DNA from: a virus
IMG/VR virus record: IMGVR_UViG_3300028557_002647
Coordinates: 1 to 40,292 of that record
Length of the DNA stretch: 40,292 nt
Reading direction: 5' to 3' (one strand)
Below are positions 1 to 40,292 of this stretch, in pieces (the first letter of the stretch is position 1; each line of letters begins with the position of its first letter). Under the pieces are notes generated by a model, which was given only the letters and a program-made list of their open reading frames with translations, was not told the origin of the DNA and searched no databases. The translations under genes and the position numbers were made by a program.

Positions 1-1349
1 GGTGTGTTGCATTGAATATTAATGGCACCACCACCGCCAGGGGCACCATTGTTGATACCACCAGTGCCACCAGTGGTAGTTAAAACAGCTCCACCACCAC
101 CTCCACCCAATCCTCCATTGCCACCACCAATGCTGTACCCAGATCCACCTCCCCCACCACCCCAATAATAACTTGTGCCTAAAATGGTGCTTATTTTGCC
201 TGGTCCTCCATCTGATCTAGCTGGGGAGTCAACACCTGGACCACCAGCGCCACCTCCACCACCAGAATAATACTGTCCTCCACCTCTGCCACCATTATAT
301 CCTTGTCCAGCAGTTGCAGTTCCCCCATTTCTGAGAGTTCCATTACTATAACCAGAAGTACCTCCACCAGATCCACCGTTGCCCCCTGTGGCTCCTGGAG
401 AATACAGATAATAAGAACTTCCACCAGTGCCACCACCTATTGCAGTGTATCCCAGTGCAGAAGAATTGCCACCTTGTGTTGCTGGAATACTGTATTGGTG
501 TGCACCTGGTTGTCCATTTGTACTTGCTGCTGGGGCTCCGGCACCACCTGCACCCACATTTATGCTGTACACATTGGGTGTAATGACAACATTGTTATAT
601 TCCAAAACACCACCTGCACCACCGCCACCACCCATATCCATTCCACCTCCACCACCACCTGCAACAATCAACACATCCACTGTAAGAGAAGCAGATGCTC
701 CAAAAATACCAGCCAACCCACCGCCTGTACCGGCATATTTTGGATCAACACCACCAACTATGCCAGGTAATCCACCCCCACCATATATAGGTGTGCTGGT
801 ATTACATGTGGTGCCTCCACGACCAACAACTAACGACAACGTTTCTCCTGGTACAACAGGTATAATACCTTGTGAAAATCCTCCCCCGGCACCTTCTGCA
901 CCATAACTCCAGGCACCCGGTATACCGGTACCGCCTCCGCCACCCCACATTTTTGCAAAAATACAAGTTATTCCAGCAGGGACAACAAACGTTTGAATGT
1001 CACCAGTGTATTGATACACAACACGGGCGGTGTTAATTATAGGTATCATTACCGCCGCATCTAGAGTAAATCTAAATCTATCGATTACATAATTAATTGT
1101 TCCGGAATTATTTGCAGATAAGCTTAGCCCCGCACTCTCATTAGGACCTGTAATATAATCTGTATACAGCGCTCCTGAGGAATATGTAACATTGGCAGCT
1201 GTGAGTTCTAAGACTCTAGAATTTTCAGCTATTACAGTAGAGGAAGATAGAGATGCATTTGAAGTCCAGGTTATTGTATCTGGTATAAATTTAGATTGTG
1301 TGAGAGAGCCATCTTGAAAAAGTGGACCAGTTGTTCTCTGCAAAGGCAT
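1..1349 (-). CDS. Glycine-rich tail fibre/adhesin protein, 3' end cut by the window edge
   Basis: The frame is open from an ATG at 1349 to the left edge, about 450 residues. It starts MPLQRTTGPLFQDG, has roughly 100 residues of ordinary beta-rich sequence, then a stretch like VVPAGITCIFAKMWGGGGG, followed by a long Gly-rich region with runs of five to six glycines separated by short Ala/Thr/Tyr/Asn segments. This is the layout of Gly-rich domains at the tips of phage fibres, where polyglycine sheets carry variable receptor-binding loops. The start lies 3 nt after the stop of the fibre-chaperone-like gene, so the two are probably co-transcribed. The C-terminus is not visible. The Pro-rich open frame on the other strand is a shadow of the GGN codons. 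Role as a receptor-binding protein is inference from composition and neighbours. Confidence 0.8.
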   Translation of the reverse strand, partial: MPLQRTTGPLFQDGSLTQSKFIPDTITWTSNASLSSSTVIAENSRVLELTAANVTYSSGALYTDYITGPNESAGLSLSANNSGTINYVIDRFRFTLDAAVMIPIINTARVVYQYTGDIQTFVVPAGITCIFAKMWGGGGGTGIPGAWSYGAEGAGGGFSQGIIPVVPGETLSLVVGRGGTTCNTSTPIYGGGGLPGIVGGVDPKYAGTGGGLAGIFGASASLTVDVLIVAGGGGGGMDMGGGGGAGGVLEYNNVVITPNVYSINVGAGGAGAPAASTNGQPGAHQYSIPATQGGNSSALGYTAIGGGTGGSSYYLYSPGATGGNGGSGGGTSGYSNGTLRNGGTATAGQGYNGGRGGGQYYSGGGGGAGGPGVDSPARSDGGPGKISTILGTSYYWGGGGGGSGYSIGGGNGGLGGGGGGAVLTTTGGTGGINNGAPGGGGAINIQCNT

Positions 1350-1352
1350 ATA

Positions 1353-1733
1353 TTATTCAGGTGGGAGAACTGGTCCCGGGGCAAGAGGTTTCGGGGGTTT
1401 TGGATATTTTTCTTTTATAGAATCTATTTTTTCTACCCATTGTCTACCTTCATCTCCTAAATCAATGCCATTGATTTGAAGGTGTTTGAAGGTTTTGTAT
1501 ATGATATCCAATTGGTCTCTAATATCAGGAAACTCAGGACATCTTTTTCCTTGATGTGATTTGTCTTCCTGATAGCTAATATATTCTTCTTCAGTAGAAG
1601 TGGCTTTAAGCCAATCTTCAAACTCTTGATCATTGAATTGTCTGTAACCATCATAGAAATAACCATACTTTGTTTCTTTGGTTATACCTTTGGACTCATA
1701 AAACTTCTTCTTCTTTAGTAATTCATTATTCAT
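1353..1733 (-). CDS. Tail fibre assembly chaperone-like protein
   Basis: About 126 residues from the ATG at 1733 (MNNELLKKKKFYE). An earlier in-frame ATG at 1772 would overlap the fibre gene by 47 nt, whereas 1733 overlaps it by only 8 nt and has AAGGA-like sequence about 14 nt upstream. The C-terminal part has the pattern P-D-I-R-DQLD-I-Y followed by a spacer and I-K-x-KYPKP, which recurs in small phage proteins encoded beside tail fibres and usually annotated as fibre assembly chaperones. It sits between a fibre gene and a Gly-rich adhesin gene, the usual position for such a chaperone. The Pro-rich end (PKPPKPLAPGPVLPPE) is probably disordered. Function is inferred from motif and position. 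Confidence 0.6.
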   Translation of the reverse strand: MNNELLKKKKFYESKGITKETKYGYFYDGYRQFNDQEFEDWLKATSTEEEYISYQEDKSHQGKRCPEFPDIRDQLDIIYKTFKHLQINGIDLGDEGRQWVEKIDSIKEKYPKPPKPLAPGPVLPPE

Positions 1734-4700
1734 AAACTTGGTTTCCTTCCCACCCGTTAATACCATAAACATTTATTATGGCATTACAATAAGCATCTGC
1801 ATTTATAGAGCCTTCTTGGGTAAATATATTAAACCCAGCGATTGGAAAAATTGTTCGTCCGAGATATGTTTGTGATATTGAAACTTGGGGGGTATATTGA
1901 ACATGAAAATCAATGTGTGATCCATAAGCATACGATGACTGTGATGCAGCATATAATCTTCCTTGCCAGGTACTGTTAAGTCCAGCACCTGGCATAGTTC
2001 TCATTCTCAAATAAGATTGATACCCGGAATTTCCATCTGCCCTCCACCAATCGTTTGCATCACCATTATAAGAATATGAAGAGTACATGCCGTAAGAAAT
2101 GCCTGTTGCATTCTGACCATTATTATATAGTTCTCCAGATCTATTACTGTTACTTAAATATCTTCCACCAGTCCAATATGAACTACTAGTGTCAGCAGCA
2201 AAAGTACTATAAGGAATAAATCTAAACCCTAAGCGCAATTTGTTAGAGCTAGCAGGGTTACTCCCTCGAGGGATAAATGCTTCTATATCAAATGCAGAAT
2301 AGTTGTGTCTTTCAATATTACCAGGAGTCATCCAGAATACGTTAATGGATGACCACCCTGCAGTAAACCTATTAGAAGAAATTAATGTTCTGCCCAACCC
2401 ATACCATCCAGGTTCAGCTAAGCCTGTGGCAGGGGTTTCAAATTGACTATGAAAAGCTTCGTAAATGCCTGTGTCTGTATTGTACCTCATGCTGCCAACT
2501 TCTCTTTTGCCTCTTCTTGTTATACCAAAAGCTGGCAATAGGAATGAGCTTGTTGCATGAATGAATGTGCCTTTCAATAGATCTTGTGCGGATAATGAAG
2601 ATACTGCATTCTGAATTGAACTTATCAAACCGGGACTAAAGATATTATCAGCAGTTAAGGTGCCAGCAGTGCTCCATCCCGGGCCACCTCTGGTTAGTTT
2701 TACTGGTGGTATATTATAGTCTGCAATATTGATGGAACTTACTGCATCAAAAGTTAATTTATCAGAATCTACAATTCTATTTGCTAACATTGAATACTGA
2801 ATTGTATTTGGACCGGGGAGTGGCAACACGCTGAATGGTATTTGAGAAGGCTTTTGATATGAAACTTCAAGCAATGTTCCATTTGGTGGGGGTGTTGACA
2901 TTCTCAATAGATTGGGTGTAATGAGGGTATAATAGTCTTTGCTTTGGTACACACCGCCAACAAACACCATAATATCATTAACCGATCTTGCTGCACTTAG
3001 TAAGGTAAAGTCGGTATCACTACCATTTCCAGTAAAGTTTTGATAGGGCAGAATTGAATAAAAACCAACTATGTTGGTAGCAGAAAGAGTTGTAACAGAG
3101 AGTGCACCAGTGATGGTTTGATTGCCAAGGATCTTCACTGTGCCATCCAGTGACGACAGAGTGCTGTTGATGGTGGTATTGCCCAGTATGGTGGCATTGC
3201 CTGTTGATGCTAAGCTGCCGGTGGCGCTGAGCGTGCCATAGAACGCCATGTTGCCATGATAAATTCCCTCCACAAAGGGAAAAGTTGGATCACCAATGAT
3301 GGCTTGAAAATCTTTAGAAGGATTGGCATTGTTGCCTATGACTAATGTTCTGCTCCAATCAGTTGACTGTGATGCAGCACTTCGACCAATGATTATGTTA
3401 TAGTTTGCTGTTACTATGCTGCCCCCGGCATTATCACCCATGATGATGTTGTAGCCACCTATTGTAAGGTTTGATGCAGCTGCATTGCCCATGATAGAAT
3501 TAGAATTTCCCGTTTGGATACTTGCACCAGCTTGTGAACCAAATATGCTGTTGTTGTTGCCAAGGGTGTTGCCTTGGCCTGCATTTTGACCAACAAAAGT
3601 ATTGCTGTTACCCTGTGTGTTGGCTTGACCTGCACGTGCACCAATGAACACATTGTATATGCCAAATGTGTTGGTTGATGCAGCATAATTGCCAATGAAC
3701 ACATTGTCATATCCAAAAGATAGAATTGTTGTGTTCTTGCCTACAACCACATTGCCTTGTGTGCAATCAATTGTTAGGTTGTTAAAGCTGCCGGTGGCAC
3801 TGATGTCACCCACCACTGTTAGTGTTTTGTTTGGGTGGCTCGTTTTAATGCCAATGACCCCATCCACCTCATTGCCTGCAGCATCTGCAGCACTGCCAAT
3901 GTGAAGCACTTCTTGGGATATATCTGCATCATAAAATTCAGCAATGCTGCCAATGCCACGGCCTTGAGAAACAAACAAAGCAGGTCCTGTACCAGAGTTA
4001 ATGACACTCAAGGCACTTGTTGTTGTGATAATCGTATTAGCAAAAAACGCACTACCAGCAGTAAACAAGTTACCAAAAATATTCACATTGCCCATTATGT
4101 TGGCTGCGCTCAACACCACTGGTGTAGTTGATAGGTTTTGAAATGTTGCAAAATTTGCGCTGTTACTGTTTAAATAGCTGTAAGAACTTTCCCATTTGGC
4201 GCTGTTTGCGCTCATGGTGGCAACCACAGATCTTAATGAAGGTGGTGTGGCATTAAAAATAATTGTATCCAGCGGAACACCAGCACTCACAATCACACCA
4301 TCTGTATAGATATCACTTGAGGCACTGAATGTGCCCACCACAGTGAGTGTGTGGTTTGGGAAATCTGTTCTTATACCAATGACACCACCAGTAGCGCCTG
4401 GAGCAGCAGGTGTGATGTTACCCACATTCAGAACAATGCCACCTTCTCTGTCCACAAATCGAGCAATGTCATAGAACCCATCTTGTTCAACATACAGAGC
4501 TGGTCCAATGCCAATGTTCACAATGCTCAATGAACTGGTGGTGGTGGCTTTGGTAGTGATGAATTCCAAACCACTGAGTGCAGACAGACTGCCATAAATG
4601 AGCACATTGCCAAAGATGTTCATGCTGCCAAACAGATCACCACCAGACGCTTTGTAATACAATGCATTGGCTGAAGTGACTGTGAGCCATGTGCCACTGT

Positions 4701-5022
4701 TTACATTTAAAGTTGTGTATGTTGATTCCCATGTGCCACTGTTGGCCTGCATAGTATTGAACACAGACACATAATTGCCGCTGGTATCTTTGAGAGTGGT
4801 GTAAACTGAATCGCTGAGAATCGTAGTTGCAAAATATCTATTACCCAAATAATCTGTGGTCAGTACCCATGTGGCACTTGCAGGCAGTGCATTGGTGAGC
4901 GGAATACCTAAATTGGGTTCTGCATCTTTTAAGCTTAAGAATTGATATCTTTGCGGGCTTACATTACCTGGAGAATTGGGTCTTTCCTTACCACTTAATA
5001 GAAACGGTGTGTTGTCGCTCAT
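1726..5022 (-). CDS. Large modular tail fibre protein with YadA-like head repeats
   Basis: A 1098-residue fibre. Residues about 90-125 and 270-300 carry N-S-(A/G)-x-W-x-S-x-Y motifs. Two related modules (about 160-240 and 335-415) both contain the pattern S-x-L-S-(I/V)-(V/I)-N-x-G-x-GPAL-(Y/F)-V and GVIGI-(R/K)-T followed by a TLTVVG strand. Residues about 430-580 hold six or more repeats of about 20 residues of the form N-x-(F/I)-(I/V)-G-x-x-A, as in the heads of trimeric autotransporters. Residues about 659-730 have a GNGSDTDFTL...VFVGGVYQ segment common in marine phage fibres. The last 300 residues, rich in Ser/Tyr/Trp, are unrecognised and may bind the receptor. It probably forms a trimer at the virion tail. 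The next gene downstream looks like its chaperone. Confidence 0.85.
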   Translation of the reverse strand: MSDNTPFLLSGKERPNSPGNVSPQRYQFLSLKDAEPNLGIPLTNALPASATWVLTTDYLGNRYFATTILSDSVYTTLKDTSGNYVSVFNTMQANSGTWESTYTTLNVNSGTWLTVTSANALYYKASGGDLFGSMNIFGNVLIYGSLSALSGLEFITTKATTTSSLSIVNIGIGPALYVEQDGFYDIARFVDREGGIVLNVGNITPAAPGATGGVIGIRTDFPNHTLTVVGTFSASSDIYTDGVIVSAGVPLDTIIFNATPPSLRSVVATMSANSAKWESSYSYLNSNSANFATFQNLSTTPVVLSAANIMGNVNIFGNLFTAGSAFFANTIITTTSALSVINSGTGPALFVSQGRGIGSIAEFYDADISQEVLHIGSAADAAGNEVDGVIGIKTSHPNKTLTVVGDISATGSFNNLTIDCTQGNVVVGKNTTILSFGYDNVFIGNYAASTNTFGIYNVFIGARAGQANTQGNSNTFVGQNAGQGNTLGNNNSIFGSQAGASIQTGNSNSIMGNAAASNLTIGGYNIIMGDNAGGSIVTANYNIIIGRSAASQSTDWSRTLVIGNNANPSKDFQAIIGDPTFPFVEGIYHGNMAFYGTLSATGSLASTGNATILGNTTINSTLSSLDGTVKILGNQTITGALSVTTLSATNIVGFYSILPYQNFTGNGSDTDFTLLSAARSVNDIMVFVGGVYQSKDYYTLITPNLLRMSTPPPNGTLLEVSYQKPSQIPFSVLPLPGPNTIQYSMLANRIVDSDKLTFDAVSSINIADYNIPPVKLTRGGPGWSTAGTLTADNIFSPGLISSIQNAVSSLSAQDLLKGTFIHATSSFLLPAFGITRRGKREVGSMRYNTDTGIYEAFHSQFETPATGLAEPGWYGLGRTLISSNRFTAGWSSINVFWMTPGNIERHNYSAFDIEAFIPRGSNPASSNKLRLGFRFIPYSTFAADTSSSYWTGGRYLSNSNRSGELYNNGQNATGISYGMYSSYSYNGDANDWWRADGNSGYQSYLRMRTMPGAGLNSTWQGRLYAASQSSYAYGSHIDFHVQYTPQVSISQTYLGRTIFPIAGFNIFTQEGSINADAYCNAIINVYGINGWEGNQVYE

Positions 5023-5024
5023 TA

Positions 5025-5378
5025 TTAGGTTTCATTAAATGCTTCAAGCAGTGAAAAGCTCACATCAACTGCATTTGTTGTGTCGCTGAATGCGACAAGG
5101 GAATCCCCAGCTGTGATTAACACCTTGCCAAGTGCCACATTGGCTGAGTCTTTCACAGGAATGGGAAAACCAGAGACCAAATAAAATAATGTTTTTGTAT
5201 CAATGCTTGAAATGCCCACCGACATTGTTGTTACAGCATTTGTCTTGTTGGCACCTTGAATGGTTAAAACAATTGTAGCTCGTTGCGATGGACACACATA
5301 GAGCGGTTTAATATCCAAAGTATACACAGGCAGTGTGAGTATTTTACGGACAAATTTATTTAAGGGTACCTGTGCCAT
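5025..5378 (-). CDS. Small beta-rich structural protein, unrecognised
   Basis: 117 residues, predicted to be mostly beta strands (alternating hydrophobic Val/Ile/Leu and Ser/Thr), no signal peptide and no catalytic motif. It lies between two fibre-type genes on the same strand, 2 nt before the start of the 1098-aa fibre, and has a late-type AATAAATA box 6 nt upstream of its ATG that also contains the stop codon of the upstream gene. A virion component such as a fibre-associated or baseplate accessory protein is likely from position alone. Confidence 0.65.
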   Translation of the reverse strand: MAQVPLNKFVRKILTLPVYTLDIKPLYVCPSQRATIVLTIQGANKTNAVTTMSVGISSIDTKTLFYLVSGFPIPVKDSANVALGKVLITAGDSLVAFSDTTNAVDVSFSLLEAFNET

Positions 5379-5384
5379 ATAGTT

Positions 5385-5392
5385 TATTTATT
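5385..5392 (-). promoter_or_regulatory. Late promoter box containing a stop codon
   Basis: AATAAATA on the minus strand ends 6 nt before the ATG at 5378; its TAA (5388-5390) ends the beta-helix gene. Confidence 0.55.
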
Positions 5393-6824
5393 CCAGAGCC
5401 AATACAAAAGGGGTTATAAGTGAAAATATTGACCTATTAAATGTGCGTCCTTCAATGGTTCCAGTGGCCTGTCTGATGACAAAATCTGAGCCCACCTTGA
5501 AGTCACCTTGTTCATTTGTGAGCGTCACAAAAATAATACCGCCATCTCGTGCACACACTTCATTTTCAGGTTTGGATATGCCACCCAACACAGGCAATGC
5601 AGTATTCAAGGTGCTGCCTGATCCCACATATTCCATGGTGTATGCACTGGCCAAGATTGAGCTTCTCAAATAAAAATTCACCTTGCCACCAGAGATGTAG
5701 GACACGGCTGCATCAGTGGTTGCAATTTGATAGGTTACTGGTCCAATCAACCCTGCAGAGGTTATCTGAAACAATGTGCGAGGAGTATCCTTGTCCGCTT
5801 CACATTCAAACACCATCAATTGTGCAGGAGTCAATGCAATTATTGATGGGTCCACCTTGTTAACTGTGAAAATTTGTGTACCTGCAGACACATCTGCAAC
5901 AAGTGTGCCTGTTAACACAGGACTATTTGATTTGCCAAATGCAACAAGCCCAGACAGACCAAATGAAGCATTTGAAGTGTTGATGTCACATTGACCACCA
6001 GCACTCACCATGACTGCAGTTGTGCCTCCAATGGTGAACACACTCACCAGTTGTGCATAACCATTGTTCTGTATGATGATGCCATCACCACCTTCATTGA
6101 ATTGGGTGTAAGAATCAAGCACCATACTGCGTATGAATCCACCCACTCTATCACCATCAACTCTCATTCCAGCACCAGCATTATCTAATCCTGGAGCAGT
6201 TGATTGTGTGATGGAGCTGCAACCTTGCACATATGGACTGGTGACAATGTACAATGGATGGCCTGGCACATTTTTATTACCAGTTGGTGGTGACACTATG
6301 TAACTAGGTGTATTGAAGGCCACTTGATATTGTGGATCAGCAACGTTGATATTTGGAAATGCTATGGCAGCACCAGGTCGCTTGTGACCTCTGAATGTGA
6401 ACCCCCACACATAATCTGCATTTGTTACCCACAGTAAATCATTGGTTGGAATTTGTGGAAAGATGTTTGTGCGTCTCAAATTGTCACCAATGATGGAAGT
6501 TTTTGGTGGCACATACACAGGGTTTTTTTCATAATAGTCTCCTGTCTTGACAAAAATAGTGAATTGACGTGAGGGGGCGGCAGCAGCAAACTGACATGCT
6601 CTCTTGATGGTGCGAAAGGGGTAGTTTTCTGCTGTGCCTACATTGGTATCTGCACCACTGGTGGTGACATACAGCACATTGGGTGTTTGCCACAATCCAC
6701 CACTGATGAGGTTGGATATTGTGTAGAAATCCACCTGGAATTCGCCTTGATTGGGTCTGTAGCCCACCAGGAAATCTGAAGGTAACGGGCTGGTTCTTGA
6801 GAAATCCGCAAAAGACCTGTACAT
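5388..6824 (-). CDS. Beta-helix tail protein (DUF1565/pectate-lyase-like fold)
   Basis: 478 residues from the ATG at 6824 (MYRSFADFSRT); a TTG 21 nt further upstream is less likely, and a TAAATA box sits 5 nt before the ATG. Residues about 50-80 contain YVTTSGADTNVGT...YPFRTIKRA, the signature at the start of DUF1565-type right-handed beta-helices. This is followed by short-turn repeats with Asn and Gly, as expected for a helical ladder. The end has GDFKVGSDFVIRQATGTIEG, a segment shared by many marine T4-like phage fibre proteins. Such proteins are trimeric tailspike or fibre stems; enzymatic activity on polysaccharide is possible but no catalytic residues can be assigned. Confidence 0.75.
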   Translation of the reverse strand: MYRSFADFSRTSPLPSDFLVGYRPNQGEFQVDFYTISNLISGGLWQTPNVLYVTTSGADTNVGTAENYPFRTIKRACQFAAAAPSRQFTIFVKTGDYYEKNPVYVPPKTSIIGDNLRRTNIFPQIPTNDLLWVTNADYVWGFTFRGHKRPGAAIAFPNINVADPQYQVAFNTPSYIVSPPTGNKNVPGHPLYIVTSPYVQGCSSITQSTAPGLDNAGAGMRVDGDRVGGFIRSMVLDSYTQFNEGGDGIIIQNNGYAQLVSVFTIGGTTAVMVSAGGQCDINTSNASFGLSGLVAFGKSNSPVLTGTLVADVSAGTQIFTVNKVDPSIIALTPAQLMVFECEADKDTPRTLFQITSAGLIGPVTYQIATTDAAVSYISGGKVNFYLRSSILASAYTMEYVGSGSTLNTALPVLGGISKPENEVCARDGGIIFVTLTNEQGDFKVGSDFVIRQATGTIEGRTFNRSIFSLITPFVLALE

Positions 6825-6829
6825 AGTAT

Positions 6830-6837
6830 TATTTAGT
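6830..6837 (-). promoter_or_regulatory. Late-type box (variant)
   Basis: ACTAAATA, six of eight bases of TATAAATA, ends 5 nt before the ATG at 6824. Confidence 0.35.
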
Positions 6838-6882
6838 TTTAACAACCTGCTAACAGGTGTGCTAAATTAAATTTAATTACTA

Positions 6883-7074
6883 TCAGGTGATGGCTTGTTC
6901 TTTTTCAACCGATTCAAGAGGAACAACATCTACGCGGCTTGCAACACGGGTCCCGCTGATCAATGTGACTGGGACAAGTGCGGCTTTGTATTCTGTGAGA
7001 AGATCTTCCACCTTCTTCTTGAGTTCCAGCAATTCCTGTTCTCTCGGTGTGAGGGTATTAACTGTTTCAGACAT
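6883..7074 (-). CDS. Small coiled-coil-like protein, unrecognised
   Basis: 63 residues from the ATG at 7074 (MSETVNTL). A GTG 33 nt upstream is also in frame, but an AGTAAATA late-type box ends 5 nt before the ATG, as in neighbouring genes. Residues about 9-30 (REQELLELKKKVEDLLTEYKAAL) have leucines spaced in heptads and probably form a coiled coil; the rest is a short basic/acidic tail. It lies between the subtilase and beta-helix genes on the same strand. It might be a small virion or trimerisation protein; no function can be given. Confidence 0.6.
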   Translation of the reverse strand: MSETVNTLTPREQELLELKKKVEDLLTEYKAALVPVTLISGTRVASRVDVVPLESVEKEQAIT

Positions 7075-7079
7075 GTAGG

Positions 7080-7087
7080 TATTTACT
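7080..7087 (-). promoter_or_regulatory. Late-type box (variant)
   Basis: AGTAAATA ends 5 nt before the ATG at 7074; it supports that start over the upstream GTG. Confidence 0.35.
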
Positions 7088-7115
7088 GTGCATATTTTAT
7101 TTTCCACTATTTTTA

Positions 7116-10043
7116 TTAAGAAATAATGGTGTTAAACAATGGAGTTTTTACAAACACCAGAGGATCACCTATGGCCAGGGCTGGAAACTTGTTGGCAAAA
7201 TTATTTGTCACACAATCATAAGAAATGCTTCCACTCAACCATGCTGTAATGTGTGTATCGTTAACAGCACCTGGATAGTAAGGTTCATACAGACTTCCTA
7301 CCCAATTGACAGCTGTGTTCTCATAATTTGATCCACCAAATGCACTTTTGGAGAAATATTGTGTAAAGTGTGAATGTCTGATGGGTCTCATGCCAGCTGC
7401 ATACTGCCATGACATTTTGAATGCAGAAAATGTTTTTACTCCAGTATATGATGTGGGGAAAAGGCCCCAGCCGGGTACCAGTGCTGTGTATGGACCATAA
7501 GAGCCACCACCTGGTGATGCATTGAAGGATTCCACTGTGTACACAAAAGACCAATTGTCTATTTTTTGTGGGTTGTTGAAAGTAAGTTTGCCACTGCTTG
7601 CTGGGTCTGTATAATATGATATGGCTGAAAGACCAGCCACCTCTCCCTCACCACTGATGTTGTAAATATAGGGGCCATTGGGATTAATAAACCGTCTGCC
7701 GTTGAAGCCCCAACTGCCAAAATAACACATGCTACTGGCTGATAGATTTCCTGTATTGTGAGGCCATGCATTGCTATAATTGCAAAACATGCCTGTGGTT
7801 TGTCTGACTGACGTTGTTCCGGCTGAAAGTGCTGTTGTTCTGCCAGTTCTATAAAAATACACCCCACTTAGTGCACGGTAAATGTTATCACCTGCATTGT
7901 ATAGACTAAAATAATCAATACTATACAAATTTGAATCTTCTGCATATGCAGACAATCTGTTTGTGTATAACTTTGTTCCATCAGCTGATGCACGAGACAG
8001 CTTGTCTATATAGGCTAACACATCTTCCTTGTATTCACCTGCCAGATAAAAAGGAAATATTCCAGTATTCTTGCTGATATGGTAGGGAACACCAGACACT
8101 GATGCTAGTGTTGTGAGGTAGGGCACTGCAGTGGAGGTTTGATCAATGATGTGCAGGGGCATGTCAAGGGAACATACAATGTATTTGGTTTTGATGTTGG
8201 ATGCAAGGTATGCTTGCATGGGTGCTATCACACTTGCATTGAAATTAATGTTGTGTATCAAGTCATATTTTCTGCAACCCTCATACGGTACTCCTATATC
8301 AGCTCCAGATTGACTGATAATAGTTGTACCATCACCTGATCTTCGTTGTGGGTAGATTTGATATGGGATATTCAAGCCCACAGTGTTTACTTTGGAGAAA
8401 TTAGGTCTTTTTGTTTTGTAGTAATTGGCAACGTCCACACTGTCTGTGCTGTTTTGATTGTAGAACACTACAACTTCATCACGAGCTGTGTTCAAAATGT
8501 TTTGTTGTTGCACAGGTATGCCTTGATAGATATTTGTGTAAATCATGCCAGTATTACTTGCGTATGGGTTACGCAAGTACCTGTTGTTGCCTCCATACAA
8601 GGTGGTGATACCAGTGTAGCTAGTTGATGAGCCAGGAGTATCATACAATGCACCACTTGTGGCTGTTTTGATGGTGAACATTTTCACTTGATGGGGCAAG
8701 GCATCAGGATTTAACTGATGAAACAGAGCACACATGCCAGCAGTTTGTGGACTAGCCATGCTGGTGCCAGATATATTAACTTGTTTGTAGCTTGAATTTA
8801 AAAAATACGCTACACCGTCCATACGATTTGTGTTGCTGGTGCTGCTCATTATATCTTTGCCTGGTGCATACACATCCACACCAGGCCCACCATTGCTAAA
8901 TCCTTCTTTATATTCTGTGGGCGTTGCAGTTGAATTTATACATCCAACCATTATTGCACTCAAACTATATGGACTTGACCCACGGTGATAAAACACCTCT
9001 GCTCCACCACTGCGACTGAAATAATTATCATAATCATCCCCACCAGGTACATCTATCTTAAAATAATCATTACCTGCAGCAACACACACAGTTACGCCTG
9101 CTTGAATTAATTCTTCTAAATCTGTATCTACAGAAGCTATGCGCACAGGCACTCTGCTTGTGTAATTTACCATGCCATAAGAAGAATTTGGTGATGCACC
9201 CGCCCAATTTGTACCGCGATAGTTGCCACCTGTTAAAGAATAATATGACGTACTGTATCCCCAACTCATATTAACTACTGTTGGTCGTTTCTTACCGGTT
9301 AGAGGATCAACAGGTTTATTCAAATGCCACCCCTTTACCACATCAAAACAGTCTTCTATGGGAATACCTGTACCATAATCACCAAATCCTTCCAAACCAT
9401 TTACTTTGAGAGCATATACACTGGCATTCTTAGCCCATCCATATGTTTTACCGGTCATTATACCACCCACATGTGTACCATGGCCGTCAAAATCTCTGTA
9501 AAAATTTACACTCTGTGTGCCTGCAATGCCTGAAGCTGCATACCAGTCAATTTGCTGCACTCTGGATGCATTGTTTTTATCAGTGAATTCTGGATGATCT
9601 ACCTGCAGCCCAGAATCATGCACAACCACATCCACCCCTGTGCCATCCAGATGATATGGATATGCACACACTGCAGGAAACCCTGTGCTACCATAAATTG
9701 TATTGTTAACAAATCCACATCTCAACAACCCCCAGTTCACAAAAGGTCCGCTGTCACTTGTAGTTTTATTAAAATTTGATGATTGCAAAACAAAGGGAGA
9801 TATTTTTATGTCATCGCGTTGGTCTGGAGGAATTTCTACAGCTAAAACTCTTGGATCTTTTCGTAACAAATTAGCTTCTTGATCGGTTAAAAAATAATGC
9901 GTATTTCTTTGTGATAAAGGTCTTTCATTAGCAATCTCTACCTCTCTGCTAGGTACCAGTGTTTCAGTTGAAGACTGCACCATGGCATCATAGAAGGCAT
10001 CATAATCAACACCTGCTTTGAGTGTTACAATGTACTCCTTCAT
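7116..10043 (-). CDS. Subtilisin-like serine protease (S8) with I9-like propeptide
   Basis: 975 residues from the ATG at 10043 (MKEYIVTLKAG); a TTG 9 nt upstream is possible. Residues 1-75 resemble an inhibitor I9 propeptide (YIVTLK start, ending in DPRVLAVE). The catalytic domain (about 100-470) shows all S8 signatures: Asp143 in HDSG, His191 in GHGTH, oxyanion Asn325 in AAGND and Ser428 in GTSMASP. The remaining 500 residues are Tyr/Ser/Asn-rich and beta-like, without a recognised domain, possibly a virion-binding or substrate-binding region. Its place among tail genes suggests a virion-associated protease that processes a structural protein or degrades a host-surface protein. All catalytic residues are present, so it should be active. 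Confidence 0.9.
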   Translation of the reverse strand: MKEYIVTLKAGVDYDAFYDAMVQSSTETLVPSREVEIANERPLSQRNTHYFLTDQEANLLRKDPRVLAVEIPPDQRDDIKISPFVLQSSNFNKTTSDSGPFVNWGLLRCGFVNNTIYGSTGFPAVCAYPYHLDGTGVDVVVHDSGLQVDHPEFTDKNNASRVQQIDWYAASGIAGTQSVNFYRDFDGHGTHVGGIMTGKTYGWAKNASVYALKVNGLEGFGDYGTGIPIEDCFDVVKGWHLNKPVDPLTGKKRPTVVNMSWGYSTSYYSLTGGNYRGTNWAGASPNSSYGMVNYTSRVPVRIASVDTDLEELIQAGVTVCVAAGNDYFKIDVPGGDDYDNYFSRSGGAEVFYHRGSSPYSLSAIMVGCINSTATPTEYKEGFSNGGPGVDVYAPGKDIMSSTSNTNRMDGVAYFLNSSYKQVNISGTSMASPQTAGMCALFHQLNPDALPHQVKMFTIKTATSGALYDTPGSSTSYTGITTLYGGNNRYLRNPYASNTGMIYTNIYQGIPVQQQNILNTARDEVVVFYNQNSTDSVDVANYYKTKRPNFSKVNTVGLNIPYQIYPQRRSGDGTTIISQSGADIGVPYEGCRKYDLIHNINFNASVIAPMQAYLASNIKTKYIVCSLDMPLHIIDQTSTAVPYLTTLASVSGVPYHISKNTGIFPFYLAGEYKEDVLAYIDKLSRASADGTKLYTNRLSAYAEDSNLYSIDYFSLYNAGDNIYRALSGVYFYRTGRTTALSAGTTSVRQTTGMFCNYSNAWPHNTGNLSASSMCYFGSWGFNGRRFINPNGPYIYNISGEGEVAGLSAISYYTDPASSGKLTFNNPQKIDNWSFVYTVESFNASPGGGSYGPYTALVPGWGLFPTSYTGVKTFSAFKMSWQYAAGMRPIRHSHFTQYFSKSAFGGSNYENTAVNWVGSLYEPYYPGAVNDTHITAWLSGSISYDCVTNNFANKFPALAIGDPLVFVKTPLFNTIIS

Positions 10044-10048
10044 TAGTA

Positions 10049-10939
10049 TCAATTGAGATCAACCCATCCTACAGAAGCATATCCTTGAAAAGTATTTGTT
10101 GTGGTGTTGTATATCATGTCACCATACAGAGGTGCAATAGTGTCCCTTTGTATTGAAGTAAGGTTCACTAGGCGAAGAGGAGTATTTGCAACAGTTACAC
10201 GGGTTACTGCATCCAATTGAATATCGCTGCCAGAAGATAAGGTGGGTGTACCTGTACCCACTGTATTGATTTGATTGGAATATATTATGCCTCCAACAGA
10301 TAGGTTTGTGGTGACTGTGCATGCACTCAGAATGACATTGCCAGAAGATACTAATACAGTGCTGCTACCTGGGTCTGTTACATTTGTCAGACCGTTCCAC
10401 ACACCACCATGTGCAAAATACATTCTGCCATCAGCATGACTGTGTGCTATGGCACCATGGTACACAGAGGCATTGGGAAAGGCCGCTTGGTTGTTAAAGT
10501 AGAATGGTATTACACTGCCTACCCCGGGAGCATTGATGGCTCCAACATCACTCACAGTGACTAGACTGTTTTGCAGCAATTTTCCTGTGGACAGGTTGTA
10601 TCTTGCTATTGCGTTGTCTGTAGCAATGCCTGGACCTACTACATCACCAATGCCAGCGGTATTCCAGTTAGCGCTATTTGCATGGGTGGTTGCGTACACA
10701 CTGTTCCATGAAGCAGAGGTAGTTGCTAGCAAGCTGATGTCTGTGCTTGCTCCACCTGACAGATATGCAGCACTGTTGGTGACTAAATTGGTATATGCTA
10801 CAGACCATTTGGCACTATTACCTTTTGTAGTGGTGTACACACTGTCCCAATCTGCTGCACCACTCAAGGGTGCAGAATTCAATGCATTTCTTATGCCAGT
10901 TATTGTAGTGCTATCTGCTGTTGTGATTTCTATTGCCAT
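10049..10939 (-). CDS. Fibre-like structural protein with NSAxW repeats
   Basis: 296 residues. The first 100 carry repeated W-(D/N)-S-V-Y and NSA-x-W motifs, then GDVVGPGIATDNAIARY, a segment seen in many phage fibre and baseplate wedge proteins before variable domains. The rest is beta-rich with no catalytic motif; the C-terminus (PLYGDMIYNTTTNTFQGY) resembles the end of fibre proteins that report a sampled surface property. A perfect TATAAATA late box ends 9 nt before the ATG, so it should begin a late transcript that continues into the subtilase gene, whose start lies 5 nt after this stop. Confidence 0.7.
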   Translation of the reverse strand: MAIEITTADSTTITGIRNALNSAPLSGAADWDSVYTTTKGNSAKWSVAYTNLVTNSAAYLSGGASTDISLLATTSASWNSVYATTHANSANWNTAGIGDVVGPGIATDNAIARYNLSTGKLLQNSLVTVSDVGAINAPGVGSVIPFYFNNQAAFPNASVYHGAIAHSHADGRMYFAHGGVWNGLTNVTDPGSSTVLVSSGNVILSACTVTTNLSVGGIIYSNQINTVGTGTPTLSSGSDIQLDAVTRVTVANTPLRLVNLTSIQRDTIAPLYGDMIYNTTTNTFQGYASVGWVDLN

Positions 10940-10948
10940 ATTGTATAA

Positions 10949-10956
10949 TATTTATA
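10949..10956 (-). promoter_or_regulatory. Perfect T4-type late promoter box
   Basis: TATAAATA on the minus strand, 9 nt before the ATG at 10939. Confidence 0.65.
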
Positions 10957-10966
10957 CTTTGTTTGG

Positions 10967-11320
10967 TTAGATTACCTCAATATAGGAGAACTGTTTGCTA
11001 GATGAAGCTAATGCATATCCTGCATCATTTGCAAATATTATATCCAGTTTTTGTGGGACATAGAAGGCTGGCAGAGTGAAGGTGAAGGTGTTGTTGGACA
11101 CATCTCTATAGTTTGGCATTGGATATGCTGAGAATGGTGGGCTACTGGCACTGACACTTCTGCTGTCGCTAAAAAAATCGTAATATTTCTGTGTACCGTC
11201 AAACTTGCTGGAACTCAAATAAAGACCCACATCAGTCTTGTAGTTGAACATGTTTCCATTCACAGTTATCTGTTTGCCTGAAGTGCCCACTGTCACTGTG
11301 TGTGAGGGATAGCTCTTCAT
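10967..11320 (-). CDS. Small beta-sandwich-like structural protein, unrecognised
   Basis: 117 residues dominated by alternating beta-strand sequence. The end, with FTLPAFYVPQKLDIIF followed by a Gly-Tyr turn, resembles an Ig-like or IPT-type beta sandwich, but no family can be named. The ATG overlaps the TGA of the gp15-like gene (ATGA), so translation is probably coupled to it. That coupling suggests a tail or neck accessory protein made together with the sheath-stabiliser protein. Confidence 0.6.
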   Translation of the reverse strand: MKSYPSHTVTVGTSGKQITVNGNMFNYKTDVGLYLSSSKFDGTQKYYDFFSDSRSVSASSPPFSAYPMPNYRDVSNNTFTFTLPAFYVPQKLDIIFANDAGYALASSSKQFSYIEVI

Positions 11321-12144
11321 GGCAAAGGTCCCAGTGGTGTGTACAGTCTGATGCCAGAAATGACAGGGCGGCCTGACACAGTCACAGTTTCAGAATTGGC
11401 AAATGCAGACAATGGTGAATCTGTGGTAATTTCTTGTGACTTGAGAAAAGCATATGCTCCATAGTCCAGTGACATGCCAGTGCTCACAGCAGTGAATTGT
11501 GTGTCAATTTTATAGATGTTCTTGACTACTTCTTGAGGATCTGGAAATAAGAATCCTTTGATTGTAAATCCTGTATCAGCAATAATTTGTGCTTTCTGAT
11601 TTCCGTTGATATCTGTGGGATAAGACATGTTGATAGTACCGTTCCATAAAACCTCAGATCTTATCTCTTGGGTATAGGGTAAATTAAATTCTTTTGGTAT
11701 AGTCCAGCTAAGAATTATATAGGGATTATTAAACGGGACAAAATTAGTGAGAATTTGATCCATATCGGATTGGTAGCGAGCTAGAATACTCATCTTCACA
11801 TCGATGTTTACTGGTACCGGTGCTTTATAATAAAATGTTGCAGGCCCGGGATTATCTTCAAAGGGTGTGCCTGCAGCATAAAACCCTGCATTCTTATTAA
11901 AGACTCGATTGTTATCCCTTGAAATACTACTTATTGTTATGCTAACAACAGGTAAAGTTATATTTTGTGCAGGATTAACTAAGTCAAAAAGCACCCGCTC
12001 TTTTGGTGCATAAATGTATCTTACTTGTTGTGTAGCACCAGGTACTCTATTTTTGTCGTATCGTTTAATTACAACATCATCAAATGCAGCAAGAAATTGG
12101 ATTAATAAATCCTTAATTTCAAAATAGTGACTCTGCATCTTCAT
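11317..12144 (-). CDS. Tail sheath stabiliser and completion protein, T4 gp15-like
   Basis: 275 residues, close to the 272 of T4 gp15. The order of features matches that family: an N-terminal helix with an aromatic-rich start, (V/I)-x-Y-x-x-KERVLF at about 45-55, LPVVSI near 68, then KAPVPVNIDVKMSILARYQSDMDQI at about 115-140, matching the gp15 stretch where an (I/V)-x-Y-x-L-S-I-x-x-RY-x-x-DM-x-QI pattern occurs. gp15 caps the tail terminus and links it to the neck. An ACTAAATA late-type box ends 6 nt before the ATG. Recognition rests on remembered family pattern; a profile search would settle it. Confidence 0.65.
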   Translation of the reverse strand: MKMQSHYFEIKDLLIQFLAAFDDVVIKRYDKNRVPGATQQVRYIYAPKERVLFDLVNPAQNITLPVVSITISSISRDNNRVFNKNAGFYAAGTPFEDNPGPATFYYKAPVPVNIDVKMSILARYQSDMDQILTNFVPFNNPYIILSWTIPKEFNLPYTQEIRSEVLWNGTINMSYPTDINGNQKAQIIADTGFTIKGFLFPDPQEVVKNIYKIDTQFTAVSTGMSLDYGAYAFLKSQEITTDSPLSAFANSETVTVSGRPVISGIRLYTPLGPLP

Positions 12145-12150
12145 ATTCTA

Positions 12151-12158
12151 TATTTAGT
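12151..12158 (-). promoter_or_regulatory. Late-type box (variant)
   Basis: ACTAAATA ends 6 nt before the ATG of the gp15-like gene at 12144. Confidence 0.4.
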
Positions 12159-12178
12159 AGAATACTAGGTGCAATATA

Positions 12179-12382
12179 TTACTTATAGAACTTCCACTTC
12201 AAGGCAGATATCTTTGGAGCTAGCTTACGGCGTAGAGATGGCTTCATAAAAGTCCTACGAATTTTCAAGTCTTCCAACACACCACAACGCTTTACAGCAT
12301 TAGTAAATTGACGAAGTTTTTTATCAAAATAAAGCTTATTTGTGCTTTTACCTTTTTCTAGCTTTACCTCGCAATTAACCAT
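12179..12382 (-). CDS. rpsU: Ribosomal protein bS21 (phage-encoded)
   Basis: 67 residues, the normal length of bacterial S21. It shows the family layout: a short N-terminal beta strand with KxxKGK, then LRQFTNAVKRCGVLEDLK and an R-R-x-F-x-KPS-x-RRK region followed by a basic tail. In the ribosome bS21 sits on the 30S platform beside the 3' end of 16S rRNA, near the anti-Shine-Dalgarno sequence, and helps initiation. Phage S21 genes are known from marine and other large phages and are thought to replace the host protein on ribosomes. A perfect TATAAATA late box ends 9 nt before the ATG, so expression is probably late. The Cys at position 33 is not typical of most S21 proteins. Confidence 0.85.
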   Translation of the reverse strand: MVNCEVKLEKGKSTNKLYFDKKLRQFTNAVKRCGVLEDLKIRRTFMKPSLRRKLAPKISALKWKFYK

Positions 12383-12391
12383 AATGTTTTT

Positions 12392-12399
12392 TATTTATA
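12392..12399 (-). promoter_or_regulatory. Perfect T4-type late promoter box for S21
   Basis: TATAAATA on the minus strand, 9 nt before the S21 ATG at 12382, inside the 3' end of or just after the preceding gene. Confidence 0.65.
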
Positions 12400-12402
12400 C
12401 TT

Positions 12403-12750
12403 TCAGATGGAATCTTCAATGACATTTATTTCAAGTTGTGTATTAAAAAATTTACCAGGTTTTTTAGGCATGAGCTGCTTGGCATTAAATTTTATTTCCT
12501 CTGATCCATGATGAAAGATAGAAGTGGCATAATTGAGAATAATTTTATTTGTATATTGATCAAAGAAATATGGGTAAGGTATTTCAAACATTTTCTTACT
12601 ATGGTTCACGCCAATTGTAAATACTAAATAGAAATCTTTAATACAAAACAGAATTAATTTGCCACTCTTTATTATTTTGTTATTGATGGTGAAGTTGACT
12701 CGCTGCTGCAATAAACTGTTGATAGCCTTCTCCAGTTGTTCTGCTTTCAT
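12403..12750 (-). CDS. Hypothetical protein
   Basis: 115 residues, not recognised. It has an N-terminal amphipathic helix (MKAEQLEKAINSLLQQ), a basic strand-rich middle (Lys, Ile, Phe) and a C-terminal part with LMPKKPGKFFNTQLEINVIED. No membrane segment or catalytic motif is evident. Its ATG overlaps the stop of the upstream SH3-barrel-like gene by one base, and S21 follows 21 nt downstream, so it belongs to the same leftward unit. The size and pattern suggest a small nucleic-acid or protein-binding accessory, but that is a guess. Confidence 0.6.
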   Translation of the reverse strand: MKAEQLEKAINSLLQQRVNFTINNKIIKSGKLILFCIKDFYLVFTIGVNHSKKMFEIPYPYFFDQYTNKIILNYATSIFHHGSEEIKFNAKQLMPKKPGKFFNTQLEINVIEDSI

Positions 12751-13112
12751 TATGAGTCCATATAAGCTATCTTTTGTGCAGCAGATAGACGGGCCAGATT
12801 ATTTCTAAAATATTTCCAAAAAGCTTCACCTGCAGGTATGGATGTGATCAAGTCACAATTATCACAATTTACTGCCCGGTAATCTTGCATGAAAACATCC
12901 CACACAATAACTAAATTCTTTTGGTCAGGGCTATAGCGGGTAGATTTCATTGCTGGTTTGAAGTTTAATGCTACTCTACCATCGGTACTATTAAGTAGCG
13001 ATTGTGCATTTGTACATAACATTCTGCGTGTATTAGGTTTACCGGGGCGAGGGCGTCGCCGGGCAAATTTAATCTCACAAACGTTGTTTTGCAGAACGCT
13101 TTTTAGACTCAT
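12750..13112 (-). CDS. SH3 beta-barrel-like phage protein (DUF2693-like)
   Basis: 120 residues from the ATG at 13112 (MSLKSVLQ). Longer in-frame options exist (ATG at 13127, TTG at 13148) and all overlap the co-chaperonin gene. The sequence follows the small phage family annotated as SH3-fold/DUF2693: a strand 'VCEIKFARR', then 'RRMLCTN' and later 'VIVWDVFMQDYRAV', where that family has a V-x-WD-x-x-x-x-x-(W/Y)-R pattern near its end. A basic, Pro/Arg-rich loop (RRRPRPGKPNTRR) could bind nucleic acid. The C-terminal CDNC pair may bind a metal. Function of the family is unknown. Confidence 0.5.
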   Translation of the reverse strand: MSLKSVLQNNVCEIKFARRRPRPGKPNTRRMLCTNAQSLLNSTDGRVALNFKPAMKSTRYSPDQKNLVIVWDVFMQDYRAVNCDNCDLITSIPAGEAFWKYFRNNLARLSAAQKIAYMDS

Positions 13113-13536
13113 TAATGAGACTAGCATCTTGTTTTCTGGGTTGCACAACGCCGAAGATGCGTTGTTCGTTTAAGAAAATACCATGTTTAACAGGTCCGTG
13201 ATCCACTACCTCAATATTGGCAATAGGTACACCCATGTTGTTGGGGAAACATACAAAGTCACCTCTCTTGACCAGTCGACACCCACCTCCACATAGTATA
13301 ACCTTGCCAATGCGCCAAGCATTTGTTTCTGCATTTACTGGTACAAGAATACCATTGCGTACAATTGTGTTGCCGCCTGATTCACCTTCATCAACAAACT
13401 CTACAAGTAAAATATCATCCAATAAAGCCGCCATATCATAGCCAGTGAACAGACTATTGAAATTATTTTTTGAATGTGTGCTTAAATCAATTAAACTCTT
13501 CTTTACTGGTACCTGGTCAATACATTGTTTGCTCAT
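13075..13536 (-). CDS. GroES-fold co-chaperonin, T4 gp31-like
   Basis: 153 residues. The core (about 38-135) has the GroES/gp31 pattern: DDILLVEF at the first strand, a Gly/Ser-rich acidic mobile loop (DEGESGGNTIVRNGI), then WRIGKVILCGGG, LVKRGDFVCFPNNMGVP and a final FLNEQRIFGVV strand. gp31 of T4 replaces GroES on host GroEL to fold the major capsid protein, so the same role is likely here. The N-terminal 35 residues and the basic C-terminal tail (KKRSAKQRL) are additions to the GroES core. The 3' end overlaps the next gene. A TTGATT/TATAAG promoter-like pair lies just upstream. Confidence 0.7.
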   Translation of the reverse strand: MSKQCIDQVPVKKSLIDLSTHSKNNFNSLFTGYDMAALLDDILLVEFVDEGESGGNTIVRNGILVPVNAETNAWRIGKVILCGGGCRLVKRGDFVCFPNNMGVPIANIEVVDHGPVKHGIFLNEQRIFGVVQPRKQDASLINESKKRSAKQRL

Positions 13537-13543
13537 ATGGTCA

Positions 13544-13570
13544 CTTATACGTGAACTATATGGAAATCAA
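13544..13570 (-). promoter_or_regulatory. Sigma70-like promoter for the co-chaperonin
   Basis: TTGATT (13565-13570), 15-nt spacer, TATAAG (13544-13549), then 7 nt to the ATG at 13536. Spacer is short, so this is tentative. Confidence 0.35.
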
Positions 13571-13839
13571 GAGCTCTTGGGTTTCTTAATATAGTTAATC
13601 CGTTGCTTTGGATATTTTGGTAGTATATTAACGAGAAGATTGTATTGATCTTGTGGCGTTGTAAGCACACGACTCATTCGATTGACTGTATCATTAACAA
13701 TTCTGGCTGCAGTAGGATCTAGCATTGACAACCATCTATTGACCAAAAAAGGTTGATATTCTTTTTCTGCCTCTGGTGTATTAAATATATCTTTCTTCTT
13801 GGAAAAGGCTACACTATCAATGATATCAAATATGTTCAA
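13567..13839 (-). CDS. Clamp-loader small subunit, T4 gp62-like (short form)
   Basis: 90 residues. The sequence FDIIDSVAFSKKKDIF, then EKEYQPFLVNRWLSM, a D-P-T-A...N segment and QYNLLVNILPKYPKQ follows the layout of short phage 'DNA polymerase clamp loader subunit A' proteins, in which E-(K)-EY-x-PF-x-VNR-x-LS is the most recognisable part. In T4, gp62 works with the gp44 ATPase to load the gp45 clamp. The start is probably the TTG at 13839, which overlaps the upstream TGA as TTGA; no ATG is available before residue 39. T4 gp62 itself is twice as long (187 aa), so this is the compact version found in many T4-like phages. Confidence 0.6.
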   Translation of the reverse strand: MNIFDIIDSVAFSKKKDIFNTPEAEKEYQPFLVNRWLSMLDPTAARIVNDTVNRMSRVLTTPQDQYNLLVNILPKYPKQRINYIKKPKSS

Positions 13840-14426
13840 TGAGATATAATTTTTGTCGATGCAATGAAGATATCATCATTTATCTGATAGAAAGAATTGA
13901 TCACATCTTGCATGAAGCTTGTCACATCGGTATCACTCAACTCAGTACTGAACGCAAAAGCAGGGGCCTGTTTACCTGCTTTAACATTAATACCGGTATG
14001 ACCGAGGGCTGCTGCATCTTTAACATGCACAATACTCACGCTACATTTACCAGACTGCTGTGTTACACCACCTTGTGTAAATTCTTTTGTTACCATCAAA
14101 TCATCACCATCAACAGTGATAGGCGCCTTGAGATATTTAAACAAGATGTTTGCAACGTTAGTATTGAATAATCTCTGGTAAGCAATTGCACCAAAGCTTT
14201 CTGTGATCAGAGGAATCTCATATAGAAAATGAACCATATCTTCACTGTAAATAAAGTCTTTACTCAGCGCATCTTCTTGATCAATTAAACCTTCCGTTTC
14301 CACCTTAGCAGGAGCACGAAAAGCAATAATATTACCAATTGGTAAGCATTGTTTACGAAAATACTTGTAAGCAAATCTATGATGCAATAGAACACCATCG
14401 TAACATTTAATGTCAGTTAGAATCAT
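13836..14426 (-). CDS. DUF366-like protein
   Basis: 196 residues. The N-terminal 120 residues have the pattern (L)-x-YDG-x-L....AY, then G-(N/D)-x-IAFR-(A/G)-P, then a D-x-ED-x-L-x-K-D-(F/Y)-IYSEDMVHFL-x-E stretch and later QRL. This is the signature I associate with DUF366, a small family of unknown function best known from archaea. The C-terminal 70 residues are less conserved. A TTGAGA-N16-TATAAT promoter ends 7 nt before the ATG, inside the end of the upstream gene. The clamp-loader gene is coupled downstream, so a role near DNA metabolism is possible but unproven. Confidence 0.6.
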   Translation of the reverse strand: MILTDIKCYDGVLLHHRFAYKYFRKQCLPIGNIIAFRAPAKVETEGLIDQEDALSKDFIYSEDMVHFLYEIPLITESFGAIAYQRLFNTNVANILFKYLKAPITVDGDDLMVTKEFTQGGVTQQSGKCSVSIVHVKDAAALGHTGINVKAGKQAPAFAFSTELSDTDVTSFMQDVINSFYQINDDIFIASTKIISH

Positions 14427-14433
14427 AAAACCT

Positions 14434-14461
14434 ATTATAAGTTAGACCACCAAAATCTCAA
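14434..14461 (-). promoter_or_regulatory. Sigma70 promoter for the DUF366-like gene
   Basis: TTGAGA (14456-14461), 16-nt spacer, TATAAT (14434-14439), then 7 nt to the ATG at 14426. It lies inside the last codons and stop of the small gene upstream. Confidence 0.6.
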
Positions 14462-14644
14462 CCCTAAAATACATGAAATGTTTAGTTCACTTCCAAAATC
14501 ATAGCGCATGTACCAGCAACCAACATTAATATCATTGATATGCATACCATATTTTGAATCTCCTTCATAATCTGTCTTCTTGAAGAAGAGAAGAGATGGA
14601 AGGGTGAGTTCGATTATAAAATTATTAGTACTAATTATTCTCAT
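14435..14644 (-). CDS. Small hypothetical protein
   Basis: 69 residues from the ATG at 14644 (MRIISTNNFII); a TTG at 14683 would add 13 residues. It contains beta-like segments and an aromatic end (LGLRFWWSNL). It is not recognised. It ends 8 nt before the DUF366-like start and its last codons contain the -35 box of that gene. As the first leftward gene from the 14.7-14.9 kb divergent region it may begin the transcript. Confidence 0.45.
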   Translation of the reverse strand: MRIISTNNFIIELTLPSLLFFKKTDYEGDSKYGMHINDINVGCWYMRYDFGSELNISCILGLRFWWSNL

Positions 14645-14737
14645 ATTCAATTTTCGCGCGCATGCACGTACTATGGGTATCAAGTGAAAAGATGTTATCG
14701 AAAGTTATATAAAAGACGTTGTCTAAAGAGAAAGAAA

Positions 14738-14785
14738 AACAGTTGTGAGTTGAGTCAAGCGCGTAACTGTTCCGGCAATTTTTTT
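14738..14785 (+). other. Inverted repeat followed by T-run in the divergent intergenic region
   Basis: The 256-nt gap between 14645 and 14900 holds no convincing gene. Within it, AACAGTT (14738-14744) is the exact reverse complement of AACTGTT (14765-14771), and a run of seven T follows at 14779-14785. This could be a weak rho-independent terminator or the 3' end of a small RNA transcribed rightward. The 20-nt loop makes a strong hairpin uncertain. Confidence 0.3.
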
Positions 14786-14888
14786 CTTTCATTATTATAG
14801 GTTACGTCTTTAAAACCCACAATATATTATAATGAAATTTTTACAAAAATCAACTGGTTTTTTTTTAATTGAATTATTCTTTAAAACT

Positions 14889-14896
14889 CATAAATA
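14889..14896 (+). promoter_or_regulatory. Late promoter box for the portal gene
   Basis: CATAAATA, one base from the T4 late consensus TATAAATA, ends 4 nt before the portal ATG. In T4 the start of transcription lies about 6 nt after the box, which would put it at the start codon. Confidence 0.6.
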
Positions 14897-14900
14897 ACAT

Positions 14901-16727
14901 ATGCCTGAGTATGGAAATGCAGATAGCAGTCGTGAATCAACGTTCGGCCGCTCGTTAATGAATTATGTTAATTCACGCCTGCCATACCAAAGCTATACAG
15001 CTATTGATACAATCAGTAAGCTAAACCCGAAATACAAGGCTTTCCAGGATACAGGGAGTAAGAGAACAGAAGCTCTTGCACGACAGAGCATTAGTAGCAA
15101 TACAGATTATAACAACTTAGATCCATCTGGTATAATTGGTCTGGATAATAACTTCACACAATACATGTATGCAAACATACAACACGACAAAATCTCACGT
15201 TTACGCGATTACCGCACCATGGCATCATTTTCTGAGATAGCAGATGCATTAGATGAAATATGCGATGAAGCTATTAATAGAGATGCACAGGGTAAAGTTG
15301 TTAAACTTGAGTTTCCAGAGCTCGATATCGATGACAAGGACAAAGATACCTTACAAAAAGAATTCCAGAAATACATAAACTACTTTGATCTGCCTCATAG
15401 AGGTTGGGAGTACTTCCGCACTTTGCTTGTTGATGGTGAAATCTATTTTGAACATATTATTCATAAAAGCTATGAAGAGGAAGGTATCCTCGGCATTGTA
15501 ACTATTCCTAATGAATTTGTTGATCCTATCTTTGGTAATGTGCAAAATATGATGATCAAAGGCTTTCTTTTGCGTAAGCCTGTATTTGATAAAACCAACC
15601 CAACTAAGATTTTAGAGTATAAGCTTGTACCTCTTGACAAAAATCAAGTAACTTACATCAATTCGGGCATTTGGAATGAGAATAAGACCATTAGGTTACC
15701 TTTCCTGGAGAATGCACGAAGAGCATATCGTCAGATTAGCTTACTAGAAGATGCAGTGGTTATATATAGACTTGCAAGAGCACCACAACGTCTAGTGTTT
15801 AATGTTGATGTAGGTAATATGCCTGCACCAAAAGCGGAAGCTTATCTAAAGAAATTAATGAATCAATATTGGTCTTCAAAAACCTATGATTCGCAGCAGC
15901 CTGGTAGTGCTGTTAAGAAGTATAACCCACAAAGCATTCTTGATAATTTTTGGTTTGCAAAACGTCAGGGTTCTGAAGGTACAGATGTAAGGCAACTTGA
16001 AGGTGCAAATTCTGCTTGGGGCCTAGAAGAGATGTTGTATTTCTTAAAGAAACTCTATAAGAGTCTCAAGGTACCTGTTTCTCGGTTAAACGCAGACACC
16101 GGATACAAGGATGACATGAATATCTTGCGAGAGGAGTTAAAATTCGCAAAATTTATTGTTCGTATGCAGCAACAATTTTCTGAAGGATTAAAGAACGGAT
16201 TTATTACCCATCTTAAGCTGAAAAACCTTTGGGACAAATATGATCTAAAAGAAAATCATATTGATATAGAGTTTAACGTGCCTGTAAACTTCTTTGAGAT
16301 GAGAGAGGCACAGAAGCAAGAGATTAAGACCAAGACATTTACTGATATTGTAGCTTCTTCTGATACTATTAGTAAAACATATGCTCTTAAGAAATATATG
16401 GACTGGAGCGATATTGAGGTCTTGGCAAATAGAGAGTTCATGAGAAAAGACATGGCTTTTGGTTGGGAGTTAGAGCAAATTAAATCTGGTGGACCGAATT
16501 GGAAAGAAAATGCATTAGCTGCTGCAGCCCCTGCAGGCGGTGAAATGGGTGCAGAAATGGGAGGCGGTGCTGGTGTATCAGGATCGACTCCACCTGCATT
16601 TGGACCTGCACCTAGTGCTGCAGAACCTGCCCCTGCAGGTGACACACCTGCCCCAGGTGGTTTTGGAGCTGCTCCCGCGGGAGCACCTGCAGCTGAAGCA
16701 CCGGGTGCTGCTACGCCGACGGCTTAA
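14901..16727 (+). CDS. Portal vertex protein, T4 gp20-like
   Basis: 608 residues. Clear gp20 family features: an early NNFTQYMYANIQHDKISRLRDYR segment, EIADALDEICDEAI near 115, and the family hallmark DAVVIYRLARAPQ....VFNVDVGNMPAPKAE at about 283-315. Later parts include NADTGYKDDMN...EELKFAKFI, where gp20 homologues bind in the clip/stem. The portal is the dodecameric ring at one capsid vertex that initiates capsid assembly and passes DNA during packaging. After about residue 537 there is a 70-residue tail of Ala, Gly and Pro repeats (APAPAG-like) that is not part of T4 gp20 and is probably disordered. The 3' end overlaps the opposite-strand metallopeptidase gene by 17 nt. Confidence 0.95.
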   Translation: MPEYGNADSSRESTFGRSLMNYVNSRLPYQSYTAIDTISKLNPKYKAFQDTGSKRTEALARQSISSNTDYNNLDPSGIIGLDNNFTQYMYANIQHDKISRLRDYRTMASFSEIADALDEICDEAINRDAQGKVVKLEFPELDIDDKDKDTLQKEFQKYINYFDLPHRGWEYFRTLLVDGEIYFEHIIHKSYEEEGILGIVTIPNEFVDPIFGNVQNMMIKGFLLRKPVFDKTNPTKILEYKLVPLDKNQVTYINSGIWNENKTIRLPFLENARRAYRQISLLEDAVVIYRLARAPQRLVFNVDVGNMPAPKAEAYLKKLMNQYWSSKTYDSQQPGSAVKKYNPQSILDNFWFAKRQGSEGTDVRQLEGANSAWGLEEMLYFLKKLYKSLKVPVSRLNADTGYKDDMNILREELKFAKFIVRMQQQFSEGLKNGFITHLKLKNLWDKYDLKENHIDIEFNVPVNFFEMREAQKQEIKTKTFTDIVASSDTISKTYALKKYMDWSDIEVLANREFMRKDMAFGWELEQIKSGGPNWKENALAAAAPAGGEMGAEMGGGAGVSGSTPPAFGPAPSAAEPAPAGDTPAPGGFGAAPAGAPAAEAPGAATPTA

Positions 16728-17157
16728 TTCGCTTTAATCGCCGCATTACAAATTTTAATTTACGTATCTCATATCTACGTGCATCAATCTCTTCCGGAGC
16801 ATACCAATAACGATCACCTAAATTCATCATATCACGATAAGAATATGAAAACTTAAATTCCATATGCTTAATTTTATACTGTATAAAGTGTCGTAGTTCG
16901 TGTAATAAGTTCCTTATCATTCTGCGAGTTTTTGACGATTTATTCGTTGTATTGGTGTCAACGCCAACATTAATTTCGTTTCTACAAATATCAAACTCGC
17001 TATTTACCCCATTAGAACGAATGTGTATATGGAGAGTTTTATTAGAGGGATAACCTTCCTTATAGCAGAGATAAATTAAAACTTCTTTAAGAGATTTATA
17101 GCAAACACCATATCTCTTAAGCCAAACATGCGCAGGTTTTGAGAAAATTATATTCAT
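16711..17157 (-). CDS. Small HExxH metallopeptidase-like protein
   Basis: 148 residues. LLHELRHFIQY (about 86-96) gives the HExxH zinc motif, and PEEIDARRYE about 27 residues later supplies a plausible third ligand glutamate (EExDA), the arrangement seen in small phage and M78/SprT-like metallopeptidase-type proteins. The N- and C-termini are strongly basic. The substrate is unknown. Upstream lie a GATAAATA late box and the flavin-reductase stop. The last codons overlap antisense with the end of the portal gene, and the reading frame (…RIKPSA, TAG) is preserved through the overlap. Enzymatic activity is inferred only from the motif. Confidence 0.6.
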   Translation of the reverse strand: MNIIFSKPAHVWLKRYGVCYKSLKEVLIYLCYKEGYPSNKTLHIHIRSNGVNSEFDICRNEINVGVDTNTTNKSSKTRRMIRNLLHELRHFIQYKIKHMEFKFSYSYRDMMNLGDRYWYAPEEIDARRYEIRKLKFVMRRLKRIKPSA

Positions 17158-17173
17158 TCAAACCAGTATATAA

Positions 17174-17181
17174 TATTTATC
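17174..17181 (-). promoter_or_regulatory. Late promoter box containing a stop codon
   Basis: GATAAATA on the minus strand; its internal TAA is the stop codon of the flavin reductase gene. It lies 16 nt before the metallopeptidase ATG. Confidence 0.45.
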
Positions 17182-17785
17182 TAAGCCATACTGTAGTTGG
17201 ATCAAAAGCAGAGGTATCAAGAAAATTCCAAACCTGGTAATCCGGCTTTTCTGTAGTCGACGCTTTAATTAAGTTATTCAATAAAGTCTCTAAATCCTCA
17301 ATATGCCATACGTCATCAAGTAGCTTCTTGCCAGAGGTTCTAGATTTGTGGGCAATATGATCTGCATAAGAATATGCAAACCCAGCAAAAGGTGGAACCA
17401 TGCAGCCAAGACTAACAAGGTTACCTAAAATACGAGAACAAACTTCTTTACCCCCAACTGAATGCATAGTTACAATAGCACATGCTGGTTTACCTACAAG
17501 ATATTTTGAGCCTTCAAGAACAGTCATCTTTTCAAAAAGCTGCTGCATTGGTGATCCCCAGCTGTCCCAATATGTACCGGTAGAGAATATTAAACAATCT
17601 GCTTTTTTGATACTTAACTTTACACTATTCCAACTGAAAGAGGGGCTTAGGTGTATAACTCTGACCTTAATACTATTGTCTTCGCTAGACTGCTTAAGCA
17701 GCATGCGTTTAATTTTCTTCAAGAGCATAGAGGTGTTGCCAGCACGTCCGCCAATAGCTCCATTAATAATCAAGACATTTTTCAC
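17177..17785 (-). CDS. NAD(P)H-dependent FMN reductase-like flavodoxin-fold protein
   Basis: 202 residues starting at a GTG. The first strand and phosphate loop (VLIINGAIGGRAGNTSML, residues 4-21) and GTYWDSWGSPMQQLFEKM (about 70-87) match the NADPH-dependent FMN reductase/flavodoxin-like fold, where the first loop binds FMN phosphate and the second contacts the flavin ring. Such enzymes reduce flavins or quinones. The gene follows UDP-galactopyranose mutase by 45 nt on the same strand and has its own promoter (TTGATT-N17-TATACT) ending 6 nt before the GTG. Because the mutase needs reduced FAD, a supporting role is plausible. The C-terminal 50 residues are not recognised. Confidence 0.75.
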   Translation of the reverse strand: MKNVLIINGAIGGRAGNTSMLLKKIKRMLLKQSSEDNSIKVRVIHLSPSFSWNSVKLSIKKADCLIFSTGTYWDSWGSPMQQLFEKMTVLEGSKYLVGKPACAIVTMHSVGGKEVCSRILGNLVSLGCMVPPFAGFAYSYADHIAHKSRTSGKKLLDDVWHIEDLETLLNNLIKASTTEKPDYQVWNFLDTSAFDPTTVWLR

Positions 17786-17791
17786 TACTTC

Positions 17792-17820
17792 AGTATAAAT
17801 GAAGATAGATAAAAAATCAA
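17792..17820 (-). promoter_or_regulatory. Sigma70-like promoter abutting the FMN reductase start
   Basis: TTGATT at 17815-17820, a 17-nt spacer, and TATACT at 17792-17797, ending 6 nt before the GTG at 17785. Predicted transcript start falls on the start codon. Confidence 0.6.
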
Positions 17821-17830
17821 ATGTATTTTA

Positions 17831-18823
17831 TTATGCTATATTTTTTGTCCGAATCATTGCCTGCTTTATCGCCATCCACATATCTAAATATTTGTAGGTA
17901 GCAAGTCTTCCCAAGAACAAAACATTATTTTCACTTTCGGCCATTGGTTTATAGACATTATTATAAAGGGATATACCGCTTCCAAAAGGTATTGGATAGA
18001 AAGGTAAGTTTGTTTCATCGTGCTGCAAAGGAAATTCTTTTGTTATAACTGTTAAGCCTTTGTGTTTATATGTAAAAAAGCTGTGGTCATAAATTCGAGT
18101 AAATTTATTATATGAGTTTGTTTGATTAACAACAACATTAAATTGGCGATCACCCGTTACGGTGTGCTCAAAGCGTAACGATCTATAGGGTAGTCGGCCT
18201 GCACAATAATTAAAATACTCATCAACCTTGCCGGTATAGATTACAAGATCTACATTATATTTCCTCCATTCGCTTATCCCAATACCCGTATGCACAGTTA
18301 TACCGTTAAGCATATTTTTCATCATTTCGGTATAACCGTATTTTGGAATACATTGATATTTTTGATTACCATACCAGGTTGGATCTTGATGTTGTGGAAG
18401 CCGCGGAACTCTGTTAATAATCGAGGAGGGAATATCTTTAAATGACACACCCCATTGTTTTTCTGAGTATTCTCTAAAAAAATATTCAATAATTTCTTCT
18501 TGAGAAAGCTCTCGACCAAGCTGTGTGATTGTCTTCTGACTGTATGGTAGAGACACCATGCCTAAGCGAGAATCGGCATACGGTTTATACTCAAATGGTA
18601 GAAATTCTGTATATTCTGATAAAAATCTATACACCTCTTCATCATTAGTATGAAAGATATGTGGACCATAATTATGCACCATGGTACCACAGACATTACT
18701 ATCATAGCAATTGCCTCCAATATGATTCTTACTCTCAAATACTTCTACATGATGGCCACGTTTTTTTAGTAAAACAGCAGCAGTTATTCCTGATAACCCA
18801 CAACCTATAATATTGATTCTCAT
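17831..18823 (-). CDS. glf: UDP-galactopyranose mutase
   Basis: 330 residues. It opens with the FAD-binding Rossmann motif (IIGCGLSG, residues 5-12) and ESKNHIGGNCYD. The family signature VHNYGPHIFHT follows at about 49-59, and the C-terminus has LFLGRLATYKYLDMWMAI, where the active-site Arg and Tyr of the family occur. The enzyme isomerises UDP-galactopyranose to UDP-galactofuranose, the donor for Galf residues in surface glycans, and works with reduced FAD. It is shorter than typical bacterial forms (about 370-390 aa), mainly in the middle domain. A weak TCAACA-N16-TTAAAT promoter ends 6 nt before the ATG. The gene supports a glycan-modifying island. Confidence 0.93.
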   Translation of the reverse strand: MRINIIGCGLSGITAAVLLKKRGHHVEVFESKNHIGGNCYDSNVCGTMVHNYGPHIFHTNDEEVYRFLSEYTEFLPFEYKPYADSRLGMVSLPYSQKTITQLGRELSQEEIIEYFFREYSEKQWGVSFKDIPSSIINRVPRLPQHQDPTWYGNQKYQCIPKYGYTEMMKNMLNGITVHTGIGISEWRKYNVDLVIYTGKVDEYFNYCAGRLPYRSLRFEHTVTGDRQFNVVVNQTNSYNKFTRIYDHSFFTYKHKGLTVITKEFPLQHDETNLPFYPIPFGSGISLYNNVYKPMAESENNVLFLGRLATYKYLDMWMAIKQAMIRTKNIA

Positions 18824-18829
18824 AGATAC

Positions 18830-18857
18830 ATTTAACTGTATTTACCTTTTCTGTTGA
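18830..18857 (-). promoter_or_regulatory. Weak sigma70-like promoter for the mutase gene
   Basis: TCAACA (18852-18857), 16-nt spacer, TTAAAT (18830-18835), then 6 nt to the ATG. The boxes are poor matches; the reason to list it is the 6-nt spacing shared with better promoters and the overlap of its -35 with that of the divergent gene. Confidence 0.35.
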
Positions 18858-18882
18858 TTTTATCTATAGCATATACTATTAT
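18854..18882 (+). promoter_or_regulatory. Sigma70-like promoter abutting the orphan at 18889
   Basis: TTGATT (18854-18859), 17-nt spacer, TATTAT (18877-18882), then exactly 6 nt to the ATG at 18889. Confidence 0.55.
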
Positions 18883-18888
18883 ATACAA

Positions 18889-19092
18889 ATGGAAAAGTTC
18901 ATAGCGGTTGTAAGAAATATTCATTCTTCTGATAAAAGCCGAAACGTCAAAGTAACAGCGTGGGATCAATGGGAAGCACACAAATTTGCAACTGACAAAT
19001 ATCATCAATATAGAGAGGATATAGTTAGTATTAAAGATAGCCGCAATAACGAAGTTTATAATTTGGAAAAAGGCTTTATTTTTGAAGCTTAA
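18889..19092 (+). CDS. Small hypothetical protein
   Basis: 67 residues, charged and soluble, predicted as strand-helix-strand: 'FIAVVRNI', a helix around 'WDQWEAHKFATDKYHQY', then 'DIVSIKDSRNNEVYNL'. Not recognised. Its sigma70-like promoter ends 6 nt before the ATG, indicating early or middle transcription without a leader. Small phage proteins of this type often inhibit or redirect host functions, but nothing here shows that. Confidence 0.65.
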   Translation: MEKFIAVVRNIHSSDKSRNVKVTAWDQWEAHKFATDKYHQYREDIVSIKDSRNNEVYNLEKGFIFEA

Positions 19093-19109
19093 AAATCATT
19101 TACAGAGAG

Positions 19110-19117
19110 AATAAATA
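19110..19117 (+). promoter_or_regulatory. Late promoter box
   Basis: AATAAATA, 35 nt upstream of the ATG at 19153. A six-codon frame (ATG at 19140) lies in the leader and ends just inside the gene. Confidence 0.4.
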
Positions 19118-19152
19118 ACTAAGACGTAATTTACTAGCAATGAAACTGTTTA

Positions 19153-19374
19153 ATGAATAACGTCAACTTGCTTGTTGTAGATCAAAGCAGTAGCGGGTCA
19201 TATCACGTAAAAATTCTTATTGATTCTAAAGAATCAGGTATTCTGTATTTATCGTCAGACCAATTTAATCTTTTTTCGGCCGGTCTAAAACATATTTGTT
19301 ACGAAAATAATATTTCTTTTCTAGTGGAAAATCCTTTTGATATTGAAGCAGAAGATGACGAAGATTTAGAATAA
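19153..19374 (+). CDS. Small acidic hypothetical protein
   Basis: 73 residues. The body is strand-rich (NLLVVDQ, HVKILIDSK, GILYLSSDQF) and the end is strongly acidic (DIEAEDDEDLE). Not recognised. The stop codon is embedded in the AATAAATA box of the next gene. The acidic tail resembles that of DNA-mimic or adaptor proteins, but the match is only in composition. Confidence 0.6.
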   Translation: MNNVNLLVVDQSSSGSYHVKILIDSKESGILYLSSDQFNLFSAGLKHICYENNISFLVENPFDIEAEDDEDLE

Positions 19375-19377
19375 ATA
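19370..19377 (+). promoter_or_regulatory. Late promoter box containing a stop codon
   Basis: AATAAATA; bases 19372-19374 are the TAA of the preceding gene, and the box ends 7 nt before the ATG at 19385. Confidence 0.55.
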
Positions 19378-19384
19378 TTTGTAT

Positions 19385-19591
19385 ATGAAAAATACGCAGA
19401 CATCCGCAAGAGGATTCTGTGAAGAATTTTCATCACACATCTACGAAGACAAAATTCATAACAGTATTCTGGTAAATGTAGACCAAGAGTGGTACTCCAC
19501 ATTAGATCTCGGTTTACGTAAACGTGGTTATAAGCTTGTGCATGTTACTGAGATGCCAAAAACAAATACTTGTGTTTATAGTAAAGGCTAA
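19385..19591 (+). CDS. Small hypothetical protein
   Basis: 68 residues from the ATG at 19385 (MKNTQTSARGF); the frame extends two codons upstream to a TTG, but the ATG is 7 nt after a late box. The sequence has a central 'ILVNVDQEWYSTLDLGLRKRGYKLVHV' alpha/beta segment. Not recognised. It ends directly against the stop of the convergent aminotransferase fragment. Confidence 0.55.
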   Translation: MKNTQTSARGFCEEFSSHIYEDKIHNSILVNVDQEWYSTLDLGLRKRGYKLVHVTEMPKTNTCVYSKG

Positions 19592-19801
19592 CTAGCTTTT
19601 TGCCAAAATATTGATTAATCTGTAGGCTACTGTATTATCCTTAATACCTGTAATATAAGCTTCCAATAAATTCTTATTGTTATATCCCCAGGTATAGGCA
19701 CTATACCCCAGCTGTAGATCTAGAAATCGCTTCTCATCTGTTTCTACCCAATAGCCTGATGTCTTTTTTATGGTATGCTCAACCGGTGGACGTAGCTGCA
19801 T
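19592..19801 (-). pseudogene. Truncated class III aminotransferase (N-terminal fragment)
   Basis: 69 residues. GYWVETDEKRFLDLQLGYSA followed by G-YNN and an EA helix matches the N-terminal segment of class III PLP-dependent aminotransferases (glutamate-1-semialdehyde aminotransferase type), which normally reads G-x-x-(V/L)-x-D-x-(D/E)-G-x-x-(Y/F)-(I/L)-D. Those enzymes have over 400 residues; here the frame stops at a TAG after the first tenth, and the cofactor-binding and Lys-bearing parts are absent. It starts 1 nt after the SDR stop. Either a remnant of a gene cut by replacement, or a small protein that keeps the fold fragment; catalysis is impossible. Confidence 0.55.
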
Positions 19802-19802
19802 A

Positions 19803-20396
19803 TTATATACTTTCTATTGTTAGTAGCGGTATAAAGCGTTCCTGATTTGAATAGCTCATTAACATCTTTACCGCTTCAACGATATCCAATGGTTTAAGAA
19901 GATTGGTATCTGCTTCTATGCGATTAAAAGTTGATTTAAACCCCGTTTCAATATTACTAGGCATAATTACTGTGCTTCTACACTTATCTTTACTTCGATT
20001 AATTTCTTGTGATGCAACGTTTAAAGAATATTTGTTTAAGCTATACGTATGGTATCTAATATTCTGAATTTTTTCTGTAATACTTTTTGCCTTACTACCA
20101 TCTTCACTGTATAAAAGCTCTGCGGATATACTGCTTATATTAATAATAAGAAATTTATCTTCTTTATGAAGTGCATGCCATTCCCGAGCTAGATGTGTTT
20201 GCTCGTCATTACAATAAGCATTGTTTATAAAAACGTTACAATCTACACTTTCGCGTAGAATGCGCTCTCTATCTCGTGAAATATCATACCCCAGTTCTAA
20301 ATCAAAACCTATACATGTATTGGATACAGAAAGCGCCTCAAAAAGAGATTGGCCAATACCCCTGCAATGACCAGTTATAGCGATCTTATTGTTCAT
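19803..20396 (-). CDS. Short-chain dehydrogenase/reductase (SDR)
   Basis: 197 residues from the ATG at 20396 (MNNKIAITGHCRGIG); a TTG 24 nt upstream is in frame. All classical SDR elements are present: TGxxxGIG cofactor loop at 8-15, NNA at 58-60, serines at 88-91 (NISS), and the catalytic Tyr118-x-x-x-Lys122. The protein is shorter than most SDRs (about 250 aa), missing part of the substrate-binding C-terminus. The substrate cannot be read from the sequence; a keto-sugar in the surrounding glycan pathway is plausible. It leads the short leftward unit with the aminotransferase fragment. Confidence 0.8.
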   Translation of the reverse strand: MNNKIAITGHCRGIGQSLFEALSVSNTCIGFDLELGYDISRDRERILRESVDCNVFINNAYCNDEQTHLAREWHALHKEDKFLIINISSISAELLYSEDGSKAKSITEKIQNIRYHTYSLNKYSLNVASQEINRSKDKCRSTVIMPSNIETGFKSTFNRIEADTNLLKPLDIVEAVKMLMSYSNQERFIPLLTIESI

Positions 20397-20429
20397 AATT
20401 AATTTAAGAAATATTGTCAATCTTCATGC

Positions 20430-20457
20430 TTGATAACTATAAAGGTTCTATTATAAT
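20430..20457 (+). promoter_or_regulatory. Near-consensus sigma70 promoter abutting the nuclease start
   Basis: TTGATA (20430-20435), 16-nt spacer, TATAAT (20452-20457), then 6 nt to the GTG at 20464. Confidence 0.7.
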
Positions 20458-20463
20458 TTATAT

Positions 20464-21192
20464 GTGTCAAAAAAATCATCCACACCAATCTTTAATATTG
20501 AAGCGCATTCCTACACAGATCCAAATGACAATTTCAAGTATTGTAGTGTAACTCGATGGATAGAGCAATTTAAAAAGCCTTTTGATGAACAAGTAATGGC
20601 AGAAAAAATAGCCAAGCGTGAGGGTGTACCAGTAGAGTTTATCTTAGAGGAGTGGCACGAGAAAAGGGAAAACAGTAAAATTTTTGGTACTAAGGTTCAC
20701 AAAGCTTTAGAGACATTTCATAAGACAGGCAAAGATTTAGATAAAGATTGCAGTATAATCTTAAGCAGCTTTAACAACCTTAATTTAAATTTTAGTAAAA
20801 AAGATTCTTTTTTTGAAAAATTAGTTTATAATCGTGATCTAGGAGTTGCAGGGACTTCAGATATTATTGTACATAATGCAGATAAAAAAACGTTCAATGT
20901 TTATGATTTTAAAACTAATAAAAAGGTAAGATATGCTTCTCCTTTTGGAGACTCTCTTCTTGGTCCACTTAAAAAATACCCTTGTTCGGAATACTTTACA
21001 TATTCCTTGCAATTGAGTATGTATGCGTACCTTTATAAGCTTATGACTGGTTTGGAGCCAATGAGATTAAAGATTTTCTGGTATGAAAGAGACAAGCCCG
21101 AAGATTATACAAGCTTTAGCGGTAAATGGCAGATTATAAATGTGCCATACCTCGAAGAAGATCTTATCAATTGTCTGAGTTATGAGCACTAG
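20464..21192 (+). CDS. PD-(D/E)XK superfamily nuclease
   Basis: 242 residues starting at GTG. GTKVHKALE (His79) is the motif preceding the nuclease core in RecB/Cas4-type proteins; the core has Asp133 in GTSD and Asp148-Phe-Lys150 in YDFKTNKK, followed by QLSMYAYL, the usual 'QxxxYxxL' helix. These residues coordinate Mg2+ and cut DNA. Phage members act in recombination, host-DNA breakdown or genome processing. There is no Cys cluster, so it is not a Cas4 with an Fe-S site. The gene has its own strong promoter and overlaps the dCMP deaminase-like gene by 11 nt. Confidence 0.8.
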   Translation: MSKKSSTPIFNIEAHSYTDPNDNFKYCSVTRWIEQFKKPFDEQVMAEKIAKREGVPVEFILEEWHEKRENSKIFGTKVHKALETFHKTGKDLDKDCSIILSSFNNLNLNFSKKDSFFEKLVYNRDLGVAGTSDIIVHNADKKTFNVYDFKTNKKVRYASPFGDSLLGPLKKYPCSEYFTYSLQLSMYAYLYKLMTGLEPMRLKIFWYERDKPEDYTSFSGKWQIINVPYLEEDLINCLSYEH

Positions 21193-21598
21193 AAAAACAT
21201 GGGAAGAATACGCACTTCTTCTTGCTCAGTCTGCATCTAGTAGAAGCGAAGACCCTTACAATAGAGTAGGTGCTTGTGCGTTGGGTTATAATAATAGAGT
21301 GCTTGGCGTTGCTTATAATGGATTAGTTTCTGGTAAGAAAGTATCAAAATCTTTCTGGCAGGATAGAGATAGCAGACGTCCATATATTATTCATGCAGAA
21401 CAAAATATATTGAGTTTATTTAAAAGGGGTGAAGCACGTCTTTTAGCATGTACTTTATTGCCCTGTTCTGATTGCGCTCGACTAATTTGTAGTTGGGAGA
21501 TTCCAGTAGTTTGCTATATAGATGATTACCAAAGAGATTCTGGGGCTCTAGATATCTTTAAATTTTATAATATAAAGCTAAAAAAGATAAAGCTATAG
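21182..21598 (+). CDS. Deoxycytidylate deaminase-like protein
   Basis: 138 residues with the zinc-dependent deaminase signature: His71-Ala-Glu73 in HAEQN and Cys95-x-x-Cys98 in PCSDC, with Glu73 as the proton shuttle. The layout (SEDPYNRVGAC, then GVAYNG) matches dCMP deaminase rather than tRNA deaminase. dCMP deaminase makes dUMP for dTMP synthesis and supports phage DNA replication. It overlaps the nuclease gene, consistent with an early nucleotide/DNA metabolism unit. Slightly shorter than T4 Cd (193 aa). Confidence 0.8.
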   Translation: MSTRKTWEEYALLLAQSASSRSEDPYNRVGACALGYNNRVLGVAYNGLVSGKKVSKSFWQDRDSRRPYIIHAEQNILSLFKRGEARLLACTLLPCSDCARLICSWEIPVVCYIDDYQRDSGALDIFKFYNIKLKKIKL

Positions 21599-21617
21599 TA
21601 GAAAATAGCTCTCGCAA

Positions 21618-21625
21618 CATAAATA
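21618..21625 (+). promoter_or_regulatory. Late promoter box for the fibre/glycan operon
   Basis: CATAAATA ending 6 nt before the ATG at 21632. It is the only promoter-like site I see before the overlapping gene chain that runs to 28465. Confidence 0.6.
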
Positions 21626-21631
21626 AGCTAT

Positions 21632-22180
21632 ATGGCCGTAGCAACAATTTCTGTCAACTTCGCAACTTCATCTGATATTACAACGGGTGCTAGCACTGTA
21701 ACCAGTATTAATCCCGCGCAATTAAGAAATGCTCTAACTAGCGGCGCGACTATGTATGCTCTATCAATTGCCGCGTTAACAACAAATGGTAATCTAGCTG
21801 TAATTGGTGCAGCGACTGCTACAGGCGATATTACAGCCTTCTCCTCTGATAAGCGACTCAAGGATGTTGTAAGTATTATACCCAACGCCCTTGAAAAGGT
21901 AAATTCTATTTCTGGTGTATTATACAAGCATAATGATGTAGCTAAAAAATATGGCTTTACAGAGAACGATCAAAAAGTTGGAGTACTTGCTCAAGAGGTT
22001 CAGGCTGTATTGCCTGAAGTAATTAAACCTGCTCCGTTTGATACAGATGAAAATGGCGCAAGTAAATCTGGTGAAAATTATTTAACTGTTCAATACGAGA
22101 AAATTGTTCCACTATTGATTGAAGCAATCAAGGAACTTAGCAAAAAGGTTGAATTACTAGAACAAGCACGGGGTGAGTAA
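21632..22180 (+). CDS. Fibre protein with C-terminal S74 intramolecular chaperone domain
   Basis: 182 residues. The first 70 are Ala/Thr/Ser-rich fibre-like sequence. The rest is a peptidase S74 domain: FSSDKRLKD (about 70-78) with the Ser-Asp expected at the self-cleavage site, ISGVLYKHN, VGVLAQEVQAVLPE, and YLTVQYEKIVPLLIEAIKEL leading to a coiled coil. S74 domains trimerise fibres and then cut themselves off. Usually they end proteins of 500-1500 residues; here the fibre part is minimal. It is the first gene of the late operon that also holds the glycosyltransferases. Confidence 0.88.
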   Translation: MAVATISVNFATSSDITTGASTVTSINPAQLRNALTSGATMYALSIAALTTNGNLAVIGAATATGDITAFSSDKRLKDVVSIIPNALEKVNSISGVLYKHNDVAKKYGFTENDQKVGVLAQEVQAVLPEVIKPAPFDTDENGASKSGENYLTVQYEKIVPLLIEAIKELSKKVELLEQARGE

Positions 22181-22182
22181 TC

Positions 22183-22953
22183 ATGCCTAGCCCTGGCGAC
22201 AACCTTTCAATAAACGCATTAGCGGCCGCGACAGGTGCTTCACCCAAGAGTCTAGGTACTGCAGCTGGAAGCACAGCAACACCTATTTCGGTAAGTGAAT
22301 TTTCTATTACAGGGGTTACAACCCCCACAGCAAGCGTAGCCACGGTTGCATATGGCTCAACTATAACTATAACATCTAACTTTACTGGTGTTGGTGCTCG
22401 ATTTTTGTCAAGAATAGGAAGCCGTAGTGCAAATTTCACCTGGTCAACACCTGCCAATCTAACACTAACAACTAATAACGGATATAGCAGAATTTATACA
22501 AATGCATATAATCCCGGCTCAACAAGTTGCAGCTCTTCCACAACAAGAACAGTAACAGTAACTTTTGCAGACGGGTTTAACCTAACTGCATCAAATTATA
22601 ATACTGCATTAACTACAACATCTTTTACAACCTACTCACCACCCAAACCTTCTTTAACTGGGGTTGGTTTAGCACGTCCACCACGACCTTGCAATACTGG
22701 TGGCGGTTGCGGTGCATTATGCTATGGAGCTTCATTAAGACTCAGTGGTAATGCAGGCAGCTATAACGGTGTGCTAGGTTCTTCTAATTCTTACTACATT
22801 GCAGGAGTTCTTCAATCCACAGTTGCTGGTAATACTTCGACATATGACTCTGCAGCAATATTTTGCGGTAATACTGCTTATAGCTGTTATGTTATAAACA
22901 ATTTCTCTTGTCAGAGTAATGCAGTTAACGTCACTACTCTAGGATATATTTAA
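22183..22953 (+). CDS. Putative adhesin/virion structural protein, Cys-rich end
   Basis: 256 residues starting 2 nt after the S74 gene stop. The N-terminus (MPSPGDNLSINALAAATG...ISVSEFSI) has the look of fibre attachment regions in marine phages. The middle is Ser/Thr-rich beta sequence with VTVTFADGFNL. The last 100 residues contain seven scattered Cys overall, including a CNTGGGCGALC cluster and a FCGNTAYSC pair, unusual for a tailed-phage structural protein and suggesting disulfides outside the cell. No catalytic motif. Adhesin role is inferred from neighbours. Confidence 0.6.
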   Translation: MPSPGDNLSINALAAATGASPKSLGTAAGSTATPISVSEFSITGVTTPTASVATVAYGSTITITSNFTGVGARFLSRIGSRSANFTWSTPANLTLTTNNGYSRIYTNAYNPGSTSCSSSTTRTVTVTFADGFNLTASNYNTALTTTSFTTYSPPKPSLTGVGLARPPRPCNTGGGCGALCYGASLRLSGNAGSYNGVLGSSNSYYIAGVLQSTVAGNTSTYDSAAIFCGNTAYSCYVINNFSCQSNAVNVTTLGYI

Positions 22954-22965
22954 TAGAATAATCCT

Positions 22966-23610
22966 TTGAGACAAATAAATCACTGTGTGAACCACAGTAA
23001 ACTAGACATACACTTGGTTGTTGCAAAATACAAGGAAAATATAGATTGGGCCATAAATGCAGGTGTACCGTATACAATCTACAACAAAGACCAAGAGTGT
23101 GCAGATTCACGCTTCATAAATCTGCCCAACATAGGCAGAGAGGCACATACATACTTGCATTACATTGTGACTAATTACCACAATTTGCCTGATTACGTAT
23201 TTTTTTCTGAAGGCAACTGTCTGTCCAACAGACCACTGGAAACCATGGAACCAATTGAAAATCTTTACAGTGAAATAAACAATTTTAGAGGTTTGCCACG
23301 AGTCAAGCCAATGGGTACCCAGGTTATCGAGCGAATTGAAAGTTATCAATTATGTTATGAATTGAATTCAAATGTAATACGAATATATGAAAAGCTATTT
23401 AAAATTCAAAAAACAGAATTTATCTTTTATATTGGTGGTCAATTGATTGTACCAAGATCAAGAATAACATTTCATTCACATAATTTCTATAAACACATAT
23501 ATGAAAATATATCCGATAAAAGGGGGGCTGGGTACTGTGCGTGGACCCTCGAACGACTCTGGCCCTATATTTACGATGGAAAAACCAAGAGTATTCTAGA
23601 TGAGTGTTAA
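22966..23610 (+). CDS. DUF3431-like protein
   Basis: 214 residues in frame from a TTG at 22966; the real start is uncertain because no ATG precedes the conserved part. The sequence HLVVAKYKENIDW, then TIYNK, LPNIGREAHTYLHYI and LPDYVFFSEG follows the DUF3431 pattern (V-V-A-(R/K)-Y-x-E-x-x-x-W … (L)-PN-x-GREA-x-(T)-YL … N-Y-x-x-LPDY). The family is found beside glycosyltransferases and is thought to be related to them, but its reaction is unknown. It overlaps the following glycosyltransferase by 11 nt. Confidence 0.7.
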   Translation: MRQINHCVNHSKLDIHLVVAKYKENIDWAINAGVPYTIYNKDQECADSRFINLPNIGREAHTYLHYIVTNYHNLPDYVFFSEGNCLSNRPLETMEPIENLYSEINNFRGLPRVKPMGTQVIERIESYQLCYELNSNVIRIYEKLFKIQKTEFIFYIGGQLIVPRSRITFHSHNFYKHIYENISDKRGAGYCAWTLERLWPYIYDGKTKSILDEC

Positions 23611-24544
23611 ATCAAAATCTATAAACCTAAAAGTACTGTATAGAACTGATACAACTATAGTAATTTTTATTAGTACGTGGATACACGATGCAAACCTTTT
23701 TGCTCAAGTTGAGACATTTTTTAAAGAAATTAAATCTAAATATAAAGACGTATATGTATTTTTAATTCCCTGGTGGTATAAAGATGGTGTCAATCACTAT
23801 AAGCTGTTGGAAAAATACACTACAAATGTTATAATACTAGCAAATTCAATTGATGAAGATCTTTTTTATAAGAGACATAAATTAAATTCAATATATTGCA
23901 ATCAAAATTGTTGGCTAGATGCATCCATCTTTAATATAATGCCGATAAAAAAGGAGTATGACCTGGTCATTAATGCCAATAATTCCGAATGGAAAAATCA
24001 TCACCTGTTAACAGAGATTAACAGAAAATACAAAACACTCTTCATAACGTACAATACATCAAATAATGATTTACAGCGATATAATCCTGCATGTATTTTA
24101 AATGAAATCCGTACACATAAGGTGGTTGAAGAGCTTAATAAGTGTAGGATTGGGTTGGCTCTCTCCACAAAAGAAGGATCCTGTTATGCATCTACTGAGT
24201 ATCTGTTATGTGGGTTACCGGTGATTAGTACAAAGAGTGTTGGGGGAAGACAGACGTGGTATGACAAGTACAATTCAATTGTAGTTAATCCTGATGAAAT
24301 AGAATTAGACAAAGCTATTGAGATTGCATTAAAAAATATTGATTCCTTCAACAGCGTGGACATAAGAAACAACTGCATAAAGAAACAAGAAATATTTAGA
24401 ACTATTTTTGCCAAGCAAATACAAAAAATTTTACCTGAGATAAATGTTCAATCAATTATTAATAAAGCATTTTCTCATAAAATGCTAAATTACGTTAAGG
24501 TTGATAATATTACATTAGATTATATAATAAAGCATGAAGTTTAA
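23600..24544 (+). CDS. Glycosyltransferase, GT4-like (group 1)
   Basis: 314 residues. The C-terminal half has the GT-B nucleotide-sugar site: ALSTKEGSCYASTEYLLCGLPVISTKSVGG at about 190-220, in which the E-G and E-x-LxCGLPV pattern is typical of group 1 transferases, followed by NSIVVNPDE. The N-terminal acceptor half is divergent and shorter than in cellular enzymes. It would transfer a sugar from a nucleotide donor to a growing glycan in the cytoplasm. It overlaps both neighbours by 11 nt. Confidence 0.8.
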   Translation: MSVKSKSINLKVLYRTDTTIVIFISTWIHDANLFAQVETFFKEIKSKYKDVYVFLIPWWYKDGVNHYKLLEKYTTNVIILANSIDEDLFYKRHKLNSIYCNQNCWLDASIFNIMPIKKEYDLVINANNSEWKNHHLLTEINRKYKTLFITYNTSNNDLQRYNPACILNEIRTHKVVEELNKCRIGLALSTKEGSCYASTEYLLCGLPVISTKSVGGRQTWYDKYNSIVVNPDEIELDKAIEIALKNIDSFNSVDIRNNCIKKQEIFRTIFAKQIQKILPEINVQSIINKAFSHKMLNYVKVDNITLDYIIKHEV

Positions 24545-25286
24545 TCGTCAACTAAATAAAGACGATCTGCTGTATTTGCAAGAGGCTGTTGCAAGTCATA
24601 AAACTAGCAGTATTCAAGCTAAATTATTATCACTAATTACAGAAGCATTTAAAATTAGAGAATTCAGTGATAAGTTTTGTCTCCATTTAAAATCTTTTAC
24701 CACAAAGGCAAGACTTTTGTGTAAAATTAATAATAGAGAGGCAGACAGCATTTTGTTGGGTGAAGCTGCCGGTACATATTGTGATAAATTAAAAAGGAAT
24801 GAAATTTTTACCGATAAAGAATTATTACTTGTTACTGTTATTCAACAGTATTTTAAGGATAAAAAAATACTAGAGATAGGATGTGGTGCCGGTCAAATTT
24901 CTATTTATTTGAAGAGCCAAAATATAGACATAGAAGCATGTGACTTCACCCCACACAGACAAAGTCTCACTCAACATATGTGCCAACTGTTTAATATTGA
25001 CCTGCCGTTTTATAATGAACCTTTCCAGAATCTAGATCTAAAAAAGTATGACATAATAATTGCGGCTAATATCAGAAGCCCTAGGAACAATTTTATATCT
25101 GACAAATCTTTATTTGATTCGTTCCTATCTATTGGCAATAAGTTTGTTGTTCTCGATTGGACGGACTACTCGACATCAGAATCTGACAAAGATACTCTTA
25201 GGGTCTTTTGTAACGAACAAATTGATAGGGTACTCCAGTACATAGAAATGAAGGGTGCACAAACAGAAGCATATGCAAGTCTCTGA
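24534..25286 (+). CDS. SAM-dependent methyltransferase
   Basis: 250 residues. KILEIGCGAGQISIYL (about 110-125) is motif I of class I methyltransferases, followed by an acidic residue after strand 2 (IEACDFTPH) and a strand 4 (YDIIIAANI). The N-terminal 100 residues are helical and specific to this protein. The substrate is unknown; sugar O-methylation fits the operon. Overlaps the upstream glycosyltransferase by 11 nt and the radical SAM gene by 14 nt. Confidence 0.75.
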   Translation: MKFNRQLNKDDLLYLQEAVASHKTSSIQAKLLSLITEAFKIREFSDKFCLHLKSFTTKARLLCKINNREADSILLGEAAGTYCDKLKRNEIFTDKELLLVTVIQQYFKDKKILEIGCGAGQISIYLKSQNIDIEACDFTPHRQSLTQHMCQLFNIDLPFYNEPFQNLDLKKYDIIIAANIRSPRNNFISDKSLFDSFLSIGNKFVVLDWTDYSTSESDKDTLRVFCNEQIDRVLQYIEMKGAQTEAYASL

Positions 25287-26673
25287 TTCAAGAATTGAAG
25301 ATCTATATTGTATTTTTAGTAAGATTAATACTGAGAAAAATACAGCTTTTACAAAGGAAGAATTTGTAATAAAATTGGAATATGAATTGCTAAATAATCC
25401 CGGGGTAAGAAATAATAAAACAATTTCTTCAGCTATCGATTATTTAGTTATTTCAGAAAAACTTCCATACGAAACCATAGCAGGCTTTATACACAATGAG
25501 TTAGTTGATGAATTTAAGTATAATAAACCTATTAAAGATTTCAAATTTAACAATAGCAAAAATTGCTGTATTGCTCCCTACTCAACCCTAAACTTTGATA
25601 CTACAGGTAAAATAAGGGTGTGTTGTTATAACAATTACTTCATATTGGGTGCATACCCGTCAGTATCAATAGCAGATGCTTGGAATAACCCTGAACGAGA
25701 TTTATTTATTAAAAAGCTTTCCAGATTAGACTTCCCCAAAGGTTGTGATAAATGTAGATTCCAAGTTGTTACAAATAATATCAATAATGCACTGTTCACT
25801 AAATTTGATGTTTATGAACCAGCTCTATCTGATATGCCCATCAATATGGAGTTTGAATTTGGTAACATTTGTAATTTTGAATGTATAATGTGTGGCGGCA
25901 AATGGTCTTCATCAATCAGAAAAAATAGGGAGAAGCTACCACCAATTATATCACCATATGATGATAACTTTGTGAATGAGCTCTTGCCGTTCATTAAGCA
26001 CCTAAGACTTGCCAACTTTTTAGGAGGGGAACCGCTTCTAACATCCCTATATTATAAGATATGGGATAAAATATTTGAGCATAATCCTAGCTGTGCAGTA
26101 TATGTAACAACTAACGGGTCCATATTGTCGTCTAAAGTTAGAGAATATCTTACTAAGAGGAATATGAGAGTGGTTGTTTCTCTTGATTCTCTTAAGAGAG
26201 ATACATATGAGCTCATACGCAAGAACGGAAATTTTGATTTGGTCATGAAGAATATTTTTGAGTTTTTAGCAATGAAGAGATTGTCAACAATTGCGTTTTG
26301 TCCACTCATACAAAATGTGTTGGAACTGCCAGCAATAGCAAAATTTTGTATAGATAATAGTATTGCGCTATATATAAACACCGTCACAAAGCCGCTTGGC
26401 GGTAGAATAAGAGGAATTCATGAAGGTGAAGTAAACAATACAAGTGTTTGGACGGGAGATGATAGTAAGATAGAACAAATTATTGATGCCAAGGGTCCTC
26501 TAATACCTGAATTTTGCCTGTCTTCTCTAAGCACTGAGCAGCTAGATGCAATTGCCGAAACACTTGCCAAGCACATAGATACGTTATCTGCAAATAAAAC
26601 CATACAGAATCAATATATTGATTTTGTAAAATCTCTTGACGGCTATAAGTATAACAAACCTGATAATATATGA
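25273..26673 (+). CDS. Radical SAM protein with N-terminal twitch/SPASM-like half
   Basis: 466 residues from the ATG at 25273 (MQVSDSRIEDLY); a GTG 18 nt upstream is also in frame. Cys200-x3-Cys204-x2-Cys207 (CNFECIMC) binds the radical SAM [4Fe-4S] cluster, and FLGGEPLL about 40 residues later is the GGE-type SAM motif. Ahead of it lie Cys98-Cys99, Cys117-Cys118 and Cys158-x2-Cys161 with an A-D-A-W-NN motif, the twitch/SPASM-like half that holds an auxiliary cluster. This order is known in phage and island-borne 'twitch domain-containing radical SAM' proteins, whose substrates are unknown. The operon suggests a sugar or glycan-linked substrate. Confidence 0.85.
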   Translation: MQVSDSRIEDLYCIFSKINTEKNTAFTKEEFVIKLEYELLNNPGVRNNKTISSAIDYLVISEKLPYETIAGFIHNELVDEFKYNKPIKDFKFNNSKNCCIAPYSTLNFDTTGKIRVCCYNNYFILGAYPSVSIADAWNNPERDLFIKKLSRLDFPKGCDKCRFQVVTNNINNALFTKFDVYEPALSDMPINMEFEFGNICNFECIMCGGKWSSSIRKNREKLPPIISPYDDNFVNELLPFIKHLRLANFLGGEPLLTSLYYKIWDKIFEHNPSCAVYVTTNGSILSSKVREYLTKRNMRVVVSLDSLKRDTYELIRKNGNFDLVMKNIFEFLAMKRLSTIAFCPLIQNVLELPAIAKFCIDNSIALYINTVTKPLGGRIRGIHEGEVNNTSVWTGDDSKIEQIIDAKGPLIPEFCLSSLSTEQLDAIAETLAKHIDTLSANKTIQNQYIDFVKSLDGYKYNKPDNI

Positions 26674-27584
26674 ATATTGTAACAGATAATATAATAAAAA
26701 TACGATTTACTACCCAGCCTCATGGTCTAATACAAGAAGACTACCTTCTGCAAGGGCGAAGCATATTAACAGATCGTGATCTTAGTAAGGAATCAATAGA
26801 TATTAAGCAAATTGATTATCAAGTTGATCAAAACGAAATAAAGTATTTTAAGAAAAATAAAAATTATGCTAGTTCTTCTTTAGCTAACGACCCTGAGATT
26901 ATTGCTTCGTCAGAGCATTTCTTTATAGCTCGTAGCTTAGGTGTCAAGGTACAGGACGTTTTTTATAGAAGAGAGGATATCCTGCTTGCAGCTTATAGAA
27001 AAAAATTATTGTTATTTCTAAGATGCAAGTACTGTAGAAGCTGCTATTCAGAAGAAATTCATTCCCGCATTACCTCTATTACAGATGGATCCATATTGCT
27101 TCAATATCTGCCGTTCAATACATTCTATCGAGAGAATAATACCTCACGTGCATACAACTACATTCATTCAATTAGGGTTAAGCTCTACAATATGCTGTAC
27201 CCGGGGTTACAGGAATTTATTGAGTTGTACGACAGGGAATACAATTGGATAACTGAATGCATTAAGACGTTCAATATAGAAGGGTTAAGATTTGCGGATT
27301 TCAATAGCGCAAATGAATCAGTAATGCAATCCATGAGAACTCACTGGAGGCAGCTTATCTTTCAGACCTACGAAAAGGCTTTAGAGTTGTTGAAAGAAGA
27401 ACAAGAAAGCGCTATTAAATTTGATGATAAAGAATCTTTGAGAGAAATAGACTTAATACAAAACGAACTAAAGAATACAGTATCAAATTTAAATCTTGAA
27501 AACTACAAAACTCCAAATGAACTATTAAAATTTTGGCCGGATATACTAGCTCCAGGGCCGTCATTACTATTTCCATATTCATGA
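26670..27584 (+). CDS. Unrecognised protein with C-terminal WPDIL motif, copy A
   Basis: 304 residues, ATG overlapping the radical SAM TGA. No known domain. The middle has CKYCRSCYSEE (three Cys), then long helices. The last 90 residues resemble those of the protein at 32596-33498: a helix with THW…YEKALELL, then EL-x-x-FWPDILAP-x-P and a short aromatic end. In both places the gene is followed at once by a glycosyltransferase that overlaps it. It may be a partner or regulator of the transferase, or an adaptor that brings it to a glycan carrier; these are guesses. Confidence 0.7.
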   Translation: MNIVTDNIIKIRFTTQPHGLIQEDYLLQGRSILTDRDLSKESIDIKQIDYQVDQNEIKYFKKNKNYASSSLANDPEIIASSEHFFIARSLGVKVQDVFYRREDILLAAYRKKLLLFLRCKYCRSCYSEEIHSRITSITDGSILLQYLPFNTFYRENNTSRAYNYIHSIRVKLYNMLYPGLQEFIELYDREYNWITECIKTFNIEGLRFADFNSANESVMQSMRTHWRQLIFQTYEKALELLKEEQESAIKFDDKESLREIDLIQNELKNTVSNLNLENYKTPNELLKFWPDILAPGPSLLFPYS

Positions 27585-28465
27585 GTATATTTGACAGTGG
27601 TGCGGAAAGCCTGGATAGCTTTATAAAGAACAAGAGTACCGTAATAATTACTAATACCACATATGATTTTATAGAAATGCTTTTAAACTGGTACGAGTCC
27701 TTAAAAAGGGTTAACTTACATGGGATAGCTTTTGTTATAGCGCTGGACAAAAAATCATACGATACGCTGCAGGCAAAAAACATTCCCTGCGCTCTTATAG
27801 ATGCAAGGATGGAAAATAATACTGCCGCACAATGGATAGAAAATGCGAAGAGATTTAACCCTCGAGGTGCTCTGCATTTATATAAAAACTATTCATTTAA
27901 CCTTATACATCTAGATACAGATATTGTATTTTTTAAAAATTTTATCCCGAAATTAGAGCAAGATGCTACTGGTTACGATATGGTTATGACGTCGGATAGA
28001 CGGTTTCATACTTTTACACACAAGCGTGTAAAAGATAGAATTATTACAGTAGACTACGGCAAAACAACTGTTTCTGATTGGGGGTTAGCAGAACAAGCAA
28101 AATTTGGGGAAAAAAACGGTGCTGTAATGTATCTACCGCAAAATACTAAAGAAAAAAATTTAGCGTATCTAGAGAAAATTACCAGCGAAGAGATATATAA
28201 AAAATTTCCAATTGGTGTGCAAGAAGGTAGCCTACAAACAATAGCTAACAGCAAAGCATTAATTAACGAAACAGGAGTTAATATTAAGGTACTATCAGTG
28301 TATGATTTTCCAAATGGTAGTCTATGGAAAGTACCGTATTTAAGGGAGCAAGTTAAAGATACTTGCTATCTTGTTCATTATAACTTTCACTCCCATGCAG
28401 CCCCAAAACTTAGATTAGCAGAAAAAATTGAAGCAATGAAATTATATGGTCATTGGTATTTGTAG
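27581..28465 (+). CDS. Glycosyltransferase with DxD motif (nucleotide-diphospho-sugar transferase-like)
   Basis: 294 residues from the ATG at 27581 (MSIFDSGAESL), which overlaps the upstream TGA as ATGA. LIHLDTDIVFF gives Asp112-x-Asp114, the metal- and nucleotide-sugar-binding DxD of a GT-A fold, and it follows a strand/helix pattern like nucleotide-diphospho-sugar transferases (GT77-like). Later, a QEGSLQ segment and LVHYNFHSH near the end fit the acceptor and metal-binding side. Donor and acceptor are unknown. Last gene of the late operon; about 98 nt without a gene follow. Confidence 0.72.
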   Translation: MSIFDSGAESLDSFIKNKSTVIITNTTYDFIEMLLNWYESLKRVNLHGIAFVIALDKKSYDTLQAKNIPCALIDARMENNTAAQWIENAKRFNPRGALHLYKNYSFNLIHLDTDIVFFKNFIPKLEQDATGYDMVMTSDRRFHTFTHKRVKDRIITVDYGKTTVSDWGLAEQAKFGEKNGAVMYLPQNTKEKNLAYLEKITSEEIYKKFPIGVQEGSLQTIANSKALINETGVNIKVLSVYDFPNGSLWKVPYLREQVKDTCYLVHYNFHSHAAPKLRLAEKIEAMKLYGHWYL

Positions 28466-28527
28466 ATTTCCCAGGTAATACTGTAGAATACATATATGGG
28501 ATATACTCAGACTTATCAAAAATAATG

Positions 28528-28555
28528 TTGAAAGTGCTAGAAATGAGGATAAATT
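28528..28555 (+). promoter_or_regulatory. Sigma70-like promoter before the PhyH-type gene
   Basis: TTGAAA (28528-28533), 16-nt spacer, TAAATT (28550-28555), 8 nt before the ATG at 28564. The -10 is weak. Confidence 0.4.
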
Positions 28556-28563
28556 AATAAGGT

Positions 28564-29430
28564 ATGAGTGATTTTTTGTCGAAAATGACTATTAATAGTC
28601 GCCCGGTTGAGGTTTTTGTATCTGCTGATAATATAGCTCCAGGTAAAGATGAAGTGTTGTTTAATATGGATACTACTCCAGTCAGTACTTCTTTGCCATG
28701 GGCAGAAATGGGGTATACCGTACAGGAATTCTTAACACCAGAAAAAAACGAAATAATAAGACAGGGAATCAAGGAAATTATTGTTGATATTTTAAATTCA
28801 ATTGGAGTAGAAACACATGGATTTAAACTTGAAAATTATCATAATTTTGTTGATGATGCAACACATATTAAATTTGCCGATGTAATAAGGTCTGGATCTA
28901 AGGGTACAGGTGGTATCTCTATGGATAAATTTCCTCTTAGTATTAATGAAATAGATGAAAGAATCAGCCAGATATGTGAAACCAAAGTCACAGCCAGGAA
29001 GACATTTGACCTAGGCGATGGAAAGAATTACACTGTACAACACTTTCATCTCAGAGTAGTACGCCCACAGCACTACAAAGACAATAACCCGCCCCACCGT
29101 GATGTGCATCTGGACAGAAACCGTGGCGCGGTGAATCTGTACTTCCCTCTTGCCGGTAGTACAAATGATTCCTCTCTTCCTATTATTCCAGGTAGTCATC
29201 TCTGGTCTGAATCAGAAATAGTACGCACGTATGGAGATACCTATGCAAATGGTGTTAAGTATACTAACCCGGCAACAATCGCTGCAGCGAAAGGTCTTAA
29301 CTTAATTACACCCAACCCTGGACCTGAACAAGTAATGGTATTTACCCCCTACACTATTCACGGTGGTGGTTTTAATTTTAATAAAAATACAACTCGAGTT
29401 TCTCTAGAAATGAGATTTTGGAAAAATTAA
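28564..29430 (+). CDS. 2OG-Fe(II) dioxygenase, phytanoyl-CoA hydroxylase (PhyH) type
   Basis: 288 residues. His178-x-Asp180 (PPHRDVH) is the iron-binding HxD; the distal His is in TPYTIHGGG and the 2-oxoglutarate-binding Arg in TTRVSLEMRFW. LYFPLAG and PIIPGSHLW between them are typical of PhyH-type enzymes. It would hydroxylate a small molecule or a sugar/lipid using O2 and 2-oxoglutarate. It is convergent with the Asp/Asn hydroxylase gene, overlapping by 4 nt. Phages with PhyH-like genes are known; the substrates are not. Confidence 0.82.
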   Translation: MSDFLSKMTINSRPVEVFVSADNIAPGKDEVLFNMDTTPVSTSLPWAEMGYTVQEFLTPEKNEIIRQGIKEIIVDILNSIGVETHGFKLENYHNFVDDATHIKFADVIRSGSKGTGGISMDKFPLSINEIDERISQICETKVTARKTFDLGDGKNYTVQHFHLRVVRPQHYKDNNPPHRDVHLDRNRGAVNLYFPLAGSTNDSSLPIIPGSHLWSESEIVRTYGDTYANGVKYTNPATIAAAKGLNLITPNPGPEQVMVFTPYTIHGGGFNFNKNTTRVSLEMRFWKN

Positions 29431-30125
29431 TCTGCATCAGCATTTTTAATAATTTGTCTAAAAAAGGGTGAGACAGAAATCATCCACACAACAATATTAT
29501 TAATAAAATTGAGCGGGAATGGTAAAGGTCTTTCGACATCCATTAAAAATATTATTCTATCTTCCGTCGTATTGTTGTATGCTGTGTGTAATTTTCTATC
29601 ATTAAAAAACAAGAACTCACCTTCCCTCCACTCTCTTCTCTCTCCACCAACTATAATCGCAGTATCGCCTTCAGGAATCTTAATTGCAAGGTGTGCCCTC
29701 ATAAAACCACCAAATGCCCCTTCATGCGGTTTGATAGAAGATTGTGGTGCGAGTTTAGAGATCGATATCAATCTAAGATTGTCAATTTGTTTGAGTGTTT
29801 TATATAATACTGGGCAATGATTTAATGGTTTTTCAAAGTATCTGTTGAATGCTCGAAGTGGAGCCGTTTTCCATACTCCCTTAGCACTAGGAATATTGTC
29901 GTTACCAGGTATTATATCCTCAAAATTTTTAAGATTGAAACCATTAACATAATCAATAACTTCTTTCTTAATGGCAGGAAAATTTTCTTTTAGAAGCTGT
30001 AACTTGCCAGGATCTACATTATCGTAAAAATTAACTGGTGGGTAAAATGTATCAATAATTTTCTCTGAAAACAAAATAGGTAAAGTAAATATTGGTCGTA
30101 TTAACACTCTTACTAAACTATTCAT
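29427..30125 (-). CDS. Aspartyl/asparaginyl beta-hydroxylase-like dioxygenase
   Basis: 232 residues. SSIKPHEGAFGGFMRAHLAI (His134 and the RxHL that binds 2-oxoglutarate), EWREGEFLFFND, KLHTAYNNT (His180) and DRIIFLMDVERP (Arg190) match the Asp/Asn beta-hydroxylase family, which uses only two His to bind iron. The first 25 residues are hydrophobic (VLIRPIFTLPILF) and may anchor the protein in the membrane. In LPS loci related enzymes hydroxylate lipid A acyl chains (LpxO), so lipid A is a possible substrate, by family analogy only. The gene faces the PhyH gene and shares its upstream region with the GNAT gene. Confidence 0.85.
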   Translation of the reverse strand: MNSLVRVLIRPIFTLPILFSEKIIDTFYPPVNFYDNVDPGKLQLLKENFPAIKKEVIDYVNGFNLKNFEDIIPGNDNIPSAKGVWKTAPLRAFNRYFEKPLNHCPVLYKTLKQIDNLRLISISKLAPQSSIKPHEGAFGGFMRAHLAIKIPEGDTAIIVGGERREWREGEFLFFNDRKLHTAYNNTTEDRIIFLMDVERPLPFPLNFINNIVVWMISVSPFFRQIIKNADAD

Positions 30126-30131
30126 AATATT

Positions 30132-30159
30132 ATTTTAGGGTATTGTTTTTTATTATCAA
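30132..30159 (-). promoter_or_regulatory. Sigma70-like promoter of the Asp/Asn hydroxylase gene
   Basis: TTGATA (30154-30159), 16-nt spacer, TAAAAT (30132-30137), then 6 nt to the ATG at 30125. It interlocks with the opposite promoter. Confidence 0.65.
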
Positions 30160-30170
30160 GACGCTATAAT
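30143..30170 (+). promoter_or_regulatory. Sigma70 promoter of the second glycan operon
   Basis: TTGTTT (30143-30148), 16-nt spacer, TATAAT (30165-30170), then 6 nt to the ATG at 30177. Its -35 lies within the spacer of the leftward promoter. Confidence 0.65.
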
Positions 30171-30176
30171 AAGTTA

Positions 30177-30674
30177 ATGGTTAAAGTAGGCTTAGTTAAG
30201 CTAGATGTATTTGATATAAAGGATCAAATGTTTAGTTACGATATACTTCAATATAGATGGCAGAATATAGGTACACAGCAAATTGCATACAAGACTCCAA
30301 CCACTATACCAACATTTGACGAACACACCAAGAACATACAATCAGGTAATTATAAACATTTATATAAACTTACAATTGGAGAGCTACCTGTAGGTACAAT
30401 GCATATTGACAAAAAAGATATGTTTGGAATCTTTTTTTTGCCATCTTTATTAAAGAAAGCTTTCCGTTATTATCGTAATAAAGGCATAACAGTAGATATA
30501 GACTATATATCTCTACAAGCATTCATAGCGCTTTACAGATTGCACCCAGAAATAACACTTTATTACGCATCTGTGAGCCCGAAAAATACCTTATCAATAA
30601 ATGCACTTATTAGACACGGCTTCGAGTTAAATGAACTTATATTCGCTATGAAAAGACCCTGGAAACATGAATAG
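30177..30674 (+). CDS. GNAT-like N-acetyltransferase
   Basis: 165 residues. The C-terminal half has the GNAT order: a strand, a helix with KKAFRYYRNKGITVDID, and the ending YYASVSPKNTLSINALIRHGFELN, where A-x-V-x-x-x-N-x-x-S-I-x-x-(L)-(I)-x-x-GF is the acetyl-CoA fold's motif B region. The N-terminal half is divergent. Because it opens the operon with aminotransferase-type genes, N-acylation of an amino sugar is a reasonable inference. It overlaps the next gene by 8 nt. Confidence 0.7.
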   Translation: MVKVGLVKLDVFDIKDQMFSYDILQYRWQNIGTQQIAYKTPTTIPTFDEHTKNIQSGNYKHLYKLTIGELPVGTMHIDKKDMFGIFFLPSLLKKAFRYYRNKGITVDIDYISLQAFIALYRLHPEITLYYASVSPKNTLSINALIRHGFELNELIFAMKRPWKHE

Positions 30675-31299
30675 TAACGCTTATGACGTTGTTGAGCAAT
30701 TTGAAAGAGAAATTGCTGAATTTGCAGGCTCAAAATATGCTATAGCCGTAGATTCATGTACAAATGCGCTGTTTTTGTCTTTAATGTATTGTAGTAGACA
30801 ACCTGAACGTATAACACTTCCAAAATATACATATATTTCTGTGCCAAGTTCCATAATTCATGCTGGATATAAGGTTCAGTTTGAAGATTTAAATTGGACA
30901 GGTATATATCAACTCAAGCCATTGCCTATATTTGACGGGGCAGTGAGATTTAAGCGAAATATGTATGCGGGAGGCTTTCATTGTTTATCTTTTCATATTA
31001 AAAAACATTTAAAGATCGGCCGCGGCGGAATGGTTTTAACAGATGATATAGAAGCAGCTAGATGGTTTAAATTAGCACGATTCAATGGCCGCAACCCGGT
31101 AAATCATACCGGAGACACTTTTCGTATGCTGGGATGGAATTTTTATATGACTAACTCTGATGCTGCAAGAGGATTATGGTTACTATCAACTATGGTTGGT
31201 GAGCAACCAGATATTACCACAAATAATTACCCAGATCTCTCTGTGTATGATTTCGAAAATAGTAAGAGTGGAAAACTACTCGAATTGAAAAATGAGTAA
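30667..31299 (+). CDS. Short DegT/DnrJ/EryC1-type protein
   Basis: 210 residues, little more than half the size of the family (about 370-400 aa). AIAVDSCTNALFLSLM is the PLP phosphate-binding start, and CLSFHIKKHLKIGRGGM carries the Lys of the S-F-H-x-x-K-x-(L)-x-x-G-(R/E)-GGM pattern that forms the Schiff base. The C-terminal small domain is absent. Sugar aminotransferases of this family convert keto-sugars to amino sugars. A shortened form may be active as a dimer or may have another role. Overlaps the RfbH-like gene by 8 nt. Confidence 0.75.
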   Translation: MNSNAYDVVEQFEREIAEFAGSKYAIAVDSCTNALFLSLMYCSRQPERITLPKYTYISVPSSIIHAGYKVQFEDLNWTGIYQLKPLPIFDGAVRFKRNMYAGGFHCLSFHIKKHLKIGRGGMVLTDDIEAARWFKLARFNGRNPVNHTGDTFRMLGWNFYMTNSDAARGLWLLSTMVGEQPDITTNNYPDLSVYDFENSKSGKLLELKNE

Positions 31300-32599
31300 G
31301 CAAGCCCTTATTAAAAAGTTTTTAGCAGAAGTAAAGTCGCAATACTTTATTCCTGAGTGTAGTCGTAATTTAAAACCGGGTAAGGATAGGGTTCTATACT
31401 CAGGCCCTCTATTTGATGAAGATGAAATCTTCGAAGCTATCGATTCAATACTTTTCGGCAAATGGTTTACTAGTGGTGAAAAAGTGCATAAGTTTGAACA
31501 AGAGTTTAGCAAATATACACATAGCAAATTCTCACTCATGGTAAACTCTGGTAGCTCTGCTAATTTGGTTATGATAGCTGCGCTTAAGAAGTATTTTAAT
31601 TGGACCGAGAAAGATGAAATATTAGTTTCAGTAGTTGGCTTCCCAACAACTTTAAATCCTATTATTCAAAATAATCTTAAACCGGTATTTGTTGATATAG
31701 AATATGAAACTCTTAATTTTGACCTAGCAGAGCTCGAAAAAAAGATTACCAGCAATACTCGTGCTATTTTTGTTTCACCAGTACTAGGCAACCCGCCTGA
31801 TATAGATAAGTTGCTTACTATACAAAAAAAATATAACATTCAATTGATACTTGATGGTTGTGATAGTCTAGGTACAAAATGGAAGGGCAAACTTTTAAAT
31901 GAGTATTTTATCGCTTCAAGCTGTTCCTTTTATCCGGCACATCACTTAACTACAGGAGAAGGCGGTATGGTATCGTCCAATAATGAAGAAATTATAAAAA
32001 TAGCAAGGACATTTAGTTGGTGGGGAAGAGATTGTTTTTGTGTTGGTATTGCAAACCTTGCAAAATGCGGTGCCTGCGGCTGTAGATTTAGCAAATGGAT
32101 AAAAGACCTACCCTATCCAATAGACCATAAATACTTTTTTACTCAAATTGGCTACAACCTTAAGCCGTTAGATTTACAAGGCGGTATTGGGCTCGCACAA
32201 CTAAAAAAAATTAATACTATTCATAAAGTCAGAAAAAGTAATAAGCGTCAAATTCAACAAATATTAAGTACTCTCTCATATTTAAAATATCCAAAATCAT
32301 ATCAACATGCAGATGTGTCTTGGTTTGGCGTACCTGTGATATGCGATTCGTTTGCTACAAAGCAGCGCCTGATTAGCTATCTTGAAGAAAATAATATTCA
32401 AACTCGAAATTATTTTGCAGGCAACATACTCTTACACCCTGCATATTCACATCTTGAGGATTGGCGAAACTACCCAAACGCATGTAGTGTACTTGAGAAA
32501 GTATTTTTTCTAGGATGTGCACCTGTTATTTCAAAAGAGCATATACAGTATATTGCTACAGTTATTGCAAACTATAAAGAAATGTTAAATAAAAAATGA
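31292..32599 (+). CDS. rfbH: RfbH-like CDP-4-keto-6-deoxyglucose 3-dehydratase
   Basis: 435 residues, the size of RfbH/E1. It is a DegT-fold enzyme in which the Schiff-base Lys is replaced by His: SFYPAHHLTTGEGGM (His217), exactly the feature that makes RfbH/E1 use PMP and dehydrate instead of transaminate. Cys248, Cys250, Cys259, Cys262 and Cys264 (CFC…CGACGC) lie where E1 carries its [2Fe-2S] cluster, and DHKYFFTQIGYNLKPLDLQGGIGLAQL follows as in RfbH. The reaction starts 3-deoxygenation for dideoxyhexoses such as abequose or paratose in O-antigens. The reductase partner (RfbI/E3) is not in this window. Confidence 0.88.
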   Translation: MSKQALIKKFLAEVKSQYFIPECSRNLKPGKDRVLYSGPLFDEDEIFEAIDSILFGKWFTSGEKVHKFEQEFSKYTHSKFSLMVNSGSSANLVMIAALKKYFNWTEKDEILVSVVGFPTTLNPIIQNNLKPVFVDIEYETLNFDLAELEKKITSNTRAIFVSPVLGNPPDIDKLLTIQKKYNIQLILDGCDSLGTKWKGKLLNEYFIASSCSFYPAHHLTTGEGGMVSSNNEEIIKIARTFSWWGRDCFCVGIANLAKCGACGCRFSKWIKDLPYPIDHKYFFTQIGYNLKPLDLQGGIGLAQLKKINTIHKVRKSNKRQIQQILSTLSYLKYPKSYQHADVSWFGVPVICDSFATKQRLISYLEENNIQTRNYFAGNILLHPAYSHLEDWRNYPNACSVLEKVFFLGCAPVISKEHIQYIATVIANYKEMLNKK

Positions 32600-33498
32600 A
32601 CCATACTATGTGTAGCGGATCCCTGTTACCGCTGACTACAACTCTTCTTGATCGAGGGGTAGTAATTAAGATTTTCTTTTCGGAAAACTCTTTAAAGAAA
32701 TTTGTTATAGTTTGCAGCTCAAAGTATGCTTCGTTTTTTGGTTTACCCCAAGTCGCTGGAGATTTTGTAGATGTAATTAGCGACAAAGCACTAGATATCA
32801 GCAATCTTAGTATTGACGTGTTAGAGTACCAGCATCTCCCACCAAATGTCTATCTTGACGACTTGACGAAAGATGTTGGACTCGCGCAAACATTTGGTAG
32901 AGATTTTCTCATACAAGACAAAAGCTACATAGAGAATATTAAAAATTTTATTAATCAAGAGCGCGCGCGGTTTATTTCCTTTATTCTAGAGTCAATGGAT
33001 GTTGTGCATAAATCAGATAGAGATTTAATTAATGCAAGCTATTTAGTTAGATTCCTTGAACTACCCACACCGGGTGAATCTGCTGAAATAATTAGCAATA
33101 AAATTAAGCAAGATGCAATTAATAAGTTTTTTATTGTCAAGGATAGTGATCAGTATATATTACCTGGTCTACGACAAATTGGCACTACAAACAACATTAT
33201 TAATAATAAGGATATTGATATTATCAATGCAGTTAAAACGCTTTGGTATTATGAAATAGAAAAGCAGAAAGAAAATGCGTTGGTATATATAGAAAATATA
33301 CTAAAGCAATTACTAGAAAGCTCCACAGACTTGGATGATATAGAAAAGCAAGAACATATTACACAAAGCTATCAGTATACTGAGGCGATTAAAAGTATTA
33401 ATAAAGACATTCTCAATGACTGTCATAATATAAAAGAGGTCATTAATTTATGGCCAGACATACTCTACCCCCTACCATGGTTCGCATATGGAAATTAA
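32596..33498 (+). CDS. Unrecognised protein with C-terminal WPDIL motif, copy B
   Basis: 300 residues, ATG overlapping the RfbH stop. The first 200 residues are not like those of copy A (26670-27584) as far as I can see, but the last 90 are: a TLWYYEIEKQKENAL helix, then an EV-x-x-LWPDILYPLPW end with a short aromatic tail. Highly helical and acidic/basic; no Cys and no catalytic motif. The next gene, a GT32-type transferase, overlaps it by 11 nt, as a transferase does downstream of copy A. Confidence 0.7.
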   Translation: MNHTMCSGSLLPLTTTLLDRGVVIKIFFSENSLKKFVIVCSSKYASFFGLPQVAGDFVDVISDKALDISNLSIDVLEYQHLPPNVYLDDLTKDVGLAQTFGRDFLIQDKSYIENIKNFINQERARFISFILESMDVVHKSDRDLINASYLVRFLELPTPGESAEIISNKIKQDAINKFFIVKDSDQYILPGLRQIGTTNNIINNKDIDIINAVKTLWYYEIEKQKENALVYIENILKQLLESSTDLDDIEKQEHITQSYQYTEAIKSINKDILNDCHNIKEVINLWPDILYPLPWFAYGN

Positions 33499-34231
33499 TT
33501 TTTTATGGATCGGAAATAAATTAGGTAAGCTTGAACAACTAACGTTAAAATCTTTTTTTGATAACGGCCATCAGCCGGTAGTGTGGTTATACGAAGGAGA
33601 GTGTGCGGGTATACCTGAAGGTACCTTTAAGAGAGATGCAAATGAAATTCTACCATCATCGAGAATTTTTTCTTACGAAGGTCGTGGAGATTGCAGAGCA
33701 GGAAGTTATGGTGGCTTCTCCGATCTCTTTAGATACTATCTATTAAAAGCTGTGGGCGGTTGGTATTGCGACATGGATGTTACCTGTCTGCAATCGTTTG
33801 CTGCCATTAGCAACAGCGAGTATGTAATACGTCCACACAACAAGGTGGAGATAGTTGGTAATATAATAAAAATACCTAAGAATGCACCTTTTCTCGACGA
33901 TTGCATAGCATTAACAGAAAAGCACATAGATAAAAGTAATGACAGATGGGTCAAGCCGGTAGAAATATTGAGAGATTGCGTCAAGAAACATTCTCTGGAG
34001 CAATACATTGCACCAATTGACTGGTTTGGAAACGATAACATTGAAGATATAAGAAAGATGCTCAGCATAGGTGTTTTTTGTAAAAAAGAACTACAACCAA
34101 AGTATGCACTACATTGGTGCAATGAAGCAACATCCACAGGTCAGTGGGATTACTCTATAAAAAGAAACTTTAATAAACCTATACCAACAACATTATTTTA
34201 TAATTTATTAAAAAAACATAAGCTACTATGA
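33488..34231 (+). CDS. Glycosyltransferase, GT32-like (DXD sugar-binding region)
   Basis: 247 residues. SDLFRYYLLKAVGGWYCDMDV (about 80-98) is the signature of the GT32/OCH1 'DXD sugar-binding' family, with Asp95 and Asp97 binding metal and the nucleotide sugar. NFLWIGNKLG at the N-terminus is the usual first strand. The C-terminal HWCNEAT region fits the end of the fold. It would add a hexose to a glycan; the donor is unknown. Overlaps the following GT8 gene by 4 nt. Confidence 0.85.
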   Translation: MEINFLWIGNKLGKLEQLTLKSFFDNGHQPVVWLYEGECAGIPEGTFKRDANEILPSSRIFSYEGRGDCRAGSYGGFSDLFRYYLLKAVGGWYCDMDVTCLQSFAAISNSEYVIRPHNKVEIVGNIIKIPKNAPFLDDCIALTEKHIDKSNDRWVKPVEILRDCVKKHSLEQYIAPIDWFGNDNIEDIRKMLSIGVFCKKELQPKYALHWCNEATSTGQWDYSIKRNFNKPIPTTLFYNLLKKHKLL

Positions 34232-35079
34232 ATGCTGCCTTTGTAACAACCTTAGATGACAATTTTGTACCGGGTTATATGGTTGCAGCTTCAACATTAA
34301 TTGCAACAACAGTTAATTTTAATTATGATATTGTTATTTTCGAATGGGGTACACTCAGTGAGGCAAATAAAGAAAAGATAAGACAATTATACCCCCGTAC
34401 AATTTTTAAGCTTATACGTACAGCAGATTACCCAGGAGTTACATATGATACAGAACACCGCATATGGCCGTACAACTGCGGCTATCGATTTGATATATTT
34501 TTACTAAAAGAATACGAAAAAATAATATTTTTTGATTGTGATATTGTTTTTAATATTGATATGACACCTTTAATTTTATCTGATATTAATTTTGGCGCTG
34601 TTCTAAGACCAGCTACACGCATGCTTCAATTTGAAGGTAATATAGGTTTTGCTGCTGGAGTTATGGTTATAGGTAAGCCATTTTTAAGCTCCTCAACTCG
34701 AGATGGTTTAATTGATCTGCTCAAGCAAGGTCCACCAGTAGATGAGAGAGTTTTATCAAAAAAATGGGTTGGCAATGAGCCTATTTTAAACACTTTTTTT
34801 AAAGAAAGGGTCACCTGGCTTCCTAAGCAATATAATTTATGTACTGATGAAGTTGGGTACGGTACCTTAAAGAATATAGTGCCAAATTTACAATATATTG
34901 GGCATAGAAAACCCTGGCACAGCAAGAATATAGCAGATCAATTTGACCCGTATATTATACAAGCATTAACAAAATTAAACGGAAGATCATACGTAGACAT
35001 TTTATTAAAAAAACTATCAAAGTATTTTTTGAGCAAACAACAAAGCACGCAGTTGAGTACCTGTAATTATGACATATAA
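34228..35079 (+). CDS. Glycosyltransferase family 8
   Basis: 283 residues. NAAFVTTLDDNFVPGYMVAASTL is the GT8 start (binding the uridine), Asp103-Cys-Asp105 in IIFFDCDIVF the DxD metal site, and GHRKPWH near 230 the third metal ligand region (H-x-x-x-KPW). GT8 enzymes include LPS galactosyl- and glucosyltransferases (retaining). The N-terminus and length match bacterial LPS GT8 proteins. ATGA overlap with the GT32 gene; 11-nt overlap with the PIG-L-type gene. Confidence 0.88.
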   Translation: MNAAFVTTLDDNFVPGYMVAASTLIATTVNFNYDIVIFEWGTLSEANKEKIRQLYPRTIFKLIRTADYPGVTYDTEHRIWPYNCGYRFDIFLLKEYEKIIFFDCDIVFNIDMTPLILSDINFGAVLRPATRMLQFEGNIGFAAGVMVIGKPFLSSSTRDGLIDLLKQGPPVDERVLSKKWVGNEPILNTFFKERVTWLPKQYNLCTDEVGYGTLKNIVPNLQYIGHRKPWHSKNIADQFDPYIIQALTKLNGRSYVDILLKKLSKYFLSKQQSTQLSTCNYDI

Positions 35080-35743
35080 TAAATCAATGGAAAGAGTTGT
35101 CATAGTGGTTCCTCATGGTGACGATGAGGCTATTGGATTCGCAGGAGCTATACAAAAACATATTCAGGGAGGAGATAATGTTACAGTAATTTTTGCGCGT
35201 GGTGCTGCACCTAATGACCAGAGATCTGAGTATCAGATAGAGTGTACTAGGATAGCCAAAGACATTTTAAAATATCACGATATAAAATACTTACATATAC
35301 CTGAGATTACTATATCAGATAATCCCTTATTACTTTTCCGTGCACTAGAGACTGCTCTCTATGAATTAGACCCCACAATTGTTTATACTACATTCTGGGG
35401 TGATAATCACCAGGATCATCAGATAACATATGATTGCGTATCTAGGCTTATACGTGTGTGGGGTGGGTTAAAGGTGAAGAGATTTTTAGTAGGTGAGATA
35501 GCGAGCTCCACCGATCAATCATTAAAAATACCCCATAACATGTTTGTACCAAATTACTATATCAAACTGTCAGATAAAGAATTCCGTAATAAAGTAAATT
35601 CACTTTTATGCTACACAGGTGAATTAATGAAAGAGCCTCACCCCAGATCAGCAAAAGGTTTAGAAACACTTGCAAGGCTTAGAGGTATGGAGTGTAACTC
35701 AGAATTTGCAGAAGCCTTTATGTGTCTCAGACACATTGCTTAG
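35069..35743 (+). CDS. PIG-L/LmbE family deacetylase
   Basis: 224 residues. PHGDDEAIGFAGAI (His16, Asp18, Asp19) and GDNHQDHQI later supply the zinc ligands of the PIG-L fold (PHPDDE and HxDH). Such enzymes remove N-acetyl groups from amino sugars such as GlcNAc-linked lipids or antibiotics. Together with the GNAT and DegT genes, it suggests modification of amino-sugar acyl groups in the same pathway. An ATG at 35087 (MERVVIVV) is an alternative start. The 3' end overlaps the convergent GT8 gene by 17 nt. Confidence 0.85.
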   Translation: MTYNKSMERVVIVVPHGDDEAIGFAGAIQKHIQGGDNVTVIFARGAAPNDQRSEYQIECTRIAKDILKYHDIKYLHIPEITISDNPLLLFRALETALYELDPTIVYTTFWGDNHQDHQITYDCVSRLIRVWGGLKVKRFLVGEIASSTDQSLKIPHNMFVPNYYIKLSDKEFRNKVNSLLCYTGELMKEPHPRSAKGLETLARLRGMECNSEFAEAFMCLRHIA

Positions 35744-36533
35744 CATACGAATCAAAAATTCTCTTAAGGTTTTCTGCCTCTTTATTTGTATCAGTAGCTA
35801 CTTTGCTCAATTCATCTAATACAAACGGCTCAAAGCATTTTTTAGGGTCATCTGAATGCCATGGTTTAGTGAATCCATGATACTGTATAATATTTGCACT
35901 CTGAAGCATTTTTCCTGTAGCTATTGAACTCACCACATTAAATTCTTGTGGAAGATACTTTACAGTATCTTCGAAGCAGATATTAAAGACAGGTTGATCG
36001 CTAGACCAACTCTTCCGTGACGCTATCCGTATTAGCTTATCTTTATAATACGGTCTGAGAATATTCTTTGATATTGACATTAAACCACAATTGAAGCGCT
36101 CTTTATCTCTAACCTTGGGATCATTAGGACCTATTTCAGGAATACCTAAATGCTTTCTGCAAGAACCAAAATCATAATCATAATTAAACAACTCTGATAT
36201 ATCCTTAAGTACAACCATGTCGGAGTCCAGAATTATAATTCTATTATATCCCAGGTCTCCCATTTCAAAAACATCAAACCTATAGAAAAGATTATAGCCC
36301 CATTGCTCTGTAGTAGGCTTACATCCAGTATAATCATTTTTTTTGGGCTGTAATACTTTGATATGTTTGTATAGTAATTTAACTGATTCTATATTTTCAT
36401 TAGAAAGATTACCATCAGACAGAAGCAAGATATCTCCGTCGAACCAGGGATTAGTCTTAATTAAACTCAGTAAAAATACTTTCATACTAAGAATGAAGTC
36501 GTCATTCAGTGCAAAGAGTAATGCTGTATTCAT
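35727..36533 (-). CDS. Glycosyltransferase family 8 (second)
   Basis: 268 residues. ALLFALNDDFILSMKVFLLSL is the GT8 N-terminus, RIIILDSDMVVLKDI holds the DxD (DSD), and YHGFTKPWH the C-terminal metal ligand motif. It resembles the GT8 at 34228-35079 in layout but is clearly diverged. It is on the opposite strand to both glycan operons and overlaps the PIG-L-type gene tail to tail by 17 nt, so it is expressed separately. No convincing promoter was found for it. Confidence 0.87.
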   Translation of the reverse strand: MNTALLFALNDDFILSMKVFLLSLIKTNPWFDGDILLLSDGNLSNENIESVKLLYKHIKVLQPKKNDYTGCKPTTEQWGYNLFYRFDVFEMGDLGYNRIIILDSDMVVLKDISELFNYDYDFGSCRKHLGIPEIGPNDPKVRDKERFNCGLMSISKNILRPYYKDKLIRIASRKSWSSDQPVFNICFEDTVKYLPQEFNVVSSIATGKMLQSANIIQYHGFTKPWHSDDPKKCFEPFVLDELSKVATDTNKEAENLKRIFDSYAKQCV

Positions 36534-36564
36534 ATGAATTAGTATCTTAATTTAGCTCAGATTC

Positions 36565-36592
36565 TTGATTTTACAAGAAGTTGTACTAAAAT
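36565..36592 (+). promoter_or_regulatory. Sigma70-like promoter abutting the small gene at 36599
   Basis: TTGATT (36565-36570), 16-nt spacer, TAAAAT (36587-36592), then 6 nt to the ATG. Confidence 0.6.
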
Positions 36593-36598
36593 TGCTGA

Positions 36599-36778
36599 AT
36601 GGACGTGTCGACAGTTTTACAGTTTTTTGACTTATCTAAACCATGCCCTAGCTCTATTAAAAACGGAGAAACTCTTCGACAAGCGTTTGTTGAGGAAATT
36701 AACAGTATCTCTGCACAATGCAAGGAATGTGAGCGTATAAAAATTCGTGATAAATACATAAAAATAATTAGATCATGA
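36599..36778 (+). CDS. Small 59-aa CxxC protein
   Basis: MDVSTVLQFFDLSKPCP… to …CKECERIKIRDKYIKIIRS, 59 residues. Not recognised. A CKEC pair sits in a helical, basic C-terminal half, which might bind zinc. Three facts support it as a real gene: a promoter with the 6-nt spacing seen elsewhere, an ATGA overlap with the dehydrogenase gene, and an open frame filling the gap completely. A GATAAATA late box lies inside its last codons. Confidence 0.65.
   Translation: MDVSTVLQFFDLSKPCPSSIKNGETLRQAFVEEINSISAQCKECERIKIRDKYIKIIRS
36749..36756 (+). promoter_or_regulatory. Internal late promoter box
   Basis: GATAAATA within the small gene, 18 nt before the dehydrogenase ATG at 36775; it could give the downstream genes a second, late transcript. 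Confidence 0.35.
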
Positions 36779-37545
36779 AAGTATTAATTGTTGGTCATGG
36801 TTATGTTGGCTCTGCTGTATCTTCTATTTTTAAGAAAGCAGAAAAAATTATTATTGACCCGCGAATTAATAATTTATTAATTACTGACGTTTCGCAAATT
36901 AGCTTTAACGCAGTATTTGTTTGCGTAGATACACCTGCAACTAATAACTTTAAGACTCTTAACAGTGTGCTTTGGCTCCTCGATAAACATATGAAGAAGG
37001 GGACTATTGTCTGCTGCAAGTCTACAGCATCTCCAGCATTTTATGAATGTGCAGAAAAGAGATATAGGAATATACATTTAATTCATAGCCCTGAATATCT
37101 CTCCCACCATTCAAACATACGTGATTTCCAATTACAAAAATTTGCTATTTTTGGAGGGGATCGTCTGGCATGTATTGCTCTATCGAAAGTTTTAAAATCT
37201 AGATTAAGACTTTTAAAGCAAGTAGAATTAACAGATATTAGGACCGCGGCGCTAGTAAAATATGCTGCAAATGGTTTTTTAGCATATAAAATTACTTTTT
37301 TTAATGAGCTATATAACATACATGAGAAATTAAAAATACCAGTATCATATAAAAGGTTAGTCGAGCTTCTAGTATTAGATGAACGTATAGGCCCTTCACA
37401 TACACAGGTACCGGGTAGGGATGGTAAAAGAGGGTGGGGCGGACATTGCTTTGATAAAGACAATTTAGAGTTTGAAAAATTCAGTAAGAGTAAATTAATT
37501 AAGTTTATGAGAAACATTAACAAAGAACACAGGGTGCAAAAATGA
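36775..37545 (+). CDS. Compact UDP-glucose/GDP-mannose dehydrogenase-like enzyme
   Basis: 256 residues. VLIVGHGYVGSAV is the NAD-binding loop (residues 3-15), VFVCVDTPA and KSTASPAF are conserved strands of the nucleotide-sugar dehydrogenase family, AALVKYAANGFLAYKITFFNEL is the central helix, and GGHCFDKDN carries the catalytic Cys225. The C-terminal UDP-binding domain (over 100 residues) is absent. Phage forms of this size are known. The likely product is a uronic acid sugar nucleotide, if it is active. Coupled to the small gene upstream (ATGA) and to the membrane protein downstream. Confidence 0.85.
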   Translation: MKVLIVGHGYVGSAVSSIFKKAEKIIIDPRINNLLITDVSQISFNAVFVCVDTPATNNFKTLNSVLWLLDKHMKKGTIVCCKSTASPAFYECAEKRYRNIHLIHSPEYLSHHSNIRDFQLQKFAIFGGDRLACIALSKVLKSRLRLLKQVELTDIRTAALVKYAANGFLAYKITFFNELYNIHEKLKIPVSYKRLVELLVLDERIGPSHTQVPGRDGKRGWGGHCFDKDNLEFEKFSKSKLIKFMRNINKEHRVQK

Positions 37546-37871
37546 TTGAATACTATCTTTCTGGCTTAGGTGTAACCCTTACAGCATTATTAATATGGTT
37601 TTATAGTCCAATAAAAACAACTTTAGGACAAATTTTTATTAGTAAGAGCATCCATAGCAATGCCGACTTTGAAACAGCATTGCTATTTAAATCACCATTT
37701 TTTGGAAAATTACTTGGCTGCTATATTTGTAGCTCCTTCTGGGGATCTTTGTGTATAGGTGTTAGTTTTTATATAGTTTTTGATTTACCTGCGTATTTCC
37801 CGTTTTTAGCTTGGTTTACCTATCCGAGTGTTGCTTATCTCTATAAGACAGTGATCGATAAGAATAAATAA
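37542..37871 (+). CDS. Small membrane protein with CxxC (DUF1360-like)
   Basis: 109 residues with an N-terminal membrane segment (about 7-22), a soluble linker, GCYICSSFWGS, and two hydrophobic segments (about 70-100). The (G)-C-x-x-C-x-S-FW-x-S pattern next to a membrane helix is like small DUF1360-type membrane proteins. Function unknown. ATG overlaps the dehydrogenase stop (ATGA), so it may anchor or assist a glycan step at the inner membrane. Confidence 0.6.
   Translation: MIEYYLSGLGVTLTALLIWFYSPIKTTLGQIFISKSIHSNADFETALLFKSPFFGKLLGCYICSSFWGSLCIGVSFYIVFDLPAYFPFLAWFTYPSVAYLYKTVIDKNK
37863..37870 (+). promoter_or_regulatory. Late promoter box overlapping a stop codon
   Basis: AATAAATA spans the last codons of the membrane protein gene and part of its TAA; it ends 4 nt before the ATG at 37875. 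Confidence 0.5.
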
Positions 37872-37874
37872 TAT

Positions 37875-38210
37875 ATGAGCAATTTTTGGCAGCCAAAAAT
37901 AGATCGTTGGCTTGAGAGCGTCAATGTTAATAATACAGCAGCGTTTTCCACTAGCTATCAGTATGCTCCCAATGAAGGAGAAGAGGGTAAGCACAAAATG
38001 CATATCAGTGGTGTTGGCACCATGACACTTGAACAATTGAGAGACAAGATAAAGGACAAACTCAGCACTCTTGCTGGTGCAGCAGATTCTGAAGATCTTG
38101 GCAGTATGGAGCAAGTTTATCACGAATTATTCACTTCACCAGAACTTAACAATCTTCTTAAACAATACACAGAAATTCTGAGAAAGATTAAAGCAAGTAA
38201 GATTGCTTAA
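37875..38210 (+). CDS. Hypothetical protein
   Basis: 111 residues, soluble. N-terminal part MSNFWQPKIDRWLESVNV, a middle with HKMHISGVGTMTLEQLRDKIKDKLSTLAGAA and a helical C-terminus (SPELNNLLKQYTEILRKIK). Not recognised. Expressed from a late-type box. Together with the next small gene it forms a short unit before the phosphoribosyltransferase. Confidence 0.6.
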   Translation: MSNFWQPKIDRWLESVNVNNTAAFSTSYQYAPNEGEEGKHKMHISGVGTMTLEQLRDKIKDKLSTLAGAADSEDLGSMEQVYHELFTSPELNNLLKQYTEILRKIKASKIA

Positions 38211-38218
38211 TTTAATCT

Positions 38219-38398
38219 ATGTCTACAGGTAAGGCAAAGACTAAGATTACCGCGGACTTTGTATTAGATGTATACGAGCGGAGCAAAAGAGCTAAAGGCA
38301 AGGCAGCAGCAGATCTTCTACAAACAACGATTACTCTCAGCAAACATTTAAACGAATGGCTGGTTATCTCTGATGTTCTGTTAAAGAAAAAACCTTGA
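38219..38398 (+). CDS. Small basic 59-aa protein
   Basis: MSTGKAKTKITADFVLDVYERSKRAKGKAAADLLQ… to …LLKKKP. 59 residues, basic, predicted helical (DFVLDVYERSKRA, LSKHLNEWLVISDVL). Not recognised. It starts 8 nt after the previous stop, and its TGA stop is part of the TTGAAA -35 box of the next gene. The composition would allow nucleic-acid binding, without further support. Confidence 0.55.
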   Translation: MSTGKAKTKITADFVLDVYERSKRAKGKAAADLLQTTITLSKHLNEWLVISDVLLKKKP

Positions 38399-38422
38399 AA
38401 TTTTGATAGTGCTGGGTATTAT
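38395..38422 (+). promoter_or_regulatory. Sigma70-like promoter abutting the phosphoribosyltransferase start
   Basis: TTGAAA (38395-38400), 16-nt spacer, TATTAT (38417-38422), then 6 nt to the ATG at 38429. Confidence 0.6.
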
Positions 38423-38428
38423 GGTTAG

Positions 38429-38881
38429 ATGCCCGAAAAACTGTATTTAAGTTGGGAAGATATTCATCAATTAACATCAAAAATTCACAACGAAACCTTA
38501 GGTTTGGATAATGGAAATTTAGCTATTATAGGTATCAGCCGCGGCGGGCTGGTACCAGCGGTGCTAATGTCACATATGAAAAATCCTTCTTTATTTTGTA
38601 CTGTTGGAATAAAGAGCTATGAAGGTGAAGAAAGAAAGCAGGATCAGATATATCAGCTACCCCCTAAGGAGCTTTTGCAAAATAAAGACGTTATCTATCT
38701 TATTGATGATATATGTGATACAGGTAAAACCCTGTTAAATTTAAAAGAAAATATGTTGCATCTAAATGTAATTTCCATTAGTCTAGTATATAAGAAGAAT
38801 GAACTACACAAGCCAGATTATTATGGGTTTGAACATTCGGACGACAAGTGGGTGGTTTTTCCGTGGGAAAGCCATAAATAA
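38429..38881 (+). CDS. Phosphoribosyltransferase (PRTase, type I)
   Basis: 150 residues. IGISRGGLVPAVLM is the first PRTase loop and VIYLIDDICDTGKTL (about 88-101) the PRPP-binding motif with its two Asp and DTGKT. Size and layout match purine salvage enzymes such as xanthine/hypoxanthine phosphoribosyltransferase (Gpt-like). It could salvage purines for phage DNA, but the base specificity is not readable. The stop codon is inside a CATAAATA late box. Confidence 0.82.
   Translation: MPEKLYLSWEDIHQLTSKIHNETLGLDNGNLAIIGISRGGLVPAVLMSHMKNPSLFCTVGIKSYEGEERKQDQIYQLPPKELLQNKDVIYLIDDICDTGKTLLNLKENMLHLNVISISLVYKKNELHKPDYYGFEHSDDKWVVFPWESHK
38873..38880 (+). promoter_or_regulatory. Late promoter box before the cell-wall hydrolase genes
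   Basis: CATAAATA overlapping the PRTase stop; the ATG of the 3D-domain gene lies 51 nt downstream, so this transcript would have a leader of about 45 nt. Confidence 0.5.
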
Positions 38882-38931
38882 TATAACAATTTTTTCAGTC
38901 TTTACGCCGCCTTTGTTGCCGCGTCCTTCTT

Positions 38932-39507
38932 ATGAAAAACACAAATAAAACCAACAAAATACTGGCGTTAACAGGTTTAACGCTTCTGTTAACAACATTA
39001 AAGCTAAGCACTGGTTCTTTTATACCGGGGGCTGGACCTAGGAATATCACTGAACTTAAAAAGGAATTAAAAGCAATGCCAAGGGTGCAAGAGCAGATTG
39101 CGGCAAAAACTATTGTTATTAAAGATGATGGTATTAATTACAAAGATGCGTTCATACCTAAAACAGACAGCAAAGAGTTAAAGGTGTTGACTGTTCGTCT
39201 CACTGTCTATTGGGCTAGAGGATCAGGCACAGATGCTGATAGCAGAAGAATGCGTAGCTCTACTGGTTATACGTTGAAACAGGGCGATTCCATAGCCGTA
39301 GACCCGAGAATTATACCCTACAATAAGGAGGTCATTATACCTAACGTAGGACTTGTTAAAGCTGTAGACACAGGTACAGCTGTAAAGGATAAAGTTGCAT
39401 CCAACGGTAAGCTACCAGTTATAGATGTGTTTTTTGTTAATAAGTGTGAGGCTCTTGAATTTGCCAATAGGAATCCAAAAGTAGTAAAAGTAGCAGTTTT
39501 AAATTAA
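38932..39507 (+). CDS. Secreted 3D-domain (RlpA/MltA-like) cell-wall protein
   Basis: 191 residues. A basic N-terminus and a hydrophobic stretch (about 10-28) suggest a signal or anchor. The C-terminal half has the 3D domain: YWARGSGTDADS, G-D-SIAVDPRIIP, VKAVDTGTAVKD and VIDVFF, with the three Asp residues named in the domain. 3D domains form a double-psi beta-barrel found in lytic transglycosylases. In a phage this points to lysis or to cell-wall entry. A SleB-like hydrolase gene follows 7 nt downstream. Confidence 0.8.
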   Translation: MKNTNKTNKILALTGLTLLLTTLKLSTGSFIPGAGPRNITELKKELKAMPRVQEQIAAKTIVIKDDGINYKDAFIPKTDSKELKVLTVRLTVYWARGSGTDADSRRMRSSTGYTLKQGDSIAVDPRIIPYNKEVIIPNVGLVKAVDTGTAVKDKVASNGKLPVIDVFFVNKCEALEFANRNPKVVKVAVLN

Positions 39508-39514
39508 ATAATGG

Positions 39515-40003
39515 ATGAAGTTTGATGATTTGGTAGTATCTATTATTGAGCAAACCAAGCCTTTATCAGATTTTGACTTAGATGTATTAGCCACCTTACT
39601 TGTAAAAGAGGCTGGTGGTGAGAAGGATTATATAGCAGGAATGGCTGGTGTAATGAATACTATCGCTACTCGTGCAAAGAATAACCCGTCCTTCTTTATA
39701 AGTGTGGCGTTGAAACCAAAACAATACAGCGCCTTTAATGGAATCAAAACACAACAAGATTTAGCTAATATTGTAGCGCAGACAAAGAAACATCCAAGAT
39801 TTAATGCTGCCAAACAAATGGCTGTATCTGCGTCGTCTGGTAAGCTACCTAGCGTAGCTGGACCTGCAACCCATTATCATGTAACTAGTGGTCAAAGCAA
39901 GGTTACCCCGAAGTGGTCAAATCCTCAGTATGGTGGTAAGAATCCTGCTGCAACACCAACCGCCACATTAGGCGGTCATACGTTTTTTACTGGGGTTAAA
40001 TAA
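39515..40003 (+). CDS. SleB-like cell-wall hydrolase
   Basis: 162 residues. After an N-terminal tag (MKFDDLVVSIIEQT) the hydrolase domain starts LATLLVKEAGGE (Glu as the expected acid residue), then GMAGVMNTIATRAKNN, KPKQYSAFN and at the end ATHYHVT followed by GGHTFFTGVK, the layout of SleB/CwlJ-type hydrolases (E-x-(R)-GE … A-x-x-x-x-NR … T-HYY). These cut peptidoglycan glycan strands. No signal peptide, so it may depend on a holin or be part of the virion. The end overlaps the opposite-strand gene by 28 nt. Confidence 0.78.
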   Translation: MKFDDLVVSIIEQTKPLSDFDLDVLATLLVKEAGGEKDYIAGMAGVMNTIATRAKNNPSFFISVALKPKQYSAFNGIKTQQDLANIVAQTKKHPRFNAAKQMAVSASSGKLPSVAGPATHYHVTSGQSKVTPKWSNPQYGGKNPAATPTATLGGHTFFTGVK

Positions 40004-40200
40004 TTTTTTTTTTTTGTTACTTTTATTAACAGCTGATCTTCACCACCTGGGGCAATACCCTGCGGGCCTGCGCCTTTGAATCCTGTAGGTAATGATCCAC
40101 GAAAATCTATATTACTACCTCGAAATGTATTGGGTGCAAGAGGCTTGGGGAATATATTAAAATCCTCATAAATTTTTAATACTAAATCATCAAACTTCAT
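39976..40200 (-). CDS. Small protein with MKFDDLV tag
   Basis: 74 residues. It begins MKFDDLVLKIYEDF, nearly the same N-terminus as the convergent SleB-like protein. The rest is Pro/Gly-rich (FPKPLAPNTFRGSN … GAGPQGIAPGG) and ends LLIKVTKKKNYLTPVKNV. The ATG overlaps the stop of the tail-collar gene as ATGA, supporting a real gene. A 12-A run (minus strand) lies in its last third and could cause slippage or hide a sequencing error. A virion accessory protein is possible. Confidence 0.55.
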   Translation of the reverse strand: MKFDDLVLKIYEDFNIFPKPLAPNTFRGSNIDFRGSLPTGFKGAGPQGIAPGGEDQLLIKVTKKKNYLTPVKNV

Positions 40201-40292
40201 GTTTTAATAATCTTATTCACAATAACAGACGGTTGCATATTACCATGAGACTGTCCGCCACCGACTGCACCTGTATTTGTAAAATGTGTATA
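40197..40292 (-). CDS. Tail fibre protein with tail-collar C-terminus, cut by the right edge
   Basis: Only the last 31 residues are inside the window: YTHFTNTGAVGGGQ then SHGNMQPSVIVNKIIKT and TGA. The pattern GGG-x-x-H-x-NMQP-x-x-x-x-N-x-IIK ends phage tail-collar (short tail fibre) domains, where the His residues bind metal in T4 gp12. The stop overlaps the ATG of the next gene. The N-terminal part is to the right of the window. Confidence 0.7.
   Translation of the reverse strand, partial: YTHFTNTGAVGGGQSHGNMQPSVIVNKIIKT

Follow-up and report, generated by a model that had tools for sequence, protein, structure and literature searches.

Promoters set against start codons in an uncultured group of T4-type phages, with a predicted leaderless layout

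In an uncultured group of T4-type phages, represented by a 40,292-nt fragment of a viral genome (IMG/VR record IMGVR_UViG_3300028557_002647, hereafter the window) and its relatives, many promoters lie directly against the start codon, a layout unlike that of T4 and nearly all related phages examined. Two promoter classes, sigma70-type sites and T4-type late boxes, share this arrangement across the clade. Judged from the DNA alone, these are very probably real promoters, positioned to give a predicted 5' end that coincides with the first base of the start codon or falls only a few nt away from it. A leaderless layout had been predicted in the earlier note, and it is the best reading of the 6-nt peak, the dependence on the -35 box and its spacing, the concentration at operon heads, the scarcity of Shine-Dalgarno (SD) words at those heads and the match with phage phiYS40; leaderless mRNAs would be the usual layout among the detectable promoters.

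We re-read one by one the sigma70-type promoters listed in the earlier note. The seven said to lie exactly 6 nt from the start codon all do so (7/7), with a TTG-type -35, a TA...T -10 and a spacer of 16–17 nt, and two of the genes, 17785(-) and 20464(+), do start with GTG. Two looser sites hold with gaps of 7 nt for 14426(-) and 8 nt for 28564(+), and a weak promoter proposed for 18823(-) was rejected, its best score within 70 nt upstream being -1.3 against a threshold of 9 for a matrix trained on relatives. The sites are given as -35, spacer length, -10, gap and start codon:

14434–14461, minus strand: TTGAGA-16-TATAAT-7-ATG, start 14426; 196-aa gene without PHROG match
17792–17820, minus strand: TTGATT-17-TATACT-6-GTG, start 17785; FMN-reductase-like gene (17177–17785)
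18854–18882, plus strand: TTGATT-17-TATTAT-6-ATG, start 18889; 67-aa gene without PHROG match
20430–20457, plus strand: TTGATA-16-TATAAT-6-GTG, start 20464; exonuclease (PHROG_298 / PD-(D/E)XK)
28528–28555, plus strand: TTGAAA-16-TAAATT-8-ATG, weaker site with a weak -10, start 28564; PhyH-like gene
30132–30159, minus strand: TTGATA-16-TAAAAT-6-ATG, start 30125; Asp/Asn hydroxylase-like gene
30143–30170, plus strand: TTGTTT-16-TATAAT-6-ATG, start 30177
36565–36592, plus strand: TTGATT-16-TAAAAT-6-ATG, start 36599; 59-aa gene, followed by a UDP-glucose dehydrogenase-like gene
38395–38422, plus strand: TTGAAA-16-TATTAT-6-ATG, start 38429; phosphoribosyltransferase-like gene

The promoters of 30125(-) and 30177(+) overlap within a 51-nt divergent spacer, into which leaders would not fit. 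The class has the -35 and -10 hexamers and the spacer near 17 nt of sigma70 promoters, and its consensus is TTGATT-16-TATAAT followed by 6 nt to A/GTG; 16 nt was the optimum in a scan of nearby spacer lengths and is found in 32 of the 58 matrix training sites, for which lengths of 15–18 nt were allowed. These promoters would be read by a sigma factor of the host sigma70 type, and in the window they precede metabolic, nuclease and sugar genes, which probably indicates early timing.

The abutment of promoters and starts extends beyond the sites first listed, since late boxes (ATAAATA or CTAAATA) also adjoin starts in the window, at gaps of 4–9 nt. The boxes and two of the genes behind them are:

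5385–5392, minus strand: late box AATAAATA, 6 nt to ATG at 5378
10949–10956, minus strand: late box TATAAATA, 9 nt to ATG at 10939; gene with a weak tail-fibre match (PHROG_9729, E 1.5e-5)
12151–12158, minus strand: late-box variant ACTAAATA, 6 nt to ATG at 12144
12179–12382, minus strand: ribosomal protein bS21, 67 aa (PF01165, 29.8 bits, cut-off 27; PHROG_21469, E 8.7e-6)
12392–12399, minus strand: late box TATAAATA, 9 nt to ATG at 12382, the bS21 gene
14889–14896, plus strand: T4-type late box CATAAATA, 4 nt to ATG at 14901, the portal gene
14901–16727, plus strand: portal protein (PHROG_213, E 2.4e-98)
19370–19377, plus strand: late box AATAAATA, 7 nt to ATG at 19385
21618–21625, plus strand: late box CATAAATA, 6 nt to ATG at 21632; structural-type gene, by eye only
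37863–37870, plus strand: late box AATAAATA, 4 nt to ATG at 37875

Gaps of 7–9 nt would leave a leader of 1–4 nt. The portal, the tail-fibre-like gene and bS21, putatively late genes, stand behind boxes of the T4 late type, and 297 ATAAATA boxes were counted in 603 kb of the clade. Their sigma factor is presumably the phage-encoded gp55, a gene for which is present in the large relative G001 (L049 4060–4677(-), PHROG_234, E 1.8e-24).

The clade was defined by the portal protein, and the 603-kb pooled set comprises the window and six relatives of common ancestry (portals 75–83% identical to that of the window), so that the sites counted in it are not fully independent. Scanning for TTGA-N17-19-TA...T with no gene calls, and requiring that the ATG open at least 50 codons, we found a peak of TTGA-N18-TA...T sites exactly 6 nt before the frame-opening ATG (40 sites in the pooled clade), against 0–2 sites at gap 6 for each wrong spacing (12–16 and 20–26). 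Shuffled -35 words (AGTT, GTTA, TAGT and AAGT) gave 1–3 sites in the pooled clade versus 54 for TTGA. By record, gap-6 sites made up 27/309 in G001 (0.7 expected), 9/158 in G002 (0.3), 9/117 in G005 (0.4) and 5/44 in the window (0.1 expected at random positions); G009, G012 and G013 have only 1–2 at exactly 6 nt, with five at 7 nt in G009. The bare pattern ending in N6-ATG, open frame not required, exceeded its reverse by 32 to 5 in G001 and 12 to 0 in G002; the 9 versus 1 sites in T4 are read as chance, because not one of them remains at gap 6 once an open frame is required. The distance distribution is thus sharply peaked; a flat one, which the earlier note named as refuting its proposal, was not observed.

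Start-abutting promoters also stood far above dinucleotide shuffles of the upstream regions, the comparison proposed at the outset. In a held-out test, a matrix trained only on G001 and G002 placed them at 10/26 operon heads of the window (shuffles 0.4) and at 65/139 heads of G005, G009, G012 and G013 (shuffles 2.6). For sigma70 matches at gap 5–7 the window count was 6/26 heads versus 0.00 per shuffled set (30 sets), and all 7 window heads with a sigma70 match have it at gap 6–8. Matches lay 4–9 nt from the start at 7/7 such heads in the window, 41/46 in the four other relatives and 67/81 in the two training records. With the training records included, the class at gap 5–7 was about five times commoner at heads (89/399) than at other genes (15/338). 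Late boxes fell 3–8 nt from a start in 102/297 cases in the pooled clade, mostly at 4–6 nt, against 0/65 in T4; twenty permuted 7-mers did so on average in 4.8%, the highest (TAAATAA, 24.7%) overlapping the late box itself. About half of the operon heads (52–62%) lack an abutting promoter above the chosen threshold, and leadered genes may be common too; a few late boxes lie 27–57 nt upstream.

SD words were found at 25/399 operon heads of the clade (6%), counting all heads with or without an abutting promoter; this equals the control stretch and compares with 63% in T4. Tight internal genes have such words in 67/277 cases (24%) versus 10% in the control. In the predicted layout, the first cistron of an operon behind an abutting promoter would open a leaderless mRNA, with its 5' AUG or GUG recognised without SD pairing, and host ribosomes would have to accept such mRNAs; genes within operons retain a weak SD signal.

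Phage bS21 may itself be the cause, displacing host bS21 and turning ribosomes to leaderless mRNAs, with layout and gene having co-evolved; we regard this as unlikely, and any bS21 role in the layout is a guess, because a sister group appears to show the same arrangement while lacking bS21. In its favour, bS21 is above the PF01165 cut-off in 14/15 clade records, and 11/16 distinct copies have a TAAATA word in the 24 nt upstream of the ATG. Of 22 named T4-type records, bS21 scores above the cut-off only in HTVC008M, Mosig and Melnitz, and the first two show an excess of abutting late boxes, Melnitz weakly. Phage bS21 has been proposed to retune ribosomes late in infection (Chen et al. 2022, PMC9723584). 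However, sister-group fragments (portal 48–52% identity) have late boxes near starts, at gaps 6–9 in 3/6 (L035), 2/4 (L036), 1/3 (L039) and 2/6 (L130) cases, and in L039 another gene occupies, by eye, the expected place of bS21, where a simple motif scan did not see it. Moreover, the box before bS21 is late-type, yet genes of the sigma70 type would be leaderless too; the association covers two lineages only; and the 60 nt before the bS21 gene of HTVC008M contain no ATAAATA word. A wider proposal is likewise unlikely: that a T4-type clade rebuilt its whole expression programme, early host-sigma and late gp55 promoters alike, for leaderless mRNAs. Under it, a phage-encoded bS21 inserted beside the anti-SD of the host ribosome would reinforce the change, so that late in infection leaderless phage mRNAs outcompete the leadered ones of the host, and the HTVC008M/Mosig/Melnitz lineage would have taken this step independently.

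That the promoters are real but serve short functional leaders, or that annotated starts are wrong and translation begins downstream, appears very unlikely. Gaps of 7–9 nt do occur, starts were chosen by rule, and ATGATG is present at 11/111 sigma70-abutting starts. A promoter-blind, codon-based gene caller favoured the downstream codons 17527 over 17785 and 12138 over 12144, and left the 59-aa gene at 36599 uncalled. Nevertheless, for 7/9 window genes with a sigma70 promoter it picked the codon next to that promoter, and in G001 the gene corresponding to that at 17785 (L043 4890–5492) begins at the equivalent codon. Both ATG and GTG are enriched exactly at gap 6 (10 GTG sites versus 0–4 at every other gap between 0 and 19) and TTG is not (0 sites in the pooled clade), which fits a transcript whose first base is a purine at that position; start sites upstream of the -10 box are impossible.

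A/T-rich or unstructured entry elements have been proposed for SD-poor bacteria, and the boxes could be ribosome-entry elements of this kind in a genome without SD words, rather than promoters. The SD-less heads fit this, A/T-rich 6-mers, ATAATA and TAAATA among them, are the top words near starts, tight genes included, and abutting boxes occur at non-head genes as well (3/22 in the window, 27/121 elsewhere). Translation would not need TTGA at a fixed distance, however, nor does it account for the concentration of the sigma70 class at heads, and the late box is a T4-type promoter word in a clade with gp55 in G001; we consider this reading highly improbable. Chance alignment, although TA...T words arise easily in A/T-rich upstream DNA, is refuted by the controls: the pattern was reproduced neither by dinucleotide shuffles nor by permuted words or wrong spacings, and T4, equally A/T-rich (35% GC, as G001), has no peak in the open-frame test.

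The predicted leaderless layout has several implications. Discussions of leaderless initiation usually treat it as a property of the host, and the layout makes a prediction about the host ribosomes. The host is possibly a member of Verrucomicrobiota, a weak lead. A Bacteroidetes host was considered as well: a Chitinophagaceae MAG holds a 48%-identical relative, but this MAG does not have the promoter spacing (63 sites versus 70 in the control), and G001 carries PEP-CTERM and pseudopilin-like genes. With sigma70-type and late promoters both against starts in a T4-type lineage, the gp55 late system itself can apparently be re-spaced. Abutting promoters offer a sequence rule for true start codons, which SD-expecting gene callers may misplace here, and the co-occurrence of bS21 suggests a testable mechanism by which a phage could bias ribosomes.

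The clade has the gp20 portal (PHROG_213) and core genes of T4-type phages, and 38/294 called proteins of G001 have a counterpart in one or more of six T4-type records, among them polymerase, UvsX and gp41 helicase (all three by Syn9 annotation) and the portal. Like T4 and its relatives (Straboviridae, Kyanoviridae), it shares the portal, core replication genes, a gp55-type late sigma and the ATAAATA box. Unlike in the clade, 29/55 late boxes of T4 lie at a distance of 13–35 nt, and an SD word usually separates box and start; such leadered late mRNAs, a trait of known members and not of membership, are not the pattern of the clade. A TATAAT-like -10 at gap 6 is the highest bin in the clade (56/397 heads), compared with 0/115 in T4, 1/81 in Syn9, 1/108 in Cr30 and 3/56 in HTVC008M. 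The claim that abutment is not a T4-like standard stood for 19/22 named T4-type records and gave way for HTVC008M, Mosig and, weakly, Melnitz. These bS21-encoding Pelagibacter/Methylophilales myophages have late boxes at exactly 5 nt (8/42, 6/54 and 3/42, respectively) and, unlike the clade, show abutment in only part of them; Melnitz did not exceed the best permuted word, and HTVC008M has no sigma70-abutting peak and has SD words at 30/56 heads. The open-access PMC text considered, mostly abstracts, reports no start-abutting late promoters in T4-type phages.

Bacteroidetes-type promoters differ from the TTGA/TATAAT promoters of the clade. Freshwater Bacteroidetes phages resemble the window in encoding bS21 near the portal and other structural genes (Chen et al. 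2022, PMC9723584). Searching IMG/VR with the bS21 of the clade gave 36 loci at 61–100% identity, 29 of them on contigs that the portal search had also recovered. Leaderless genes of Actinobacteria and Deinococcus-Thermus are described, in Zheng 2011 (PMC3160421) and Zhong 2025 (PMC12340547), as having a TA-like -10 about 12 nt before the start and no ribosome-binding site; the clade shares both, with TA...T at that distance (gap 6) and no SD enrichment at heads, and differs in that its members are T4-type viruses whose promoters have a strong -35 and stand beside a second, late class of the phage type. Leaderless phage mRNAs are not new in themselves: the AR9 paper (PMC5312081) states that phage transcripts "are often leaderless", and according to a review (PMC3594737) most middle and late mRNAs of phiYS40 are leaderless, with IF2 rising and IF3 falling. 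The IF3_C domain was absent from the six clade records searched and from phiYS40. This large phage infects Thermus, of a phylum rich in leaderless genes, and differs from the clade in having SD words at 40% of heads versus 7%, the clade in turn having core genes of the T4 type and, beside the sigma70 class, late boxes of that type that adjoin starts. In the same pipeline 10/88 of its heads have the -10 box at gap 6, the highest bin and the same spacing as in the clade, and within the sources available phiYS40 is the nearest precedent.

The window, a 40,292-base IMG/VR record of an uncultured T4-type phage, has a portal protein that matches 2481 phage records, the best-ranked of them at 31% identity. 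IMG/VR yielded 39 relatives, one of them in G001, a record of 229,717 bases in which 38 of the 294 called proteins have a match in one or more of six T4-type records. The gp55-type late sigma factor of G001 was located by its position beside what we take to be the gp46/47 homologues, and PHROG then confirmed it. The window also carries two sugar genes, for a UDP-galactopyranose mutase (17831-18823, minus strand; GLF, E 3.4e-50) and a UDP-glucose dehydrogenase-like protein (36775-37545).

14901-16727, portal protein of the window (PHROG_213, E 2.4e-98)
L049 4060-4677, gp55-type late sigma factor of G001 (PHROG_234, E 1.8e-24)

The earlier note had described seven sigma70-type promoters in the window that end 6 nt before a start codon, and re-reading the sites bore out all of them, the spacers being 16 or 17 nt long. 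Two looser promoters, with gaps of 7 nt at 14426(-) and 8 nt at 28564(+), were borne out as well, and a weak one claimed at 18823(-) was rejected by its score. A promoter-blind gene caller picked the abutting codon in seven of the nine genes with sigma70 promoters, the exceptions being a start at 17527 favoured over 17785 and a 59-aa gene at 36599 left uncalled. Genes behind these promoters include a reductase, a nuclease, a hydroxylase and a phosphoribosyltransferase gene, and a small gene followed by the UDP-glucose dehydrogenase-like one. One divergent pair leaves no room for leaders, since two complete promoters fill the space between its start codons.

30126-30176, divergent spacer between 30125(-) and 30177(+), 51 nt between start codons, two complete overlapping promoters

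The note had also proposed that the distance from promoter to start codon be measured against chance, and in several scans it peaks at exactly 6 nt. A gene-call-free scan took every TTGA-N17-19-TA...T site and its distance to the nearest ATG opening a frame of at least 50 codons. At 6 nt lie 27 of the 309 sites of G001, where random positions would give 0.7. The relative G002 has 9 of 158 (0.3 at random positions), G005 has 9 of 117 (0.4) and the window 5 of 44 (0.1); G009, G012 and G013 have just 1, 2 and 1 such sites. These seven records form the pooled clade (603 kb, in which genes at the borders of 20-kb pieces may be lost); G003, G004, G006-G008, G010, G011 and G014, near copies or not retrieved in full, are absent from the pooled statistics. 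In the pool, 40 sites at gap 6 come from TTGA-N18, 6 from N17 and 8 from N19, and each wrong spacing (N12-N16, N20-N26) yields 0-2. With TTGA as the -35 word the count is 54, with each of four shuffled words 1-3. The best spacer of the clade promoters is 16 nt, the usual one for E. coli sigma70 being 17 nt.

A promoter matrix trained on G001 and G002 was applied to the other records with dinucleotide shuffles as control. It placed promoters at gaps of 5-7 nt before 6 of the 26 operon-head genes of the window, against 0.00 in shuffles, and before 32 of the 139 heads of G005, G009, G012 and G013, against 0.47. A cruder scan, which required no open frame, found 32 sites in G001 and 12 in G002, against 5 and 0 for the reversed pattern; the same scan found 2 against 2 in Syn9 and 9 against 1 in T4, but none of those T4 sites withstands the requirement for an open frame at gap 6.

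The list in the earlier note held the sigma70 class only, and the T4-type late box ATAAATA abuts start codons too. In the pooled clade, 102 of 297 late boxes are followed, 3-8 nt on, by an ATG that opens a long frame, with a peak at 4-6 nt; permuted 7-mers (n = 20) average 4.8%, the highest of them, TAAATAA at 24.7%, overlapping the late box itself. The T4 late box spans -13 to -6, so that a gap of 5 nt would make transcription begin at the start codon. Late boxes of the window stand before the genes of the portal, a tail-fibre-like protein and ribosomal protein bS21, among others. When both classes are combined, 10 of 26 heads in the window have an abutting promoter (0.4 in shuffles), as do 65 of 139 in G005, G009, G012 and G013 (2.6 in shuffles) and 112 of 234 in the training records G001 and G002 (3.6 in shuffles), which leaves about half of the heads without one at the threshold used. 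For non-head genes the counts are 3 of 22, 27 of 121 and 43 of 195, respectively.

Shine-Dalgarno-like words precede 25 of 399 clade heads (6%), a level equal to that of an upstream control stretch. Tight internal genes have them in 67 of 277 cases (24%), the control figure being 10%; in the same count T4 has them at 63% of heads and 62% of tight internal genes. At gap 6 the pooled clade shows an enrichment of GTG starts (10 sites, where each of the other gaps from 0 to 19 has 0-4) but not of TTG starts (0 sites), as would follow from a need of the polymerase for a purine at this position. Of 111 sigma70-abutting starts 11 are a tandem ATGATG, and of 277 tight starts 4 (p 3e-4, a post hoc value for a pattern noticed before it was tested), and 10 of these 11 belong to G001 and G002. 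Four of the 11 carry AGGAG within the promoter-to-ATG gap, where it would fall outside the transcript if the start site is as predicted. Loci L052 and L053, from G001 and G002, hold clustered small genes whose TTGACT..TATAAT promoters are alike, with AGGAG-like gaps in some and with tandem ATGATG starts.

The promoter observation is confirmed and widened. A leaderless architecture, as the note had proposed, is by far its best explanation, and we hold it very likely, with start sites that are predicted from the promoters. Leaderless phage genes are already known, and are called frequent in one paper (PMC5312081); what appears to be new is that in a T4-type clade the promoters of both classes abut the start codons.

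We also considered bS21, whose gene lies behind a late box in the window.

12179-12382, minus strand, bS21 ribosomal protein gene

The protein exceeds the Pfam cut-off in 14 of 15 clade records, the window included; the remaining one, G013, stops about 1.4 kb upstream of the portal gene, short of the expected place. A TAAATA word lies within 24 nt before the ATG in 11 of the 16 distinct bS21 copies listed, and a scan of IMG/VR with the clade bS21 gave 36 loci, of which 29 lie on contigs known from the portal search. Of the 22 named T4-type records, just three exceed the cut-off for bS21: HTVC008M, Mosig and Melnitz. The matches in Thanatos-1 and Atu_ph04 are weaker and fall below it. This co-occurrence is suggestive because bS21 sits at the anti-Shine-Dalgarno (PMC9723584). 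A causal role is weakened by fragments of a sister group (portal 48-52% identical) among loci L002-L040 and L130, which were gone through individually: late boxes lie near starts in L035, L036, L039 and L130, and L039 has another gene in the expected place of bS21, by eye, and no bS21 by a simple motif scan. L038, also of this group, has no box of the scanned form; L028, L029, L034 and L038 hold 1, 3, 0 and 0 late boxes, none with a close start. We therefore take bS21 as a possible aid to the layout, not its cause. No IF3 was found in the phages searched, six clade records and phiYS40.

As for the host, G001 encodes PEP-CTERM proteins, one over the Pfam cut-off and two others over that of NCBIfam, and two pseudopilin-like proteins, one with a prepilin motif over its cut-off. 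They are paired in two clusters, unexpected in a T4-type phage.

L041 12880-14327, minus strand, pseudopilin-like/PEP-CTERM cluster of G001
L051 7082-8298 and 9860-10510, minus strand, pseudopilin-like/PEP-CTERM cluster of G001

This combination is associated with Verrucomicrobiota and Planctomycetota. Akkermansia and bacterium IMCC26134 of Verrucomicrobiota count as scarce in Shine-Dalgarno sequences in one survey (PMC10783764). Both phyla are leads only. Pseudopilin P0001 has no match in the GTDB genome collection or in plasmids, and simple patterns for pseudopilin or PEP-CTERM genes found none on the other clade contigs. Portal alignment to the GTDB collection gave one 48%-identical contig (L130), binned, perhaps wrongly, with a Chitinophagaceae MAG, which was not accepted as host as it is without the promoter spacing of the clade (63 sites, 70 in the control).

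The Thermus phage phiYS40, whose middle and late mRNAs are leaderless according to a review (PMC3594737), shares the 6-nt peak of the clade (10 of 88 heads at gap 6), in contrast to T4 (0 of 115), Syn9 (1 of 81), Cr30 (1 of 108) and HTVC008M (3 of 56). For the late box we surveyed 19 T4-type records, 13 of them, plus metaG-MbCM1, over 60 kb only. In 18 of the 19, the distance from an [ACT]ATAAATA box to a start is 3-10 nt in 6 of 308 cases and 11-45 nt in 145, and in the 60 kb of metaG-MbCM1 none of 15 ATAAATA boxes lies at 3-8 nt. The exceptions are HTVC008M, Mosig and Melnitz (L098-L104, L265-L278), isolated marine myophages in which 8, 6 and 3 late boxes, respectively, lie exactly 5 nt from the start; 80 relatives of the HTVC008M portal and pieces L329-L333 lie outside the analysis. 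Melnitz is the weakest of the three, with 3 of 42 boxes at gap 5 and a share at 3-8 nt (7%) under that of its best permuted word (9%). These three phages offer cultured systems in which leaderless late transcription could be tested.
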